Assembly (NCBI GenBank): GCA_963768165.1
Contig: CAVYHJ010000002.1
Location: forward strand, 620,001 to 684,000
From: CAVYHJ01 sp963768165 [NCBI: uncultured bacterium]
GTDB lineage: Bacteria; UBP4; UBA4092
Direction of reading: 5' to 3'
DNA: 64,000 nt
A program made the position numbers and the translations under genes. Positions 1 to 64,000 of the stretch are shown in pieces. The notes beneath the pieces are model-generated. The model made no database searches. It had not been told where the DNA came from and saw nothing but the letters and a program-made list of their open reading frames with translations. The first letter of the stretch is position 1; each line of letters begins with the position of its first letter.

Positions 1-115
1 TTGGGGCTTTAGCCCATTATGTCTTGGACTGAAGTCCAGCTACCCTTCGTGTTAAGGAATTAATTTTATATTAAACTGTCGGGTAGAAGATGATGGGATT
101 TATTCCCGTAAACTT

Positions 116-154
116 GTCATTCTTGAGTCCTGTTCTTTAGGACGAAGAATCTCT
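116..154. repeat. Interspersed repeat (GTCATTCT...GAAGAATC type)
   Basis: The segment begins GTCATTCT, holds a small hairpin (GTCCT/AGGAC) and ends GAAGAATCTC. Similar units occur inside the MITE at 17539-17710 and, degenerate, at 61693-61730. Small hairpins also lie just before it (GGGCT/AGCCC near base 10, TGGACT/AGTCCA near base 32). It is noncoding and looks like a dispersed repeat. Confidence 0.5.
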
Positions 155-203
155 GGCTCAAGGACATGGATTTATGATGTAGAAGAGAATTACTCTGTTG
201 GAA

Positions 204-240
204 GGCGTCGGGAAATCCATTTCATTCTATTCCCGATGCA
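204..240. repeat. REP-like palindromic repeat (GCGTCGGGAA family)
   Basis: The arms GCGTCGGGAA and TTCCCGATGC are inverted around a short spacer. Other members are at 2169-2203, 19407-19441, 19511-19545, 19572-19606 and 23635-23669, with degenerate ones near 61745 and 62284. Dispersed palindromes of this kind behave as REP-like elements. No RAYT transposase is visible in the window. Confidence 0.6.
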
Positions 241-249
241 TAATAATTA

Positions 250-1821
250 CTAATAAAAGTATTGTGAATTATCTGTAAACATTGGCATCACTTTTCCTTT
301 TAGCCCTTTTAATTTCCTTTGTTCTTGAATATTAACAAAATTAATTAAATATATAATTGCGGATTTTGCCAATTTCATTATTTTAATGGTTTCTTCCAAA
401 AATACATCATATTCTATACAGTAATAATCTTTATTTTTATCTGGAGTTACCAAGTCATAAATAATAAGCTTTTGATGTTGTGCTGCATTTCTAATATTTC
501 CTAATTTGCCATAGTAGGGAGTCTTAAAATCTTTATTTATATCATAAAGCGCATAAAGACTTATATTTTTCGTATTTAATATTTCATCTCTTATAATATA
601 GTTATTATCTTTATTAGGATTATTCTCGTTTTTCTTTTCCCAAATTGTCCAATAATAGATTTTTTTATTTTCAATACCTAATCCAAGATATTCATTTATG
701 AATAAGGCGATTTTATCAAAAATACTATAAGCATCTTTAAAAGCAGATTTTAATAATCCATAATAAATATTAAATTGAGAATAATCAAGGGTATTAACAA
801 AAGTCGTTCTTAGGCTTATATTATTAAAATCCTTTCTTTTAAATTGAGACTGAACCAATAATAATCTGGCTACTGCATAATCTTCTTTTATCTGATTAAT
901 AGTTTTTGCCAATTTGTAGAAGGTAGTATTGTCGCCAACTGAAGTAATTAACCTTATAAATATGGGATCGCATATTGATTCCTCACAATTATCTTCATGA
1001 ATATGAAAATTAAGAAATAATTTATTTTTAATGCAATAATCAATATAAAATAATTCAAATTTTGATAGTTTTTTTCTGTCATATTCTTGATGTTGAAACC
1101 TTCTATCCAAAATGCTTTTATCCTTAAAATCTTCCCTAATCTTTTCACGTTCATTTTCAAATATTTCTCTTGTGTAAATATCTATACCTTTACTCTCAAT
1201 AATTGGAGAAAGCATTTGATATGATTCATGATAAATAGCACCTCTATATTTACCCGAGACATCGGCAAAAAATCTTAAGGCTCTTGATTTATTTAAAAGG
1301 GCATTAGGAAAATATTTACTATATTTTAAAGCCTCATTATATGCATCAATGGATTCAACTACCCTTCCAATATTTTTTAGACAATTCCCATAGTTAACCC
1401 ATAAACGTTCATTATATATATCTCCCAATTCAAATGCTTTTCTAAAATGCAATTTGGCATTTTCTAAATTCTTAGATTTTGGGATTTCCGTTATTCCAAG
1501 TTGTTTTTCTTCTATATTATATAAGTCTGAGTAACCAGTCGCTAGATTGTAATGAATTAATGCAAAACACATGCTTAATTCTTTATTTTTTAATAAAGAT
1601 TCTCCTTGATTGATACCTTCTCTTATTAATTCGTTATTTTTAAGCCCATGCCCAATATCTATAAGAAAGTTAGCTCTATTATTTGCATAGTTTATGTTAT
1701 TCGGTTCTTTTGAATAGAGTGAATTTAGAAAATCAAGTGCTTTTTGATATTCATGGTTATTAATTAAATTAGAAATTGTATTTAAATTATTTACTATTTC
1801 AGGATCAGGTTGTTTATGCAT
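250..1821 (-). CDS. TPR protein with C-terminal HEPN-like domain (LA2681-type)
   Basis: The 523-residue protein starts with TPR-like helical repeats (roughly residues 15-180, with spaced A/L/Y/N positions). Its C-terminal helical region carries the motif RNAAQH at about residue 445, which matches the R-x4-H signature of HEPN ribonuclease-like domains. TPR plus HEPN is the architecture of the LA2681-like HEPN family. The start is supported by an AAGGA ribosome site just upstream. It lies 36 bases downstream of a restriction-modification remnant on the same strand, so the area may be a decayed defence island. The coding sequence is much more AT-rich than the housekeeping genes, which suggests transfer. 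An RNA-targeting toxin or defence role is inferred. The substrate is unknown, and whether the domain is active has not been shown. Confidence 0.65.
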   Translation of the reverse strand: MHKQPDPEIVNNLNTISNLINNHEYQKALDFLNSLYSKEPNNINYANNRANFLIDIGHGLKNNELIREGINQGESLLKNKELSMCFALIHYNLATGYSDLYNIEEKQLGITEIPKSKNLENAKLHFRKAFELGDIYNERLWVNYGNCLKNIGRVVESIDAYNEALKYSKYFPNALLNKSRALRFFADVSGKYRGAIYHESYQMLSPIIESKGIDIYTREIFENEREKIREDFKDKSILDRRFQHQEYDRKKLSKFELFYIDYCIKNKLFLNFHIHEDNCEESICDPIFIRLITSVGDNTTFYKLAKTINQIKEDYAVARLLLVQSQFKRKDFNNISLRTTFVNTLDYSQFNIYYGLLKSAFKDAYSIFDKIALFINEYLGLGIENKKIYYWTIWEKKNENNPNKDNNYIIRDEILNTKNISLYALYDINKDFKTPYYGKLGNIRNAAQHQKLIIYDLVTPDKNKDYYCIEYDVFLEETIKIMKLAKSAIIYLINFVNIQEQRKLKGLKGKVMPMFTDNSQYFY

Positions 1822-1857
1822 AATGTCCTTAGGAAAATAAATATGCTTGATTACATG

Positions 1858-2070
1858 TTAAATTTCTTCAACAATCTTTATTTCTTCCTCTGTTAAACCA
1901 TAGAATTCATAGACCAGTTGGTCAATTTGGTGGTCGGTGGTGGTGATTTGGCGTTGGAGGGATTCTTTGTCATGGGGTGTTTTGGCTTGGGGTAATTGTT
2001 TGAAAGTATAGGAATCTTTATTCCGATCAAAACGTTCGACCAGTTCAATCAGTTGTTGGGGCGGTGCCAT
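1858..2070 (-). pseudogene. C-terminal remnant of a type II restriction-modification methyltransferase
   Basis: The 70-residue reading frame contains AKTPHDKESLQRQI followed by TTDHQIDQLVYEFYGLTEEE. This is the usual extreme C-terminus of large Eco57I-like or type IIG restriction-methyltransferase proteins (QIDxLVYELYGLTEEEIKIV). Nothing resembling the catalytic part (NPPY motif, SAM domain) precedes it in any frame, so it is a decayed tail that happens to begin with an in-frame ATG. It ends 36 bases before the TPR-HEPN gene. A short independent protein is possible but less likely. Confidence 0.6.
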
Positions 2071-2168
2071 ATTTTGGATGTGTATAGTTATAGGGGATGG
2101 GGATGATTATGTCAAGGGGAAATACGAAATAGGGAAACGGAGAATGGGTGAAAAATATTTTAAAGGCA

Positions 2169-2203
2169 GCATCGGGAATAGATGGAGCAAAAGTTCCCGA
2201 AGC
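2169..2203. repeat. REP-like palindromic repeat (GCRTCGGGAA family)
   Basis: GCATCGGGAA and TTCCCGAAGC are inverted around a 15-base spacer that is almost the same as in the copy at 19511-19545 (both have ATAG-TG-AGCAAAAG). This is the same family as the copies flanking the TIR genes. Confidence 0.6.
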
Positions 2204-2464
2204 ATTAGAAAGGACATTTTTAAAAACCGACTGAGAGTCGGCGGTACAAAAATAAAAAGGATTGACAAAGATAAAATTTGAGCTGAAATAATGGTACAAA
2301 TCAATTTTGAAATATAAATTTTGAGTTATGAATTTAACAATGGACGAAATTGGTTTGGTGATAAAATACCTTGTTTAGGGTAGCGTTGGGGTAGTATATA
2401 GGGATTTGGGTGAGAAAGCTACCTGATATTGACAACTTCAATCTAATTAATTCTCAATAAGGCA

Positions 2465-2494
2465 GGGATGAAGGAGATCGATCTCCTTCATCCC
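2465..2494. repeat. Perfect 30-base palindrome
   Basis: The two 15-base halves are exact reverse complements (GGGATGAAGGAGATC then GATCTCCTTCATCCC). The core corresponds to the palindrome at 49391-49424 with a compensating base-pair change. There is no T-run on either side, so it is not a canonical terminator. Confidence 0.75.
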
Positions 2495-2727
2495 AACTCC
2501 GTTTCTTCTCCGTATTGTCTCCATATCAGCTCCCAATCAACTCCTCTGGTTCTGTTACATTCTTACACCTATGATCCGTTGGGTTTTCGGCTATGTTCCG
2601 GGGTATTCGGCGGGAAGGGTTTTGTACATATATAGCCATCACTGGAGAGAGAGGATTTATAAAGTAAAGAAACGGTTCAATTTAAAGGTTGGTTTATTTC
2701 GATACAGGTGTCCATTTTCAGGAAATA

Positions 2728-2757
2728 TTGTTCAAAGTGGTGTGTTTACGATATAAT
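2728..2757 (+). promoter_or_regulatory. Likely sigma-70 promoter of the kinase/regulator operon
   Basis: TTGTTC at 2728-2733 and TATAAT at 2752-2757 are 18 bases apart, and the ATG follows 14 bases after the -10. Just upstream, 2708-2727 (TGTCC-ATTTTCA-GGA) resembles the inverted repeat in front of the hydrogenase operon, so autoregulation is possible. Confidence 0.45.
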
Positions 2758-2770
2758 CTAAGAGGAACGT

Positions 2771-3910
2771 ATGTCGGAAACAAAACCCTATTGTAAGTTT
2801 ATGTCACCGAACGAAAGTGCGGGTTGTGATACTGCATGCCAAACCGCAGAGAAGTTCTGCAGTATCATTGAAAACACGATTGATGCGATTATTACTTTTG
2901 ACTTAAAGGGAACCGTAACGGGATGGAACGCAGGCGCGGAAGAAATTTATCAATATTCCGCCGATGAGGTTCTTGGTAAAACTTATCCCATTGTTTCAGA
3001 AGATAGAAAAGCGGAATTTTTTACAATTATCGAAATGGTCAGAAAAGGTAAACGCTTGCCGGATTATGAAACTCAACGTGTCCGGAAAGACGGCAAGGTT
3101 TTGGATGTAGCGATTTCGGTTTTTCTCATTCGAGATAAATTAGGCCATGTTACAGAGTTTTGTTCCATGCATAGAGATATTACCGAAAAGAAAAAATTAC
3201 AGGCAGAAATGAACCGTGCACGGGAACTGGCAACCATCGGACAACTGGCAGCTGGAATCGCGCACGCGCTGAATACTCCCCTGGCTTCGATTTTAATGTC
3301 GGCACAAATGATGAAAGATGAGATTTCTACAAATACCTCGAAAGAAGATGTCGAGCGGATTGAACGACAAACCGAACGATGCCGAACTATTGTCAAAAAT
3401 TTACTGAATTTATCGCGGCCCGCCAGCGCGATACATGAACCCGTAGATATTAACCGGATTATTCGCCAGGTGGTCAATAATATTCAACCTACCTTACGAG
3501 AAAAATCTATCAGTTTTATATTGGAAGCGAACAATAACCTGCCAATGATTTCCGGAGACCCGCAAACCATTGAAGAAATGATATCGAATTTAATTGCCAA
3601 CGCCGGAGATGCAATTGCCAATTCGGGAACCATTAAAGTGATTACTTCTTCGCAGAATGGCTTTGTAATCATTGAAATTAGTGATACGGGGAAAGGGATC
3701 AAACAGGAACATCTGGCTCGAATCTTTGACCCATTTTTTACCACCAAAGAAATCGGGAAGGGGTCGGGATTGGGATTGGCGCTTTGTGCGCGTATTGCCC
3801 ACGACCATCAAGGAACGATTAAAGTTGATTCTCATGCTGGAAAAGGGACTACTTTTACAATCACCTTGCCGGTGGAACATGCGGCTATACCCGTCGCTAT
3901 TTCGGTATAA
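2771..3910 (+). CDS. PAS-domain sensor histidine kinase (NtrB-like)
   Basis: A 379-residue soluble kinase with a PAS domain (about 27-140), a dimerisation/phosphoacceptor helix with H165 in AHALNTPLAS, and a HATPase domain with N-box NLIANAGDAI, DTGKGI and GSGLGLAL. No membrane segment is seen, so it should be cytoplasmic. The first 30 residues hold four cysteines (C8, C19, C23, C30) that could bind a metal or an iron-sulfur cluster, or form disulfides. That would make it a redox sensor (inference). The start is set by GAGGAA before the ATG. The NtrC-type partner gene begins 9 bases after the stop, so the two form a two-component operon. The signal is unknown; hydrogenase and pyruvate genes are the best candidate targets. 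Confidence 0.85.
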   Translation: MSETKPYCKFMSPNESAGCDTACQTAEKFCSIIENTIDAIITFDLKGTVTGWNAGAEEIYQYSADEVLGKTYPIVSEDRKAEFFTIIEMVRKGKRLPDYETQRVRKDGKVLDVAISVFLIRDKLGHVTEFCSMHRDITEKKKLQAEMNRARELATIGQLAAGIAHALNTPLASILMSAQMMKDEISTNTSKEDVERIERQTERCRTIVKNLLNLSRPASAIHEPVDINRIIRQVVNNIQPTLREKSISFILEANNNLPMISGDPQTIEEMISNLIANAGDAIANSGTIKVITSSQNGFVIIEISDTGKGIKQEHLARIFDPFFTTKEIGKGSGLGLALCARIAHDHQGTIKVDSHAGKGTTFTITLPVEHAAIPVAISV

Positions 3911-3919
3911 CATTTACCT

Positions 3920-5299
3920 ATGATACTAGAATCCACGGCTATAAAAATACTCATTGTCGAAGACGACACGGATATGGCAGATACTTGCGCCAAATTATTT
4001 TACCGGTCGGGTTATCAACCGGTGACTTGCGAAAACGGGGATAATGCATTAAAGACGTTATCACAAGACCCTTCGATTCGGATTGTCCTAACTGATTTGC
4101 AAATGCCCGGCATGGATGGGGTTGAATTACTCAAGAAGATAAAAGCCACTTCACCGGAAACTGAAGTGGTTATCATGACCGGACATGGGACAATTTCAAA
4201 CGCGGTTGAAGCCCTGAAATTGGGTGCGGCAGATTATATTACAAAGCCTTTTAATAAAGAGGAATTGCTTAATTCCATTGAGAAAATCACTAAACTCCAT
4301 TCTCTTGAAAAAGAAGTACAACGCCTTAATATAGAACTTAAAGGAAAATATAGTTTCGACAGTATCGTGGGCCACAGCAAACCCATGCAGCAAGTCTTTG
4401 AACGGATTATCGCGGCATCGAAAATAGACAGTACGGTTCTGATTACCGGGGAAAGCGGGACGGGAAAAGAACTGGTGGCACGGGCGATACATTATCATGG
4501 CACCCGTGCCAAACACCCATTTATCCCGGTCAATTGCGGCGCTCTGCCCCGGGAACTTATTGAAAGTGAATTGTTCGGTCATAAAAAAGGGTCATTTACC
4601 GGTGCGACCAGTGATGCGGAAGGGTTATTCAAAGCATCGGCGGGTGGAACAATCTTTCTCGATGAAATTGCAGAAATGAGCAAGGATACCCAGGTGAAAC
4701 TACTCCGGGCATTGCAGGAAAAGAAAATCCGACCGGTGGGGGGAACGGAAGAATATCCCATCGACGTCCGGTTGATTGCAGCATCCAATCAGGATATGCA
4801 AACCGCGTTGAAAGATGGATCTCTACGGGATGATCTCTATTATCGCCTCAGTGTCATTACGATTCATCTGCCACCCTTACGGGAACGCCGGGAGGATATA
4901 CCCTTGTTGATTCAGCATTTCATCAATAAATTCAACCAGAGTTTTGACCGCTTGGTAACCCAGGTAGATCCTGATGCTATGGATGGATTAGCCAACTACT
5001 CCTGGCCCGGGAATGTAAGAGAATTAGAAAATGTAATCGAAGGAATTTTTGCTTTGACTCAATCCAAAACGATACATCTATCTGATCTACCTCCCAATAT
5101 CTGTAGAGACCGAAAGGCATTACTGAAACCGGTGGAAGGGGGAGTCGTGATGTCCATGTTGGAAGCGGAACGAAGGGCAATCGAAACCGCTCTGAAAGCG
5201 TCGGAGGGAAATAAATCAAGAGCTGCTCAAATTCTAGGAATTTCTCGCACCCAGCTTTACAAAAAATTATCCGAATATAGTATTGCCGAAAAAAAATAA
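3920..5299 (+). CDS. NtrC-family sigma-54-dependent response regulator
   Basis: 459 residues with all three NtrC-type domains. The receiver domain has phosphoacceptor D59 in LTDLQMPGMDG and K110. The AAA+ domain has Walker A GESGTGKE (178-185), the sigma-54 contact loop as GSFTGA (225-230) and Walker B TIFLDEIAEM. The C-terminal Fis-type helix-turn-helix (about 430-452) ends SRTQLYKKL. It is the partner of the kinase immediately upstream. It is the only sigma-54 activator in the window, and four sigma-54-type promoters lie at 15.97, 33.29, 37.33 and 38.87 kb, so it is the natural candidate to drive hydrogenase, Hyp and oxidoreductase genes. That link is inferred. Confidence 0.92.
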   Translation: MILESTAIKILIVEDDTDMADTCAKLFYRSGYQPVTCENGDNALKTLSQDPSIRIVLTDLQMPGMDGVELLKKIKATSPETEVVIMTGHGTISNAVEALKLGAADYITKPFNKEELLNSIEKITKLHSLEKEVQRLNIELKGKYSFDSIVGHSKPMQQVFERIIAASKIDSTVLITGESGTGKELVARAIHYHGTRAKHPFIPVNCGALPRELIESELFGHKKGSFTGATSDAEGLFKASAGGTIFLDEIAEMSKDTQVKLLRALQEKKIRPVGGTEEYPIDVRLIAASNQDMQTALKDGSLRDDLYYRLSVITIHLPPLRERREDIPLLIQHFINKFNQSFDRLVTQVDPDAMDGLANYSWPGNVRELENVIEGIFALTQSKTIHLSDLPPNICRDRKALLKPVEGGVVMSMLEAERRAIETALKASEGNKSRAAQILGISRTQLYKKLSEYSIAEKK

Positions 5300-5514
5300 T
5301 CCTTCTATCCTACGATATACTCGGCAGTCTCCGGTAACATTTGGCACTCGCAGCAATGAAAAATAGGCGTATAATTTATCTCCAATGAAATCAAATGTTT
5401 ATATTTTTATATTATTATTAAAAATACCGATTTTTCGGGGAAACTAATTAATATCAAAGAATTTCTGAGCGAATTAGTAGTATAATATATTATAGAAGAT
5501 AAAGGAGTGAAATT

Positions 5515-6717
5515 ATGAATATTATTTATCTTGATAACAATGCCACGACACAGATTGCCCCGGAAGTACGGGAAGCCATATTACCCTATCTTGATGAGAA
5601 TTATGGGAACCCATCGAGCCTTTATGATTTGGGACGGATTTCACGAAAAGCCGTGGAACATGCACGGGCACAAGTGGCATCGTTGTTGAATTGTGATCCA
5701 GAGGAAATTATATTTACCAGTTGCGGATCGGAAAGCGATAATGGCGCGATATGGGGAACACTTTGGGCAAATCCCGATAAAAAGCATGTGATTACGTCCG
5801 CTGTGGAACACCACGCCATCGGCCACGTCTGTGAATTTATTGAGAAAAATGGATATGAAGTGACTTATGTACCGGTGGATGAAGGTGGAATATTAGACTT
5901 GGATTATCTGAAAAAATCCATTCGCTCGGATACTGCACTGGTGACTATTATGACAGCAAATAATGAAACCGGCGTCATATTCCCTATTGATAAAATTGGT
6001 GCGATCTGTAAAGAAAAGAAAGTTTATTTTCATACAGATGCCGTGCAAGCCGTTGGTAAATTGCCGATTGACTTGCGACATTCCGATATTGACATGCTAT
6101 CCATTTCCGGACACAAGCTCCATGCCCCAAAAGGAGTTGGCGTATTTTATCTCCGTAAAAACGTGGCATGGTCTCCCTATCTGATGGGAGGACATCAAGA
6201 ATCTGAAAAACGGGCGGGAACGGAAAATACGATTGGGATTGTGGCACTGGGTAAAGCCGCCGAATTAGCGCAGCATCATTTGCCGGAAGAAAATAAATAT
6301 TTGTCGTCCTTGCGTGATAAATTTGAAGCGGAAGTCATTCGACGAATTCCCGATGTGCGGATTACCGCAAGAAATTCTCCTCGTCTCCCGGGAACCAGCC
6401 ACCTTTGTTTCAAAGATGCCAAAGACGATGCCATTCTTTTGATTTTGAACGAAGTGGGAATTTGCGCTTCTTCTGGTTCCGCCTGCAATACGGGTTCCAA
6501 AGATGTGTCCCATGTATTACGAGCAATGAAGGTCCCCAAGGACTATATCCGCGGGTCACTGCGAATTAGTTTAAGTCGGTACAATAAACAGAGCGACATT
6601 GATTATCTTCTGGAACATCTCCCCGGAATCGTCGAACGTACCCGCAAAGCCAAACAAAAAAGAAAACAACACGCGCGTTCGGAAGATTTCTTGGAAACCC
6701 ATTCGGTTGCTAAATAA
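5515..6717 (+). CDS. nifS: Cysteine desulfurase (NifS/IscS family)
   Basis: PLP enzyme that takes sulfur from cysteine for iron-sulfur cluster assembly. The 400 residues match family length. The PLP lysine is K201 in SISGHKLHAPKGVG and the persulfide cysteine is C324 in SSGSACNTGS, a short-loop NifS/IscS arrangement. The start ATG follows AAGGAG. TATAAT at 5482 gives a probable constitutive promoter. No scaffold gene (iscU/nifU) follows; the next gene converges from the minus strand. A supply role for the many Fe-S proteins in the window is likely but not shown. The lysine-rich tail after residue 375 is a small extension. Confidence 0.93.
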   Translation: MNIIYLDNNATTQIAPEVREAILPYLDENYGNPSSLYDLGRISRKAVEHARAQVASLLNCDPEEIIFTSCGSESDNGAIWGTLWANPDKKHVITSAVEHHAIGHVCEFIEKNGYEVTYVPVDEGGILDLDYLKKSIRSDTALVTIMTANNETGVIFPIDKIGAICKEKKVYFHTDAVQAVGKLPIDLRHSDIDMLSISGHKLHAPKGVGVFYLRKNVAWSPYLMGGHQESEKRAGTENTIGIVALGKAAELAQHHLPEENKYLSSLRDKFEAEVIRRIPDVRITARNSPRLPGTSHLCFKDAKDDAILLILNEVGICASSGSACNTGSKDVSHVLRAMKVPKDYIRGSLRISLSRYNKQSDIDYLLEHLPGIVERTRKAKQKRKQHARSEDFLETHSVAK

Positions 6718-6727
6718 TCTTTAAGAG

Positions 6728-7384
6728 CTAATCCAACTTGCCTAATTCTCGCAGTCGAACAGTTGCATCAAGGTTGGAAATGATTTCAATGGTTTTAAGA
6801 TAATCTACCCCTGGCAGTTTTAGCGCAGTCACTTCAACGGATGGGATATAATAAATTGATTGCTTGATGAATTCTAATACATGATCGAAAGTATCCTGTC
6901 CAAATTGGGGTTGACAAATCTTGTAATAACTTTCTTTGGTGGGAGCATTCAACGTTATGCTTATCGAATCAATCAGGCCTTTCATTTCCGGAACAATATT
7001 TCGTTTATGAATAAGATTACCGTGCCCATTGGTAATTAATCGGGTTTTTCCACGGCGCTCCTTTACCCATTGGCATATATGTTTGATTATTCCAAAACGC
7101 AAAGTTGGTTCCCCTAATCCCCAAAATACAATTTCCCGATATTGGTAAGGTTTATCTGTAAGCGTAATCAATTCAGTTGCGTTGGGTTGGGAATTTAAAT
7201 GAAAATTACAACCCTCTACATATTCCGGATGAAAGCGAAAACAATAACTACATTTACAGGTACAATCATTCGTTATATTCAAATAAAGTGAGTTATCGAG
7301 TTTTAAGGCAAGGGTGGGACTTTGTGGTTTGACCGGTTTATTTACAGTGGCAATCGCTATTCTAGGGCTCTCCATAAATTTCAT
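6728..7384 (-). CDS. TatD-linked radical SAM protein
   Basis: A compact radical SAM protein (218 residues) with the cluster motif C41-x3-C45-x2-C48 in NDCTCKCSYCFRF, preceded by LYLNITN, and a GLGEPTLR segment that fits the SAM-binding GGE-like motif. The LYLN-TN-C layout and size match the family named tatD-linked radical SAM, usually beside tatD. No tatD gene is visible here. It converges on the cysteine desulfurase, ending 10 bases from it. There are few residues before the barrel and none of the C-terminal cluster domain of SPASM enzymes. Substrate unknown. Confidence 0.75.
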   Translation of the reverse strand: MKFMESPRIAIATVNKPVKPQSPTLALKLDNSLYLNITNDCTCKCSYCFRFHPEYVEGCNFHLNSQPNATELITLTDKPYQYREIVFWGLGEPTLRFGIIKHICQWVKERRGKTRLITNGHGNLIHKRNIVPEMKGLIDSISITLNAPTKESYYKICQPQFGQDTFDHVLEFIKQSIYYIPSVEVTALKLPGVDYLKTIEIISNLDATVRLRELGKLD

Positions 7385-7817
7385 TTCTATTTAAGAGAGC
7401 CGGGCGGAGTATGAGCGAGGTAGCGAATTATTGCTTGGTAGGGCCTCACCAGGGAATATGGAATTTTTGCGGGATTCTTTTGAACTGAGCGAGGTCGGTC
7501 TCCATATTCGGATGCTGGAATGATTTTCCGCCCGGTTTGTTGATGTCAAGTTTATATTTCCTATATTTATAATCCTCTAGTTATAAGTGAATGCATGCTT
7601 CGTGCCATCATTCATATTTGCATGATTTACATAACTGTAATAGAATCACTCCTCTATACAGATATAATTAACAAGGTTAATATTCTGTACTTTGCATTTT
7701 TTTGCATCATTTAATGACAGGAATCATCGGTCTATAGTTAGATTATTGAAAACAAAAGAATTACGTTAATTTGTTATAAAAATAAACATGTAGCAATAAT
7801 AAACAGCGAAAATCTAT
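7385..7817. other. Intergenic region with a nested inverted-repeat element
   Basis: Outer arms CGGGCGGA (7401-7408) and TCCGCCCG (7527-7534) enclose inner arms GAATATGGA (7454-7462) and TCCATATTC (7501-7509). The block has the form of a short nonautonomous element or structured repeat. It shares GAGCGAGGT/GGGATTCTT wording with other dispersed repeats. The rest, 7536-7817, is AT-rich with no gene seen. Confidence 0.45.
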
Positions 7818-8744
7818 TTAAATCTTTTCAAAATGGGTCTTACGATGTACCAAATTATGGTCTTCAATGGATTCAAGATGGGTTATTATTTCAGAAGGAA
7901 CAGAAAGTGCGGCTCCAACATTTTCTTCAATAATCGTAGCAATCCGGTGGGCTTCTTCAATCGGAGTACCTTTCGGAAATAACAAATGGACTTCCACCCA
8001 AATAGTATTACCGGTATAACGATGTCTCAAGCCATGGTAGAGTATCCCGAATTCTTTGGTTTTCTCTTCGAGAATTTTAGTAAGGGTTGCTGCAACAACC
8101 GGGTCAACTTCATCCATCAATCCACCGATTGATTGGCGCATCAATTTTCCACCTGTCCAAAGAATATTCAAAGCAACGAAAATTGCACAAATGGGATCAA
8201 AAGGAAGCCATTTCGTCAACATGGCAAGACCAAGTCCTACCACGACACCGATACTGGTATAACAATCGGCCAATACGTGTTTTCCATTGGCAATCAGAAT
8301 TATGGAAGAATACTTCTTTCCTTTCCAAATCAGGTAAAAACCGAGAATTCCGTTAATCAATGCAGCACCAACGACAATCAGGGTTCCTTGACCCAGGTTT
8401 TGCAAATGCAATCCCCCTATCCATTTATTGACCGCGGAATAAATAATATAAAAGGCGGCAAGTATAATCATCCCACCTTCAAATCCCGCGGAAAAAAAAC
8501 TGATTTTTTCATGGCCGTAGAGATGAGTTTTATCGGCGGGACGGAAACTGACCGAAAGGCTATACGCTGCAAAAGAGACGGCGATGACATGTACAACCGA
8601 TTCTGCTGCATCGGATAAAATGGCGACAGAACCTGTAATCACATAAGCAGATATTTTCCCAAGCAACATCAGGAAACCTATCCAGAAGGACAGTTTCATG
8701 GCAAATTTCTGATGCCGAATATGTTCTTCTCGGAATTCTTGCAT
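7818..8744 (-). CDS. Cation diffusion facilitator family transporter
   Basis: 308 residues with about six membrane segments in the first 210 residues and a soluble C-terminal dimerisation domain, as in CDF/ZnT transporters that export Zn2+, Fe2+, Mn2+ or other divalent metals by proton antiport. Metal-site sequences are visible: DAAESVVHV in helix II, HLYGHEK in the loop, and HVLADCYTS in helix V (HxxxD). The acidic/His C-terminal domain contains GLRHRY and HLES. It has no close co-directional partner: hydrogenase accessory genes lie 250 bases upstream on the same strand beyond a hairpin. Metal specificity cannot be read from sequence. Nickel is tempting near a [NiFe] hydrogenase but unsupported. 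Confidence 0.9.
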   Translation of the reverse strand: MQEFREEHIRHQKFAMKLSFWIGFLMLLGKISAYVITGSVAILSDAAESVVHVIAVSFAAYSLSVSFRPADKTHLYGHEKISFFSAGFEGGMIILAAFYIIYSAVNKWIGGLHLQNLGQGTLIVVGAALINGILGFYLIWKGKKYSSIILIANGKHVLADCYTSIGVVVGLGLAMLTKWLPFDPICAIFVALNILWTGGKLMRQSIGGLMDEVDPVVAATLTKILEEKTKEFGILYHGLRHRYTGNTIWVEVHLLFPKGTPIEEAHRIATIIEENVGAALSVPSEIITHLESIEDHNLVHRKTHFEKI

Positions 8745-8876
8745 AATTTGCTACAGTAACACCATTTTTCAATCTTGTACAGTCGTCACAGGATCTCTTT
8801 TATTTATCACCTCACGTAAGCATTTTCACAAGATTTAATAATCATCCCACTGGTAGACAAATAATAATTGCCTATT

Positions 8877-8910
8877 GGACAAACACTCACCAGTTAGTGA
8901 ACGTTTGTCC
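8877..8910 (-). terminator. Terminator-like hairpin after the hyp-acetyl-CoA synthetase operon
   Basis: Two 14-base arms (8877-8890 and 8897-8910) flank a 6-base loop. On the minus-strand RNA the two imperfect positions become G-U pairs, while on the plus strand they would be A/C mismatches. The structure therefore belongs to minus-strand transcripts, 86 bases past the synthetase stop. There is only an AU-rich stretch, not a clean U-run. A second hairpin (CCGACAAATTTGTCGG) lies near 8950. Confidence 0.5.
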
Positions 8911-8995
8911 AGCAAACAAAATGCAAAGTATAAATATGCAACGAAGTTATCCGACAAATTTGTCGGTACGATGCATATATGACGATTACAACTAG

Positions 8996-11137
8996 TTAAT
9001 CGTTAATTGTTTTCGTCCGTAAAAGAATTCTTCCATCCGCCACCCTGCATCCTTTCCCTTCCTCAAAAACCAGCAAGGGATTGATATCCAGTTCGGCAAT
9101 GTCGTCTATTTCTGTCACCAGTTGTGACAATCGTTCCAGAGTTTCTGCGATGGATTTGATATCAGACGGTTTTTCTCCCCGAACTCCTTGCAGAATCTTG
9201 TAGGAACGGATGGATTCAATCATTCGGTATGCGCCCAGCTCACGAATTGGAGCAAGCCGGAAAGTAACATCTTTAAATATTTCCACATACGTCCCGCCCA
9301 ATCCGAACATCAACAGCGGACCAAATTGAGGATCTCGGTTCATTCCTAAAATTACTTCTTTACCTTTCGGCAACATCTCTTGGATATTAACTCCCCATAT
9401 TTGGGCATTAGGCGCTGCTTTTTTCACATTTCCCATCATAGTATCAAACGCATTCCCAACTTCTTCCTTGGACTTTAAATTCAATTTCACGCCGCCAACA
9501 TCCACTTTGTGAACAATATCCGGTGACGCTATCTTCATAACCACCGGATAACCGATTTTCTCCGCTGCGGCAATCGCTTTTTCTTTACTGTCTGCCAACT
9601 GAAATTTAATAAGAGGAAAACCATAGGTCTCGAATACTTGAAAGGCTTCAATTTCCGGAAGGTACTCCCTCTTTTCGTTCCGCGCTTTCTGGATAATTCT
9701 CAAAGCCGCGTCCTTATCCACTTTGAAATTCTTGACCTCCGTTCTCGGACGTTTTAACCAATTTGCATAGGTAGACATTTTCGCAAGGGATCGAGCGGCG
9801 CCTTCCGGGAATTTATAATGCGGCATTCCGTTGGATTCTAATATTTTTACACCCGACGAGACATCCACAACCCCCATAAAAGACGATAATAATGGTTTCT
9901 TGCTTCCTTTTCCAATCCGTAAAATAACCTGTGCAATATTTTCAGTATCCGTCATGGCTTGCGGTGTTAGAATTGTAATGACTCCATCCACATTCTCATC
10001 ATTCATGACGGCTGTAATAGCCGCATCATAACGGTCATGCTGCGCATCCCCGATAACATCAATGGGATTGGTTAAACTTGCTGTAGAAGGAAGTTTATCT
10101 TTAATGTCGGAAATTGTTTTTTCACTAAATGATGCAAGATGTAATCCATGGCGGATACACGCGTCTGTTGTGATGATACCCGGACCGCCCGCATTGGTAA
10201 CAATAGCAACACGATTCCCTTTAGGAATAGGTTGGTTGGCAAAGGCGATGGCATAATCGAATAATTCTTCCACGGTTTCCACCCGTAATACCCCCCCTTG
10301 TGAGAATATAGCATCATACACCTCATCCGAACCTGAAAGAGAACCGGTATGAGAGGAAGCCGCTTTCGCGCCCTGGGCTGTTCGACCTGATTTAATCGCC
10401 AGAATTGGCTTTAATTTTTTAGACTCACCTGTAATAATTCGACAGATATCAATGAATTCCTGGCCATTGGAGAGTTGTTCCAGATACAACAAAATAACGT
10501 CGGTCTTAGGATCGTCTTGTAAATACATCAACAAATCATTTTCTGTAATATCCAGTTTATTTCCCATGCTGATGAATTTCGAAAAACCAATATGTTGTCC
10601 TTTGGCATAATCCAGTACCGCCGTACATAAAGCCCCGCTTTGGGAGATAAAACCGATATTCCCTTGCATGGGCATGGACGTCGCAAACGTGGCATTCATT
10701 CGAATCTCAGGATCCGTATTAATGACACCCAAACAATTGGGTCCCATGACGCGAATCTTGTATTCTTCAGCGATTTTTTTTACTTTTTCCTGAAGAATGA
10801 TTCCTTCTCCGCCGATTTCTTTAAATCCAGCCGAAATGATAATGGCCCCCTTCACCCCGCATTCGCCGCATTCTTTCATCATCTGTGGGATAAACTGTGG
10901 GCCGATAATAATCACGGCTAAATCCACTTTATCGGGTATTTCAAGAACGGAGGAATAACATCGTACTCCGCTGATGCTTTTCGTTTTGGGATTAACGGGA
11001 TAAATCACTCCTGTGAATTCCCCTTGTAATAGATTGTTGAAAACCGCCCGGCCAACGCTTTCTACCCGGGTCGAAGCGCCGACAACAGCAATTGATTTCG
11101 GCGCAAATATTGCATCTAACGATTTTATATTGTTCAT
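8996..11137 (-). CDS. acdAB: Acetate--CoA ligase (ADP-forming), fused alpha-beta acyl-CoA synthetase
   Basis: Catalyses acetyl-CoA + ADP + Pi to acetate + ATP + CoA (or a related acyl-CoA), conserving energy in fermentation. The 713 residues comprise a CoA-binding domain (IAVVGAS near the start), succinyl-CoA-ligase-like domains with the phosphohistidine loop SSHTGSLSG near residue 265, then an ATP-grasp beta domain (EAFQVFETYGFP, KIASPDIVHKVDVGG, MFGLGGTYVEIFKDV). Alpha-then-beta fusion is the common bacterial form. It lies 50 bases after hypE and is probably co-transcribed with hypFCDE, tying acetate formation to hydrogenase maturation. Substrate range (acetyl versus other acyls) is not readable. 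Confidence 0.88.
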   Translation of the reverse strand: MNNIKSLDAIFAPKSIAVVGASTRVESVGRAVFNNLLQGEFTGVIYPVNPKTKSISGVRCYSSVLEIPDKVDLAVIIIGPQFIPQMMKECGECGVKGAIIISAGFKEIGGEGIILQEKVKKIAEEYKIRVMGPNCLGVINTDPEIRMNATFATSMPMQGNIGFISQSGALCTAVLDYAKGQHIGFSKFISMGNKLDITENDLLMYLQDDPKTDVILLYLEQLSNGQEFIDICRIITGESKKLKPILAIKSGRTAQGAKAASSHTGSLSGSDEVYDAIFSQGGVLRVETVEELFDYAIAFANQPIPKGNRVAIVTNAGGPGIITTDACIRHGLHLASFSEKTISDIKDKLPSTASLTNPIDVIGDAQHDRYDAAITAVMNDENVDGVITILTPQAMTDTENIAQVILRIGKGSKKPLLSSFMGVVDVSSGVKILESNGMPHYKFPEGAARSLAKMSTYANWLKRPRTEVKNFKVDKDAALRIIQKARNEKREYLPEIEAFQVFETYGFPLIKFQLADSKEKAIAAAEKIGYPVVMKIASPDIVHKVDVGGVKLNLKSKEEVGNAFDTMMGNVKKAAPNAQIWGVNIQEMLPKGKEVILGMNRDPQFGPLLMFGLGGTYVEIFKDVTFRLAPIRELGAYRMIESIRSYKILQGVRGEKPSDIKSIAETLERLSQLVTEIDDIAELDINPLLVFEEGKGCRVADGRILLRTKTIND

Positions 11138-11186
11138 ATAAACCTTTCTTTAAATTGAATTATGTTGGAATGAAATTAAAATATGT

Positions 11187-12191
11187 TTAGCAAATTCGCG
11201 GTAAATCCTCCCCATAAGGAACATCTACAATTCTTTCTCCACCAATGGAGGTCTTTAACAAAACGGCTTTTTTCGGATTTTCGACTACTTCTCCTATCAC
11301 TGACGATTCTACACCCAAGGGATGTGAACGTAAATAATTGAGAATAACTTTTTCATACTGTTTGGGACAAATAATAATTACCTTCCCTTCATTGGCGACA
11401 TGCAATGGGTCCAGCCCCAACATATCACAAGCCCCCTGTACGGCATTATGTATTGGAATTCTGTCTTCATAAATGCGGATTCCCACATTGGAAGAAACCG
11501 CGATTTCGTTCAAGGCGGTCGCCATTCCGCCGCGCGTCGGGTCGCGCATACAATGTATTTCTTGGGTAACATTCAATACCCCTTGCACCAGGTTGGAAAG
11601 CGGTGCCACATCGCTTTCTACCAAAGTTTCAAATTTCAATCCCTGCCGTTCGCTCAGTACCGCAATCCCATGATCTCCAATCGCGCCATTGAGTATCACC
11701 ACATCTCCCGGCTTCGCGAAATGGGAGGATAACTCAATTCCATCCTTAATCATGCCTATCCCGGATGTATTAATAAAGATTCCTTCCGCGGCATGCCGTT
11801 CAACCACTTTGGTGTCCCCTGTCGCAATATACACTCCCGCTTGATTGACTGTCTGGTGGATAGAGTCTAAAATTTTATTCAAGTCGGCAATGGGAAAACC
11901 TTCTTCCAGAATCAAGGCGCAACTTAAAAATAATGGCAGGGCGCCCACCATCGCCAAATCATTCACTGTTCCACACACCGCCAGTTTCCCAATATCGCCC
12001 CCCCGGAAAAAGAGCGGTTTGACGACAAAAGAATCTGTCGTAAACGCCACTCGTTTTCCGCCCAAGGGAAACACTGCGCTGTCATTTAAGGGATTCAATA
12101 ATGCATTGCTGAACCGGGGAACGATCTGTTCCTCAATCAAGCGGCGGCTCATCACTCCTCCGCCTCCATGTGCCATCAATATCTTATCCAT
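11187..12191 (-). CDS. hypE: Hydrogenase maturation protein HypE (carbamoyl dehydratase)
   Basis: HypE takes the carbamoyl group from HypF onto its C-terminal cysteine and dehydrates it to thiocyanate, the source of the CN ligands of the [NiFe] site. The protein has the AIR-synthase-like fold (LNDSAVFP, TTDSFVV, DPTRGGMATALNEIA) and ends in PRIC, the required C-terminal cysteine. I place the start at 12191 (MDKILMAHGGGG), where homologues begin. A longer frame to 12320 would read through a heptamer repeat and overlap hypD. It lies between hypD and the acetate-CoA ligase, all on the minus strand. Confidence 0.93.
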   Translation of the reverse strand: MDKILMAHGGGGVMSRRLIEEQIVPRFSNALLNPLNDSAVFPLGGKRVAFTTDSFVVKPLFFRGGDIGKLAVCGTVNDLAMVGALPLFLSCALILEEGFPIADLNKILDSIHQTVNQAGVYIATGDTKVVERHAAEGIFINTSGIGMIKDGIELSSHFAKPGDVVILNGAIGDHGIAVLSERQGLKFETLVESDVAPLSNLVQGVLNVTQEIHCMRDPTRGGMATALNEIAVSSNVGIRIYEDRIPIHNAVQGACDMLGLDPLHVANEGKVIIICPKQYEKVILNYLRSHPLGVESSVIGEVVENPKKAVLLKTSIGGERIVDVPYGEDLPRIC

Positions 12192-12243
12192 TTCATTGGT
12201 TCCTTGCATCGGGAATAAGTTTTTTTCTTTCCCGGCACCAACA

Positions 12244-12278
12244 ACTTTAGACTCTAGACTTTGGACTTTAGACTGCAT
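12244..12278. repeat. Heptanucleotide tandem repeat (ACTTTAG type)
   Basis: Five 7-base units run in register: ACTTTAG, ACTCTAG, ACTTTGG, ACTTTAG, ACTGCAT. The array occupies the hypD-hypE junction, and the hypD stop codon lies inside it. The same unit on the same strand sense occurs in front of hypA (24728-24760). Confidence 0.7.
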
Positions 12279-13374
12279 AGGCATTCTCGTATTTATAATA
12301 GGCGGCGCACGTCCCTTCACTGGAAACCATGCAAGGTCCGATGGGGTTTTCCGGTGTGCATACTTTTTGGAATAATTTACATTCTGCCGGACTATGCGTC
12401 CCGCGTAATATATCCCCGCAGATACATCCGGGAATATGAGACGCTTCCGGCAAGGTCACATTCATTTTGGTGAGTGCATCAAATCTTTTATATTCTTTCC
12501 TTAACTCCAATCCACTTTGGGGAATGATTCCCAATCCCCGCCATTCTACATCACAGGGCTGAAATACTTTTTCTAATACCGCTTGGGCTTTGCGGTTCCC
12601 TTCCCAGGTGATGCAACGGCTGTACTGGATTTCTACTTCCGCACGGTGAGTTACAATTTGCCGCAGTAACATTTCAATGGATTGTAAAATATCCAACGCT
12701 TCAAACCCCGCCACCACGCAGGGAATATGATAATCTTTCGCGAGAAATTCAAATATCTTGGCGCCGGTAATCGTACTCACATGTCCCGGACAAAGAAACC
12801 CGTCAATCTTGATTTCACCCGATTCTACCAACGCTCGCATGGGTGGCGGCATGACTTTATGTGAACAGATAATCGAGAAATTTTGTATCTTTTGCTTTTC
12901 TGCTTCCAAAATCGTCGCCGCAATCGTCGGAGCCGTCGTTTCAAAACCTACACCGATAAAAACAATTTCCCCTGTGGGGTTACTGCGGGCAATATCCAAC
13001 GCATCCAATGGAGAATACACGATTCGAACATCCGCGCCGTTGGCCTTTTCTTTTGCCAAGGTGGTTTCTTTGCCCGGCACTTTAATCATATCGCCAAACG
13101 TCGTCAAAATGACATTCGGTTTTCGCACCATCAGAATAGCCGCGTCTACGATATTGGTCGGTGTCACGCAAACCGGACATCCCGGCCCCGCCAGTAAATG
13201 GATTGATGCTGTCAAAACATTCTTTATCCCGTGCCGATAAACTGACATGGTATGGGTTCCGCACACTTCCATCAAATTCACCGTTTGCGTGTCCAACATC
13301 CGGGTCAATTGCTGAATTTGACCAATCGTCTTCTGAATCAATTCGGCTTTGTTGGAGTTGTTGAGAGTTTTCAT
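12268..13374 (-). CDS. hypD: Hydrogenase maturation protein HypD
   Basis: HypD carries a [4Fe-4S] cluster and, with HypC, is the scaffold where Fe(CN)2CO is assembled. The 368 residues contain MEVCGTHTM (catalytic CGTH), GPGCPVCVTP, CPGHVSTITG and the C-terminal cysteine cluster CICGDILRG...C...C. It overlaps hypC by 4 bases and precedes hypE, the standard hypCDE order. The last codons (YAV-stop) are contributed by a heptamer tandem repeat, so the natural C-terminus may have been altered slightly. Confidence 0.95.
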   Translation of the reverse strand: MKTLNNSNKAELIQKTIGQIQQLTRMLDTQTVNLMEVCGTHTMSVYRHGIKNVLTASIHLLAGPGCPVCVTPTNIVDAAILMVRKPNVILTTFGDMIKVPGKETTLAKEKANGADVRIVYSPLDALDIARSNPTGEIVFIGVGFETTAPTIAATILEAEKQKIQNFSIICSHKVMPPPMRALVESGEIKIDGFLCPGHVSTITGAKIFEFLAKDYHIPCVVAGFEALDILQSIEMLLRQIVTHRAEVEIQYSRCITWEGNRKAQAVLEKVFQPCDVEWRGLGIIPQSGLELRKEYKRFDALTKMNVTLPEASHIPGCICGDILRGTHSPAECKLFQKVCTPENPIGPCMVSSEGTCAAYYKYENAYAV

Positions 13375-13577
13375 CCGAGCCCCTCCAATTCTTCCATTTC
13401 TTTCGCCAAATCCGCGTCCACCCGTTCAATGGCAAATCCCGCGTGAAGCAAAACCCAGTCTCCTACTTGGGGATTTTCAATCAGGCTGACATTCGTGTCC
13501 CGAAAATTACCTTGAATATCTACCCTGGCAAAATCACCGTTGATGGAAACGATTTGTGCGGGTACTGCTAAACACAT
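13371..13577 (-). CDS. hypC: Hydrogenase assembly chaperone HypC
   Basis: The 68-residue chaperone begins MCLAVPAQIV, with the essential N-terminal cysteine C2 (after Met removal) that binds Fe and HypD. The OB-fold core follows (ARVDIQGNFRDTNVSLI, VGDWVLLHAGFAIERVD). It overlaps hypF (end 13568) by 10 bases and hypD by 4, so translation of the three is probably coupled. Length and motifs are typical. Confidence 0.96.
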   Translation of the reverse strand: MCLAVPAQIVSINGDFARVDIQGNFRDTNVSLIENPQVGDWVLLHAGFAIERVDADLAKEMEELEGLG

Positions 13578-15889
13578 AATTTCTCCTCATACTGTATTTT
13601 CGCCATCGCCACCGCCAGTTGACCCAACGCGATTCCCCCGTCATTCGGCGGAACCTGATGATGACTGTACACTTCAAACTTGTTTGATTCCAATGATTGG
13701 ATAAGTCCCTCTGTCAATACGGCATTTTGGAAACACCCGCCCGAAAGAACTACTTTTTTATTGCCGTATTTCTCTCGAGAAAGAAGAGCCATCTCTGTGG
13801 AAAAGGCTATTACCGTATTATGAAATTTTCCTGAAATAATATTCGGTGAAATACCTTTCTGCAAATCTTCCTGAATCTGCTGCAAAATAGATTTGGTTAT
13901 AATTTGAAAACTATCTTCGCTTTTCTCTATGGAATATTCATACCGTTCTTTGACATTGGGATCGGCGATACTTTCCAGGAAAATTCCCGTTTGTCCTTCA
14001 AAAGTAATCCTTTGCCCAAACCCTAGAATCCCATAGACCGCGTCAAATAACCGGCCTACACTGGAAGTCAACGGAGAATTAACTTTTTTATCCATCATCT
14101 GCATCATCATTTCCACCTGGGATGGGAGAACCTGTTGAATCACAGGTGAGGGAAGATTCAATAAATCTTTCCCATACACGGAATAGAGATAGGAAACCGC
14201 CGTCCGCCAGGGTTCCAGTATCGCCTGCTCCCCACCCGGTAATGGTTGGTATGCTAAATGACCGACACGTTGGAAATCTTGCAAATCACACAAAAGAAAT
14301 TCCCCGCCCCATAAATTTCCATCCGTTCCATATCCCGTCCCATCAAATGAAATCCCGATCACCGGTTCTGTTAAACCATGTTCCACCATGCAACTGGCGA
14401 TATGCGCGTGATGGTGTTGCACGCCAATCTTGGTTCTAATCTGAGATTTCATTACAAACCGGGTTGACCAATAATCGGGGTGCAAATCATAGGCGGCGAT
14501 ATCCGGTTCGATTTCCAATAATTTTTTTAATTCCGCCAATTCCTTTTCATAATTTTGCGTGGACGGGTATTCTTGTAAATCCCCCAAATGCTGGGAGAAA
14601 TATGCCTTGTTCCCTTTGGACAAACAAAAGGTGGATTTCATTTGCGCTCCCGCTGCAAATATAGCGGGACCGTCTTCAAGTAACTCCACCGGATTAGGGA
14701 CATATCCCCGCGCCCGGCGCAACATAACGGGTTGCTGATTTATTACCCGGACAATGGAATCATCGCATTTATGGGCAATCGGCCGGTTATGCACCAGGGC
14801 ACAATCAATGACTTTTTCCATAAGATTTTGCAATTCCATTTCTTCGCTGATAATGGGTTCATCGGTAAAATTCCCGCTGGTCATGACCAGGGCATTGAAA
14901 TGTTGCATTAGTAATTGATGCAGCGGAGTATACGGCAGCATCACACCCAAATGAGAATTGCCGGGTGCCAAATCGGGGGATAAATTACCGTTTTTCTTTT
15001 TCTTCAATAACACAATAGGACTTTCGGGACAGGTCAACAGTTTTTCTTCCATTTCATGCAAATGGCAATATTCCCGCACAATATCCACATTGGGAAACAT
15101 AATCGCCAATGGTTTATCCGGCCGGTTTTTTCGTCGTCGGAGAGATTGAACCGCCAACTTGTTGGTCGCGTCACAAACCAGATGATACCCCCCCAATCCT
15201 TTGACCGCCATAATAATTCCATGTTGCAACATCCGGATGGCTGATTCTAAAGGTTCCGTGACTTTCATTTTCCCGCTGGGCGATAACATGGCGAGTTTGG
15301 GTCCGCAATCCGGACAGGAAATTGGCTGGGCATGAAACCGCCGATCGCGCGGGTCATTGTATTCTTTTTGGCATTTCGGACACATGGTAAACTCTTCCAT
15401 GGTCGTCATGGGCCGGTCATAGGGGATATCCTGAATAATCGTGAACCGGGGTCCGCAATTCGTGCAATTGGTAAAAGGATATTTATATCTACGATTATTT
15501 GCATCTTCCATTTCTTTTTTACAATCCGCGCATAACGTCGTATCCACCGGTATTTCCGTGTGACATTCCCCGTGATTTTTACTTTCCAAAATCTGAAATT
15601 CAGTGTGTAGCAATCCCTCTTGTTCCAAAACCGTTATCTTCTCAACTTTTGACAGGGGCGGCGGGGTGTTTTTTAACCTTTTGATAAAACACAAAATGTT
15701 CTCTTCCTTCCCTTCCACTTCAATCGTGACTCCATCGGTTGAATTCTCTACAAAACCCCGTAACTTTAAATCAGTCGCAAACTGATAAACAGTAGGACGG
15801 AATCCAACCCCCTGCACTCTTCCAGTGACTTCGATACGCACCCTTTTTTCGTTCGATACTCCTGTTTTCTCTTTCAACCCGGCACTCAT
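13568..15889 (-). CDS. hypF: Carbamoyltransferase HypF
   Basis: Converts carbamoyl phosphate to a carbamoyl group on HypE for CN ligand synthesis. The 773 residues show the expected order: acylphosphatase domain (GRVQGVGFRPTVYQFA), two zinc fingers (CADCKKE...CTNCGP and CPKCQKE...CPDCGP), a YrdC-like domain (VKGLGGYHLVCDATN) and a C-terminal Kae1-like domain (VQHHHAHIASCMVEHG, ISFDGTGYG, LSGGCFQN). First gene of hypFCDE-acs. A sigma-54-type promoter and a 16-bp hairpin lie upstream. The start ATG follows GGAATGG. It is the gene next to the accessory island. Confidence 0.96.
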   Translation of the reverse strand: MSAGLKEKTGVSNEKRVRIEVTGRVQGVGFRPTVYQFATDLKLRGFVENSTDGVTIEVEGKEENILCFIKRLKNTPPPLSKVEKITVLEQEGLLHTEFQILESKNHGECHTEIPVDTTLCADCKKEMEDANNRRYKYPFTNCTNCGPRFTIIQDIPYDRPMTTMEEFTMCPKCQKEYNDPRDRRFHAQPISCPDCGPKLAMLSPSGKMKVTEPLESAIRMLQHGIIMAVKGLGGYHLVCDATNKLAVQSLRRRKNRPDKPLAIMFPNVDIVREYCHLHEMEEKLLTCPESPIVLLKKKKNGNLSPDLAPGNSHLGVMLPYTPLHQLLMQHFNALVMTSGNFTDEPIISEEMELQNLMEKVIDCALVHNRPIAHKCDDSIVRVINQQPVMLRRARGYVPNPVELLEDGPAIFAAGAQMKSTFCLSKGNKAYFSQHLGDLQEYPSTQNYEKELAELKKLLEIEPDIAAYDLHPDYWSTRFVMKSQIRTKIGVQHHHAHIASCMVEHGLTEPVIGISFDGTGYGTDGNLWGGEFLLCDLQDFQRVGHLAYQPLPGGEQAILEPWRTAVSYLYSVYGKDLLNLPSPVIQQVLPSQVEMMMQMMDKKVNSPLTSSVGRLFDAVYGILGFGQRITFEGQTGIFLESIADPNVKERYEYSIEKSEDSFQIITKSILQQIQEDLQKGISPNIISGKFHNTVIAFSTEMALLSREKYGNKKVVLSGGCFQNAVLTEGLIQSLESNKFEVYSHHQVPPNDGGIALGQLAVAMAKIQYEEKLCV

Positions 15890-15920
15890 TTTTTTCCATT
15901 CCTTTTTTATTTAGTTCCGG

Positions 15921-15959
15921 CGCAGGAGTGGAATTGTTATTTTCAATTCCACTCCTGCG
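15921..15959. promoter_or_regulatory. 16-bp perfect hairpin in the hypF leader
   Basis: CGCAGGAGTGGAATTG and its exact reverse complement flank a 7-base loop (TTATTTT). If transcription starts about 12 bases after the sigma-54 -12 element (about 15962), this hairpin is at the very 5' end of the hypF mRNA and could protect it. There is no U-run after it on either strand. Confidence 0.55.
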
Positions 15960-15973
15960 TCGCTTCTTTAAAA

Positions 15974-15988
15974 GCAGGATTTATGCCA
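15974..15988 (-). promoter_or_regulatory. Sigma-54-type promoter of hypF
   Basis: The minus strand reads TGGCATAAATCCTGC: GG and GC are separated by exactly 10 bases, and TGGCAT matches the -24 consensus. The -12 is CTGC rather than TTGC. It lies 85 bases before the hypF start. Confidence 0.55.
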
Positions 15989-16068
15989 TACCAGTTATAA
16001 TAAACAATTGAAATTAATAGTGTTATATGAAACAAATAGGACTTAATATAGTGGAATTATATCGAGAA

Positions 16069-16087
16069 TTGTCATGAATAAAGACAA
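16069..16087. promoter_or_regulatory. Inverted repeat TTGTC-N9-GACAA, candidate activator site
   Basis: The arms are separated by 9 bases and the site lies about 90 bases upstream of the hypF sigma-54 promoter, the usual place for an enhancer-binding protein. The same arms with the same spacing lie upstream of the hydrogenase operon (33484-33502). Confidence 0.45.
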
Positions 16088-16232
16088 AATCACTATATTT
16101 ATTACATTAATATCTGATTTTATTGGTGTTATGATTTTTTCCATTCCTTTAAACAAACGTCCAATTTTAAGACAAAATATATCTATATTTAGACACCTGA
16201 AAAGTCATGATGGATGAAACTTTTAACGAACG

Positions 16233-17434
16233 AGACCTCTGAAAAAGTATTGTTTTTGTTTTACAAGAGTGATAAATAAAAAAAGAGAAGGTTGAGGAGG
16301 AGGAAAGAAGCGGTTGGGAGAGTCCAACGACCTTTGGAGGAGTCTCCAAAGAGGAGAATACACTGGTATTCTTGTCCTTTTCGGATTAAGGAGACACAAC
16401 TCCCCTGCGTTTGACCATCCGGACCAGATTCTCGGCCATGACCGCCATCTCCAAGAATTGTTTCACTCGTTGTAATCCGCTGACCGTCATCTTGCGTACC
16501 CCGCGCCAGAGTTTGAGACACCCGAAATACGATTCAATCAGATACCTTTTCTTCTTTTTCCAGCGCTCATTATGTCGTACATCTTCAGGTTTCTGGACTC
16601 GGGCATGGCGCTGATTCCGTAAAATCCCATCCACGATCCCATGGCGTCCCAACCACTCCCGATTCCGTTTCGCATCAAATCCCCGGTCCGCCAGCACGAT
16701 CCCTTCCTCTCCGGTCAATACTTGCGGCAGTAAAAATACATCATGAATATTCGCAGGCACGACTAACGGTCGTCCCCCCAACGTCGTCTTGGGATCATAG
16801 CGTAAACACACATTATATCCATGCACGATCTTCAAGGGTCCTCGTTTCCCGGTTCCTGCTTCCGGTTCTAAGGGTTTCCCTTCTGGATCTGTGGCCTCTT
16901 TCTTATGATGACTTTCCACGAGGGTCGCATCCACAATCACCACACTCCCTTTCTTTAAGGACACCTTCTGCCGTCCTAACTGTTCTTCAAACCAGCCCCA
17001 CAACTCGTTCTCCACTCCCGCCTGGCGAATTCTCTCCCGAAACTTCACCAGCGTCGTATCATCCGGCACTTCCTCCCCAAAAGCAATCCCCACAAACTCC
17101 CGAAAGGACAACCGATCCGTAACCTCTTCAACTACCCGCACATCTGACAGATTATAAATCCTTTCCAACAACCATATCCGAAATAATACCTCCGGCGCAT
17201 ACCCCGGACGTCCCTGATCCTTCGAATACATTCCTTCCAACCGTTGATGCAGTCCCTTCCAATCCAGCATCCCTTTCAGTTTCTCCAAAAACTTCCCGGT
17301 CTTCGTATCCAACTCCATCCATCCTTGCAGTAAGTGTCCTTGTCCTTTTTCTTCCCCGATCATGTGTCTCTCCTTTTAGGTTTTCCTTCCCATACTCTCA
17401 ATCCCAACAAAAGGTAGACTTTTTCAGAGGTCTC
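16233..17434 (-). mobile_element. IS5-like insertion sequence, complete
   Basis: The element is 1202 bp. Terminal inverted repeats GAGACCTCTGAAAAAGT (16233-16249) and its exact complement (17418-17434) flank one transposase gene. A 4-base target duplication GAAC lies on both sides (16229-16232 and 17435-17438). The target was the loop of the palindrome CTTTTGAC-GAAC-GTCAAAAG. An uninterrupted copy of this sequence survives at 18060-18079, which confirms the boundaries. Confidence 0.9.
16386..17363 (-). CDS. IS5-family transposase (DDE)
   Basis: 325 residues. The N-terminal DUF772-like domain (YAPEVLFRIWLLERIYNLSD, DDTTLVKFR) is followed by a DDE catalytic core: D in VIVDATLVES, D in VLADRGFDAKR and E in RYLIESYFGCLKLWRG. 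Length and motifs fit the IS5 group. The frame is uninterrupted, so the enzyme is probably active. An AGGAGAG ribosome site precedes the ATG. G+C and codon use look higher than in neighbouring island genes, which agrees with recent arrival. It probably also mobilised the MITE at 17539-17710, which shares its ends. Confidence 0.92.
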   Translation of the reverse strand: MIGEEKGQGHLLQGWMELDTKTGKFLEKLKGMLDWKGLHQRLEGMYSKDQGRPGYAPEVLFRIWLLERIYNLSDVRVVEEVTDRLSFREFVGIAFGEEVPDDTTLVKFRERIRQAGVENELWGWFEEQLGRQKVSLKKGSVVIVDATLVESHHKKEATDPEGKPLEPEAGTGKRGPLKIVHGYNVCLRYDPKTTLGGRPLVVPANIHDVFLLPQVLTGEEGIVLADRGFDAKRNREWLGRHGIVDGILRNQRHARVQKPEDVRHNERWKKKKRYLIESYFGCLKLWRGVRKMTVSGLQRVKQFLEMAVMAENLVRMVKRRGVVSP

Positions 17435-17765
17435 GAACGTCAAAAGTTTGAGAATTTTAATGGATCAGAGTATTTCGCCATTTGGCGAAATATTTTTATA
17501 GAATTGATTTTATTGAAGATAAAAAACTATTAACAAATGAGTCCTCTGAAAAAGTGTGCCACCCGATTTTGTCATTCTGACCCTGAGCTTGCGAAGGGGA
17601 AGAATCCCTGTGTTCTACCTGATGTAAAGCGACTTTAGACCGGGATTCTTCGTCGCTACGCTCCCCAGAATGACACGGTTTGTCGTTTTAGTGACTTTTT
17701 CAGAGATCACAAATGTTAAAGGTTTTTCCCGGTCTTAAGGTTTCCTAATTTGCCGAGGTGCTCAT
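17435..17765. other. Intergenic stretch between the IS element and the 65-residue gene
   Basis: It contains the right half of the interrupted palindrome (GAACGTCAAAAG), a short hairpin TTTCGCCA/TGGCGAAA near 17469-17488, and the MITE 17539-17710. No gene is seen. Confidence 0.55.
17539..17710. mobile_element. 172-bp MITE related to the IS5-like element
   Basis: The ends GAGTCCTCTGAAAAAGT (17539-17555) and ACTTTTTCAGAGATCAC (17694-17710) nearly match the IS inverted repeats. A 4-base duplication AAAT flanks it (17535-17538 and 17711-17714). It has no coding capacity. The interior is an inverted pair (GTCATTCTG...AGAATCCC at 17571-17608 against GGGATTCTTC...CAGAATGAC at 17642-17674). The same duplication length as the IS supports mobilisation in trans. 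Confidence 0.8.
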
Positions 17766-17963
17766 TTATTTCTTTTCGGAGAGATATTCACGAAAGGGGC
17801 GGGAAGGTTCATTTTTCCGTTTGGCAATGAGTGACAAATCCAATAGGTCTTCCCGTAATTCTTTTTCCTCGGCAATCCGCAGGATGACATGATTACGTTC
17901 CTTTTTGGATAATGATTTTAAGGCGGTGATAAATACTTCTGCTGTGGCTTGAGACCCGGTCAT
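17766..17963 (-). CDS. Small antitoxin-like protein
   Basis: A 65-residue charged, helical protein: TAEVFITALKSLSKKERNHV then RIAEEKELREDLLDLSLI and a basic/proline C-terminus (RKNEPSRPFREYLSEKK). Small proteins of this composition (ALKSLSKKER..., REDLLDL...) are common as orphan antitoxin-like genes. A good AAGGAGA ribosome site precedes the ATG (reverse of 17966-17975). No toxin gene follows; the MITE lies directly downstream and may have separated or replaced a partner. Function is not established. Confidence 0.5.
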   Translation of the reverse strand: MTGSQATAEVFITALKSLSKKERNHVILRIAEEKELREDLLDLSLIAKRKNEPSRPFREYLSEKK

Positions 17964-18059
17964 TATTACATTCTCCTTTCACTCTCTATACAAGATAAAT
18001 TTTATCAAAATACAAGCATTATGCCAATTAAACCTCTGAAAAAATCTTGATGGATATAA

Positions 18060-18079
18060 CTTTTGACGAACGTCAAAAG
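18060..18079. repeat. Palindrome CTTTTGACGAACGTCAAAAG, empty site of the IS element
   Basis: The 8-base arms flank a GAAC loop. The same sequence with one change in the arm is split by the IS element at 16221-17446, where GAAC is duplicated. The sequence before both copies is also alike (TGATGGAT--AACTTTT), so the two are copies of one dispersed repeat. Confidence 0.75.
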
Positions 18080-18101
18080 CGGATGGATTTCAGAGAGTTG
18101 G

Positions 18102-18127
18102 AATTCTTGCGCAGTTGCGCAAGAATT
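18102..18127. repeat. Perfect 12-bp hairpin with GT loop
   Basis: AATTCTTGCGCA and its exact complement flank GT. No U-run follows on either strand. It lies between two other palindromes in the repeat-rich gap before the zinc-ribbon gene. Confidence 0.6.
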
Positions 18128-18423
18128 ATTGGTGGACGGAGACTCCGTGACCGCAAAAAGCCCAAAGTTAAGAGTTGACAGCAAAAACCCTGAAAAAAAA
18201 TCCCCCCTTCCTAAAAGCCCTGAAAAAGACCTGAAAGAGATTAAAAGGAGAAGTGAAAAAGTGACGGAGTAAATACGGCCTTGGTACGGAGACAGTGTGT
18301 AGCTGGTTTTACACTTTTAAACGCCATATTAGTAATGATTATTAAGATGGAATCATTTTAAAAAAACACTTTATGCGTCAGGAAATTGAGGGCTTTTTTT
18401 ACTCTTCCATTTTATCCGAAGTT

Positions 18424-19266
18424 TTAGGTATCTACATCCCGATATTTGTTCAAAAACTTAATCAGACCCTTGTAACCGAGAAGTAACCATAATCCAATTC
18501 CAGCTCGAAGGAGAGATTGAATTAAGGTAATGGCTCTTAAACCAATACGATAATTATCTGTTTGGTAATGGTTGTTCATGTAAACTTCTTGCAGAAGTTG
18601 AAAAATCGACCCAAGGATTGCAGGAACTGCTATGACTAAATTATATAAGCCGATAGCGGAGAAAACAATTCTCTCCACATCTTTATAAGCCCATATAAGT
18701 TTCTCGTTGGGATGGTCCTCATCGGATACTATGTAACGGCTGATAGGGTTCGGCCTAAGGAAGAGTAGAAATCCAAGAATTGCCAAAAGGACTATAGGGA
18801 TTAAACCCACTACAGGATTCCTCATAAACGTATAAAATCCACTAGAAAGATATTCCACTACTATAAATAAGACACTAATCCCAAAAATCTTGCAGACCAA
18901 TGTGGCAATATCACGTTTATTCATCTCAGAATTTTCAAGGGGTGACTTTGTATCTGCCTTTTCTATTTGATATCTTTTTTGGCATTCTTCGTTTTTGCAA
19001 TAAAAGCCATTTTGGGCATCAATTAAACAATCAAAACAATAAGAATATCCACAAGATTTGCATACCCCAAGCACCTCCCGATCCGGATGGTTCCTGCAAT
19101 GGTCGGAAGGGATACCGGTTACGATATCTTGGGTTTCCTTCGAATCTGGAGAAATAGGTTTATTTTCATCCATGGACGGTGAGTTGGTTTTGATAACTTT
19201 CATTCCACAGAATTGGCAAAAATCAGAATCATCTCGAATGGATTTCCCACATTTTCCGCAAAACAT
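18424..19266 (-). CDS. Zinc-ribbon and B-box-like membrane protein, unknown function
   Basis: 280 residues. The N-terminus is a zinc ribbon (CGKCGKSI...CQFCGMK, residues 3-24). Residues about 57-98 form a B-box-like zinc site (CRNHPDREVLGVCKSCGYSY followed by C-x2-C and C-x4-C). After a polar linker come four to five hydrophobic segments (about 115-135, 142-160, 195-220 and 245-265), so the zinc domains should face the cytoplasm. The ribosome site AGGAGGAG precedes the ATG. It lies between repeat clusters upstream of the TIR genes. Zinc-ribbon membrane proteins like this are common and uncharacterised; no function is proposed. Confidence 0.7.
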   Translation of the reverse strand: MFCGKCGKSIRDDSDFCQFCGMKVIKTNSPSMDENKPISPDSKETQDIVTGIPSDHCRNHPDREVLGVCKSCGYSYCFDCLIDAQNGFYCKNEECQKRYQIEKADTKSPLENSEMNKRDIATLVCKIFGISVLFIVVEYLSSGFYTFMRNPVVGLIPIVLLAILGFLLFLRPNPISRYIVSDEDHPNEKLIWAYKDVERIVFSAIGLYNLVIAVPAILGSIFQLLQEVYMNNHYQTDNYRIGLRAITLIQSLLRAGIGLWLLLGYKGLIKFLNKYRDVDT

Positions 19267-19406
19267 AAACTCTCCTCCTTTTATCTAATCATAAACCTTA
19301 CATAAATATACGTCAATTGCAACGACTGGAAAAAGACAGGAGCGTACCGGAGTAATCGGATGGGGAGTCTAAAATGTCATAGGGAATATCGCAAAGAGCA
19401 TTTTAT

Positions 19407-19441
19407 GCGTCGGGAATGGAACGAAGTGAATTTCCCAACGC
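19407..19441. repeat. REP-like palindromic repeat
   Basis: GCGTCGGGAA against TTCCCAACGC. It forms the start of the first copy of the 103-base direct repeat. Confidence 0.6.
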
Positions 19442-19510
19442 CCTCCTTGTGATAATAAGAGATTCTTCCATCTCTTTATATATCCTAAGGTCAGAAAAAT
19501 AATAATGGAA

Positions 19511-19545
19511 GCATCGGGAATAGGTGAAGCAAAAGTTCCCGATGC
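19511..19545. repeat. REP-like palindromic repeat
   Basis: GCATCGGGAA against TTCCCGATGC, with a spacer nearly the same as in the copy at 2169-2203. Confidence 0.65.
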
Positions 19546-19571
19546 ATCTCATTAAACTCAAGGTTTTCTAT

Positions 19572-19606
19572 GCGTCGGGAATGAAATGAAATGGATTTCC
19601 CGACGC
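19572..19606. repeat. REP-like palindromic repeat
   Basis: GCGTCGGGAA against TTCCCGACGC. It forms the start of the second copy of the 103-base direct repeat. Confidence 0.65.
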
Positions 19607-19712
19607 CCTCCTTGTGATAATGAGAGGTTCTTTCATCTCTTTAAATAATCTAAGGTCAGAAAAATAATAAAGGTAGCAAGGGTTATGGTTGAAGGATTTC
19701 AGGTTAAGTGTA

Positions 19713-20705
19713 CTATTTAATTTTTGGTGTTTCTCCAGAACGGAGATCCCTAACTAAACGTGCCAAAGATTTTTTATATTCCTTTGGATTATTCCATTCA
19801 CGGAAGTCCCCAATATTTTTAGCAATTACATCGGCTTTACGAGGATGTTCCCAACCTTTGAAAATATAATCATCCAGCCGAATAGGAAATAGAACGTTTT
19901 TGGTTATTCCTTTCCTTTTGAAATCATCCTCTTTTTGAAGAGCTCGTTCAATTTCTCTAAGTACAACAGGTGCATTTAAAGAGCTTTTGCTACATATCAC
20001 GATTAGTTTATCATATCGTTTAACAGCCTTATCAACTTCACCAATTAAATCTTCACCCCATTTAGCATCCTCTTTCCAACGCCATACCCGAACACCATTA
20101 TCCTGTAAATCTTGATAAAGACATTTACTAAAAATATCATCATTCTCTGTAAAAGATATGAAACAACTATAAAATTCAAAAGCTTTACCAGTAAGTGAAT
20201 TTAGGTAGTCAATCAAAATATCGGGAACACCAGCTCCCTTAAGAAATACTTTTGGGATTTTTCCTTTTGATTTAAATAAAGTGTCTACACTAATGGAGCT
20301 GGGAGCGAGATGTTCAACCATCTCCAATCCTATGGTCTCCGATAAATCAACATCTACGAATATAGTAGAACAACACTTGGCTCCCTGGAGCTTGGCTTCC
20401 TGGAGAGAGGCTTTATAGAGAGTGACAAAATTAAGATTGGCTCCCCGGAGATCGGCTCCCCTGAGATCGGTTGCCCAGAGAGTAGCTCCTAGGAGAGTGG
20501 CATCCTTGAGATTGGCTCCCCAGAGATTGGTTGCCTGAAGATTGGCTCCCATGAGAGTGGCTCCTTGGAGATTGGCTCTATAGAGGTTGGCAAGCTGGAG
20601 ACCGGCTTCAACTAAATCAAGTTGAATATCTTTATTTTCAACTCTCCATTCTTTTATTGCTTTAGCACCTTGCTTTACTACTTCCATATGCTCAGGATTT
20701 GCCAT
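19713..20705 (-). CDS. Pentapeptide-repeat/TIR-domain protein, paralogue 1 (divergent TIR)
   Basis: 330 residues. The N-terminal signature MANPEHMEVVKQG...EWR--NKDI is followed by about 16 pentapeptide repeats (A-N/D-L-x-x, residues 36-120). A conserved linker (DVDLSETIGLEMVEHLAPSS, KGKIP--FLKGAG) leads to a TIR domain (about 178-320). The TIR start is FYSCFISFTENDD, so the usual SK of the BB-adjacent SHSSKD motif is missing. The Trp before the catalytic glutamate is replaced (APVVLRE, E251 kept). It shares architecture with the next two genes but is the shortest and most divergent. TIR domains in bacteria often cleave NAD+; enzymatic activity here is uncertain. It has its own promoter. Confidence 0.85.
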   Translation of the reverse strand: MANPEHMEVVKQGAKAIKEWRVENKDIQLDLVEAGLQLANLYRANLQGATLMGANLQATNLWGANLKDATLLGATLWATDLRGADLRGANLNFVTLYKASLQEAKLQGAKCCSTIFVDVDLSETIGLEMVEHLAPSSISVDTLFKSKGKIPKVFLKGAGVPDILIDYLNSLTGKAFEFYSCFISFTENDDIFSKCLYQDLQDNGVRVWRWKEDAKWGEDLIGEVDKAVKRYDKLIVICSKSSLNAPVVLREIERALQKEDDFKRKGITKNVLFPIRLDDYIFKGWEHPRKADVIAKNIGDFREWNNPKEYKKSLARLVRDLRSGETPKIK

Positions 20706-20732
20706 ATTGTTTTGACTCCTTTTCTAAGTGAA

Positions 20733-20761
20733 ATGATAAGGTTAGAATCAAGGAAAGTCAA
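20733..20761 (-). promoter_or_regulatory. Sigma-70 promoter of TIR paralogue 1
   Basis: On the minus strand, TTGACT, 17 bases, TATCAT. The ATG is 28 bases past the -10, after AAGGAG. The two other TIR genes have almost the same sequence at the same distance. Confidence 0.75.
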
Positions 20762-20884
20762 TGTTGTTGAAAGAATTTCTTTTATTCAATTCAAAGAGGT
20801 TAATATATTTAATTTGACTTTTTTGGTAAAAAATAATAAACTTTCATTATCAAATTAATATTACTTGGATTGATATAAATAAAA

Positions 20885-22252
20885 TTATTCTATTTTTAGT
20901 GGTTCTTCTGCACGTAAGTCATATAAGAGACGCTTAAAGCTATACTGAAAATTATCATGAATTTTCCAATCTAAGAAATCAGGAATATAATATTTTCGTA
21001 CTTCAATTGCTAAATCTTCTCCAGAATCTGTGTCAAAACATTCCCATTCTGTTATCATTTTCATACCAACAAGACGTATGGGAAAAAGTACTCGTTTATT
21101 CAATATTTTTTCTTTAATCCTTGCTTTTCGTATTTCCGTCTCAACCCATTTACTATGGATACTATTCTCCGAAAGAACCAACAAAAGTTTGTCATATTTT
21201 TTTATTGCTTGTTCGATCTGATCATTTAGAAATCTACCTCCTTTCATATCCTCTGGAGCATACCAAACCCTTAAATGTTCATCTCGTAACCTTGAAAAAA
21301 GTCTTTTACAAAATTCATCATCCTTACTACTATGGCTAAGAAAACAGGAATAAAATTGAATAGGCTTCATTGCTCCTATAAGAGAGTCTAAATTATCAAT
21401 TAAGGTATAAGGAATACCTGCACCTTCTAAAAATTCTCTTGGAATTTTACCATTTGACATAAATAAGGTGTCTACACCAATGGAACTGGGAGTTCGATGT
21501 TCAACCATCTCCAATCCTATGGTTTCCGATAAATCAACATCTCCGAAAGTTGTATTACCACATATAACTCCCCGTAGATCGGCTCCCCGTAGATCGGCTC
21601 CCTGAAGATCGGCTCCCCGTAGATCAGCTCCCTGAAGATTGGCTCCCTGGAGATCGGTTCCTTGGAGATCGGCTCCCTGAAGATCGGCTCCCTGAAAATC
21701 AGCTCCCTGGAGATTAGCTCTCTGGAAATCGACTTCTCTAAGACCGGCTTTCTGGAGATGAGTTCCTCTAAGATGGGCTTCCTCAAGATGAGCTCCTTGG
21801 AGATCGGCTCCCTGGAGATTGGCTTCCCAGAGATCGGATCCCTGGAGATCGGCTCCCCGGAGATTAGCTCCCTGTAGATCGGCTTCTCTAAGACGAGCTT
21901 CTTTAAGATTTGCTCCCCAGAGATAAGCTCCCTTGAGATAAGTTCCCAAGAGATAGGCTTTATCAAGATGGGCTTTCTGGAGATTGGCTCCCTGAAGATC
22001 AGCTCCCTGGAGATTGGCTTCCACGAGATTGGCACCCCCAAGATAAGCTCCTTTAAGATTGGTTTTAAAGAGGTTGGCTCCCCAGAGATTGGCTCCCCCG
22101 AGATTGGCTCCCCCGAGATCGGCTCCACGGAGATCGATTCTCTGGAGATCGGCGTTAATTAGATCAAGCCGAATATCTTTATTTGTAACTCTCCATTCAT
22201 TAAAAACTTTAAACCCTTGCTTTACTATTTCAACATGTTCTGGATTTGCCAT
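20885..22252 (-). CDS. Pentapeptide-repeat/TIR-domain protein, paralogue 2
   Basis: 455 residues. After MANPEHVEIVKQG...EWR--NKDI comes an unusually long block of about 42 pentapeptides (residues 35-245), expected to form a right-handed beta helix. The family linker follows (CGNTTFGDVDLSETIGLEMV, NGKIPREFLEGAG), then a full TIR domain (about 300-450) with SHSSKDDEF, VWYAPEDMKGG and SKWVETE. E373 aligns with the catalytic glutamate of NAD-cleaving TIR domains (WVxxE). The repeat DNA has a 15-base period with near-identical units, so length variation by slippage is likely. Related pentapeptide-TIR fusions are known in cyanobacteria and other bacteria without assigned function. Immune NADase is the leading inference. 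Confidence 0.88.
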   Translation of the reverse strand: MANPEHVEIVKQGFKVFNEWRVTNKDIRLDLINADLQRIDLRGADLGGANLGGANLWGANLFKTNLKGAYLGGANLVEANLQGADLQGANLQKAHLDKAYLLGTYLKGAYLWGANLKEARLREADLQGANLRGADLQGSDLWEANLQGADLQGAHLEEAHLRGTHLQKAGLREVDFQRANLQGADFQGADLQGADLQGTDLQGANLQGADLRGADLQGADLRGADLRGVICGNTTFGDVDLSETIGLEMVEHRTPSSIGVDTLFMSNGKIPREFLEGAGIPYTLIDNLDSLIGAMKPIQFYSCFLSHSSKDDEFCKRLFSRLRDEHLRVWYAPEDMKGGRFLNDQIEQAIKKYDKLLLVLSENSIHSKWVETEIRKARIKEKILNKRVLFPIRLVGMKMITEWECFDTDSGEDLAIEVRKYYIPDFLDWKIHDNFQYSFKRLLYDLRAEEPLKIE

Positions 22253-22279
22253 ATTATTTAAACTCCTTCCCGAATTGAA

Positions 22280-22308
22280 ATGATAAGGTTAGGAACAGGA
22301 AAAGTCAA
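22280..22308 (-). promoter_or_regulatory. Sigma-70 promoter of TIR paralogue 2
   Basis: TTGACT-17-TATCAT on the minus strand. The -10 is followed by TTCAATTCGGGAAGGAG and the ATG. The spacer differs from that of paralogue 3 at only a few positions. Confidence 0.75.
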
Positions 22309-22354
22309 TGTTGAAAGAATCGTTTTAAATCAATTCAAAAGAGGATAATACTAT

Positions 22355-23557
22355 TTATTTGATTTTTAATGGTTCTTCTGATCGTAAGTCATCCAAGAGA
22401 CGTTTAAAGCTTATTTCAAAATTATCATGATCTTTCCAGTTGGAGAAATCAGGGATAAAATATTTTCTAACTTCAATAGCTAAATCTTCCCCGGTATCCG
22501 AATCAAAACATGTCCACTTTTTTAATTGATCAATAGTAATTAATCGAATGGGGAATAATATTCTTTTGTTTGATTCTCGTTCTTTTTTTCTTGCATTGAG
22601 AATTTCCGTCTCAACCCATTTACTATGGATACTATTCTCTGATAGTACTAATAAGAGTTTGTCATAGACTCTAATGGCTTTGGTAATCTGGTCAATTAAT
22701 AATTCCCCTCCCTTTAATTCCTCTGGAGCATACCAAATCCGTAATTGTTCGTCTCGTAACCTTGAAAAAAGTCTCTTGCAAAACCTTTCATCTTTACTGC
22801 TATGGCTCAAAAAACAGGAATAAAATTGGATGGGTTTCAATGCCCCAATTAGATCGGGTAGATATTTAATTAAAGAATCATGAACACCCGCACCTAATAA
22901 AAATTCTCTGGGAATTTTTCCTTTTGATTTAAACAATGAGTTTTCTCCAATAGTGCTGGGATAATTATGCATGACCGTCTCCAATCCTATAGCCTCGGAT
23001 AAATCAACATCCCCAAAAAAAGTATCACCACATATAGCACCTAAGAAATTGGCTCGTTTAAGATAAGTTCCTATGAGGAAGGCACTTTGGAGATCGGCTT
23101 CCTCGAGATGGGCTTCCGTGAGATCGGTTTCCTTGAGATAGGCGCTCTGAAAATTGGCTCTCTGAAGATAGGTTCCATGGAGATTGGCTCCCTCGAGATT
23201 AGCTTCTGTGAGATTAGCATCTTGGAGATGGGCTCCCGAAAGATCAGCATTTCGTAGAAAAGCTCCTATGAGAAGGGCTTCCATGAGATAAGCTCCTTGG
23301 AAATTGGTTTCCTCGAGATCGGCTCCTTCGAGGTTGGCTCCCTCGAGATCGGCTCCTTGGAGGTTGGCTCCGTCGAGATCGGCTCCTTGGAGATTAGCTT
23401 CCACAAGATTGGCTCCCTGAAGATTAATTCCCATGAGATTGGTGCCATGGAGATTGGCATAACTTAGATCAAACTTTGTATCTTTGTTTTTATATCTCCA
23501 TTCATAAATTGCTCCAAATCCTCGAATTACTACTTCCTCGTGTTCAGGATTTGCCAT
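22355..23557 (-). CDS. Pentapeptide-repeat/TIR-domain protein, paralogue 3
   Basis: 400 residues from MANPEHEEVVIRG. I chose this ATG at 23557 because it matches the start of the two paralogues and follows GGGAAGGAG; a TTG seven codons upstream lies over the ribosome site. About 30 pentapeptides (residues 35-180) precede the shared linker (CGDTFFGDVDLSEAIGLETV) and a TIR domain (about 245-395) with SHSSKDERF, IWYAPEELKGG and SKWVETE (E318 as candidate catalytic residue). The TIR is very close to paralogue 2, including the tail FIPDF-NWK-HDNF--SFKRLL, so these two are the most recent duplication. First gene of the trio, just after hypB. Confidence 0.88.
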   Translation of the reverse strand: MANPEHEEVVIRGFGAIYEWRYKNKDTKFDLSYANLHGTNLMGINLQGANLVEANLQGADLDGANLQGADLEGANLEGADLEETNFQGAYLMEALLIGAFLRNADLSGAHLQDANLTEANLEGANLHGTYLQRANFQSAYLKETDLTEAHLEEADLQSAFLIGTYLKRANFLGAICGDTFFGDVDLSEAIGLETVMHNYPSTIGENSLFKSKGKIPREFLLGAGVHDSLIKYLPDLIGALKPIQFYSCFLSHSSKDERFCKRLFSRLRDEQLRIWYAPEELKGGELLIDQITKAIRVYDKLLLVLSENSIHSKWVETEILNARKKERESNKRILFPIRLITIDQLKKWTCFDSDTGEDLAIEVRKYFIPDFSNWKDHDNFEISFKRLLDDLRSEEPLKIK

Positions 23558-23584
23558 ATTGTTTTGACTCCTTCCCAAATTGAA

Positions 23585-23613
23585 ATGATATGATTAGAAA
23601 CAGGAAATGTCAA
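23585..23613 (-). promoter_or_regulatory. Sigma-70 promoter of TIR paralogue 3
   Basis: TTGACA-17-TATCAT, close to consensus, on the minus strand. The leader to the ATG is about 20 bases and contains GGGAAGGAG. Confidence 0.8.
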
Positions 23614-23634
23614 CATTCATTCAAATAATTATCT

Positions 23635-23669
23635 GCGTCAGGAAATTCACTTCTTTCCATTCCCGACGC
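23635..23669. repeat. REP-like palindromic repeat after hypB
   Basis: GCGTCAGGAA against TTCCCGACGC, between the hypB stop (23689) and the first TIR promoter. It could act as transcript end for the hydrogenase operon. Confidence 0.6.
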
Positions 23670-23688
23670 ATATTATGGGATATTTATA

Positions 23689-24363
23689 TTATTTCAAGGA
23701 TACCGAAGGGATGGGAGATTTTTGGGTTTGTTGCGCAAGCCAGGCAATCCATTGATCCATGCCCTGACCGGTTTTGCAGGAAAGTTCAAAGACGGGGGCT
23801 TGGGGATTGAGTTTATGTAAATCTTCGTAGAATTGTTCTTTACGAAATTCCAGATAGGGTAACAAATCAATTTTATTCAGGATGACACAAGTCGCGTCAC
23901 GGAAGAGTTTGGGATATTTGAGAATTTTGTCATCCCCTTCGGGTACACTGAGAACAGCAATTTTGGCGGATTCGCCGATATCGAATTCCGCGGGACAAAC
24001 CAAATTCCCGACATTTTCAATAAACAGAATATCCAGCGAATTCAAATCCACATTTTCCAACGCGTGATGCACCAGGTTGGCATCCAGATGGCAGGAACCT
24101 TCGGTTAATAGTTGAACGACCGGCACATTATGTTTTTGAATCCTATCGGCATCCCGTGTGGTCGCCAGGTCTCCTTCCAAAACGAAAATATTGTACGCGT
24201 CCCGCAATCGGTCAATGGTGCATTCCAGGATGGAGGTTTTTCCGGAACCGGGTGAACTCATCAGATTCAGACAGAGGATTTGTTTCTCCAACAAGGTTTT
24301 CCGGGTTCGCTGTGCCCAGTCATCATTGGCTTTCATTAACCGTTTGACAATTTTTATTTCCAT
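23689..24363 (-). CDS. hypB: Hydrogenase nickel incorporation GTPase HypB
   Basis: The GTPase that, with HypA, inserts Ni into the hydrogenase large subunit. 224 residues with P-loop SSPGSGKT near residue 38, the metal/nucleotide switch segment EGDLATTRDADRI, ENVGNLVCPAEFDIG and the guanine motif NKIDLL. There is no histidine-rich nickel-storage stretch at the N-terminus, so this is the short form. It follows hypA by 12 bases and is the last gene of the hydrogenase operon before the TIR island. Confidence 0.96.
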   Translation of the reverse strand: MEIKIVKRLMKANDDWAQRTRKTLLEKQILCLNLMSSPGSGKTSILECTIDRLRDAYNIFVLEGDLATTRDADRIQKHNVPVVQLLTEGSCHLDANLVHHALENVDLNSLDILFIENVGNLVCPAEFDIGESAKIAVLSVPEGDDKILKYPKLFRDATCVILNKIDLLPYLEFRKEQFYEDLHKLNPQAPVFELSCKTGQGMDQWIAWLAQQTQKSPIPSVSLK

Positions 24364-24375
24364 AATGTCATCATT

Positions 24376-24723
24376 TCAATTATCCGACAATTCAATCGAA
24401 TCAAGAACCAATTCATTGCCCGACACCATGTTCACATCTACCGACCCGCACTTGGGACAAATAAAATCATATTCTGTCACTTCCACTCGCTCCGCGCATT
24501 TTCGGCAAACAATACAAATCGGAATTTCCTTCAGGAGCAATTGTGACCCTTCCAACCGAGTGCCTTGACTAGCTACATCATAACAGAATCTCATCATTTC
24601 AGGAACAAACTGGCGCATTTTCCCCATAGTGACAGAGACGGATTTTACCTTGCGTTCGGGATATGGTTTGATTTCTAATTGAACGCTTTCGACTAATTCC
24701 TCTATGACAGAGACTTCATGCAT
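24376..24723 (-). CDS. hypA: Hydrogenase nickel metallochaperone HypA
   Basis: 115 residues from MHEVSVIEELVESVQ. The His2/Glu3 nickel site fixes the start at 24723 rather than four codons upstream. The zinc site is C-x2-C...C-x2-C (CRKCAERVEVTEYDFICPKC). It sits between the maturation protease and hypB. Its leader consists of heptamer repeats (24728-24760), and the unit TGGACTT supplies the only ribosome-site-like GGA, 7 bases from the ATG. Confidence 0.94.
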   Translation of the reverse strand: MHEVSVIEELVESVQLEIKPYPERKVKSVSVTMGKMRQFVPEMMRFCYDVASQGTRLEGSQLLLKEIPICIVCRKCAERVEVTEYDFICPKCGSVDVNMVSGNELVLDSIELSDN

Positions 24724-24727
24724 AATT

Positions 24728-24760
24728 AAGTCCAAAGTTCAAAGTCTAAAGTCCAAAGTA
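24728..24760. repeat. Heptanucleotide tandem repeat in the hypA leader
   Basis: Period-7 units AAGTCCA, AAGTTCA, AAGTCTA, AAGTCCA, AAGTAAT. On the coding strand these are TGGACTT/TAGACTT units, the same family as the hypD-hypE junction (12244-12278). It takes up most of the gap between the protease gene and hypA. Confidence 0.7.
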
Positions 24761-24786
24761 ATTTAAAACATACTCCAAAATCTTTA

Positions 24787-25329
24787 TTACCCTTTTGACC
24801 CTTGCATGATCCGGCGGTAACAAGGAGGAGGGAATCCCGGTTTCCTGGGTAATTCACCGGTTTTGACCATAGCAAGGATGTCCACCACCATGTCATCGGC
24901 GGCTTGCTTAGTTTTCTCGGTTAACTCCGTGCCGAAATTAAAATCAGTGCCTTTTACTGAAAAGAGCATCCCCGCCGGCGATTTATGATGCAGCGATTGA
25001 CACATACCTAACAGTGTCATGGGAGTCAAATGATGTGAAATCGCGCCGACTTCATATCCCGGTTCAATCACTGTGATTTTAGTCCAATCCTCGACATCGC
25101 TGACATGGCAATCAATAAAAATTACCAAATCATAGTCTTTCGCGGTATCCGCCCATTCAATTTCCAATTGTTGCAGGGTCTCTATGGTGACATAGTCCGG
25201 CACCATTGGAGTTAATTTCTCAGCAATATACCACCCTACCCGGTCGTCTTTTCGATTGGGATTCCCATAGGCAAGAATGAGAATAGGATTATGATGTGTG
25301 GTTTTGGGTTTTTTTGTATCCGACTCCAT
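24787..25329 (-). CDS. Hydrogenase maturation protease
   Basis: Endopeptidase of the HyaD/HycI/HoxW type that removes the C-terminal tail of the large subunit after Ni insertion. 180 residues: LILAYGNPNRKDDRVGWYIA carries the metal-binding region near the N-terminus (GN-x-x-R-x-D-D-x-V-G), VIFIDCHV contains the second acidic site, and SHHLTP holds the conserved His. It lies 51 bases downstream of hydL, whose [12 protein letters not shown] tail is its expected substrate. Confidence 0.92.
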   Translation of the reverse strand: MESDTKKPKTTHHNPILILAYGNPNRKDDRVGWYIAEKLTPMVPDYVTIETLQQLEIEWADTAKDYDLVIFIDCHVSDVEDWTKITVIEPGYEVGAISHHLTPMTLLGMCQSLHHKSPAGMLFSVKGTDFNFGTELTEKTKQAADDMVVDILAMVKTGELPRKPGFPPPCYRRIMQGSKG

Positions 25330-25380
25330 ATTTTACGCTCCTAACTTTGCAGGGTTGAGACAGGGCTCAACCTCTACTAT

Positions 25381-26802
25381 TTATTTTACTAAGGTATCCA
25401 GGTTCTTTCCATCTGAATCTATTAATTGAATCACCAGGGGCATTTCGCCAATAGCATGAGTTGAACAGGATAAACACGGGTCATAACAGCGGATGGCGGC
25501 TTCCACCCGATTGAGCATACCCTCTTTTAAATTGGTGCCGTCCACATATTGCAGGGCAATCGCTTTAACCGCTTGATTCATCGCCAGATTATTATGGCCA
25601 GTAGCGACTACCAGATTTACTTTTTCAATCCGGCCCGCGCCATCCACCCAATAATGATGAAACAAAGTCCCGCGCGGGGCTTCGATAATCCCGACACCTT
25701 CTCCATTTTTGGGGAAACCGTTATTGATGATATCCTGGCCGAGGATATCGGGGTCATGGAGTAATTGTTGAATTCGTTCAATTCCAAAAAGAGCTTCTAT
25801 CATGCGGGCATAATGATAATAGAAAGAACTATGTTGAATTCCACCATTGAGCGATTTCCAATTGAGCCATTCCTTATGCGCCAGGGGTGTGCTGATTTTA
25901 TCAATCAGATTCAACCGTGCCAGGGGGCCTACACGATAGGCGCCTTCCGGATATCCTTTTTCTTTGAAGAACGGGAATTTAAGATAAGACCAGTCTTCGG
26001 TAGCTTCTCCGATAATCGAAAGATAATCGGAAGGGGGAACTTGATCCACCAGAATATTTCCATCAGTATCTTTGACGCGGAGTTTTCCATCGTAATGTTC
26101 CAAACTTCCGTCCGGTTGAACCAGGCCCATGAAATTGGAATCAAAGGAGGCGAAGGTATCCACTTCTACTTGATGTTTTTCAATATACCCTTTAATTAAA
26201 TCAATGGCGAATTGCGCCGAACCGATAGATTCCTGAATATCGCGTAGCAATTCGTCTCTTTTCTCCGCGCTGAAAGGTTTATTCACGCCGCCGGGAACAG
26301 TGAACTCCGCATGGATTTTCCTGCCCGCCACCGCCTTAATGGTTTCCTGTCCAAATTTACGCAACCGGATTCCGCGTAGAGCGATCTCCGGATGTTTTTC
26401 AATCAGTCCCATGATATTGCGTGCCGCCGGGTCGGAATCATATCCCAACAATAAATCCGGTCCTGAAAGATGGAAGAAACTCAAAGCATGAGACTGAACC
26501 AATTGTCCCATGTGCATGAGTTCGCGCATGAGTTTCGCGGGTTTGGGAATCTCAACTCCGAGAATCGCATCCCCGGCTTTGGACGATGCCAGCAGATGGC
26601 TGACAGGACAAATTCCGCAAATCCGGGCAGTGATACTGGGCATTTCGGAGAAATGCCGGCCTTCACAGAATTTCTCGAATCCACGAAATTCAACCACGTG
26701 AAACCGGGCATCATTCACCTTTTTATTTTCATCCAGATGAATGGTGATTTTGGCATGTCCTTCGATCCGGGTCACGGGGTTTATGGTAATGGTCTCACTC
26801 AT
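25381..26802 (-). CDS. hydL: [NiFe] hydrogenase large subunit (HydL/HoxH-like, group 3)
   Basis: The catalytic subunit carrying the Ni-Fe(CN)2CO centre. 473 residues. L1 motif [10 protein letters not shown] (residues 60-69) with ligands C62 and C65; L2 motif DPCLSCSTH (441-449) with C443 and C446. The 24 residues after H449 are the tail removed by the maturation protease downstream. The sequence is of the cytoplasmic group 3 type, with no Tat partner. Gene order hydC-hydB-hydA-hydS-hydL matches the NAD- and ferredoxin-linked bifurcating complex HydABCSL known from Acetomicrobium. A plain NAD-reducing HoxFUYH-type enzyme is the alternative. Confidence 0.95.
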
Positions 26803-26814
26803 AACAAATCCTTT

Positions 26815-27351
26815 TTAATCGTAATGCAACCGGCCATTCGACCAGAAGGGAATCCGTCCGGCCAATAATTCGGTAATGGCATAATAAATTTCATCCGCGC
26901 TGGGAGGACAACCGGGAATATAGGCGTCCACCTTGACAATTTCTTGAATTGGTTTTACGCGGTCCAGCAATTCAGGGACTTCGGCAGAATGGGGAATTTC
27001 CCCAATCAAGGTACTTTCCGTGTCCACATAGGCTCTTTCCAAAATAGTTTCTTTCTTAAACAGATTGCGTAACGCCGTAATGCCGCCGTAACAGGAACAA
27101 TCGCCAATGGCAACGAGAATTTTGCAGTTCGCCCGCATTTTTCTGAGAACTTCAATATTTTCATTGTTGGCCACGGAACCTTCCACGATTCCCACATCCA
27201 CCTGAGGGCATTCTTTGATATCGGTAATCGGGCTGGAGGTTATTTCAATGAGCTTGGAGAGCTCAATCAACCGCTCATCCAAATCAAGGAACGACATGTG
27301 GCATCCGGAACATCCACCCAACCAGACTGTCGCTATTTTTACTTTAGGCAT
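26815..27351 (-). CDS. hydS: [NiFe] hydrogenase small subunit (HydS/HoxY-like)
   Basis: 178 residues, the short small-subunit type without signal peptide. Proximal [4Fe-4S] ligands: C14 and C17 in WLGGCSGCHMS, then GDCSCYGG and PGCPPSADE. Only the proximal cluster module is present, as expected for HoxY/MvhG-type subunits. It overlaps hydA by 8 bases and precedes hydL by 12. It passes electrons between the Ni-Fe site and the diaphorase module (HydA-C). Confidence 0.94.
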   Translation of the reverse strand: MPKVKIATVWLGGCSGCHMSFLDLDERLIELSKLIEITSSPITDIKECPQVDVGIVEGSVANNENIEVLRKMRANCKILVAIGDCSCYGGITALRNLFKKETILERAYVDTESTLIGEIPHSAEVPELLDRVKPIQEIVKVDAYIPGCPPSADEIYYAITELLAGRIPFWSNGRLHYD

Positions 27352-29533
27352 GTTGTTTTTCCTCTACAAGATACGAAATACATTTAAACGAAAGCTTTTC
27401 CAAATCCACCGGAACGGTATGCATTCGATAGTCTGATAATCTGTTTTCAATTTCCTTTTGAACGTATTTCATACGGTCTCTAACCGGAAGTGCAATTGTG
27501 TGAGAATCATCTTCCGTCAAACGGTTAATCAACTCCGCGAAAATCTGCCAATCTTCTTGAATATCACCCAGTGGGAAAATCGGTTCAAGAATCTGTTTGA
27601 CACCCTGGGAATTGTTCATGGTACCCGATTTTTCATACCAAACCGGACTTGGCAAAATCACATGAGCATATTTCAATACTTCCGACGGATAACTCGCCTG
27701 TACGATAACAAATTCAATTTTAGATAATTTCTCCAAGGCGGCTTCCGTCCAGGGAAATTCATCATCTCCCAGAGCAAGATAGAGAATTTTGGTTTTTTCC
27801 GGGTCTATATTTTCCAACGGATTAACGGCTGCGTTGTCCAACACGTCTTTTTTATTAGGGACTAACTTATCCATTTCAAAAGCGCCGCGGGCATTGGCAC
27901 CATGGCGTAATCCAAGAATAGGAAGTTTTCCATTTTCCAACCTGCCAACCAACCGAGATAAAAGTATCAAGGTATGGAATAAGCCGGGATTGTTTTGATT
28001 GGATATTCCACGACCATAGACAAAAACCGGATTTTCCGCCCTTTGTAAAAGCCGCGCTATCTGAACTATCTTATCCCAGGCTATCCCGGTTTTGGATTCG
28101 GCAATTTCAGGTGAGTATTCAGAAAAATCTTTTATCATATTTTCGGGAATGGAAGTATTTTGTTTTCGTTTCGGGTCATCGAGAATCGCATGAATCAAAG
28201 AATTCAGAAGAATTCCGTCGGTATTGTGTTTCACGCGAATGGCAATGTTGGAAATATCATCCAAGACCGCTTTCCGCAAATTGATGGTAATTAACGGAAC
28301 GTTTTGTTTTCTGACGCGGCTTCGGATTCTGGACGCCAATACTTTATGTGTTCTTCCCGGGTCGGCACCTAGAATAACTACACAATCCGAATCATCCAGA
28401 CGGGAAATATCGGATTCCAAATCCGGCACAAAATATTCAGATTCCGGTTGATAAACGGATTTTACAAAAGAACTGTATTCGTAACGGTTCAGGAGTTCCG
28501 CGTGAGGAGTTCCGACAATCTCCCGGAAGAGTTTCAGGAATAAATAAACTGATTCATTGGTGCTTTGAGGTGAAATGAATGCCTGAACCGCATCCGGAGA
28601 TTTTGTTTTAAATCGTTTTAACCGGTTCGCCACCTGCCCTAATACTTTATCCCAACTGAATTCAACCGGAGTGCTCTTTTGGGAGACAGTGGGTTTAACA
28701 ATACGTTCTTTGTGATTCAATAAAGGTTCGTATCGGCCTTTGACGCAGAGATGCCCTTCGTTAAATTCGGAGGAGACGTCTCCATCTATTTTGACAATAT
28801 GATTTCCCATGGAATAAACATCAATTTCACAACCCAAACTGCATTGCTGGCAGATGGTGTTGGTTTTTTTACAATTGGCAGATTTCCCACGAAATGCGCC
28901 TAATTTATCGAAGAATGCGCCCGTCGGACAGACTTGTACACATCCCCCACACGACGTGCAAGTGGAATTTTCAAAAGATTGATGCAGGTCCACGGTAATA
29001 AAAGCGCGTCCGCCGCGCATGGACAAATCAAGGGTATGAACACCTTCTATTTCATCGCAATAACGGATACAGCGGGAGCAAAGAATACAACGATTATGGT
29101 CTAATAAAAAGTACGGATTAGAACTATCTACCGGCAGATTGGGAAATAAATAGGGATACCGGATATGATCCATTTTGTGTTGATACCCCAAATTTTGAAG
29201 TTCGCAATCGCCTCCGCTGACCACGCAGAACGGACAGAAGTGATTCCGTTCGCTGAAAAGCAATTCCAAGGTAATCCGGCGCATATTTTGTAATTTTGGG
29301 GTTTGGGTTTTAACAATCATTCCCTGGGTTACCGGAGTAGTGCAAGCGGTCGCCACTTTTCTCATTCCTTCAACTTCTACGAGACACATTCTGCAGGCTC
29401 CGACAGGAGATAAATTTTTCAGATAGCAAAGGGTGGGAATATGGATGTTATTTTCACGTGCCACATCGAGAATGGTTTTCCCGGTTTGCGCGTTAATTTG
29501 GTTTCCATCAATTTGCAGGGTTATTTTATCCAT
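27344..29533 (-). CDS. hydA: NuoG/HydA-like iron-sulfur subunit of the hydrogenase complex
   Basis: 729 residues. In order: [2Fe-2S] ferredoxin domain (C36, C47, C50, C64), His-ligated cluster motif HFCPFCVVSGGDC, two [4Fe-4S] motifs (CILCSRCIRYC; CTSCGGCVQVC), another cluster site CQQCSLGC, and a molybdopterin-oxidoreductase-like region (about 245-700) as in NuoG. It is longer than HoxU (about 230 residues) and has no H-cluster motif of [FeFe] hydrogenase. This is the electron-wiring subunit of HydABCSL-type complexes. It overlaps hydB and hydS by 8 bases each. Automatic names could be NADH-quinone oxidoreductase subunit G or formate dehydrogenase alpha. Confidence 0.85.
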   Translation of the reverse strand: MDKITLQIDGNQINAQTGKTILDVARENNIHIPTLCYLKNLSPVGACRMCLVEVEGMRKVATACTTPVTQGMIVKTQTPKLQNMRRITLELLFSERNHFCPFCVVSGGDCELQNLGYQHKMDHIRYPYLFPNLPVDSSNPYFLLDHNRCILCSRCIRYCDEIEGVHTLDLSMRGGRAFITVDLHQSFENSTCTSCGGCVQVCPTGAFFDKLGAFRGKSANCKKTNTICQQCSLGCEIDVYSMGNHIVKIDGDVSSEFNEGHLCVKGRYEPLLNHKERIVKPTVSQKSTPVEFSWDKVLGQVANRLKRFKTKSPDAVQAFISPQSTNESVYLFLKLFREIVGTPHAELLNRYEYSSFVKSVYQPESEYFVPDLESDISRLDDSDCVVILGADPGRTHKVLASRIRSRVRKQNVPLITINLRKAVLDDISNIAIRVKHNTDGILLNSLIHAILDDPKRKQNTSIPENMIKDFSEYSPEIAESKTGIAWDKIVQIARLLQRAENPVFVYGRGISNQNNPGLFHTLILLSRLVGRLENGKLPILGLRHGANARGAFEMDKLVPNKKDVLDNAAVNPLENIDPEKTKILYLALGDDEFPWTEAALEKLSKIEFVIVQASYPSEVLKYAHVILPSPVWYEKSGTMNNSQGVKQILEPIFPLGDIQEDWQIFAELINRLTEDDSHTIALPVRDRMKYVQKEIENRLSDYRMHTVPVDLEKLSFKCISYLVEEKQHA

Positions 29534-31439
29534 GTGCCGCTACCCCTTTCTCCGGAAGAGAGTTCAATACGTTCCGCAACCTTGCCTCCGGTCCTGTTAT
29601 TTTATAAACTGCATCGAATTTACAGGCATCGAAACAAGCACCGCAACGGATGCAGATATTTTCCACAATATAAAATTTCTTAAGATTATCTTTTTTGAAA
29701 ATGGTGGTAACCGGACACGCGCGCGCGCAGAGACTGCAACCTGTGCAATTTTCTTCCAAGATTTTGAATTCCAGTAATTCTTTGCAAACTTTTGCGGGAC
29801 AACTTTTATCCACGATATGTGCGAGATATTCATCCCGGAAATGCCGTAAGGTGGAAAGAATCGGATTGGGCGCTGTTTGGCCCAAACCACAGAGGCTGGT
29901 TTCTCTTACCGTTTCGCAAAGTTCTTCGAGAATCAGCAAATCGTCCATCGTTCCGTATCCTTGGGTAATTTTTTGTAATATTTTATGCATTTGTACAGTT
30001 CCAACACGGCAAGGAGGACATTTTCCGCAAGATTCGTCAAGACAGAATTCCAAGAAAAATCGGGCGACATCAACCATACAGGAATCTTCATCCATCACGA
30101 TTAACCCGCCGGAACCCATCATAGCGCCCAGTTCGATTAACTTTTCATAATCGAGAGATGTATCGAGATATTGTTCCGGGATACAACCTCCTGAAGGGCC
30201 GCCTATTTGTACTGCTTTCAATTTTTTTTCATTGGGAATTCCTCCTCCAATATCGTAAACCAATTCCCGAAGAGTTGTTCCCATAGGAACTTCAACAAGT
30301 CCCGTATTGACCACTTTTCCGGTCAAGGCGAAGATTGCGGTACCTTTGCTTTTTTGTGTTCCAATAGTAGCAAACCAAGTTCCGCCTCGTGCAATAATTT
30401 CTCTCACGTTGGAGTAGGTCTTGACGTTATTAATCAAAGTAGGTTTTTTGAAAAGTCCTGAAATCGCAGGAAACGGCGGACGGGGACGGGGCATTCCCCG
30501 TTTTCCTTCCACCGAAGCAATCAAAGCGGTCTCTTCGCCGCAGACGAAAGCGCCCGCGCCAAGTCGAATTTCCACATCGAAAGAAAATCCTTGAGCTAAA
30601 ATATTTTCACCCAAAAGACCTGTTTTCCTGGATTGTTGAATTGCCAACTCCAACCGTTTGACGGCGATGGGGTATTCCGCACGAAGATAGACGTAACCTT
30701 TATTGGCGCCGACAGCATAGGCGGCAATCGCCATCCCTTCCAGTAATCTATGCGGGTCAGCTTCAATGATTCCACGGTCCATAAACGCACCGGGGTCGCC
30801 TTCATCCGCGTTGCAGATAACATATTTTTTGTCGGATTTGGCGTTTTTAACAAATTCCCATTTCGTACCGGTGGGGAATCCAGCACCGCCCCTTCCACGC
30901 AAACCGCTTTTTTTCATTTCCCCGACCACATCGTCCGGTTTCATTTCCGAAAGAGCTTTTGCCAAGGCGGCGTACCCATCCTGCGCGATATACTCTTCTA
31001 TACTTTCCGGATCAATGATTCCAAGATTGGACAGGACAATTCTTTTCTGTTTATTAAAGAAACCGGCGGTACCGGCATTTTGTTGATGTTCCAGTGTAAA
31101 TTCCAATACGGGTTTTTTACCCTTCAAATGTTCCTTAACGACCCGGATGGCTTTTTCCGGTGTCATTTGAACATACGTAAACTTCTCAGCTTTTTTATTA
31201 ACTACGGTTAGAATGGGTTCGAGATTATCCAGCCCGCTTCCCCCGTCCATGGATACCCTGACATCGTCAAGCTCTTGTTTCTCGATTTCATTTTGCAGCG
31301 CTTTCATGACGTCACGGGAACCCGCCGCAAGCCCAATAGTGCCCATGCTGACTGCGACCCGGAATTCATCGCCATTATTCTTTATATCCAATTTTCTTCT
31401 TATGTCATCACGTAGTTTAATTAATTCTTGTATATTCAT
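29526..31439 (-). CDS. hydB: NuoF/HydB-like NAD(H)-, FMN-binding subunit
   Basis: 637 residues. The N-terminal thioredoxin-like domain (about 20-120) lacks the cysteines of a [2Fe-2S] site (VSMGTIGLAAGS). The NADH/FMN domain has GRGGAGFPTGTKWEF and CNADEGDPGAFMDR. SLBB and the [4Fe-4S] site follow (ESCGKCPPCRVG). Two C-terminal ferredoxin clusters (CTGCSLCARACP; CIRCGACFDAC) are present, as in HydB/HndC and not in NuoF. It is the expected site of flavin-based bifurcation between NAD(H) and ferredoxin. It lies between hydC and hydA. Confidence 0.9.
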   Translation of the reverse strand: MNIQELIKLRDDIRRKLDIKNNGDEFRVAVSMGTIGLAAGSRDVMKALQNEIEKQELDDVRVSMDGGSGLDNLEPILTVVNKKAEKFTYVQMTPEKAIRVVKEHLKGKKPVLEFTLEHQQNAGTAGFFNKQKRIVLSNLGIIDPESIEEYIAQDGYAALAKALSEMKPDDVVGEMKKSGLRGRGGAGFPTGTKWEFVKNAKSDKKYVICNADEGDPGAFMDRGIIEADPHRLLEGMAIAAYAVGANKGYVYLRAEYPIAVKRLELAIQQSRKTGLLGENILAQGFSFDVEIRLGAGAFVCGEETALIASVEGKRGMPRPRPPFPAISGLFKKPTLINNVKTYSNVREIIARGGTWFATIGTQKSKGTAIFALTGKVVNTGLVEVPMGTTLRELVYDIGGGIPNEKKLKAVQIGGPSGGCIPEQYLDTSLDYEKLIELGAMMGSGGLIVMDEDSCMVDVARFFLEFCLDESCGKCPPCRVGTVQMHKILQKITQGYGTMDDLLILEELCETVRETSLCGLGQTAPNPILSTLRHFRDEYLAHIVDKSCPAKVCKELLEFKILEENCTGCSLCARACPVTTIFKKDNLKKFYIVENICIRCGACFDACKFDAVYKITGPEARLRNVLNSLPEKGVAAHG

Positions 31440-31459
31440 AAAAGTTATCCAGAAATAAA

Positions 31460-31948
31460 TTATTGATATTTTTTAAGTACCTTGGAAATCTTATCGGGTG
31501 TTATTTTGGCAAAGACATCCTGGTCAACGACCACTGCCGGTGCCAACCCGCAAGCCCCAAGGCAACGTGCCTTACACAAAGTAAACATATCGTCCCGCGT
31601 GGTTTCGCCATCGTCAATCTTCAAGTCCCGGCTCAACCGGTCAAAGACCCGGTCACCGCCTTTGACATAACAAGCGGTTCCCATGCAAACCGTCACCGTG
31701 TGTTTCCCCTTGGGAACCGTACTGAAAAAATGATAGAAAGTTACTACCCCGTAAATTTGACTTAACGGGACGCGCATTTTGATTGAAATATAATGCAAGA
31801 CATCATCTCCAAGATAGCCAAATAATTGCTGGGACTGGTGCAAGATTTGAATGAGGGCATCGGGAGCCCAGTTGTAACGATCCATAACTTCGTCCAACTT
31901 CGCAAAGCGTATATCCCCACTGGGATGTTCAGCTAATATTTGTGCCAT
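31460..31948 (-). CDS. hydC: NuoE/HydC-like [2Fe-2S] subunit
   Basis: 162 residues, thioredoxin-like fold with the four ligands C88, C93, C129 and C133 in VCMGTACYVKGG and CLGACGLAP. The helical N-terminus is typical (PDALIQILHQSQQLFGYL). It transfers electrons next to HydB. It starts 12 bases after the CBS/HATPase gene and 20 bases before hydB. NuoE of complex I and HoxE are the closest alternatives by sequence; operon context decides for the hydrogenase. Confidence 0.93.
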   Translation of the reverse strand: MAQILAEHPSGDIRFAKLDEVMDRYNWAPDALIQILHQSQQLFGYLGDDVLHYISIKMRVPLSQIYGVVTFYHFFSTVPKGKHTVTVCMGTACYVKGGDRVFDRLSRDLKIDDGETTRDDMFTLCKARCLGACGLAPAVVVDQDVFAKITPDKISKVLKKYQ

Positions 31949-31960
31949 AAAAAAACTCCT

Positions 31961-32917
31961 TTACCTGCCTGCTTCCAAAGGAACCAGCGTATCCACTTTT
32001 TTTAGAACAATTTCCACTGTCAACCGGGTACTGCCCCCGACTTTGGAATCAATATGAAACTGATCTACCGACATTTTAATATTCGGCAAACCCATTCCCG
32101 CGCCGAACCCCATAGCCCTCACTTGATCACTGGCAGTAGAAAATCCGGGATGCAATGCCATTTCCAAGTCCGCGATTCCGGGTCCTTCATCTTCCGCTTC
32201 AATAATAATTTTGCCGTGTTCAATCCATGCTCTCAAGGTTCCGCCAATCGAATGAATCACAATATTGGTTTCCGCTTCGTAGGCCGCTATAGCCGCTCGC
32301 CGGATGATTTCCGGTTTGATTCCCATTCCTTGAAGTTGTTTTTTTAATTGGGAGGAGAGCAATCCAATATTCTCGAAATCCCCGGCACGCAATTTGGCAT
32401 CTAGTAAATCTTGTTTGCCTTCTTTCCCAAACGCATAATTTTGAGCCATACTCGCGGCTTCTTTAGCGGCGACTTCGTCCACGATCATATTTAATTCAAA
32501 TAACAATGTATCCAAAATATCCCCGCGGGTCATAATCCCCAAGAGATTGCCCTCTCTATCAACAACCGGAAAACGGCCATACGGATATTTCTGGAAAGTA
32601 TTCAGAGCTTTTATTAAAGTAGAATTCGGGTCAAGAGTTTTGACATTACGAGTCATTCTTTTTTCAACCACCGAATTGATTTCTTTTTCATCCAGTGCTC
32701 GAATAATATCTTCCACGCTGATAATACCGACTAATTTTTTTCCCTGAACAACGGGGAGACCGGAAATTCGTTTATCCCTCAGAATCGTGCGGGCTTCCCA
32801 CATACTCTTTTCAGGGGAAACGGTACTTACGATTTGAGTCATGGCATCCCGCACTCGCAAACGGTAGGCGAGTTCATGGATAAAACTAAAATTATCAAGT
32901 TCTTTGGACGCTCTCAT
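31961..32917 (-). CDS. CBS-pair protein with C-terminal anti-sigma-like HATPase domain
   Basis: 318 residues from MRASKELDNF. I chose this start at 32917 because the longer frame upstream overlaps the previous gene and lacks homology. Two CBS motifs (about 20-140: VRDAMTQIV...SGLPVVQG, then GRFPVVDREGNLLGIMTRGD) are followed by a linker helix and an RsbW-like ATPase domain (AAYEAETNIVIHS, EDEGPGI, GFGAGMGLPNIK). No phosphoacceptor His box is seen. The same pair, DRTGG plus CBS/HATPase, heads NuoE-NuoF-hydrogenase operons in anaerobes. An adenylate-sensing regulator of the complex is plausible but unproven. Confidence 0.82.
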   Translation of the reverse strand: MRASKELDNFSFIHELAYRLRVRDAMTQIVSTVSPEKSMWEARTILRDKRISGLPVVQGKKLVGIISVEDIIRALDEKEINSVVEKRMTRNVKTLDPNSTLIKALNTFQKYPYGRFPVVDREGNLLGIMTRGDILDTLLFELNMIVDEVAAKEAASMAQNYAFGKEGKQDLLDAKLRAGDFENIGLLSSQLKKQLQGMGIKPEIIRRAAIAAYEAETNIVIHSIGGTLRAWIEHGKIIIEAEDEGPGIADLEMALHPGFSTASDQVRAMGFGAGMGLPNIKMSVDQFHIDSKVGGSTRLTVEIVLKKVDTLVPLEAGR

Positions 32918-33254
32918 GGGAATTCTCCATAACCTCAGATAGTTTGATACAAGATTCAAACATAGGATGTTGAGAAACATAAAGGGGAATTCTATGCGCT
33001 TTCGCCAGTCCAATAGTTTCTCCGGGAGGATATTTCCCACGTACGAAAACAACCGCGACGGCTCCGACAATATCCGCCGTTCGAATCACTTGCTGATTAG
33101 TATATCCTGTAAGGATAATAAAATTTCTTTTCTTGGTAGCGAGAATATCGCTCAAGAAATCAGCGGCACACACAGTATTTACATCCGGATTATAATCACT
33201 AACCGAAGAAATTTCGGCAGCATCCAATAATTCTATTATTTTTGATAGTTTCAT
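32895..33254 (-). CDS. DRTGG-domain protein
   Basis: 119 residues from MKLSKIIELLDA. The start at 33254 follows GGAAAGG; a GTG seven codons earlier overlaps the ribosome site. The fold is the small DRTGG/serine-kinase-like domain (VCAADFLSDILA, FIILTGYTNQQVIRTADIVG, VFVRGKYPPGETIGLAKAH). First gene of the hydrogenase operon, directly after a sigma-54 promoter. Its last 23 bases overlap the CBS/HATPase gene. Ligand unknown; nucleotide binding is the family expectation. Confidence 0.82.
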   Translation of the reverse strand: MKLSKIIELLDAAEISSVSDYNPDVNTVCAADFLSDILATKKRNFIILTGYTNQQVIRTADIVGAVAVVFVRGKYPPGETIGLAKAHRIPLYVSQHPMFESCIKLSEVMENSHESVQRT

Positions 33255-33292
33255 ATGAGTATCCTTTCCTTTCACTCAGCACCCTGTTAAAT

Positions 33293-33308
33293 TGCAACCT
33301 TAATGCCA
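33293..33308 (-). promoter_or_regulatory. Sigma-54 promoter of the hydrogenase operon
   Basis: The minus strand reads TGGCATTAAGGTTGCA: TGGCAT-N5-TTGCA, with GG and GC exactly 10 bases apart, a near-perfect -24/-12 match. Expected transcript start about 33282, 28 bases before the DRTGG ATG, leaving room for its GGAAAGG. Confidence 0.8.
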
Positions 33309-33483
33309 CTTCACAGAAATACATGTATATTATTGATACAGTTATAGATATGAAATATATATAGCTGGCAAATCGGATTCAAGCATTAGAATGTTGTATA
33401 GTAATTAAACACTTTTTTATTTTTTAATAATTAGATTATTGGTATTAATTGAGTTATATAAATCTGTAGTTAAATATTTGAAT

Positions 33484-33502
33484 TTGTCCGATTTCAGGAC
33501 AA
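33484..33502. promoter_or_regulatory. Inverted repeat TTGTCC-N7-GGACAA, candidate activator site
   Basis: Six-base arms, about 180 bases upstream of the sigma-54 promoter. The five-base core and spacing (TTGTC-N9-GACAA) equal those of the site upstream of hypF. Confidence 0.5.
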
Positions 33503-33616
33503 TAAAAATTTAGAAGTGGTGAATTTCAAGTAAAAAATTGAGTTGCATCTCTTCTCCACATCTTTCACTTTCGTTTGTGTGTCTCGGGCTGATATTAGAA
33601 AATCAGACGACCGGAA

Positions 33617-34021
33617 TCAAGAGGGATGGGAAACGAGAAAATTTTTATTTTGTTTATCGAGGGCTTTTTCAATAATTTGAATTAAAATACACCAATCAAC
33701 GGGTTTGACACAATAATATAAAATTCCGGCGAGACGGGCATCAATTTCTTTCTGCGGATCATGACAAGCGGCGGTAAAAATAATTTCTATTTCAGGTTTC
33801 ATTTTTTTCAACAAAGAGACGAGCGTGAGCCCTGACAAGTCCGGAAGATTTTCATCTACCACGACCACGCCGACATTTTTATTTAGAATGGTTTTTAAGC
33901 AATCTGCCGCTGTTTGCACTTGCAAGCAATGAATGGATTGGCTTTTTTGTTGGAAGAAACTTTCCAAAACAGGCTGTTTCTCTTGATCCACAATGAGGAA
34001 ACACGGTATATTTTTGTTCAT
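33617..34021 (-). CDS. Single-domain response regulator
   Basis: 134 residues, receiver domain only: acidic pocket near IVDQE, phosphoacceptor Asp in VVVVDENLPDLSG (about residue 56), Thr in FTAAC and the conserved Lys in CVKPVDW. There is no output domain, so it would act by protein contact, in the manner of CheY or Spo0F. It follows the oxidoreductase alpha-beta gene by 66 bases that contain an RNA hairpin. No kinase is adjacent; the kinase at 2.8 kb is one possible partner. Confidence 0.82.
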   Translation of the reverse strand: MNKNIPCFLIVDQEKQPVLESFFQQKSQSIHCLQVQTAADCLKTILNKNVGVVVVDENLPDLSGLTLVSLLKKMKPEIEIIFTAACHDPQKEIDARLAGILYYCVKPVDWCILIQIIEKALDKQNKNFLVSHPS

Positions 34022-34036
34022 ATAGATATTTTCCGG

Positions 34037-34078
34037 CTACCCGCTATTTACGAGAAACTTAAAGTAAACAGCGGGCAG
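34037..34078 (-). promoter_or_regulatory. Intercistronic RNA hairpin
   Basis: Arms 34037-34051 and 34064-34078 form a 15-bp stem. Two positions pair only as G-U in the minus-strand RNA, so the structure belongs to the oxidoreductase/response-regulator transcript. It may reduce or stabilise expression of the downstream gene. No U-run follows it on that strand. Confidence 0.5.
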
Positions 34079-34087
34079 CCAATTTTT

Positions 34088-36349
34088 TTATAATTTTGGG
34101 TTGCCATCCATTTCGAGTAACCGCTGCCACCGTCGGTCAATTTCATTTTGAATTTCCTGGGTCAATTCGCTATATTCCGGTTTTGCCAGATGATTAAAGA
34201 TACTACCCATAATTTTGAATAATTCTGAAATAGGCACTTTCTTTCCAGCTTTTTCAGGGTTGTAATTCACTTTGGTAATCCCGTTTTCCACTTCATATAA
34301 CGGATGCAGGCAGGTTTTAACAGCCAGGTCGATAATCTCCGGCCCTTTGGCAGGTTCCGCACCCCAGTTTAAGGGACACGTGGAAAATACCTTGCCAAAA
34401 ACAAAACCGCCGTTTCGCACAGTTTGCTGGGCTTTGCGCGCTTTGCTAATCATATCCCGTGCATTGGATTCCGCCGCCTGGAATAGATAGGAACAATTGG
34501 TTCCCCGTAATATTTCGATCATATCTTTATGATGCGTTTTCTTTCCTTTTTGCTTCGGACCGAGATACGCATTGCTATTTCTCTGTCCTTTAATCCCGGT
34601 ATAACACAACTGTCCACCGGTATTCATATATCCTTTGTTATCGTATTCAATAAAAATAATTGGATCGTTGCGTAACGCAGAACCAATCAATTGATCCATT
34701 CCGATATCATCCCCACCATCTCCAGAAACACAGATAAAGGTAATTTCTTCTTTGATTTTCCCTTGTGCCCTGAAGCGTTTATACATCTCGACGATACCGG
34801 TTGCCGTACTCGACGCATTATGGAACAGATTATGGAAATAAGGGACTTTAAAACTGGTCAAGGGATACCCGGTCGTGACCACCATTCCACAGCCCGTATT
34901 GAACAAGAAGACCACATGTCCGTCAATTCCTCGCAAGAATAAATTCAAATTGGTAAATATCCCACAACCCGGACATGCAGAATGTTTATCAAAACGATTC
35001 GGCATTGCCGCTAATTTTCGCAAATCAATCTTTTCCATACCCGCGTTCAAGGTACATTCTTCGGCGGTAAGAGGGTCAATGGTTTGAATGGGTTTATAAT
35101 CCGGATTTCCCGGCCATGCCCCATAATATTCTTTGAATTTATTCAAATCCGCTTTGGGTTGTTTAAGTGCTTCTTTTAAGATTTTGATACTATCTTCCGA
35201 AGTAAAAGTTAATCCTCCCAAGCCATAGACCCGGCTGATAATTCGGTTGTCTTTAAAATAACGTTGTAAGGAGGCACCGATTTCATTTGATAAATAATTT
35301 CCAGAACCATATTGAGAAACCCGCTCGGCAACGACAACAACTGAATTATTAGGGATGGCATTGACGATTTCTTTTTCCGGCCAGGGACGTAAAACATACG
35401 GAACCACCAATTTTACTTTATGCCCTTGTTCTCGAAGTACATCAATAGCATTTCGTGCTGCCAACCCAGCCGAATTCAATATTACCAGCGTTGCTTCCGC
35501 GTCATCATCCCCATAGGTCTCTATAAAAGAATATTTCCGACCGCTCATTTGATAAAATTCTTCAAACAAATTTGGTATTAATCCATACGCTTTATCAAAC
35601 TTGGTTTCCATTTGGACTTTGTCATTGATAATATCGTCATTCATGTAGGGACCAAACGTGTGGGGATTTTTTACGTCCAGAATATTTAGCCGTTCCGGTT
35701 TTGGTCCGACATAATTGGCAATATCTTCTCTTCTGGCAAAGACTGAAATCCGCCGGCTGCCGTGAGAAGTCAAAAATCCGTCATAACAAATAATCACCGG
35801 CAAATTCACCGCTTCCGCCAACTTGGTACCAATAATGTTCATATCGTACACGGCTTGTACTGTTGGCGCCAGTAAAATAATCCAGCCCCAACCAAGAGCC
35901 GCGGCTAAATCACTATGTCCGCATTTAATATTCAAGGGACCAGAAATTTCTCTGGCGGATAAATTCAAAACTACCGGTAATCCCGATCCGCTGACCACTG
36001 GCATTTCCTCGGCTTTCAACATTAATCCTTGTGCCGAAGTCACATCCACAGCGCGGCCTCCCGCAATCGCCATTCCGGTGACAATTCCTAGAGCGGCCAA
36101 TTCGCTTGTACCGATAACAAAATTTATATCTGATTTTCCGGCAGCGACAGCTTTACTGACATATTCACCGACTTCTGAAGATGGGGTAATGGGATAATAT
36201 CCTTCTCCATCAAATCCAATATCAATAATGGCGCGTGACGCCGCTTCGTTGCCATTAACAATCACCGGTATTTGCTCGACTTTATTCTTTAAAGATTCTT
36301 TTTCATCAATTTGTGGTTCACTGACCATGACATTTTCTTCAACTTTCAT
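34088..36349 (-). CDS. porAB: 2-oxoacid (pyruvate):ferredoxin oxidoreductase, fused alpha-beta subunit
   Basis: Oxidises a 2-oxoacid, probably pyruvate, to acyl-CoA with reduction of ferredoxin. 753 residues. The alpha part (about 30-430) starts GNEAASRAIIDIG...YPITPSSEV. The beta part (about 460-753) has SACPGCGIFTN (cluster ligands), the TPP-binding GDGGDDIGMDQ...DNKGYMNTGGQ, and a third cysteine region. The fusion and the partner gene 6 bases upstream (gamma-delta) make a two-gene enzyme. Other substrates (2-oxoglutarate, branched 2-oxoacids) cannot be excluded. Confidence 0.88.
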   Translation of the reverse strand: MKVEENVMVSEPQIDEKESLKNKVEQIPVIVNGNEAASRAIIDIGFDGEGYYPITPSSEVGEYVSKAVAAGKSDINFVIGTSELAALGIVTGMAIAGGRAVDVTSAQGLMLKAEEMPVVSGSGLPVVLNLSAREISGPLNIKCGHSDLAAALGWGWIILLAPTVQAVYDMNIIGTKLAEAVNLPVIICYDGFLTSHGSRRISVFARREDIANYVGPKPERLNILDVKNPHTFGPYMNDDIINDKVQMETKFDKAYGLIPNLFEEFYQMSGRKYSFIETYGDDDAEATLVILNSAGLAARNAIDVLREQGHKVKLVVPYVLRPWPEKEIVNAIPNNSVVVVAERVSQYGSGNYLSNEIGASLQRYFKDNRIISRVYGLGGLTFTSEDSIKILKEALKQPKADLNKFKEYYGAWPGNPDYKPIQTIDPLTAEECTLNAGMEKIDLRKLAAMPNRFDKHSACPGCGIFTNLNLFLRGIDGHVVFLFNTGCGMVVTTGYPLTSFKVPYFHNLFHNASSTATGIVEMYKRFRAQGKIKEEITFICVSGDGGDDIGMDQLIGSALRNDPIIFIEYDNKGYMNTGGQLCYTGIKGQRNSNAYLGPKQKGKKTHHKDMIEILRGTNCSYLFQAAESNARDMISKARKAQQTVRNGGFVFGKVFSTCPLNWGAEPAKGPEIIDLAVKTCLHPLYEVENGITKVNYNPEKAGKKVPISELFKIMGSIFNHLAKPEYSELTQEIQNEIDRRWQRLLEMDGNPKL

Positions 36350-36355
36350 TGGATG

Positions 36356-37297
36356 TTATACCTCTGCCATTTCCCGGGGTAATTGTAACGCTTTTCCCCG
36401 TTTCGATTCGGGACATACTTCCACACATCGCATACACCCTTTACAAAAGGCTGTATCGATTCCTATTACTTTCCCTTCTTTCCAAATAATTCCACCCGGG
36501 TCGGAACAAACGCTCATACATATCGCGCAACCTGAACAAGCTTCCGGTTCAAATTTAGGAACAAAACCATACCCGCTAATTTGGTTGTTACGATTCACGG
36601 TGGAATGATATAACGCATCAATCGCTCCGCCGTTTAACATATTCAAATAACCAATTTCTCCACGGGTAATGGATGGAGAAATCAATGGAAAGGTAGTTTC
36701 TTCCGGGAAATATTCCTTGGTATGAATTTGTGTTGCTTCACGGTATGCGGCAATGTTCGCTTCCTTGGCACGGGGCCAAGTATGCTCAATCGCATCTATC
36801 ACTGCATCTTCGGGGAATCCCATCACTTTAGAAATGATTGCCATTATCGGCATATTTAAACGAGAACCAGTTTTCGCGGCAATTTCCTGGGCATCCAGGC
36901 AAATGACCGTTCCGCTATTAAGTTGTAATTCTTGCCGGATTTCTTTGGGAGAGCGCGTGGTATTGGCAATCACCGTGGCATCTTTATGCAATCCTTTATT
37001 CAAGCCCAGTGGTTTGATAAGTCCCACATGGAAAATTCCAAGAATATGGGGTTTGTTATTGGGACCGACTTCACGAACCGGTTTTCCCAATGGGCAGAAT
37101 CGAACCGATACATCCGTAGGCGTCCCTTTTTTTTCACTCCCGTATCTGGCGTCATAAGCGCCATCCAATCCGAGCGATTCCACGCCGATTTTAAACAATA
37201 ATTTTGCCGCCATATTGGCACCATCGCCACCTATCGCGGATATTAAGATATTACAAAAACCTCTTTGATTTTGATAGGGCAATTTATATTCGTTCAT
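36356..37297 (-). CDS. porGD: 2-oxoacid (pyruvate):ferredoxin oxidoreductase, fused gamma-delta subunit
   Basis: 313 residues. The gamma domain (about 12-190: ILISAIGGDGANMAAKLL, EKKGTPTDVSVRF) is fused to a delta-type ferredoxin with two [4Fe-4S] motifs (CSGCAICMSVC; CKGCMRCVEVC). First gene of the oxidoreductase operon. AAGGAG precedes the ATG, and a sigma-54-type promoter lies 30 bases upstream. Reduced ferredoxin from this enzyme is the likely electron donor to the hydrogenase complex upstream in the window. Confidence 0.88.
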   Translation of the reverse strand: MNEYKLPYQNQRGFCNILISAIGGDGANMAAKLLFKIGVESLGLDGAYDARYGSEKKGTPTDVSVRFCPLGKPVREVGPNNKPHILGIFHVGLIKPLGLNKGLHKDATVIANTTRSPKEIRQELQLNSGTVICLDAQEIAAKTGSRLNMPIMAIISKVMGFPEDAVIDAIEHTWPRAKEANIAAYREATQIHTKEYFPEETTFPLISPSITRGEIGYLNMLNGGAIDALYHSTVNRNNQISGYGFVPKFEPEACSGCAICMSVCSDPGGIIWKEGKVIGIDTAFCKGCMRCVEVCPESKRGKALQLPREMAEV

Positions 37298-37325
37298 CTA
37301 TTTCTCCTTCATTTACTACAGATAT

Positions 37326-37341
37326 CGCATTGATTATGCCA
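37326..37341 (-). promoter_or_regulatory. Sigma-54-type promoter of the oxidoreductase operon
   Basis: The minus strand reads TGGCATAATCAATGCG: TGGCAT-N5-ATGC with the 10-base GG-GC distance. Expected start about 37315, 18 bases before the gamma-delta ATG. A half site GGACAA lies near 37551. Confidence 0.6.
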
Positions 37342-37571
37342 ACTAGGTTATATTTATCAAAACATATTGATTACGTGGATTTTACGGTTATTTATTACAT
37401 ATAAAACATTATTTTCAAGTTCCATAATATGTTCGCTTTTATTACATATTTTCGATGTTATTTAAAAGGGGTTATACAAGTCTTTTGAAATCAATTAGTT
37501 AGAGTGTATCGTTTAAACTAGGAACAACGTCACTGTTAAATACATCGTTTTGGACAAATTAATGTGCGGAA

Positions 37572-38831
37572 TTAAACATTAACTGATTGATAAGAGGACG
37601 GATTCTCTGCATCTACTTTAATTTTCTTAGGTTTTAATTCCTTTTTCAAAATCGGTTGGGCTAATTTCTTCATAGATTTTAATTTCAATTGATACATACC
37701 ATATCTAAGATTTTGCGGGACAAGGTATTTGGCATCATCCGGCTGCACCACCAAGCTGACTTCGATATTCGGTGCCAATCCAATGGGTATCCCTTTTTTC
37801 ATACAAGCCTCATACATATATTTCATTACCTGCCGCATATCTTCATATGCCGGTGACGGATGATTTTCCATCCCTGAACCTTCCAATGGCCGGAAAATAC
37901 AAATGGTGGGAAATGCACCGACGTCTGTAATATAATCAATGGCTTTCAAGGTATCTTCCACGGGTTCCACCCCGGCAATAATCTCACCGGAACATCGGCC
38001 TTTGCCCAATTTTTTAATTGTATATTCCAAGGCTTGAAAAAAGGTTTTTTGACCAATAATTTTCTCTTTTCCCGGCAGGTATTTGGCAAAATATTCAGGG
38101 TTTTGAAATTCATAACAAAAAGAAAAATGATTCGCTCCCAAATCTATTAACCAATCATATTTGTGCAATTGCTTATAGGGAATTGCTTGAACGCCCACCA
38201 GCAGACCGACTTTTTCTTTAATGGCTTTGACATAGGGAGCAACCACTTCCAATCCATGATCTCCTTGATATCCGCTGTTGAAATGAATGAAAGTTGTTCC
38301 GGACTCTTGTTTCGCTGCCAAAGCGACTTCGACTACATCCCCAACATTTTTTTGTTCAATTTCATTGGTTCCGACATTCACTCCCGTGGTACAGAATTTA
38401 CATTGTAATTTTTCGGGATATTTCCAAAATTTGCAGGATTCGCCGATATAAACTCCCAGATAAGTCCCTTGCAAAACACCGATTTGCGTCATGGGAGTGT
38501 CCCGGGATGTTTTCTTGAAGTACCATTTTGGATTTGGCGGGATTTTAATTTTATATTGAAGGTCTTTCGCTGCCTCATCCATCACAAAATAATCGTTTCC
38601 GGTTTTTCTTAAAAGGTATGGAGTGGTTTCCACAAAATCTTCCTCCACCGGCACATTCATCCAAATATCTTTCAAATCTCCCGGAATAATTAATTCCAAC
38701 CCACTCCCTAATCCAGCCCGGGTTCGGGAAAACAACCGCGCATCATTCTCTAATGTACAGGAATCATGGATTTTAATTCCCTTACAGAATAAATCTATCT
38801 CTAACTCACATGGATTCAATCGCTTATTCAT
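37572..38831 (-). CDS. Radical SAM protein with atypical cysteine spacing
   Basis: 419 residues. The only cysteine triplet suited to the cluster is C133-x10-C144-x2-C147 (GESCKFWKYPEKLQCKFC), longer than the usual CX3CX2C. The barrel that follows looks like radical SAM (IHFNSGYQGDHGLEVV, VGVQAIPYK, GRCSGEIIAGVEP, FRPLEGSGM). The first 120 residues are a separate domain with no recognised motif. It stands directly upstream of the oxidoreductase genes on the same strand, with its own sigma-54-like promoter, so it may be part of the same regulon. Substrate unknown. Confidence 0.75.
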   Translation of the reverse strand: MNKRLNPCELEIDLFCKGIKIHDSCTLENDARLFSRTRAGLGSGLELIIPGDLKDIWMNVPVEEDFVETTPYLLRKTGNDYFVMDEAAKDLQYKIKIPPNPKWYFKKTSRDTPMTQIGVLQGTYLGVYIGESCKFWKYPEKLQCKFCTTGVNVGTNEIEQKNVGDVVEVALAAKQESGTTFIHFNSGYQGDHGLEVVAPYVKAIKEKVGLLVGVQAIPYKQLHKYDWLIDLGANHFSFCYEFQNPEYFAKYLPGKEKIIGQKTFFQALEYTIKKLGKGRCSGEIIAGVEPVEDTLKAIDYITDVGAFPTICIFRPLEGSGMENHPSPAYEDMRQVMKYMYEACMKKGIPIGLAPNIEVSLVVQPDDAKYLVPQNLRYGMYQLKLKSMKKLAQPILKKELKPKKIKVDAENPSSYQSVNV

Positions 38832-38866
38832 ATTCCTGCCTCGTTTCTAGTTAACTAATCTATTCC

Positions 38867-38881
38867 GCAATATCTATACCA
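38867..38881 (-). promoter_or_regulatory. Possible sigma-54 promoter of the radical SAM gene
   Basis: The minus strand reads TGGTATAGATATTGC: GG and GC are 10 bases apart with TTGC intact, but TGGTAT deviates from TGGCAC. Expected start about 38855, 24 bases before the ATG, with GAGG between. Confidence 0.45.
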
Positions 38882-39278
38882 GATTCCAAATCCTCAATAA
38901 TTAGAATGAAGGAGGCAGTATAAGATTGAAGAATCATATGGTGTAGCAGAGAAAGGTAATAGGGAAAAGAAATTCAATTATTCCTGATGCAATAAAAATA
39001 TCATATTAAAATGAATGCGGTTTTAGTTAATATCGTTTCTTCTCGTTTTCTTTCCATACTAAACTCTCATTTATCATATTTTATCCTTTTAAAGATTGAA
39101 AATTTAATTCAAGTCAAATACATAAAAATTTTATGAAAGCGACAGAAATGAAAAGTAGTACAACCATGAAAAATTTAAAAGAATTGCATCCAAAGTACTA
39201 CACGGGGAAAAACACAGCCTTGATATGATCTTGAATTGGATAAAGAGACGTAGGACCAAAGGTCATTTAAAAGAAAAG

Positions 39279-39327
39279 TCTCTGGTTTCTAGTTTCAAGT
39301 TTCAAGTTCCGGGGCTAGAGTTTCAAT
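39279..39327. repeat. Heptanucleotide tandem repeat (TTTCAAG type)
   Basis: Seven units in register: TCTCTGG, TTTCTAG, TTTCAAG, TTTCAAG, TTCCGGG, GCTAGAG, TTTCAAT. Period 7 as in the hyp arrays, but a different unit. Confidence 0.6.
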
Positions 39328-39362
39328 CCTTGATTACTCAAGGACAAGGTTTTAAGTTAATT

Positions 39363-39397
39363 AGGAAATAGGATAAAGGATTTAGGATATAGGTAAA
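39363..39397. repeat. Heptanucleotide tandem repeat (AGGATAT type)
   Basis: Five units in register: AGGAAAT, AGGATAA, AGGATTT, AGGATAT, AGGTAAA. It lies 36 bases from the TTTCAAG array. Confidence 0.6.
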
Positions 39398-39539
39398 AGA
39401 GAACGAATAAGTGAGATTTTTCGCAGACTCAGAATGATTCAACAAGTCTGTTTTATGTTTAGGATTTTAGGTTCCCTTGGGTTATACACCAACCGCACAT
39501 TGGCTTCCGCATTTTGCCCCGATTCCGTGACAACTGTTT

Positions 39540-40712
39540 TCAGGGATTCATAAGAATCTTTTGAGAATCATGGATAATCATTTCTGGCGGAGAGTCTTTC
39601 CAGAATTCTTCCGGGATTCCTGTGGCATACACAGGAATAATGGCATAATCAACTACTGTTCCCTCTGTAGGATGCGCCGAATCAAAGGCAAAGCTATACC
39701 CCGTCCACGTTAAACTCCCATCCCCATTAATCAAAGCCGTGGCAAAACATTCTCCACCTGAATTCAGGTCAAGGTAGTCCACAATTGCCAGACTTCCGTC
39801 GGGTGTAATCTTTTGAAAACCAGATAATGTTTCTCCGGTATCATTACTCACATAATATTCTTTCCCCGTGTCTGTAACGTTTCCTAGCGTATCAATAGCA
39901 AACAATTCTATATAAGATTCGGATGCCCAAAGATATCTACCATCCTTGGATACCGCCAAGTCGCCTATGGAACTGCCAGGGATATTAAGGACTTGGGTTG
40001 TTGATACATTAAAGAGGCTATCAAAAGAAAGAACTCCCAAACCATCCCAAACCGGACTATAAAAAAATCCTAGATTTCCATTGGGTGTAAAAGCAAAATA
40101 AAAAGGTGAATCTACTTCAAGAGGATAGGTGGTCGTCAAACTCAAAGTCTTAGAATTATAGTTGATGGTATAGGCACTAAATGTACTAAAAGAAGATATG
40201 GCTAAAAGCCCCCGACCCAAAGGGTCTACTTTGGGACTGGCTATTAACAGACCTGGCGCTCCGTTTACCAAATCGCCAATAGAAGATATTGAAAAAACGG
40301 TCCCTATCCCAAAACCATACGCAGGTACGGTAATCAGTAATTGATTATTCGGGGTAATGGTAAAACCTGGGGAACCTTGGGGAGTCAAGGTTGATCCTAA
40401 CGCAACTAGAGTACCATTCGACTGTACACGATACCGGTAGATGGCTTCACCAGTAGAGATAAATAGAAAATTATAGTTGTTTGTAACAGCAAGTTCACCG
40501 CTGATAAAACCATTCCATCCCACAGTATACTGAGTATATGAATCCAAGATTTGCCCATCCGGTAAGACCTTTAACTGATAAATTTTCCCTGGGTTATCTT
40601 CTCCGTCAATGACAAATAAACTGTAATAGGTGACATAGGCGAACCCCACAGAAACTCCGGCCACCATAACGAACATAGCTAATATACTTTGTAGTATGAT
40701 TTTTTTCATCAT
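39540..40712 (-). CDS. Secreted beta-propeller-like protein
   Basis: 390 residues. Signal peptide at the N-terminus (MMKKIILQS then a hydrophobic stretch to about residue 25, AYVTY). The mature part consists of repeated blocks such as IDGEDNPGKIYQLKVLPDGQ, AVTNNYNFLFIST, FTITPNNQLLIT, FAFTPNGNLGFF, AVSKDGRYLWAS and KITPDGSLAIVD, about six to seven, typical of YncE/lactonase-like seven-bladed propellers. No catalytic residues can be named. It lies in a block of secreted proteins upstream of mannan-type glycosidases. It has no gene partner within 650 bases. Confidence 0.65.
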   Translation of the reverse strand: MMKKIILQSILAMFVMVAGVSVGFAYVTYYSLFVIDGEDNPGKIYQLKVLPDGQILDSYTQYTVGWNGFISGELAVTNNYNFLFISTGEAIYRYRVQSNGTLVALGSTLTPQGSPGFTITPNNQLLITVPAYGFGIGTVFSISSIGDLVNGAPGLLIASPKVDPLGRGLLAISSFSTFSAYTINYNSKTLSLTTTYPLEVDSPFYFAFTPNGNLGFFYSPVWDGLGVLSFDSLFNVSTTQVLNIPGSSIGDLAVSKDGRYLWASESYIELFAIDTLGNVTDTGKEYYVSNDTGETLSGFQKITPDGSLAIVDYLDLNSGGECFATALINGDGSLTWTGYSFAFDSAHPTEGTVVDYAIIPVYATGIPEEFWKDSPPEMIIHDSQKILMNP

Positions 40713-41380
40713 CTTTCCTTATATTTATATATTATACTACGTTCGTCGTGTGAACACTTTTATTATTACGGATACAACTCTTTGACAAACAGGGCTGCGA
40801 TGGGAGTCTCGTCTCAACCATCCAACATAAAAACTGGATTCTCTTCAATCGGGGTTGAGGACTCAGGTCAGGAAGATAAGGTGGAGTGTGCCATTTTGGC
40901 ATAGCTAAATTTGCGATTTAAGGGGCTCAAAATGTTTCAAAATTGGGTCTGAGTTATCTCCCTATTTTCTCCGTATTATCTCCGTATTGTCTCCCATTGA
41001 AAAAGAGTGAGGATTTGGTTCGGGACTAGATTTAAGACTCTTTCAGGTGAGTTTGTAGTTTCTACGTCAATTTTGAGTGTTTCTTGAAGGTTTTAAAAGA
41101 GGAGCTGATAATTTTGGTTTTTATAGGGGAGATATTGGGAGGGATACCTAGGAGGGTCATACCCTCCTAGGTATCCCTCCGTACCCAAACCGGTTCTTTC
41201 GGGTTAGGAATGTCTCCTACACTGGTTTACCGAGGGAGTACGTTTTGCTTATTAGAGATATAAAGCTGTCACGGGAGAATCATGTCTCACCTACTTGCTC
41301 AGGAAATTAATGATTAATCCTGTCGGTCGTTCCATAACCCGTTGTGAAGAGAACCGAAAAGGCAGCAAATAGAATAAAAG
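40713..41380. other. Intergenic region with a long perfect hairpin
   Basis: Contains tandem TCTCCGTATTR units near 40968-40995 (also seen near 2511) and the 20-bp hairpin 41138-41180. No gene is seen. Confidence 0.6.
41138..41180. repeat. Perfect 20-bp inverted repeat with 3-base loop
   Basis: Arms GGAGGGATACCTAGGAGGGT (41138-41157) and its exact complement (41161-41180) flank CAT. The outer frame GGGAT...ATCCC followed by CTCCGT also surrounds the palindrome at 2465-2494, so the two may be one repeat family. There is no T-run after it. Confidence 0.8.
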
Positions 41381-43978
41381 TTATTTTTGCAAAGTATCTC
41401 CGTAGATTTCCCAATCCAAAACAGGGACTAATGCATTATTTTGATATTTAAACACAGGCGCTGTCAGTCCAGTCATAGCACTTCCGGGAGTAGTTCCCAA
41501 ATTTGAACCTGAAGACACTGGTGGAATCATGGAATTTGACCAGTTTCTTGGAGTCCCAGAACCTGAACCATCCAAGATTGCCAACCGGTATTGAGAAGCA
41601 CTTTTGGCGTTTAATAACCAATTTTTGGGAATCCCGACTTCAACCCCTTGACCGCCTGCGCCATAATCATTATAGGCATACCAGATAACACCAGGGTTTC
41701 CTCGCTGGGTCATTGAAATGGAACCCCAAGGGAATGTTGCAACCGAGGATGGGAATGTCACCTGACCCAAATATGTTTCACTCGTAACACTTCCCGATGT
41801 CGCAGCGCCATAGGCAATAAAATTACCATAGAATATAGCCGGTGAACTTGCGCTGTTGGTCGCAATCGTCACCAAGCTATCCCAACCGCCGTTGGCAATT
41901 TGAGTAAATTCATTTAGCGCATTGGTTTCGCCAAAAGTACCTACGGGCGGTTGCCCATTAAATCCCGTGGTGTTATTGGCATCGGAATCAATGAGAATCC
42001 ATAATTCATCCCCGGACTGTAAAGTGCCTTCTACGAAAACCCAGAGTGTAGACGGATCGTCATATCCATATACTCGATGAGAGTACGCGCTTGAACCATA
42101 CCCATTATTTGTGTTGGTATCCGTTCCGGATACAGCCAGGGTATAGGGCAAGTCCGTCGTGTCTCCCGTTATTGTTAAGGTGTTGGAATAAAAGGATTTC
42201 AGAATGTTTTCTGCATATTTATTTTGCGGAGAAAACCCCGTGTCAGAAAATCCGCCGGAAGTGGGGTCTGTATTCCATGCCCACCAATACGCGCCATAAA
42301 ACCAAGGTTCCGTCGTCATTACGGAAAGACAGGCTAGATAACAATTCTGTTGCAGAGTGGGATTCACATTGGGAGAAGAAGTCTCCCAGGGTGTGATATT
42401 GGCGCTGTCGGCGCTTTGATAACCAATTTCCGTGAAAATGACAGGGATTGCGGGGAAATTAGCATCCCGAAAAGAGGCTATATCATTGGCCGTCGTTACC
42501 CATGCCGATGAAAGATCCGACAAACTAGGAGTTAAAGAACTTCCCAGAGGGAAATAAGCGTCAATACCCATATAATCCAAGGCATCCCACCAAGTCGGGA
42601 CAGCATAATGGTCCCAATTGACAGCATACGTGATTGGCCCGGAGTAATTCGCACGGGCTGTCGCGGCAATCATCCGCCAACTGGAATCCCATGAATCCGT
42701 ATTTTCAAACTCACATCCAATACAGAGCATATCCACATTTTTTTCCGTTGCCAACTGTGCCCAGAATTGGATAAAAGAGGAATAACTGGAAAACCAGGCA
42801 TTGGATGGAACAATATTCCCGCGCCAGTCACCGTTACATAAATCGACCATGGGTTTCAACAGCACTTTCATTCCCAGCGCATGAATTTGGTCAAACGCAT
42901 ATTTAATAGAGGTAGTACTGGCACCATATTTAAACGGGGTAGAACTGGCCGATATCACAGTATCTGTCTCATTATTTTGGAACCAGAAATCACATAAGGA
43001 GACCCATTGAATCGAGTCGGACGCCATGACCTGAATGGTGGAATTGGAATCAAGAGTCTCGAGATCATTATATCCCCAAGCAGCATAAGACATTCCTCTT
43101 TGCTGGACAACGGTAAATGTGCTTGTGGTTATTGTGAGAGATAGAGCTTGCGTTGTACTACTCGATACAGAATCTGTAACTTGCACTGTAAAATTATAGG
43201 TGCCTAAAGTATTGGGTGTTCCGGAAATAAGACCTGTATTGATTAATGACAAGCCCGGAGGTACTGTTCCCGATACGGTTGACCAACTGTAGGGAGAAAC
43301 CCCTCCATTCGCTTGGAGGGATAAATTATACGGAAAATTAATCACTCCATTACGCAAAGTAGTCGAAGTGGTAATAACCACAGGACTAGGGGTTAGACTC
43401 GGTCCAAATTCAGCATTATCCACTTTAAATACAAAGGTACCCGTTGGAGTGCCAATAATAAATTGGATACCAATTGCAATCATAGGAGTTCCAAAGACCG
43501 TGTCGTTTCTATACAATGTGAATTGCTGCCATGTAGTAGAAATATCTCCCGTGAAACCGCTTGGAGTAGGACCTGAATACCCTGGCGTATCATATCCTGG
43601 ATTTGACCAGGCATATCCAGAACCTTGTTGGGAAAAAGCCTGTGTATACATATACGGAGGTTGAGCGGTTGTAGAACTTACCGCATAGATACTCCAAATG
43701 GTATCCGTACCCAAAACAAAGGAAGGATTACTATAAGAAAGGTTTATAGCGTCAGAGGCAGAGGAAGTTTTGTTGACAATAATATACAAACAATCTTCTC
43801 CTGAATATCCACCTGCTCCCCATCCAAGGGTAATCGTACCTCTATTACTACCGCTATTCCATACAGCTCCCCAACCCGTTGTATTGCTTGATTGTGAAAA
43901 ATTGGTTGAATAATATGCAAAACCCGGATACAGCAGAAATAGTACCGTGCAAATTGTTAATAAAAAATACTTTTTCAT
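41381..43978 (-). CDS. Secreted GH113-like glycoside hydrolase (probable beta-mannanase) with Ig-like domain
   Basis: 865 residues with a signal peptide (about 1-21). An N-terminal jelly-roll-like region (about 25-190) resembles a carbohydrate-binding module. A putative Ig (He_PIG) domain follows (about 200-287; PPGLSLINTGLISGTPNTLG). Then comes a TIM barrel (about 293-590) of GH113 type: MSYAAWGYND, MKVLLKPMVDL, GCEFEN with acid/base candidate E423, and FTEIGYQS with nucleophile candidate E517. The C-terminal 270 residues are unassigned. It is transcribed away from the GH130 gene 280 bases upstream; together they suggest mannan or mannoside use. Exact substrate unknown. Confidence 0.72.
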   Translation of the reverse strand: MKKYFLLTICTVLFLLYPGFAYYSTNFSQSSNTTGWGAVWNSGSNRGTITLGWGAGGYSGEDCLYIIVNKTSSASDAINLSYSNPSFVLGTDTIWSIYAVSSTTAQPPYMYTQAFSQQGSGYAWSNPGYDTPGYSGPTPSGFTGDISTTWQQFTLYRNDTVFGTPMIAIGIQFIIGTPTGTFVFKVDNAEFGPSLTPSPVVITTSTTLRNGVINFPYNLSLQANGGVSPYSWSTVSGTVPPGLSLINTGLISGTPNTLGTYNFTVQVTDSVSSSTTQALSLTITTSTFTVVQQRGMSYAAWGYNDLETLDSNSTIQVMASDSIQWVSLCDFWFQNNETDTVISASSTPFKYGASTTSIKYAFDQIHALGMKVLLKPMVDLCNGDWRGNIVPSNAWFSSYSSFIQFWAQLATEKNVDMLCIGCEFENTDSWDSSWRMIAATARANYSGPITYAVNWDHYAVPTWWDALDYMGIDAYFPLGSSLTPSLSDLSSAWVTTANDIASFRDANFPAIPVIFTEIGYQSADSANITPWETSSPNVNPTLQQNCYLACLSVMTTEPWFYGAYWWAWNTDPTSGGFSDTGFSPQNKYAENILKSFYSNTLTITGDTTDLPYTLAVSGTDTNTNNGYGSSAYSHRVYGYDDPSTLWVFVEGTLQSGDELWILIDSDANNTTGFNGQPPVGTFGETNALNEFTQIANGGWDSLVTIATNSASSPAIFYGNFIAYGAATSGSVTSETYLGQVTFPSSVATFPWGSISMTQRGNPGVIWYAYNDYGAGGQGVEVGIPKNWLLNAKSASQYRLAILDGSGSGTPRNWSNSMIPPVSSGSNLGTTPGSAMTGLTAPVFKYQNNALVPVLDWEIYGDTLQK

Positions 43979-44256
43979 ACTTTTTCCTTCTTTTTTTTAA
44001 AGAATTGAAATGAATTTACTCTTTCAAATAGTATCTGCTGTATTAACTAACCTGTCAATTAATTTTGTATTACTGCCAAGACTCTTTAGTTTTATTCTTC
44101 CATTTTTGTGAAAAAAATTATCGTTTATCATGCAGATTGCATAACATACTGAAATAGGAGTGAGTGTAAAATATTGGTATTTGCCGTTCTACAATAATTT
44201 TGGTACAATTTGTAACATTATTATCAATTTCATTCAAATGTTAGGAGAATAAATTT

Positions 44257-45183
44257 ATGGCTAATGAAACTGTATTTAAACGCTATGCAAATAATCCTGT
44301 GGTAACTTCCGCAAACGTTCCACGAGCCAATAGTATTCATAACAGCGCGATTGTTCGGTATAAAGGCGCCTACGCGGGAGTCTTTCGCGTAGATGAACAA
44401 GATTTTTGTTTTCGGATGCATGTGGGATTCAGCAAAGACGGTATTCAATGGGATATTGACCCGAATGTTTTAACAATGGAAAGCGATAACCCCGATATTC
44501 GTGTCAGTGATCATAGTTACGACCCCCGTCTCGTGGAACTCGAAGGCACGTTCTATCTAACCTGGTGCAATGCTGTGGCTCAGGGACCCTGTATCGGACT
44601 GGCGCGCACCACCGATTTCAAAACTTTTGTCCAAATGGAAAATCCCTTTCAACCTCCAAACCGGAATGCGGTCATCTTTCCAAAGAAAATTAATGGACAG
44701 TATGCCCTATATCACCGGCCCAGTGACCGGGGGCATACACCCTTTGGCGATATTTATTACTCCGTAAGTCCCGACCTGATTTATTGGGGAAAACATCGTC
44801 ATGTTTTTGGTCCGGCGGGCGGTTGGCAGAGTACGAAAGTCGGACCCGGCCCTTCTCCGATTGAAACCAAAGAAGGCTGGTTGTTGATTTATCACGGAGT
44901 CTGGACTTCCTGTAACGGGTATCTGTATTATGCGGGAGGCGCCTTATTGGATTTGGACAAACCATGGAAAGTAATCCATCGAACTCGCGATTACCTGTTG
45001 GCTCCCACAACGATCTATGAAAGAGTGGGGGATGTGCCTAATGTAGTATTTCCCAGCTCCATGGTGACTTTTCCTGAAACCGGAACGGTGCGGATTTATT
45101 ATGGAAGTGCAGATACTTGTGTTTCCATGGCAGAAGCAAAACTAGACGAACTCATTCATTTCATTAAGACGCATAGTCTATAA
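44257..45183 (+). CDS. GH130-family glycoside phosphorylase (beta-mannoside type)
   Basis: 308 residues, five-bladed propeller family. Typical GH130 segments: FKRYANNPVV, NSAIVRYKGAYAGVFR, DHSYDPRLVELEGTFYLTWC (catalytic-region Asp), RNAVIFPKKINGQYALYHRP, GPGPSPIETKEGWLLIYHGV and YLYYAGGALLDLDKPWKVIHR. GH130 enzymes phosphorolyse or hydrolyse beta-mannosides in the cytoplasm. No signal peptide is present, so it would act on imported products of the secreted GH113-like enzyme encoded divergently. AGGAG precedes the ATG. Chain-length preference cannot be read. Confidence 0.85.
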   Translation: MANETVFKRYANNPVVTSANVPRANSIHNSAIVRYKGAYAGVFRVDEQDFCFRMHVGFSKDGIQWDIDPNVLTMESDNPDIRVSDHSYDPRLVELEGTFYLTWCNAVAQGPCIGLARTTDFKTFVQMENPFQPPNRNAVIFPKKINGQYALYHRPSDRGHTPFGDIYYSVSPDLIYWGKHRHVFGPAGGWQSTKVGPGPSPIETKEGWLLIYHGVWTSCNGYLYYAGGALLDLDKPWKVIHRTRDYLLAPTTIYERVGDVPNVVFPSSMVTFPETGTVRIYYGSADTCVSMAEAKLDELIHFIKTHSL

Positions 45184-45380
45184 AAAGGGTTTAAATAAGT
45201 TAATCGGGTTCATTGAGTTAACGGTATTTTCCATTCGAGAAGTTTTTACAACTTCATCACATCCTTGCGGATTAATAAGCGTGTTGGCAATACAACTTTC
45301 CGGGAGAGACTTTGAGAATTTGTATCATTGCAGTTCTTCTGCCTAGTTCTCTGAAGGTCAAAACCTCGATCAAATAGAGC

Positions 45381-47573
45381 TTATTCCAAATCGTCCGGAA
45401 TCAAAATCTCTCTGGGCTTGGAACCGCGCATGGGACCAATAAACCCTTCCCGTTCCATAATCTCAATAATCTTCCGGGCGCGCGGGTAACCGATTCCCAA
45501 ATGGGTTTGCAGCATGGACGCGGACGCCTGTTTGGTTTTCTTCACAATGCGGAGTGCTTCCTCGTATAATTCATCTTTGGCATCGGTCGGTCCTTCGTCC
45601 TCCTCATCCAATGCCACCTTATCGAACGATGGAAGGGCATATTCTGCCGCTTGTTGATTGCAAATATATTCTGTGATTATTTGAATTTCATCATTGGAAA
45701 TATAGGTACCTTGAAGGCGTATCGGTTTGGGTGTCCCGCCCGGCGAAAATAACATATCCCCCCGACCCAAGAGCGCTTCTGCTCCCATTCCGTCGAGAAT
45801 CGTGCGCGAATCCACTTTCGAGGAAACCTGAAACGCTATCCTTGACGGGAAATTCGCTTTAATCAATCCCGTGATAACATCTACCGACGGACGCTGGGTG
45901 GCAAGAACCAAGTGTAAACCAACAGCACGCGCCATCTGTGCCAACCGGGTAATCATATCTTCATTATCCGCGCGGGCGACCATCATTAAATCCGCCAACT
46001 CGTCAATCACAATTACAATTAAAGGAACCTTCTCTAGCGGTATCCGGTTAATTAATTCTTCCTCGGTTTTACTTTCCTCTTTTTTCTTCTCCACTAATTT
46101 ATTATAACTATCAATATCCCGCACCCCGACATCCGCGAATAAAGAATATCGCCGGTCCATTTCCGTCACCGCCCATTTGAGCGCACGGCACGCCTTCTTC
46201 GCTTCCGTCACAATGGGCGTCAGCAAATGCGGAATGTTATTGTAAATGGAAAGTTCCACGCGTTTCGGGTCTACCATGATAAATTTAACTTCATCCGGTT
46301 TTGCGCGATACAAAATACTCGTAATCATCGAATTGATACACACCGATTTCCCCGACCCGGTCGTACCGGCTACAAGTAAATGGGGCATCCGCGCCAAATC
46401 TGTTACATACGGTTCTCCGGCAATCGTTTTTCCAAGCGCCAACGCTAATTTTGAAGGGTTTTGTGTGAATGCGTCAGATGCCAAAATCTCCCGTAAAAAT
46501 ACGGCGCTGGCCGTCCGATTGGGAATCTCAATCCCCACCGCTGCTTTTCCCGGAATAGGCGCAATTCGTACATGCGCCGCCCGCATCGCCAGCGCGATAT
46601 CATTGGACAATCCTGTGATACTGCTGATTTTGACTCCGGGCGCGGGTTGTAATTCATACCGCGTTACCACGGGTCCACGATTCACTTCCACCACGTGTGC
46701 TTCAATTCCAAAACTGGCCAGCGTCTCCTCCAATTTCTTGGAATCTTCCAGCATATCCTCTTTCATCCGCTTTTCAGATTCCTGCGGAGGAGGGTCATAC
46801 AATAAATCCAACGAAGGCAAAACGTATTCTCCGGGCTGGGGCGGTTTGACAACAGGTTTTATGGCTTTCTTTTCAGCTTTTTGCTTTTTGACAACGTCTT
46901 CCACTAAAATCCTTGGTGTAGGTTTTTCCTCTTCCACTTTTGTATTGATAACTGGTACGGGAGGCAGAGCAACTGCACCAACATTAACCGCTGGTTCCTT
47001 GTGTCGCCACGATTTCCATTTCTCCGCCCAGCGGGTTTTCAATTGAATCAAATAAGCCGAAAATAAAAATTCCGTCGTTAATACAATCCCGATTAAAACA
47101 CCAGTCACCGCAATAATATACGCACCCACCGGACCCAGTTTTTGCGAAATGCCCAATCCATACCAATCGGGATTCGTGGTTACAAAGGCACCGATAAATC
47201 CGCCAGCAATGAAGTTTTTGTTCCTATCTTGCAGCATATAAGGATCAAAAGCCAAGGCCAATAAAGTGCATAATGAAATCACTAAAATAACAGCGCCAAT
47301 AATACGCACAACAATTTTCTCTTTAGCGAGTGGTGTCTGCCCGCGAAATTCACCCACACCCCAGAGAAACATCAGGACGGCTAACAGGAATGATACATAC
47401 CGTCCAAAAATAAAAAAAGATACATTTGCCAAATGCCAGCCTAATCTCCCCATCCACGTTAAATCCAAAAGATGTGTGATTAAACTGAGAAATAAAATAA
47501 TGGAAAACGCGAAAAATAATATCGCCACAATTTCATTTTTCGTTTTCTCGCTCAGATGCGGTAGAATTTTCAT
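45381..47573 (-). CDS. ftsK: DNA translocase FtsK/SpoIIIE
   Basis: 730 residues. Four to five N-terminal membrane segments (about 15-185), a proline/lysine linker, the alpha/beta motor (about 290-640) with Walker A GTTGSGKSV and Walker B IVIVIDELADLMM, and the C-terminal gamma winged helix (SMLQTHLGIGYPRARKIIEIM) that reads KOPS/SRS sites. It moves chromosomes at the division septum. It lies 9 bases after the RNase J gene, probably in one operon. It converges with the GH130 gene. Confidence 0.96.
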   Translation of the reverse strand: MKILPHLSEKTKNEIVAILFFAFSIILFLSLITHLLDLTWMGRLGWHLANVSFFIFGRYVSFLLAVLMFLWGVGEFRGQTPLAKEKIVVRIIGAVILVISLCTLLALAFDPYMLQDRNKNFIAGGFIGAFVTTNPDWYGLGISQKLGPVGAYIIAVTGVLIGIVLTTEFLFSAYLIQLKTRWAEKWKSWRHKEPAVNVGAVALPPVPVINTKVEEEKPTPRILVEDVVKKQKAEKKAIKPVVKPPQPGEYVLPSLDLLYDPPPQESEKRMKEDMLEDSKKLEETLASFGIEAHVVEVNRGPVVTRYELQPAPGVKISSITGLSNDIALAMRAAHVRIAPIPGKAAVGIEIPNRTASAVFLREILASDAFTQNPSKLALALGKTIAGEPYVTDLARMPHLLVAGTTGSGKSVCINSMITSILYRAKPDEVKFIMVDPKRVELSIYNNIPHLLTPIVTEAKKACRALKWAVTEMDRRYSLFADVGVRDIDSYNKLVEKKKEESKTEEELINRIPLEKVPLIVIVIDELADLMMVARADNEDMITRLAQMARAVGLHLVLATQRPSVDVITGLIKANFPSRIAFQVSSKVDSRTILDGMGAEALLGRGDMLFSPGGTPKPIRLQGTYISNDEIQIITEYICNQQAAEYALPSFDKVALDEEDEGPTDAKDELYEEALRIVKKTKQASASMLQTHLGIGYPRARKIIEIMEREGFIGPMRGSKPREILIPDDLE

Positions 47574-47582
47574 ATCTACTAA

Positions 47583-49277
47583 TTATAACTCTATTATAAT
47601 CGGTAATATCATCGGTCTGCGTTTCGTGTGCTTAAATAAATATTTTCGTAATGCGTTGGTAATCTCTTCCTGGGCTTCGGGCACATCAATTCTTGCTTCA
47701 GGAGACATGGCTTCCAGTGCGTCTTTCACCTTTTTCTCCGCTGCCGAGATTAAATCGCCCGCCTCTTCTTCATATACAAATCCCCGGCTGATAACATCCG
47801 GGTCGCGAATGATGGCGCCAGTATTCCGGTCAATACCCACCGTCACAATGCACATTCCATCCGACGACAAATGCCGCCGGTCACGCAATACTGTGTCTCC
47901 GACATCTCCCACGCCTTTTCCATCCACAAAAACCCTACCCGACACAGTTCGCCCCACATTCTTCAATCCTTCTTCTGACAACTCGACCACATCCCCATTC
48001 TCAATAATCAGGGTATTTTCTTCGGGGATTCCGCACCGCTGCGCTAATTGCGCGTGATGTACTAAATGACGGTACTCGCCGTGTATTGGAATGAAATATT
48101 CGGGTTTCACCAGGTTTATCATCATTTTTTGTTCCTCCTGGCTGGCGTGACCGGACACATGAATTTCCGATACATTTTCATAAAACACTTCCGCCCCGCG
48201 ACGGTATACATTATTAATCGTCCGCGCGATAGACTTTTCGTTTCCTGGAATAATCCGCGCGGAAATAATGACCGTATCTCCTTGTTCAATATCAATATTT
48301 TTATGTTCATCATGCGCCATACGGAACAACGCCGACATGGGTTCCCCCTGGCTCCCGGTAGTAATAATCAATGTTTCCAAGGGAGCCATTTTATTTAAAT
48401 CGTTAAATGTCGCCTGTAACTTCGCCGGAATATGCAAATACCCTAATTCATTGGCAATCCGCATATTATTTACCATAGACCTGCCTGTCAAAATAAACCG
48501 CCGGTCATATTTTTCCGCCACATCAATCAACTGCTGTACGCGATGAATATTTGAGGAGAATGTCGCCGCGATAATCCGTCCCGGTGCGTTTTGAAATATA
48601 CGGTCAAAGGCATCGCCAACGTCTTTTTCTGAAAGGGTATATCCTTCCCGTTCGACATTGGTACTGTCAGAAAGAAGCAGTATAACTTTTTCTTCTGCCA
48701 ATCGCGCCAACGTATGAAAATCCATGACTTCCCCATCCACCGGAGTCGGGTCAATTTTAAAGTCTCCCGTATGAATCACTGTCCCGATGGGTGTATGGAT
48801 CGCCAAAGCGACACAATCCACGGTACTGTGTGTGACACGAATAAATTCCACACGGAAACAACCAATTTTTACAATATCTCTTGGTTTCACTACACGCAAA
48901 TCAACCGAACCCAGCAGTTTATGCTCTTTCAATTTGGGTTGGATTAAACCGAGTGTCAATTTCGTCCCGTACACCGGAACATTGATTTGTGGGAGAACAT
49001 ACGGCAACGCACCGATATGGTCTTCATGGCAATGCGTAATAATAAACGCGCGGACTTTACTTTTATTATCTTCAAGGTAGGTGGTATCGGGAATAATCAG
49101 GTCCACACCAGGCGTATCTTCTCCCGGAAACATGACCCCGCAATCCACTACGATAATATCATCCCCGTATTCAAACGCCATCATATTCATCCCGATTTCA
49201 CCCAACCCGCCCAGTGGCAGAATCCGGAGTTTACTTCCCTGATTTTGAATTGATAACGTCTCTTCTTCTTTCACCAT
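47583..49277 (-). CDS. rnj: Ribonuclease J
   Basis: 564 residues, metallo-beta-lactamase/beta-CASP ribonuclease with both 5' exo- and endonuclease activity on RNA. Motifs: THCHEDHIGALPYV (HxHxDH, zinc ligands), HTGDFKID, LLSDSTNVEREG, beta-CASP TGRSMVNN and GSQGEP, then HVSGHASQEEQKMM and the C-terminal domain. It is followed by ftsK. This enzyme is found where RNase E is absent or as a partner to it. Confidence 0.96.
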   Translation of the reverse strand: MVKEEETLSIQNQGSKLRILPLGGLGEIGMNMMAFEYGDDIIVVDCGVMFPGEDTPGVDLIIPDTTYLEDNKSKVRAFIITHCHEDHIGALPYVLPQINVPVYGTKLTLGLIQPKLKEHKLLGSVDLRVVKPRDIVKIGCFRVEFIRVTHSTVDCVALAIHTPIGTVIHTGDFKIDPTPVDGEVMDFHTLARLAEEKVILLLSDSTNVEREGYTLSEKDVGDAFDRIFQNAPGRIIAATFSSNIHRVQQLIDVAEKYDRRFILTGRSMVNNMRIANELGYLHIPAKLQATFNDLNKMAPLETLIITTGSQGEPMSALFRMAHDEHKNIDIEQGDTVIISARIIPGNEKSIARTINNVYRRGAEVFYENVSEIHVSGHASQEEQKMMINLVKPEYFIPIHGEYRHLVHHAQLAQRCGIPEENTLIIENGDVVELSEEGLKNVGRTVSGRVFVDGKGVGDVGDTVLRDRRHLSSDGMCIVTVGIDRNTGAIIRDPDVISRGFVYEEEAGDLISAAEKKVKDALEAMSPEARIDVPEAQEEITNALRKYLFKHTKRRPMILPIIIEL

Positions 49278-49390
49278 ATTTCTGAGAGATTATACCATAA
49301 GAACCATTCTCTTGTACTTACTTTTCGACAAGTTTTCTCCTCCCGATTGCATTATTGTCCAATTCATCCCTTTCCCTTGACGCAAGGGAC

Positions 49391-49424
49391 TTGCAATGAA
49401 CGAGATCAGTCTCGTTCATTGCAA
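49391..49424. repeat. Perfect 15-bp hairpin, related to 2465-2494
   Basis: Arms TTGCAATGAACGAGA (49391-49405) and its exact complement (49410-49424) flank TCAG. Compared with the palindrome at 2465, the inner arm differs by one G-to-C change matched by C-to-G on the other side. It lies between the RNase J start and the end of the large secreted-protein gene. Confidence 0.75.
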
Positions 49425-49444
49425 CCCCACTTAAAATCTGTTTT

Positions 49445-52417
49445 TTATTCGAACAAACTATGATCCCAATAATAGGGTGAATCCATATCGGCTTGGAGAT
49501 AGGTGTTATTAAGATAAAATACCCCATTCCCGCTATTCCTCACCTGCACCTGCCCATAAATATATGGCTGGTAGGGAATATAAGAAGTCTCCAATTGACC
49601 GGAACCGGGGATATACCACACCGAAGCACTCGCGCATAACTCTTTGAAATTTTGACTCCCTTGAGAATCCGTGCCAAAAACAGATAATAGGAAAAAGGGA
49701 TAACTCATTGTCCCCGATGTGCTGAGATTCATTTTCATACCCGCCGATTTGCCAAAGGTTACCGGAGAGGTCTCTGTGACATGGGGAGCGGTGGTTCCAG
49801 TCATTTTAATTCCTTCGGTGGTCGTTCCATCAAAGGATACATTTAGATAATCACCGGAGACCGCATAATTTGCCAAGGTGGCACCATAAGGAGTTTCAAA
49901 CGCCCAACCCGCTGTGTCACTGGAATCATCCCATGCCCCGTATGGATTGGCAATTCGGGTATTCCCGTATGCCAGTTCAATCCCGGGATTGGCTTGGATG
50001 ATTTCAATAGTATCAATATATACATTCCCGATACTGTTTCCATTCCTTATCAACAATTGTGGATAAAGCGATGCAGTAAAATCACAATACACGGCAGTCT
50101 CCATCCATGTCCATGTGGTAGGTACAGACACTAAAACATGCACCGATACCTCAAACGGATTTCCCGGTACACCGTTGTAAAGAAATAACATTGGTGCGAA
50201 CATATTATTGGGGGTATCGGACATGACTTTCATACGAATGGTGTACCACTGTTCGGTGGAGGACGTTAACCAATTGGATTTTCCCAAGGTCATCTTGACC
50301 CCTTGATTCGCAGAGCTAAAAGATAATGTCAAAATACCCGTCGCTCCATTATAGGTACTCAAATAACTTACGGTGGGTTCCTCTGAAGTCGTCGGTATAT
50401 TCTCATAAACCCATTGAGAAGTATCACTAGCTGAATCAAATAAACCATAATCATTTAACACTTCATACACCCGGACAATTTCTTCATCCCAATCGTTGGA
50501 TGTGGAATCAGGAGTTGCCGTTATAATAACATTGGCAGGACTTTGCAAAAATTTAGTAGCAGTGATTGTTAGAAAATTCGAATTGATTGTCGCTGAAATA
50601 GTACCTGTGTCGTTGGCATTGGTATACTGGATTTGAGGAACCGGCCAAGTGAATGGAGTTGTCGGAGTGGCATATTGGCTAAAATCAATCGAACTGTTCT
50701 CAAGAACCACACCATTTTTAACAATCACACGTGGCAATTTGCTTAACAAATAACTTGAATATTTGGTGACCGAGACTGTGCTTTCCGTGTCATAAGAAAT
50801 CGCAGTATAAGTAACATCTTCCTGACCAATATAATTGACATCTGCTGTTGTCAAATAATCCACGGTGTTATCTGGATTAATTTGAATATTCACCGTATTG
50901 CCCGACCATGACCAGAAGGCGGTTTCAGGACTATAATAATTGTTCAAATTGAATATGTCGGTCGCACTAGTTCCTTGGAGTAGTTTGACATCCGGTAGAC
51001 TAGCAAACAATTCAGGACTTGATATATTTCCATTAATATCCATCCGTTGGACATAAAGACCAGTATAATAATATGAAACATCAAATCCCGTAATAAATCC
51101 ACCATAACTATCTCTCATAATAGCAATAGGTGCTGAACAAATATTATCATTATCATTTCCCATCCAATCAATCCAGATTTGAGATCCTAAATTATTAACT
51201 CTCGAAACGGCAATATTCCCAGGTACCCAATAATCTATAATTTCGATAGCATAGTCCCAATTGAGCGCAGAAACTACTGCTCCCCCTAAACCATCTGATA
51301 CAATACTGGGGGAAGTAAAATAGCCTCCCATTAAATTTATTCCATTGGGTACCCACAATGTTGATCCTTGAGAAGTAATATGTTGTCCAAAAACATTGAC
51401 GGATGAACCTTCATCCTCGACATTGGATTCATTTACATTTCTATCATCTTCCCAAGCAATAATAGCTCCGCCCAATTCATCAGGTATTAATACTGGTGTA
51501 AACTGACCATTAACGGCTGTACAAATTGCAATTCCATTTAAAGACCACAAAGTGGATCCTGAACTTGAAACCCGTTGGGTATAAATATGCTCTGTACCAC
51601 TTCGATTATCTTGCCATACGATTATGGCTCCACCAGAGGCATCGCTAATTAACTGTGGATTGATTTGGTCACCTGATGCGTTACAGATAGACACACCATT
51701 GGGGGTCCAGAGAGTGCTTCCTTTGGAACTGACCCGCTGGGCATAAATATCAAAAGTTGCAGTGTCACCCTGCCAAGTGATGATAGCTCCTCCCGACCCG
51801 TCACTCACAAGCTTAGGATTTTCTTGGTTATAACTAAAACCTATAGTACAAATGCCTATACCATTAATCGTCCAGAGGGTACTTCCTGTAGAACTGACGC
51901 GCTGGGCATAAATATCAAAATTTCCATTGCGGTCATCCTGCCAAGTGATAATAGATCCTCCCGACCCGTCACTCACAAGTGTTGGATTGATTTGGTTATT
52001 GGCGGCGGTACAGATTGCCACGCCATTGAGAATCCAGAGAGTAGAACCATTGGAATTCACACGCTGGGAATAGATATCATAATTTTCATCTTGACCAGTA
52101 GTATCACTGCGGTCATCCTGCCAGACAATAATAGCTCCGCCTGCACCATCTGATACTAATTGAGGATTTAATTGATTTCCCGAAACTGTACATATAGATA
52201 TTCCAGTGGAACTCCAAAGAATAGTACCCTGATGATCAATTCGTTGGGCAAAAACAGGGTTTTCCCAAACCATAATAGCACCCCCGGCATCATCAGAAAC
52301 TAATTGTTGTGCGCTACCTGACCCTATAAAAATCTCTCCACTAACTGGCCAAGCATGGCATATTAATAAAAGAGACCCAAGAATTAATCCAATGAGAATT
52401 TTTCTAATTGTGCTCAT
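49445..52417 (-). CDS. Large secreted repeat protein, unknown function
   Basis: 990 residues with a signal peptide (about 1-27, ILIGLILGSLLLICHAWPVSG). Residues about 35-340 are six or so near-identical blades of about 50 residues, each with LVSDGSGGAIITWQDDR, DIYAQRVSS-GSTLW and NG--IC, which suggests a beta-propeller surface domain. The middle (about 480-660) resembles cadherin/Ig-like domains. Two carbohydrate-binding-like jelly rolls (about 665-810, 835-960) share GIKMT and WVYE/WAFE phrases. No sorting signal or catalytic site is recognised. Probably an extracellular or cell-surface adhesion or binding protein. Confidence 0.65.
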   Translation of the reverse strand: MSTIRKILIGLILGSLLLICHAWPVSGEIFIGSGSAQQLVSDDAGGAIMVWENPVFAQRIDHQGTILWSSTGISICTVSGNQLNPQLVSDGAGGAIIVWQDDRSDTTGQDENYDIYSQRVNSNGSTLWILNGVAICTAANNQINPTLVSDGSGGSIITWQDDRNGNFDIYAQRVSSTGSTLWTINGIGICTIGFSYNQENPKLVSDGSGGAIITWQGDTATFDIYAQRVSSKGSTLWTPNGVSICNASGDQINPQLISDASGGAIIVWQDNRSGTEHIYTQRVSSSGSTLWSLNGIAICTAVNGQFTPVLIPDELGGAIIAWEDDRNVNESNVEDEGSSVNVFGQHITSQGSTLWVPNGINLMGGYFTSPSIVSDGLGGAVVSALNWDYAIEIIDYWVPGNIAVSRVNNLGSQIWIDWMGNDNDNICSAPIAIMRDSYGGFITGFDVSYYYTGLYVQRMDINGNISSPELFASLPDVKLLQGTSATDIFNLNNYYSPETAFWSWSGNTVNIQINPDNTVDYLTTADVNYIGQEDVTYTAISYDTESTVSVTKYSSYLLSKLPRVIVKNGVVLENSSIDFSQYATPTTPFTWPVPQIQYTNANDTGTISATINSNFLTITATKFLQSPANVIITATPDSTSNDWDEEIVRVYEVLNDYGLFDSASDTSQWVYENIPTTSEEPTVSYLSTYNGATGILTLSFSSANQGVKMTLGKSNWLTSSTEQWYTIRMKVMSDTPNNMFAPMLFLYNGVPGNPFEVSVHVLVSVPTTWTWMETAVYCDFTASLYPQLLIRNGNSIGNVYIDTIEIIQANPGIELAYGNTRIANPYGAWDDSSDTAGWAFETPYGATLANYAVSGDYLNVSFDGTTTEGIKMTGTTAPHVTETSPVTFGKSAGMKMNLSTSGTMSYPFFLLSVFGTDSQGSQNFKELCASASVWYIPGSGQLETSYIPYQPYIYGQVQVRNSGNGVFYLNNTYLQADMDSPYYWDHSLFE

Positions 52418-52687
52418 AGTACCCCTTTTCTAAAGCTATATTTTACACCTTTTTCCTATTATAGCAGTGTCATTTCGAAGCTATTTCCTTACAAAATTTT
52501 ATAACTCACGTAATATCAATAGTATAAAATATGTAAAAATGGAGGGTTACCAGCTTTTTGGTTAAAACCAAATGACCGTGCACTAAAGTGCCAAAAATAT
52601 TGCCTATTGACAACTAAAGAGACTCTCGGTAAGGTAATTAAGTTTACAGAAGAACTATTTCAACCTCATGAAGGAAGGAAACTTGGT

Positions 52688-53176
52688 ATGAAGAGCAATT
52701 GGGTCTCGAAACTATTGGCAGTAAGTATACTCGGAATATTGGTCTATATTCCCCTGGCAACCGGAAATGTGGCATCTCAGGAAAATGGTGCGATGGGAAA
52801 TCCTCCGCCCAATCCCAATAATCAGTTTTCAGGCGATACTACCAAAGGAATGCGTATGCCCAAGAATGTTCAAGTATTGACCGGATTAAACCTTCAGCAA
52901 ATCGGACAAAAAATGGTGGATGTCTCCAAGGGACTCGGAGTAAAATGCATTTTCTGCCACGTCCCGCGGGATTATCCCAATGACCAAAAAGATGAAAAAC
53001 GTACCGCGCGTAAAATGTTGAAAATGGTTAAAGATTTGAATACTAATTATTTTGGTGAAGAAAAAGCCCCAAAAATTACCTGTTATACCTGCCACCGCGG
53101 CCAGGAAAAACCCGTGAGCATTCCGGCTCCCGCTCCCCAACAGGACAACAGGCCGCCCCTCAGGCCGGAAAATTAA
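52688..53176 (+). CDS. Di-heme c-type cytochrome
   Basis: 162 residues with an N-terminal signal (MKSNWVSKLL then hydrophobic to about 26). Two heme sites, CIFCH (87-91) and CYTCH (132-136), in a context like the photosynthetic-reaction-centre cytochrome family (MPKNVQVLTGLN, CHVPRDYPND, ITCYTCHRGQEKP). Such short members occur in non-phototrophs. The start at 52688 follows GAAGGAAGGAA; a TTG 27 codons upstream lacks a signal. The tail is proline-rich. Exported periplasmic electron carrier; partner unknown. Confidence 0.85.
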   Translation: MKSNWVSKLLAVSILGILVYIPLATGNVASQENGAMGNPPPNPNNQFSGDTTKGMRMPKNVQVLTGLNLQQIGQKMVDVSKGLGVKCIFCHVPRDYPNDQKDEKRTARKMLKMVKDLNTNYFGEEKAPKITCYTCHRGQEKPVSIPAPAPQQDNRPPLRPEN

Positions 53177-53326
53177 TCTTGATTTTTAATCAAGAATTCG
53201 GTATACTCTATATATGTAGTAAAAGATAAGGTCGGGAATTGATAATCACCCTTAAGTAGAATATTTCATATCATATTCTCATTTCGGGCGTGTAATTTTT
53301 CCCTGAATAAGGAAAGTAAATAAGTT

Positions 53327-55261
53327 ATGGTTGGTTCTGAATTACAAACGAAAGCTAAGAAATTTCATATTGTATTGATTAAACCTTCAAAATATGATGA
53401 TGAAGGGTATGTCATCAGTCATTTTCGGGGAGTCTTGCCCAGTAATACTCTCGCCTGTCTTTATAGTTTGACTGAAGATGTCAAAGCTAAAAAAGTATTG
53501 GGCGAAAACGTCGAAATTACCACTGACCTCTACGATGAATCGGTGCATTATGTTAATGTCAAAAAAATAGTCCGCCAAAGCCGGAAAAAAGACACCAAAC
53601 TCGTCGTTGGCATGGTCGGAGTGCAAAGTAATCAATTTATCCGTTGCACCGATTTGGCACTGGCCTTTAAAAAAGAAGGTATTGATGTCCTCATCGGTGG
53701 CTTCCATGTCAGCGGGTCCATGTCCTTATTCAAAGAAATACCCGAAGAAATTCAAGCGTTAATGGATCAAGGAATCACGATTGTCATGGGCGAAGTCGAA
53801 GACCATTGGGGAGCCATCCTCAAAGATGCTTATGAAGGGAAATTAAATATTCTTTACAATTATCTGGACGCCAAACCGGACATGCAGTTCAAACCGATTC
53901 CCATGATTAATACCACTTATCTCAAACGGTTTGCTTTCTCCAATTTTGGCACCATTGATTGCGGGCGCGGGTGCCCCTTTAATTGCAGTTTCTGTACGAT
54001 TATCAATGTACAAGGGCATACCATGCGCAACCGCGATGCCCGCTGTATTGCCAATACCATGATTAATAATTACCGAGAAAACAAGGTGAACTATTATTTC
54101 TTCACAGATGATAATTTCGCCCGCAATAAAAACTGGGAACAGATTTTTGACGCCATGATCGAAGTGAAAGAAAAAGAAGGGTTCGATATCTATTTCATGA
54201 TGCAGGTGGATGTGCTTTCCTATAAGATTCCCAATTTCGTGGAGAAAGCCCAAAAAGCAGGTTGCACCCAAGTATTTATTGGGATGGAGTCTATTAATCC
54301 TAAAAACCTGATCGCCGCGGATAAAAAACAAAACAAGGCGCAGGATTATGCCAATTTAATCGAAACGTTTCACGGCCATAACATCGCCACTCATGTTGGT
54401 TTTATTATCGGATTCCCCTTCGATACTCCGGAATCCATTCAGGAGGATGTCCACCGCTTGATGCATGAAATCAAAGTGGACCAGGCATCCTTTTTCATGC
54501 TCACCCCCCTGCCCGGCTCTATGGACCATTTCCACATGAAACAAGCCGGCGCGTATATGGACCCGGATTTCAATAACTATGATTCGTTCCATCAAACCAC
54601 CATTAATCCGAATTTTCCTGAGGGAACATGGACTAAAACTTATCGAGACGCATGGATAACATTCTACGGTAAAGAGAATATGAAACGCATTTTAGCCCGT
54701 GCCTCGGAATTTACCTATTGGCGTATTTTCATGAATTTCATCTGGTACAAAACAGCCGCCATCATCGAAAAAGAACATCCCATGATTACCGGTTTCTTCC
54801 GCTTGAAAGACCGTACCAGTCGCAGGGCGACTTTCCCTATGGAAAGCCGGTTGCAATACGCTATTCGGCGAACCAAGGAAATTAAAAATATCTTGAAAGG
54901 GTACTGGAATCTTTTCCTGGAAATGGAAGAAATCTGGCTGGCGACACGGTTACGCAGTGAACGGGAAAAGAAAATTGTAGAAGAATTTCGTGCTCTTCGT
55001 GCGCGCATTCCCAAACCACATCCGGTCAAGTTCTATTTCAATAAAATCAATGTGTTCTCTTACAAAGGCATTGAAACACGGGTACATTTGAAATGGTTCT
55101 GGGCACGGACCAAAGTCAATTGGCGGAACAGGGATTTCTCACGCATAAAATTGCATGAAGTGCTGGTAAATTTTGTAGAAGATGTGAAATTAAATACTTT
55201 CTTCGCGATTTGTCTAATGACCAAAAAAGTCCGCCACACCACCAGCCTGGGAAACATTTAA
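53327..55261 (+). CDS. B12-binding-domain radical SAM protein
   Basis: 644 residues. The N-terminal cobalamin-binding-like domain (about 15-190: VLIKPSKYDDEG...LVVGMVGVQSNQF, DVLIGGFHVSG) is followed by a radical SAM barrel with CX3CX2C in CGRGCPFNCSFC near residue 215 and IGMESINP, GFIIGFPFDTPES. The 190-residue C-terminal extension is rich in basic and aromatic residues. Canonical DxHxxG for base-off B12 is not evident, as in many members. It may modify lipids, tetrapyrroles or methylate an unactivated carbon; the substrate is unknown. It converges on acpS with a 9-base gap. Confidence 0.85.
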   Translation: MVGSELQTKAKKFHIVLIKPSKYDDEGYVISHFRGVLPSNTLACLYSLTEDVKAKKVLGENVEITTDLYDESVHYVNVKKIVRQSRKKDTKLVVGMVGVQSNQFIRCTDLALAFKKEGIDVLIGGFHVSGSMSLFKEIPEEIQALMDQGITIVMGEVEDHWGAILKDAYEGKLNILYNYLDAKPDMQFKPIPMINTTYLKRFAFSNFGTIDCGRGCPFNCSFCTIINVQGHTMRNRDARCIANTMINNYRENKVNYYFFTDDNFARNKNWEQIFDAMIEVKEKEGFDIYFMMQVDVLSYKIPNFVEKAQKAGCTQVFIGMESINPKNLIAADKKQNKAQDYANLIETFHGHNIATHVGFIIGFPFDTPESIQEDVHRLMHEIKVDQASFFMLTPLPGSMDHFHMKQAGAYMDPDFNNYDSFHQTTINPNFPEGTWTKTYRDAWITFYGKENMKRILARASEFTYWRIFMNFIWYKTAAIIEKEHPMITGFFRLKDRTSRRATFPMESRLQYAIRRTKEIKNILKGYWNLFLEMEEIWLATRLRSEREKKIVEEFRALRARIPKPHPVKFYFNKINVFSYKGIETRVHLKWFWARTKVNWRNRDFSRIKLHEVLVNFVEDVKLNTFFAICLMTKKVRHTTSLGNI

Positions 55262-55269
55262 CATCCCCT

Positions 55270-55650
55270 TTACGTTTCCAACAGTACGATAGCCATCCCT
55301 TGTTCATCGGTATGTGATAAGCTGACGTGAAATATCTTTACCCCTCGTTTAGTTGCCTCCGTGAGTGCGTTCCCCTGTACGGTCAGCACCGGTTTCCCTA
55401 ATTCATCATGCGAGATTTCAATTTCCGTATGTTTGATACCGAACCGGAATCCCGTGCCAATCGCTTTAACATAGGCTTCCTTGGCAGCAAACCGTGCCGC
55501 ATAATGCAATCCGGGATGCGGACGGGAATCGCAATAGTCAATTTCTTTGTCTGAGAATATCCGTTTTTTAAACCGGTTGCCGTATTTGTCGAGGGAATGT
55601 TGGATACGCTCTACGGCGACCAAATCAATACCCGTGCCGAGAATCGCCAT
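55270..55650 (-). CDS. acpS: Holo-[acyl-carrier-protein] synthase
   Basis: 126 residues. Transfers phosphopantetheine from CoA to acyl carrier protein. Motifs GTGIDLVAVERI (Mg-binding Asp) and RFAAKEAYVKAIGTG are present. Last gene of the ftsH-folP-dacA-ybbR-pdxJ-acpS run, 5 bases after pdxJ. Length is standard. Confidence 0.96.
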   Translation of the reverse strand: MAILGTGIDLVAVERIQHSLDKYGNRFKKRIFSDKEIDYCDSRPHPGLHYAARFAAKEAYVKAIGTGFRFGIKHTEIEISHDELGKPVLTVQGNALTEATKRGVKIFHVSLSHTDEQGMAIVLLET

Positions 55651-55655
55651 GAGAA

Positions 55656-56369
55656 TTATCCGAGGAGAGCTAACATTTCTTTGACTGCGCGTTCCATTCC
55701 AACCATCACCGCGCGGGAGACTATGGAATGGCCAATACTAAATTCTTCAATATCGGAAATCTGCGACATGCGGACGATATTTTGGTAATTTAATCCATGT
55801 CCGGCATTCACCCGCATCCCTAATTTAAAGGCGTGTTCCGCAGCTTCCTTAATCGCTGAAAACTCATTGTCTTCTCCCTTGATTCCAAAAAGTTCGGCAT
55901 ATCGTCCGGTATGGAGTTCCACAAAATCCGCCCCAATAGTCCGCGCGGCATCCACTTGAGCAATGGATGGGTCAATAAATAAGCTGACCAGCACACCCGC
56001 TTTATGTAATTCTTTGGTGGATTGAGTCAAGGGTACAAGAAGTGCTTTTGCATTTAACCCGCCTTCCGTAGTCAACTCCTGTCTATTTTCAGGTACCAAA
56101 GTAGACCAGGCAGGTTTTAGTTCTTTCACAATCTTAATCATTTCATCCGTCGCCGCCATTTCTAAATTTAATTTCGTCTGGACGATTTGCTTTAGAAGAC
56201 GCACATCCCGGTCTTGAATATGCCGGCGGTCTTCACGCAAATGCACCGTAATCCCATGCGCCCCTGCCAGTTCAACTTGCACTGCCGCATATACTGGGTC
56301 GGGTTCAATTCCCTTTCTGGTTTGGCGCAGGGTGGCGACATGGTCAATATTTACATTCAGCTTTTTCAT
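55656..56369 (-). CDS. pdxJ: Pyridoxine 5'-phosphate synthase
   Basis: 237 residues. Condenses 3-amino-2-oxopropyl phosphate and deoxyxylulose phosphate to pyridoxine phosphate. Motifs: LNVNIDHVATLRQTR, HGITVHLREDRRHIQ, SLFIDPS and VNAGHGLNY. The enzyme is characteristic of the DXP-dependent B6 pathway. pdxJ-acpS adjacency is widely conserved. Confidence 0.97.
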   Translation of the reverse strand: MKKLNVNIDHVATLRQTRKGIEPDPVYAAVQVELAGAHGITVHLREDRRHIQDRDVRLLKQIVQTKLNLEMAATDEMIKIVKELKPAWSTLVPENRQELTTEGGLNAKALLVPLTQSTKELHKAGVLVSLFIDPSIAQVDAARTIGADFVELHTGRYAELFGIKGEDNEFSAIKEAAEHAFKLGMRVNAGHGLNYQNIVRMSQISDIEEFSIGHSIVSRAVMVGMERAVKEMLALLG

Positions 56370-56377
56370 ACTATAAC

Positions 56378-56779
56378 CTATTTATTACTTTGAATTTGTG
56401 GAGACCGTGCTTTCAAAACTACTTCTATTTTTTCAGGAATCATTTTTACAATATATGTTCGCCGGCCGGGGACAATACCTTGCGGTGTCACAAACCATTT
56501 TCCTTCAGACAACCCCGTCAGGTCAATGGTCACATCGAGATCCTCCGGCATAATCTTCACCAGTTCTTGGGGCAATCCACGTAATAGCACATCTACTTTT
56601 TCAGGTTTGATTTCACTTTCCAGAGTACTGGATATTCCCACAACGCGCATTTTAATACCGGAATATTCTTTTTCTGCGATGACCTCCTGCCGCTGCATGG
56701 AAACATTAAACCATAACGCTGCGGCAATCAATAAGGAGACCAATAGTAGCCAGCCGTCTTCTTTGGAAACAGGGGTCAT
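56378..56779 (-). CDS. ybbR: YbbR-domain protein (CdaR-like)
   Basis: 133 residues: one N-terminal membrane helix (about 9-25) and a single YbbR domain (PEKVDVLLRGLPQELVKI...DVTIDLTGLSEGK). CdaR proteins regulate the adjacent diadenylate cyclase and usually have three to four YbbR repeats, so this is a minimal version. It overlaps the cyclase gene by 4 bases. Confidence 0.88.
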   Translation of the reverse strand: MTPVSKEDGWLLLVSLLIAAALWFNVSMQRQEVIAEKEYSGIKMRVVGISSTLESEIKPEKVDVLLRGLPQELVKIMPEDLDVTIDLTGLSEGKWFVTPQGIVPGRRTYIVKMIPEKIEVVLKARSPQIQSNK

Positions 56780-57570
56780 GATTCCGGCTCCTCATCTTTA
56801 AATCCATATAAGACTCGTAACATTTTTCTCAAGGTAATCCCATCCAACCCGCGGGTCAATTCACCGTTGCGCGCGAAAGAAATTGTACCTGTTTCCTCGG
56901 ATACAACCACCACCGCGGCATCGGTCTCTTCCGTAATTCCCAACGCCGCGTAATGCCGGGAACCGAGTTCACGGTCTAAATTCGTCTGTTGACTCAACGG
57001 CAGTAAAACACCTGCCGAGGTGATCCGGTTTCCCTGGATAATAACGGCTCCATCATGCAACGGGGAATACGGCATGAAAATAGAGACCAATAATTCCGAT
57101 ACGACTTTGGCATCCTGTTCCACGCCTTTTTCAACATATTCGCCGAGATTGGTTTCTCTTTCAATCACAATCAACGCACCCATTTTTCGTTTTGATAATG
57201 TGGTAGCGGCTTGCACGATTTCAATCAACACCTGTTCTTCCGCTTGAAAAAACCGGCGAAACAGGCGCCTCTGGCCCAATTGGGTAAATGCCCGGCGAAT
57301 TTCCGGGGCAAAAACGACTACCATCGCCACAATAAATACCGCCCAAAATTTCTCCAATATCCAGGAAATTGTATCCAGATGGATATACGCGGCCAGGGCA
57401 GAAACAAGCAACACAGCGATAATCAGTAACACTAAACCTTGGATAACCTGCACCGAGCGGGTTCCCCGAAGAAATTTTAATAGATAGAAAAAAAATAGGG
57501 TCACGAGGATAATATCCAACAAATCCGTCGCATGGAAATTAGCGAATATTTGTCTCCATAAACTCAGCAT
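56776..57570 (-). CDS. dacA: Diadenylate cyclase (CdaA/DacA type)
   Basis: Makes cyclic di-AMP from two ATP. 264 residues: three N-terminal membrane helices (about 13-90) then the DAC domain (about 100-245) with the DGA motif in PLHDGAVII. The second motif reads RHY (ELGSRHYAALG) where family members normally have RHR; the codon is clear (CGG CAT TAC). It lies between folP and ybbR, overlapping both, the usual cdaA-cdaR pairing. Confidence 0.93.
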   Translation of the reverse strand: MLSLWRQIFANFHATDLLDIILVTLFFFYLLKFLRGTRSVQVIQGLVLLIIAVLLVSALAAYIHLDTISWILEKFWAVFIVAMVVVFAPEIRRAFTQLGQRRLFRRFFQAEEQVLIEIVQAATTLSKRKMGALIVIERETNLGEYVEKGVEQDAKVVSELLVSIFMPYSPLHDGAVIIQGNRITSAGVLLPLSQQTNLDRELGSRHYAALGITEETDAAVVVVSEETGTISFARNGELTRGLDGITLRKMLRVLYGFKDEEPES

Positions 57571-58427
57571 GATTTCCCCATTTTCCCTTGAATCGCGTTC
57601 ACCATTTGAACGACTCGCACCGTTTCTCGTACATCGTGCGCACGAATGATTTTAGCACCATTCCATACGACAACAGCAACGGCAGCCAAACTTCCTTCCA
57701 ATCTTTCTTCGACAGACACATCCAGTATTTTCCCGATAAATGATTTCCGCGACACCCCGATGGCAAGGGGATAACCTAATTCACCCAATTCCGATAACCG
57801 CCGTAATATCGTCAAGTTATGTTCCACTGTTTTCCCAAAACCAATTCCCGGATCAAGAATTACTCTGTCTTGCTGAATTCCGGAACGTTGAACCTGTTGA
57901 ATTACACTTTTGAAATAAATTTTAATATCATTCACCACATCCGTATAGGTTGGATTCTCCTGCATGGTCTGCGGAGTCCCCTGGATATGCATTAGAATTA
58001 CCTGACAACTTGAATCTTTGATTACATCCACCATTCCCGCATCATGATGTAATGCTGTTATATCGTTGACCATCGCCGCGCCCACTTTCAACGCTTCCCG
58101 CGCAACAATCGCTTTTGTGGTGTCCACGGAAATCACTGTTTCAAATCGTTCCGCCAATTTCTGAATGACCGGAATCACCCGCTCTAATTCTTCTTCCACA
58201 GGAACCGAGAATGCGCCGGGCCGGCTGGATTCGCCACCCACATCAATAATATCCGCGCCTTCCTCAACCATTTGCGCGGCATGATCCACGGCTTTGTCGG
58301 ATTCTAAAAATTTCCCTCCGTCCGAAAACGAATCGGGCGTCACATTTAATATCCCCATGACTCGGGTCTGTTCTTGAGTTAGGTCTATAAATCTCGTTTT
58401 CTTTTCCATAAAGGATACTGTTTCCAT
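57564..58427 (-). CDS. folP: Dihydropteroate synthase
   Basis: 287 residues. Joins pABA with the pterin diphosphate in folate synthesis. Motifs: MGILNVTPDSFSDGG, IDVGGESSRPGA, ISVDTTKA, LDPGIGFGKTVEHN and GVSRKSF. The start may be this ATG or one six codons on (MEKKTRF); neither has a clearly better ribosome site. It overlaps dacA by 7 bases. A terminator separates it from ftsH. Confidence 0.95.
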   Translation of the reverse strand: METVSFMEKKTRFIDLTQEQTRVMGILNVTPDSFSDGGKFLESDKAVDHAAQMVEEGADIIDVGGESSRPGAFSVPVEEELERVIPVIQKLAERFETVISVDTTKAIVAREALKVGAAMVNDITALHHDAGMVDVIKDSSCQVILMHIQGTPQTMQENPTYTDVVNDIKIYFKSVIQQVQRSGIQQDRVILDPGIGFGKTVEHNLTILRRLSELGELGYPLAIGVSRKSFIGKILDVSVEERLEGSLAAVAVVVWNGAKIIRAHDVRETVRVVQMVNAIQGKMGKSC

Positions 58428-58516
58428 CGCAACTCACCGACTATTCAATATTACGCCTGAGAATATTTATCATAACTTGAGGTTCTCTGGCAAGGAAAAA
58501 ATTTATGATAATAAAA

Positions 58517-58548
58517 AAAGCAGGCCGCTTTTTCAAGGGGCCTGCTTT
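58517..58548 (-). terminator. Rho-independent terminator of ftsH
   Basis: AAAGCAGGCC and GGCCTGCTTT form a 10-bp stem with a 12-base loop. On the minus strand the stem is followed by TTTTATTATC just past the ftsH stop. T-rich sequence on the plus side is also present, so it may be bidirectional. Confidence 0.85.
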
Positions 58549-58576
58549 AATTTTTTTATTATTTTTCAAAATAATT

Positions 58577-60520
58577 TTACGCCGGCTGAATTTGTGGGCC
58601 TTGCTTGATTCCCGTGGGAGTTGGCGAGGGGGTCGTGTCACCGACAGAAACTGTGCCGGAGGAAACCGGTGTCACGGGTTTCTGCGAAGGAGCGAGTTTT
58701 TCTCCCCGCATAATGGCATCCACATCATCTTTATCCAATGTTTCCCGTTCTAATAAAGCTTCCGCAATCGCATTCAGTTTGTCAATATTAGACCGAATTA
58801 GGTTCGTCGCGCGCTCATAACAACCTTCGATAATCCGCCGAACTTCCTCATCAATAGTGATCGCCGTTTGTTCGCTATAGTCTTTCGAACGCGATATTTC
58901 CCGTCCCAAGAAAATATGTTCTTCACGTTTGCCAAAAGTCATCGGCCCGAGTTTTTCACTCATACCCCATTCACAGACCATCCGGTGCGACAATTCCGTT
59001 GCCCGTTTAATATCGTTGCTGGCGCCGGTTGACCCTTCTCCGAATATCAATTCTTCCGCTACACGACCGCCCATGAATATGGTGATATCATCCAATAATT
59101 CCTGTTTTTTGGGATTATGAATATCTTCCAACGGTAACTGGTGCGTTAACCCCAACGCCATGCCTCTGGGGATAATCGTAACCTTATGCACGGGATCGGT
59201 TCCCGGAATTAGTTTCGCCACTACCGCGTGTCCCGCTTCATGGTACGCCGTTACTTTCTTTTCCTTATCGGAAATCACTCTGGATTTACGTTCCGGCCCC
59301 ATCATCACTTTATCGCGCGCTTCATCCAAATCCGTCATTTCTACTTTCTTTTTATTTCGGCGTGCCGCTAATAATGCCGCTTCATTCACCAAATTCGCCA
59401 AATCCGCGCCGGAAAAATAAGGTGTCCCCCGCGCGATAGTCGTTAAATCCGCGTTTTCTGCTAATGGAATTTTCCGCACATGAACTTTCAAAATCCCTTC
59501 CCGCCCTCTTAAATCCGGCAGGTCTACGACCACTTGACGATCAAACCGTCCCGGTCGTAACAACGCCGGATCAAGAACATCCGGTCGGTTGGTTGCGGCA
59601 ACTAAAATAACGCCTTCATTGGTATTAAATCCATCCATTTCTACCAGCAGTTGATTGAGTGTTTGTTCTCGTTCATCATGCCCGCCGCCCAATCCGGCAC
59701 CGCGCTGACGGCCTACTGCATCAATTTCATCAATAAAAATTATACAGGGCGCATGTTTCTTGCCCTGGTCGAATAAATCCCGCACTCGTGACGCACCCAC
59801 GCCAACAAACATTTCCACGAAATCCGAACCGCTAATACTAAAGAAAGGAACATTCGCTTCACCGGCTACCGCACGCGCCAACAATGTTTTTCCGGTTCCC
59901 GGAGGGCCTACCAATAATACTCCTTTGGGAATTCGCCCGCCGAGTTTTTGGAACTTCTGCGGGTCGCGTAAAAATTCTATGATTTCCTGTAACTCTTCTT
60001 TCGCTTCATCCACCCCGGCCACATCATTAAAGGTCACTTTAAGTTGCCCTTCCACCATGGGTTTCGCCCGGCTCCGTCCAAAGGACATCGCTTTGGTCGA
60101 CCCCACCTGCATCTGCCGCATAATGAATATCCAGAATCCCACAAACAATAAAACCGGGAGTAACAATTGCAATAAATTCCACACCAGTAAAGTCGGACGT
60201 TGGGTTTTAAATTTGACGGTTTTATCGGGATGAGCCGTATTATAAGCGAGCAAGTCTTTCGCGACATCCCCGCCCATCCCATCCAATAGCTGGGTCACAA
60301 ACGTTTTATTGGGCGATACTCCGGCGACATACTTCCCTTCAATTTTTGAATCTTGAATGGTTATTTCCGAAATTTTACCCTGGTTTAATTCTGTAAAATA
60401 TTGACTGTAGGATAACTCGTTTGGTTTGTCGTTTTCACGATAGGAATACGCCGCCAAGACCAGGATAATTAAAATCACCAGCCAGAAACTAAGTTGTTTG
60501 GCGAGATTTTTAAATTTCAT
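58577..60520 (-). CDS. ftsH: ATP-dependent zinc metalloprotease FtsH
   Basis: 647 residues. Two membrane segments (about 8-28 and 108-128), AAA+ domain with Walker [13 protein letters not shown], Walker [40 protein letters not shown], and the protease site [11 protein letters not shown] with zinc ligands. Degrades membrane and regulatory proteins. The C-terminal 50 residues are a low-complexity S/P/T tail. It precedes folP, separated by a terminator. Confidence 0.97.
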
Positions 60521-60849
60521 AATTCCTCTTTTCCTCTAATCCCCGATTCGCCTGTTCTTCAATTTTTTGAGAATCTTACCTCTGTATTGATTTTAGCGCA
60601 CTTGCTTGAACATTTCAACTTTTTCATTAATACCCTGTATCATAAAATACCTGGCATGTCTTAAAAAAGTTGATTGGAAACCTGGAAAATACTCTAAATG
60701 TATCACCTAAACGTAAATGTAAACGCTTCAAAACCCTTGCTATCATCAACAATTTCGATGAGTTGATCCTTATAATTTATGATAAGAATATCCGCAAATC
60801 AATATTTGAATCGTTTACACCTAAACTAATGTGGGAAAAGTTACTGAAC
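60521..60849. other. Intergenic region upstream of ftsH
   Basis: AT-rich. A plus-strand frame, 60670-60870, starting TTG and reading KRKCKRFKTLAIINNFDEL, has no recognised domain and converges into the HEPN gene; it may be a decayed fragment. Nothing else is seen apart from the ftsH promoter area, which I cannot place precisely. Confidence 0.4.
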
Positions 60850-61236
60850 TCAGGAATTTGTTTTATCTAAATGTTGTTGGGCTAATTTAAGAAATTGTTC
60901 CGCATGTTGAATTTGCTCTATTGTTTTTGATATAGGAATTTCTGAATCATATTGATAATCACCAATATTGCGTTGTTCCTGGCTTTCAATCAAATACTGA
61001 TGGAATTCTTCTGGAATAATTCCCGTTTTGACAAACTTTTCGCCAAAAGCGGCAATGACAGCAGAATGTTTTGAAAAAGACAGTCCCTGTCCTAAAAGAA
61101 ATGCTTCTGCAATATAAAACATGGCATAATAAGCACGGGAAACAGCAAAATCATAATATTCATCTTTGGCTAATAATGCTGCCGCTTCTATACTTTCCTT
61201 AGCTTTCTTCAGTAGCGCAGTTTGTCCCGATGTCAA
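60850..61236 (-). CDS. HEPN-domain protein of a HEPN-MNT pair
   Basis: 128 residues, all helical, with SRAYYAMFYIAEAFL and GLSFSKHSAVIAAFGEKFV, the UPF0332-type HEPN layout. It follows the nucleotidyltransferase gene with a 4-base overlap. HEPN-MNT pairs act as toxin-antitoxin modules in which the MNT partner AMPylates the HEPN RNase. An active RxxxxH is not obvious here, so toxicity is uncertain. Confidence 0.8.
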   Translation of the reverse strand: MTSGQTALLKKAKESIEAAALLAKDEYYDFAVSRAYYAMFYIAEAFLLGQGLSFSKHSAVIAAFGEKFVKTGIIPEEFHQYLIESQEQRNIGDYQYDSEIPISKTIEQIQHAEQFLKLAQQHLDKTNS

Positions 61237-61553
61237 ACAGTGACCCCTTCTCGCTGAATATTTAACAAAAAGGGATTATCTCTTCCTTGAACTTTGTCTT
61301 CGGAAATAAATGTACATGAAATAACCACATTATATTGGAGAGAAAGAGCGGCGGTGATGGGAACCGTACGGCTGACTTCCTCACTTGGATGGACTTCCCC
61401 TTTCAATACAATCAGAACATCAATATCCGACCCGGGTTGGGCATCTCCTCTCGCCTGAGACCCGTATAATATCATTTTTACCCATTTTGTCCCGTAAATG
61501 CTGTAGAGTTGCTTACGAAGATTATCCAATATATCTGATAAATGATTTGTCAT
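61233..61553 (-). CDS. MNT-domain nucleotidyltransferase of a HEPN-MNT pair
   Basis: 106 residues with the minimal nucleotidyltransferase signature LYGSQARGDAQPGSDIDVLIVL (GS-x10-DxD). First gene of the pair; start overlaps none. It would act as antitoxin by modifying the HEPN protein encoded downstream. No other gene is in the unit. Confidence 0.85.
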   Translation of the reverse strand: MTNHLSDILDNLRKQLYSIYGTKWVKMILYGSQARGDAQPGSDIDVLIVLKGEVHPSEEVSRTVPITAALSLQYNVVISCTFISEDKVQGRDNPFLLNIQREGVTV

Positions 61554-61789
61554 TTCGTTAACCGAATGTAAAAGAAGTTACCTGTTAATTGTTATTACTA
61601 TAGCATATTTTGGGGGATTATCTCTGTAAAAATAAGCAGGATTTAGTAGACAACATTTCTTCGTAGAAACATGGCACCCCATGTTTTGAATATCATTTTG
61701 GGGTCCTGCTCTTTAGGATGAATCTCTCGGTGAAACAGGAAGCACGTCGGGAAATAAAAGAACGTTTCATTCCTGAAACAAAAAATGTG

Positions 61790-62278
61790 TTATACAATAA
61801 ACCTGTGTTCTTTGATTTCTCTTTGAATCGGCTGTTGACGAATAATCTCATACATTGCAATGCAAGAAGAAACTGCAGCATTCAAACATTCAACCGGACC
61901 AAATTGTGGAATAGTTACTGTTGCATTGCATTTTTTGAGAAATTCTTGTTGAAGACCTTCTCCTTCGTTCCCTACGATTAAAGCCGTTCGTTCTGGAAAT
62001 TTAAATTTAGGAAGAAAAGTAGGTGGTAAATTAATTTCTATGGCAATTGGAATAATATTTTCTTTCTTACACCAGTCAAAAAACTCATCATCTTTTTTCA
62101 AATAAATAAATTCACAAATCTTCTCTAATCTACGGGAAAAGGCTTGTGCACGCTTTTTAAATTGCCAAGGTTCTGAGCCGATGACAATAATTTTATCACC
62201 GCCAAATGCGACATGAGTACGTACAATAATACCGGCATTTTCAGGGCTTTTAAGATTATATAAAACTGTACAAAACAT
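61790..62278 (-). CDS. SpoU/TrmH-family RNA 2'-O-methyltransferase
   Basis: 162 residues, a minimal SPOUT enzyme without an RNA-binding extension. Motif 1 NLKSPENAGIIVRTHVAFGG, motif 2 ALIVGNEGEGL and motif 3 IPQFGPVECLNAAVSSCIAMYE are present. Length is like TrmL, but the substrate (tRNA wobble or rRNA) cannot be assigned. Genes on both sides are separated by repeat-containing gaps. Confidence 0.88.
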   Translation of the reverse strand: MFCTVLYNLKSPENAGIIVRTHVAFGGDKIIVIGSEPWQFKKRAQAFSRRLEKICEFIYLKKDDEFFDWCKKENIIPIAIEINLPPTFLPKFKFPERTALIVGNEGEGLQQEFLKKCNATVTIPQFGPVECLNAAVSSCIAMYEIIRQQPIQREIKEHRFIV

Positions 62279-62472
62279 TTAAATGATGCATCAGAATTCG
62301 AGCATTTTTATGGTATACCCGATGCTACCTTAATAAAATGAGAATATATCAAAGTAACGAGAAATGGGCAAGGGTAGAAACTTTTGGCAAATGCCGAAAG
62401 TTATAATCGCAATAAAATCAATTATATAGAAAACTTTGAGCGAATGTACAAAGTTTTATAAGTTAGGCAGAT

Positions 62473-63468
62473 TTACAACAATTCCGCAATCTGTACCGCG
62501 TTCAATGCCGCTCCTTTAAGCAACTGGTCACCCGCCACAAACAGGGCAATCCCGTTCTCAAACGTATTATCATACCGAATCCGTCCGACAAAACAATCAT
62601 CCTTGCCTGACGCTTCAATCGGCATGGGGAAATAATTCTTTTCCCTCTCATCCACCAATTTACACCCCGGAAACGCGCTAATGGCTTTACGCACATCATC
62701 CAATTTCAATTTCTTTTCCGTCTCCACCACAATAGATTCCGAATGTGCCCGCAACACAGGCACCCGTACACATGTCGGCGTCACTTTAATATCTTTATCA
62801 TGCAATATCTTCCAGGTCTCTTTCACCATTTTCGTCTCTTCTTCATTATACCCGTCTTCCCCAATCTTGGTGTTATGAGAAAATAAGTTAAACGCAATCT
62901 GATGCGGGAACGCCACTTTCTTAATCGGTTTATTATTCAAGAAATCCTTGGCTTGTTCCACCAATTCCTCCATAGCCTTCGCGCCTGCACCGCTTGCCGC
63001 TTGGTACGTAGACACAATCACTCTCTTAATACGTGATAACTTATAAATTGGATAAATCCCCATCAACATAATAATCGTCGAACAATTCGGATTGGCTATA
63101 ATCCCTTTATGTTTCTTGATATCCTCGGGATTAATTTCAGGTATCACCAACGGAACTTCCGGGTCCATCCGAAATGCCGAAGAATTATCCACCACCACCG
63201 CACCTGCTTCTACAGCACTTTTAGCAAATTCCCTCGACCGGCTTGCCCCCGCGGAAAATAATGCCACCTCAATCCCTTTAAATGAATCCTTGGTTAATTC
63301 TTCCACCGGATGGTCTTTCCCCTGAAACTTGATTTTCTTGCCTATCGACCGGGCGGACGCCAAAAATCGGATACTCTTGACCGGATATTTCCGTTCTTCC
63401 AATACGCGGTTAAATTCAGCACCTACCGCGCCCGTTGCCCCTACTATCGCTACATGTTTTGCATTCAT
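62473..63468 (-). CDS. asd: Aspartate-semialdehyde dehydrogenase
   Basis: 331 residues from MNAKHVAIVGATGAVGAEF. The start at 63468 follows GAGGT and fits the family N-terminus; a longer frame adds an unrelated 14 residues. NADP site GATGAVG; catalytic Cys in ANPNCSTIIM; C-terminal RVPVLRAHSESIVVE with the active His. Makes L-aspartate semialdehyde for lysine, diaminopimelate, threonine and methionine. A hairpin lies in its short leader. Confidence 0.95.
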   Translation of the reverse strand: MNAKHVAIVGATGAVGAEFNRVLEERKYPVKSIRFLASARSIGKKIKFQGKDHPVEELTKDSFKGIEVALFSAGASRSREFAKSAVEAGAVVVDNSSAFRMDPEVPLVIPEINPEDIKKHKGIIANPNCSTIIMLMGIYPIYKLSRIKRVIVSTYQAASGAGAKAMEELVEQAKDFLNNKPIKKVAFPHQIAFNLFSHNTKIGEDGYNEEETKMVKETWKILHDKDIKVTPTCVRVPVLRAHSESIVVETEKKLKLDDVRKAISAFPGCKLVDEREKNYFPMPIEASGKDDCFVGRIRYDNTFENGIALFVAGDQLLKGAALNAVQIAELL

Positions 63469-63491
63469 AAAATTTACCTCTATATATAAAT

Positions 63492-63520
63492 AAAGGGTAG
63501 GTGAAATCACCTGCCCTTTT
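63492..63520 (-). promoter_or_regulatory. Leader hairpin upstream of asd
   Basis: GGGTAGGTG (63495-63503) pairs with CACCTGCCC (63508-63516) around AAAT, with flanking AAA/TTT. On the minus strand it is followed by TTTATTTATATA and then the asd ribosome site, so it could act as an attenuator; it may equally be a chance hairpin. Confidence 0.4.
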
Positions 63521-63555
63521 AGTGATATTATTATATCATAAATTTATTCGTAGGG

Positions 63556-63573
63556 GGCGACCGGCCGGTCGCC
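63556..63573. repeat. 18-base perfect palindrome GGCGACCGGCCGGTCGCC
   Basis: An exact palindrome in the asd/oxidoreductase gap. Flanking GTAGGG and CGCTACA extend it imperfectly. High G+C compared with its surroundings; typical of a dispersed hairpin repeat. Confidence 0.6.
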
Positions 63574-63600
63574 GCTACATTTGCGTAACAAGGGAGTTTT

Positions 63601-64000
63601 ATGACAATTGGAATTGGAATTATCGGAGCGGGGCGGATGGGGGAAGTCCATGCCGCTAACATTCAGAAAATCTCCGGGGCGAAAGTGGTGGGGGTTGTGG
63701 AAGTTATCAAAACCAGGGCGCAGGAATTCGCGCAAAAATATGGTATTGATTCGTATGACGATTATCGTCCGTTAATCGAGCGAAAAGATCTGCAGGCGGT
63801 CGTGGTTTGTAATCCTCATACCCTGCACCATGACTGTGTGGTCGCGGCAGCGAACGCGGGGAAACATATTCTTTGCGAGAAACCGATTGAGACCACGCTG
63901 GAGAAAATAGATTCCATGTTGGACGCCTGCCGAAAAAACAAAGTGCTCTTTATGCCGGGACATATCCATCGTTTTCTGCCAGCGAATCTCCTTGTGAAAC
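63601..64000 (+). CDS. Gfo/Idh/MocA-family oxidoreductase (partial, runs off the window)
   Basis: The first 133 residues are visible. The N-terminal Rossmann motif IGIGIIGAGRMGEVHAANI binds NAD(P). CEKPIETTLEKID contains the EKP motif of the family near residue 98, followed by MPGHIHRFLPAN. The ATG follows AAGGGAG. Such enzymes act on sugars, inositols and related compounds; substrate is not readable, and the C-terminal domain is outside the window. Confidence 0.9.
   Translation, partial: MTIGIGIIGAGRMGEVHAANIQKISGAKVVGVVEVIKTRAQEFAQKYGIDSYDDYRPLIERKDLQAVVVCNPHTLHHDCVVAAANAGKHILCEKPIETTLEKIDSMLDACRKNKVLFMPGHIHRFLPANLLVK

What the first reader, a model, noticed from the sequence alone, without database searches (positions are those of the whole stretch)
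15974..38881. Four sigma-54-type promoters and a shared inverted repeat link hydrogenase, Hyp and pyruvate oxidation
Seen: minus-strand -24/-12 motifs with exact 10-base GG-GC spacing before hydrogenase (33293-33308, near-perfect), hypF (15974-15988), oxidoreductase (37326-37341) and radical SAM gene (38867-38881). In the three genes with short leaders, the motif is 30-40 bases before the ATG. An inverted repeat TTGTC-N9-GACAA occurs at 33484-33502 and 16069-16087, upstream of two of these promoters at enhancer distance. Inferred: the NtrC-type regulator at 3920-5299 binds this repeat. A similar sequence at 2708-2727, before its own operon, hints at autoregulation.
Basis: partly seen in the sequence, partly recalled or inferred. 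Interest (0 to 1): 0.78.

Follow-up and report, generated by a model that had tools for sequence, protein, structure and literature searches.

The report
Sigma-54 regulon for fermentative hydrogen metabolism
In an uncultured bacterium, genes that turn pyruvate into acetate and hydrogen gas carry the same uncommon kind of on-switch, and the matching genes of another phylum carry that kind of switch with a different control site, perhaps worked by an oxygen-sensing regulator.

Summary
The four -24/-12 motifs are real, and a fifth, the best in the window, was missed (7592-7608). Five of 31 upstream regions carry one; simulation expects 0.10 and the reverse strand has none. They head units for a HydABCSL-type [NiFe] hydrogenase with hypAB, for hypF-hypD-hypE plus ADP-forming acetyl-CoA synthetase, for pyruvate:ferredoxin oxidoreductase, and for two radical SAM genes. 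The repeat TTGTC-N9-GACAA, at two of the five, is unlikely to be chance (P about 0.0005); hypF has a second, diverged copy. That the regulator at 3920-5299 binds it is not supported: no clear ortholog in eight relatives, each with 5-12 comparable paralogs, and no matching site at 2708. Independent support comes from Verrucomicrobia: a dyad TGACA-N3-TGTC lies 85-115 bases before a -24/-12 element in 8 of 8 genomes searched (17 places, control 0), at 8 hydrogenase operons, 6 hypB-hypF operons, 2 heme-synthase-like genes and 1 cytochrome gene. There the candidate activator is a globin-sensor kinase/NtrC-type pair, near the operon in three genomes. The same metabolic module is thus probably under sigma-54 in two phyla, with different enhancer sites.

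The parts
33293..33309 (-). -24/-12 element GTGGCATTAAGGTTGCA before the hydrogenase operon
   Evidence: 15.3 bits, 38 bases before the ATG at 33254
33484..33502 (.). dyad TTGTCCTGAAATCGGACAA, candidate enhancer site, 174 bases between it and the -24/-12 element
15973..15989 (-). -24/-12 element ATGGCATAAATCCTGCT before hypF
   Evidence: 13.8 bits
16069..16087 (.). dyad TTGTC-N9-GACAA, candidate enhancer site, 79 bases between it and the element
16157..16175 (.). second, diverged dyad (TTGTCTTAAAATTGGACGT on the minus strand), 14 of 17 bases as the hydrogenase site
37326..37342 (-). -24/-12 element TTGGCATAATCAATGCG before the pyruvate:ferredoxin oxidoreductase unit
   Evidence: 13.6 bits
38866..38882 (-). 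-24/-12 element CTGGTATAGATATTGCG before a radical SAM gene
   Evidence: 12.5 bits
   Evidence: 16.1 bits
32895..33254 (-). first gene of the hydrogenase operon: protein of 119 aa with no Pfam or NCBIfam match
31961..33070 (-). CBS-domain plus HATPase protein (listed ORF; it overlaps the gene before it, so the true start is probably near 32900)
31460..31948 (-). HydC-like subunit (2Fe-2S thioredoxin-like)
29526..31439 (-). HydB-like subunit (Nuo51 FMN domain)
27344..29533 (-). HydA-like subunit; best solved relative 7t2r chain A
26815..27351 (-). HydS, [NiFe] hydrogenase small subunit
25381..26802 (-). HydL, [NiFe] hydrogenase large subunit, 57% identical to 7t2r chain D
24787..25329 (-). hydrogenase maturation protease
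24376..24735 (-). HypA
23689..24363 (-). HypB (CobW/HypB/UreG domain)
13568..15889 (-). HypF
12268..13374 (-). HypD
11187..12320 (-). HypE (AIR synthase-related), named by family and position
8996..11137 (-). ADP-forming acetate--CoA ligase type protein, after hypF-hypD-hypE
36356..37297 (-). 2-oxoacid:ferredoxin oxidoreductase gamma plus ferredoxin (delta) part
34088..36349 (-). 2-oxoacid (pyruvate-type):ferredoxin oxidoreductase alpha-beta fusion
33617..34021 (-). receiver-only response regulator between POR and hydrogenase
37572..38831 (-). radical SAM protein (NF045502 variant_rSAM)
6728..7384 (-). radical SAM protein, TatD-nuclease-associated family (TIGR04038)
2771..3910 (+). PAS-HisKA-HATPase sensor kinase; not tied to the repeat by any test
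3920..5299 (+). NtrC-family response regulator with GSFTGA motif; not tied to the repeat by any test

Best explanation
The window holds a sigma-54-dependent regulon for anaerobic pyruvate disposal. Sigma-54 RNA polymerase uses -24/-12 promoters before five transcription units, among them the HydABCSL-type [NiFe] hydrogenase with hypAB, hypF-hypD-hypE with an ADP-forming acetyl-CoA synthetase, and pyruvate:ferredoxin oxidoreductase. An enhancer-binding protein of the NtrC family, not identified in this organism, binds TTGTC-N9-GACAA sites 79-174 bases upstream of the hydrogenase and hypF promoters and drives them together, so that the enzyme and its maturation factors are made at once. Shown by sequence: promoter motifs, shared dyad, gene content. 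Inferred: binding, the activating signal (probably lack of oxygen or a reduced state) and the H2-evolving direction. In Verrucomicrobia the same module has sigma-54-type promoters with another enhancer, TGACA-N3-TGTC, usually as a pair 30 bases apart; the candidate activator there is a globin-sensor kinase/NtrC-type pair.
For: Window: 5 of 31 upstream regions against 0.10 expected, reverse control 0; dyad statistics and second copy; gene families. RpoN in the nearest held genome. Verrucomicrobia: tandem dyad 30 bases apart in 8 of 384 genomes of the class, 15 places, no control match; 7 of those 8 are among the 11 of 384 with the CBS-HATPase gene of the operon (where at most five candidates a genome were scored). 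The -24/-12 starts 100-111 bases after the second dyad's start at six hydrogenase operons and 90-91 at five of six hypB operons (in the sixth, G006, it fell below the matrix threshold but fits the pattern). Dyad plus -24/-12 in 8 of 8 genomes, 17 places, control 0, each followed within 21 bases by an open frame of more than 60 codons in the same orientation. The Verrucomicrobia operons L002 and L004 also hold ADP-forming acetyl-CoA synthetase and POR. After-the-fact lead within UBP4: in G002 one of three exact repeats lies 177 bases before a 16.5-bit -24/-12 site.
Against: The window's own genome is not held. In UBA6127 hypF (53% identical) has no -24/-12 site of 10 bits or more upstream, its hydrogenase promoter lies off the contig, and its POR gamma has no match. 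The exact repeat occurs 5 times in G001 and 3 times in G002 per strand, against 4 and 4 in the control, and all eight places lie inside open frames, none of them a hydrogenase, Hyp or POR gene. Three of the five window promoters lack the dyad. Of 12 distinct Verrucomicrobia loci whose operon start was read, 4 (L007, L010, L014, L015) lack the dyad-promoter module. No transcript or binding data.
Confidence: 0.75

Rival explanations
1. One reading: the two-component pair at 2771-5299 is the regulator of this regulon, binds TTGTC-N9-GACAA and regulates itself.
For: It is an NtrC-family activator with receiver, AAA+ and Fis-type domains and a GSFTGA motif, the only one among the 40 window proteins scanned with Pfam. 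One of the five promoters (7592-7608) lies 2.3 kb past its end.
Against: 28 kb from the hydrogenase; eight relatives carry 5 to 12 comparable proteins each; no ortholog group among 30 Verrucomicrobia proteins; no dyad with up to 2 mismatches before its own operon.
Confidence: 0.15
2. The promoters are sigma-54-dependent, but the repeat is a chance dyad or the site of another kind of regulator (for example a repressor or redox regulator), and each operon has its own activator.
For: The dyad is at only 2 of 5 promoters, is not enriched in UBA6127, and one of its copies is degenerate.
Against: P about 0.0005 for a shared dyad with G/C in both arms, plus a second copy before hypF; position at enhancer distance; the same plan in Verrucomicrobia.
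Confidence: 0.2
3. The -24/-12 motifs are chance matches in AT-rich spacers.
For: The whole-window scan has 10 matches of at least 12 bits against 3.8 expected, several inside genes; the matrix was recalled, not fitted.
Against: 5 of 31 upstream regions against 0.10 expected and none on the reverse strand; the same promoter type before the matching genes in another phylum.
Confidence: 0.04

Closest known systems
Sigma-54 regulons of proteobacterial hydrogenases (activator names HoxA, HupR, FhlA recalled; PMC12316311, passages seen)
   Same: sigma-54 promoters before hydrogenase and hyp genes, NtrC-family activation
   Different: Here a soluble HydABCSL-type enzyme with POR and ADP-forming acetyl-CoA synthetase, in UBP4 and Verrucomicrobia; in the passages shown PMC12316311 reports hydrogenase enrichment for Proteobacteria
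NiFe-HydABCSL of Acetomicrobium mobile (PMC8880783, passages seen; PDB 7t2r)
   Same: Same subunit set; HydL 57% identical; the operon there also has HydD, HydP and HisK genes
   Different: The word promoter does not occur in the main text; regulation not described in the passages seen
Hnd, bifurcating [FeFe] hydrogenase of Solidesulfovibrio fructosivorans (PMC10084766, passages seen)
   Same: A bifurcating hydrogenase under strong transcriptional control
   Different: The authors predict a Rex site in its promoter; other enzyme class
NmpRSTU of Myxococcus xanthus (PMC11841059, passages seen)
   Same: Oxygen-responsive signalling to an NtrC-like regulator, paired dyads, sigma-54 promoters; the text holds the word globin 4 times
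   Different: Site is GCGCA-N5-TGCGC; hydrogenase does not occur in the text; orthology with the Verrucomicrobia pair not tested
QseF/GlrR of enterobacteria (PMC8745638, passage seen)
   Same: Site TGTC-N10-GACA is close to the window's TGTC-N9-GACA
   Different: Spacing differs by one base; sites lie in the glmY promoter; P0002 scores far below the GlrR cut-off (376.9 against 763 bits)
Sigma-54 regulome of Desulfovibrio vulgaris (PMC4641369, passages seen)
   Same: Sigma-54 control of pyruvate metabolism genes; activator motifs of TGT and ACA half-sites 9, 11 or 12 apart
   Different: Pyruvate formate-lyases in the passages seen; hydrogenase has 0 occurrences in the main text

Membership tests
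sigma-54-dependent promoter | GG-N10-GC with -24/-12 consensus in the upstream region, right orientation | tested here: met
   five sites
sigma-54-dependent promoter | rpoN in the same genome | not testable with these tools
   own genome not held; nearest relative G001 has it
sigma-54-dependent promoter | upstream site of an enhancer-binding protein | tested here: inconclusive
   dyad at 2 of 5 promoters
sigma-54-dependent promoter | transcription lost without sigma-54 | not testable with these tools
   needs experiment
HydABCSL-type electron-bifurcating [NiFe] hydrogenase | HydA, HydB, HydC, HydS and HydL genes together | tested here: met
HydABCSL-type electron-bifurcating [NiFe] hydrogenase | reversible electron bifurcation activity | not testable with these tools
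   needs enzyme assay
regulon of the window's NtrC-type regulator (3920-5299) | matching site before its own operon | tested here: not met
regulon of the window's NtrC-type regulator (3920-5299) | conserved linkage of an ortholog to the target genes | tested here: inconclusive
   no clear ortholog found to test linkage with
GlrR/QseF family | score above the family cut-off | tested here: not met
   376.9 bits, cut-off 763
Verrucomicrobia dyad regulon (GACA-N3-TGTC) | GACA-N3-TGTC dyads before the -24/-12 element | tested here: not met
   no exact match in the window, and none of the 9 matches with one mismatch lies before one of the five promoters

The most novel reading that the evidence does not exclude
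Across at least two phyla, bifurcating [NiFe] hydrogenase, its maturation genes, POR and ADP-forming acetyl-CoA synthetase form one sigma-54 regulon whose promoter type persists while enhancer and activator are exchanged. In Verrucomicrobia a protoglobin-PAS histidine kinase with its NtrC-type partner reads oxygen and switches on hydrogen-evolving fermentation together with anaerobic heme synthesis.
Probability: 0.38. Interest if true: 0.7.

Novelty: new variant of a known kind. Interest (0 to 1): 0.57.

Why it matters
Bifurcating [NiFe] hydrogenases are known from structure, but the listings showed no paper on their sigma-54 regulation. A defined promoter, paired enhancer sites at fixed spacing and a nearby globin kinase/activator pair make the control of fermentative hydrogen production in uncultured phyla testable with DNA-binding and reporter assays, without culturing the organisms.

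Tried and rejected
Viral contigs hold no relative of HydA by tblastn. The exact repeat in UBP4 genomes G001 and G002: 5 and 3 sites per strand against 4 and 4 in the control, all inside open frames. One of them, L088 in G002, lies 177 bases before a 16.5-bit -24/-12 site, nearly the 174 bases of the window's hydrogenase site. The repeat lies in the start of a divergent gene; the genes after the promoter are a proline-rich protein, a protein that reads like a corrinoid-activating 2Fe-2S protein, and proteins that read like Fur, FeoB and an iron-dependent regulator (named by eye, no family search). I left it as an open lead rather than as support. An orthologous hypF promoter in G001 was looked for and not found. 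POR gamma has no match in G001 and three weak ones in G002. The small first-gene protein has only a 20% match in G001; the 1861 bases around it show no -24/-12 site. The NtrC-type protein beside the hydrogenase operon of L006 was considered as the Verrucomicrobia regulator and dropped: at E <= 1e-130 it has matches in only 3 of 11 genomes, itself included. The motif at 18011-18027 (12.4 bits) lacks the GC of -12; taken as chance. The IS5-type element next to hypF was checked as the source of the repeats: its ends are 16217-16260 and 17406-17449, so both hypF sites lie outside it. L134 (G214) has a tandem dyad without a -24/-12 site; taken as chance or unrelated. The dyad at the globin-kinase operon start overlaps a TTGACA that may simply be a -35 box, and is found in G003, G005 and G006 but not G004 or G059, so autoregulation there is only a hint.
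Full report
The observation. The four -24/-12 motifs of the finding are in the sequence with exact GG-N10-GC spacing. Over the whole window there are 10 matches of at least 12 bits against 3.8 expected, several of them inside genes, so the matrix alone is not proof. Restricted to the 31 upstream regions of at least 40 bases, 5 carry a match of at least 12 bits; simulation gives a mean of 0.10 and a maximum of 2 in 1000 runs, and the reverse strand gives 0.

The repeat. TTGTC-N9-GACAA is exact only at 16069-16087 and 33484-33502. Simulated pairs of regions of the same composition share some identical 5+5 dyad in 4.45% of cases, and one with at least two G/C per arm in 0.05%. A second site before hypF, 16157-16175, has 14 of 17 bases of the hydrogenase site, reached by 2 of 1000 simulations. 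An IS5-type element with inverted ends at 16217-16260 and 17406-17449 lies upstream; both hypF sites lie outside it. The POR and the two radical SAM promoters lack the dyad. The sequence named at 2708-2727 is not similar within two mismatches.

What the genes are. The hydrogenase operon encodes HydC, HydB, HydA, HydS and HydL; HydL and HydA find the bifurcating NiFe-HydABCSL enzyme 7t2r as best solved relative, and HydL is 57% identical to it. A maturation protease, HypA and HypB follow. The next unit is hypF-hypD-hypE with an ADP-forming acetate--CoA ligase type protein; upstream lie POR and radical SAM genes. Together they would convert pyruvate to acetyl-CoA, acetate, ATP and H2 (established pathway knowledge). 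Direction and bifurcation are inferred.

Relatives. One genome scan with a two-sequence HydL alignment kept the best 80 of 398 relatives. The nearest is UBP4_UBA6127 (77%), then Verrucomicrobia (64-70%). UBA6127 has RpoN. Its hydrogenase promoter is off the contig and its hypF has no -24/-12 site of 10 bits or more upstream, which counts against conservation within UBP4. The eight exact repeats of the two UBP4 genomes all lie inside open frames; one of them, in G002, lies 177 bases before a 16.5-bit -24/-12 site, close to the 174 bases at the window's hydrogenase, and is an open lead.

Verrucomicrobia. In L002, L003 and L004 a -24/-12 site directly precedes an operon that begins with the acetyl-CoA synthetase (a fragment of it in L003) and goes on with the CBS-HATPase gene and the hydrogenase; L002 and L004 also show hypB, hypF, hypD, hypE and POR. 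Upstream lie two dyads GACA-N3-TGTC 30 bases apart. The tandem pattern occurs in 8 of 384 genomes of the class at 15 places, and the reversed control has none. Seven of the 8 are among the 11 of 384 genomes with the CBS-HATPase gene (at most five candidates a genome were scored). The 15 sites stand before hydrogenase operons (six), before hypB-hypF (six), in G044 before a gene fragment most like NirJ1/AhbC radical SAM proteins and one weakly like a corrinoid protein (both below family cut-offs), and once in G214 without a -24/-12 site. The -24/-12 begins 110-111 bases after the start of the second dyad at five hydrogenase operons (100 in G004) and 90-91 at five of six hypB operons, a difference of about two helical turns. 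The composite of dyad, 85-115 bases and -24/-12 occurs in 8 of 8 genomes searched at 17 places, control 0: eight hydrogenase operons, six hypB operons, two genes whose best family is AhbD heme synthase (below its cut-off) and one NapC/NirT-type cytochrome gene. These eight genomes were chosen because seven of them had shown the dyads and one (G006) a single dyad, so this call measures extent within the clade, not frequency. Of 12 distinct loci whose operon start was read, 4 (L007, L010, L014, L015) lack the module; L010 and L014 have -24/-12 matches of 12.5 and 10.6 bits without it. The window has no GACA-N3-TGTC dyad at its promoters.

Which activator. The window regulator's best-scoring relative among eight genomes is 45% identical, and each genome has 5 to 12 such proteins. 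I compared 30 NtrC-family proteins of five Verrucomicrobia genomes (31 regions, one gave no open frame). One ortholog group, here called R, is encoded 4.7 kb (G003), about 5 kb (G005, where the frame is shorter, 406 aa) and 14.6 kb (G004) upstream of the hydrogenase dyads, next to a protoglobin-PAS-HisKA kinase gene; in other genomes it lies on other contigs. At E <= 1e-150 it occurs in 11 of 384 genomes (four candidates a genome scored), including 6 of the 8 with tandem dyads. It is missing from G044, whose seven NtrC-family proteins include no member, and from G214; it is present in G007, which has the composite site, and in G008, G035, G043 and G188, which have no tandem dyad. The globin part is found beside it in 9 of the 12 loci; in G188 and the second G004 copy the kinase match lacks it, and in G065 no such kinase is found. 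Shared ancestry can explain part of this, so it is a candidate, not a demonstration. A GACA-N3-TGTC dyad sits at the start of the kinase operon in G003, G005 and G006 but not G004 or G059, and half of it coincides with a possible -35 box. The window regulator is not in that group.

Known systems. Sigma-54 control of hydrogenase and hyp genes is reported for Proteobacteria (PMC12316311, passages). QseF/GlrR binds TGTC-N10-GACA (PMC8745638, passage), close to the window's repeat. Paired dyads, an NtrC-like regulator and oxygen sensing occur together in M. xanthus NmpRSTU (PMC11841059, passages). For the bifurcating [FeFe] enzyme Hnd a Rex site is predicted (PMC10084766, passages). The HydABCSL paper names HydD, HydP and HisK genes in the operon but the word promoter does not occur in its main text (PMC8880783, passages). 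Paper searches for sigma-54 with bifurcating hydrogenase, for HydABCSL, and for globin-coupled sensors with sigma-54 or NiFe-hydrogenase listed nothing that describes this regulon (titles and abstract starts read).

Verdict. The promoters are very probably sigma-54 promoters, and the shared repeat is probably an activator site. The named regulator is a guess that the evidence does not favour. The wider result is a sigma-54-type regulon for one metabolic module in two phyla with different enhancer sites.

Noticed in passing
window 15918-15962: A 19-base-pair hairpin (18 of 19 pairs; folding energy of the leader -31.2 kcal/mol) lies between the hypF promoter and its ATG, starting about where the transcript would begin; no U-run follows, and its arm has no other match with up to one mismatch in the window.
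   Followed up: partly
window 16217-23578: An IS5-type element and three pentapeptide-TIR proteins sit between hypB and hypF, which are neighbours in Verrucomicrobia; this looks like an insertion of possible defence genes into the hydrogenase cluster.
   Followed up: partly
window 17450-18070: Further stretches like the IS end (32-37 bases, 76-79% complementary to it) lie beside the IS element.
   Followed up: no
window 250-1821: HEPN (LA2681-like) protein with a weak TPR match, near the edge of the window.
   Followed up: no
window 52607-53176: Short protein related to the photosynthetic reaction-centre cytochrome c subunit (PF02276).
   Followed up: no
window 49445-52417: 990-aa protein with no Pfam match.
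   Followed up: no
L185:6824-7426: HupE/UreJ-family gene between the globin-kinase operon and the hydrogenase operon in G005, with a GACA-N3-TGTC dyad starting 136 bases upstream.
   Followed up: partly
L144, L147 (G044): The tandem dyad also precedes gene fragments like a corrinoid protein (weak) and a NirJ1/AhbC radical SAM protein, hinting at a wider anaerobic regulon.
   Followed up: partly
L088:1501-1713 (G002): In a second UBP4 genome the exact repeat lies 177 bases before a 16.5-bit -24/-12 site; downstream genes read like a corrinoid-activating protein and iron-uptake genes.
   Followed up: partly
L025:4841-4857: A lone strong -24/-12 match 52 bases before a 179-aa open frame at the HydC gene in a Phycisphaerae genome, perhaps a third lineage with this control.
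   Followed up: no
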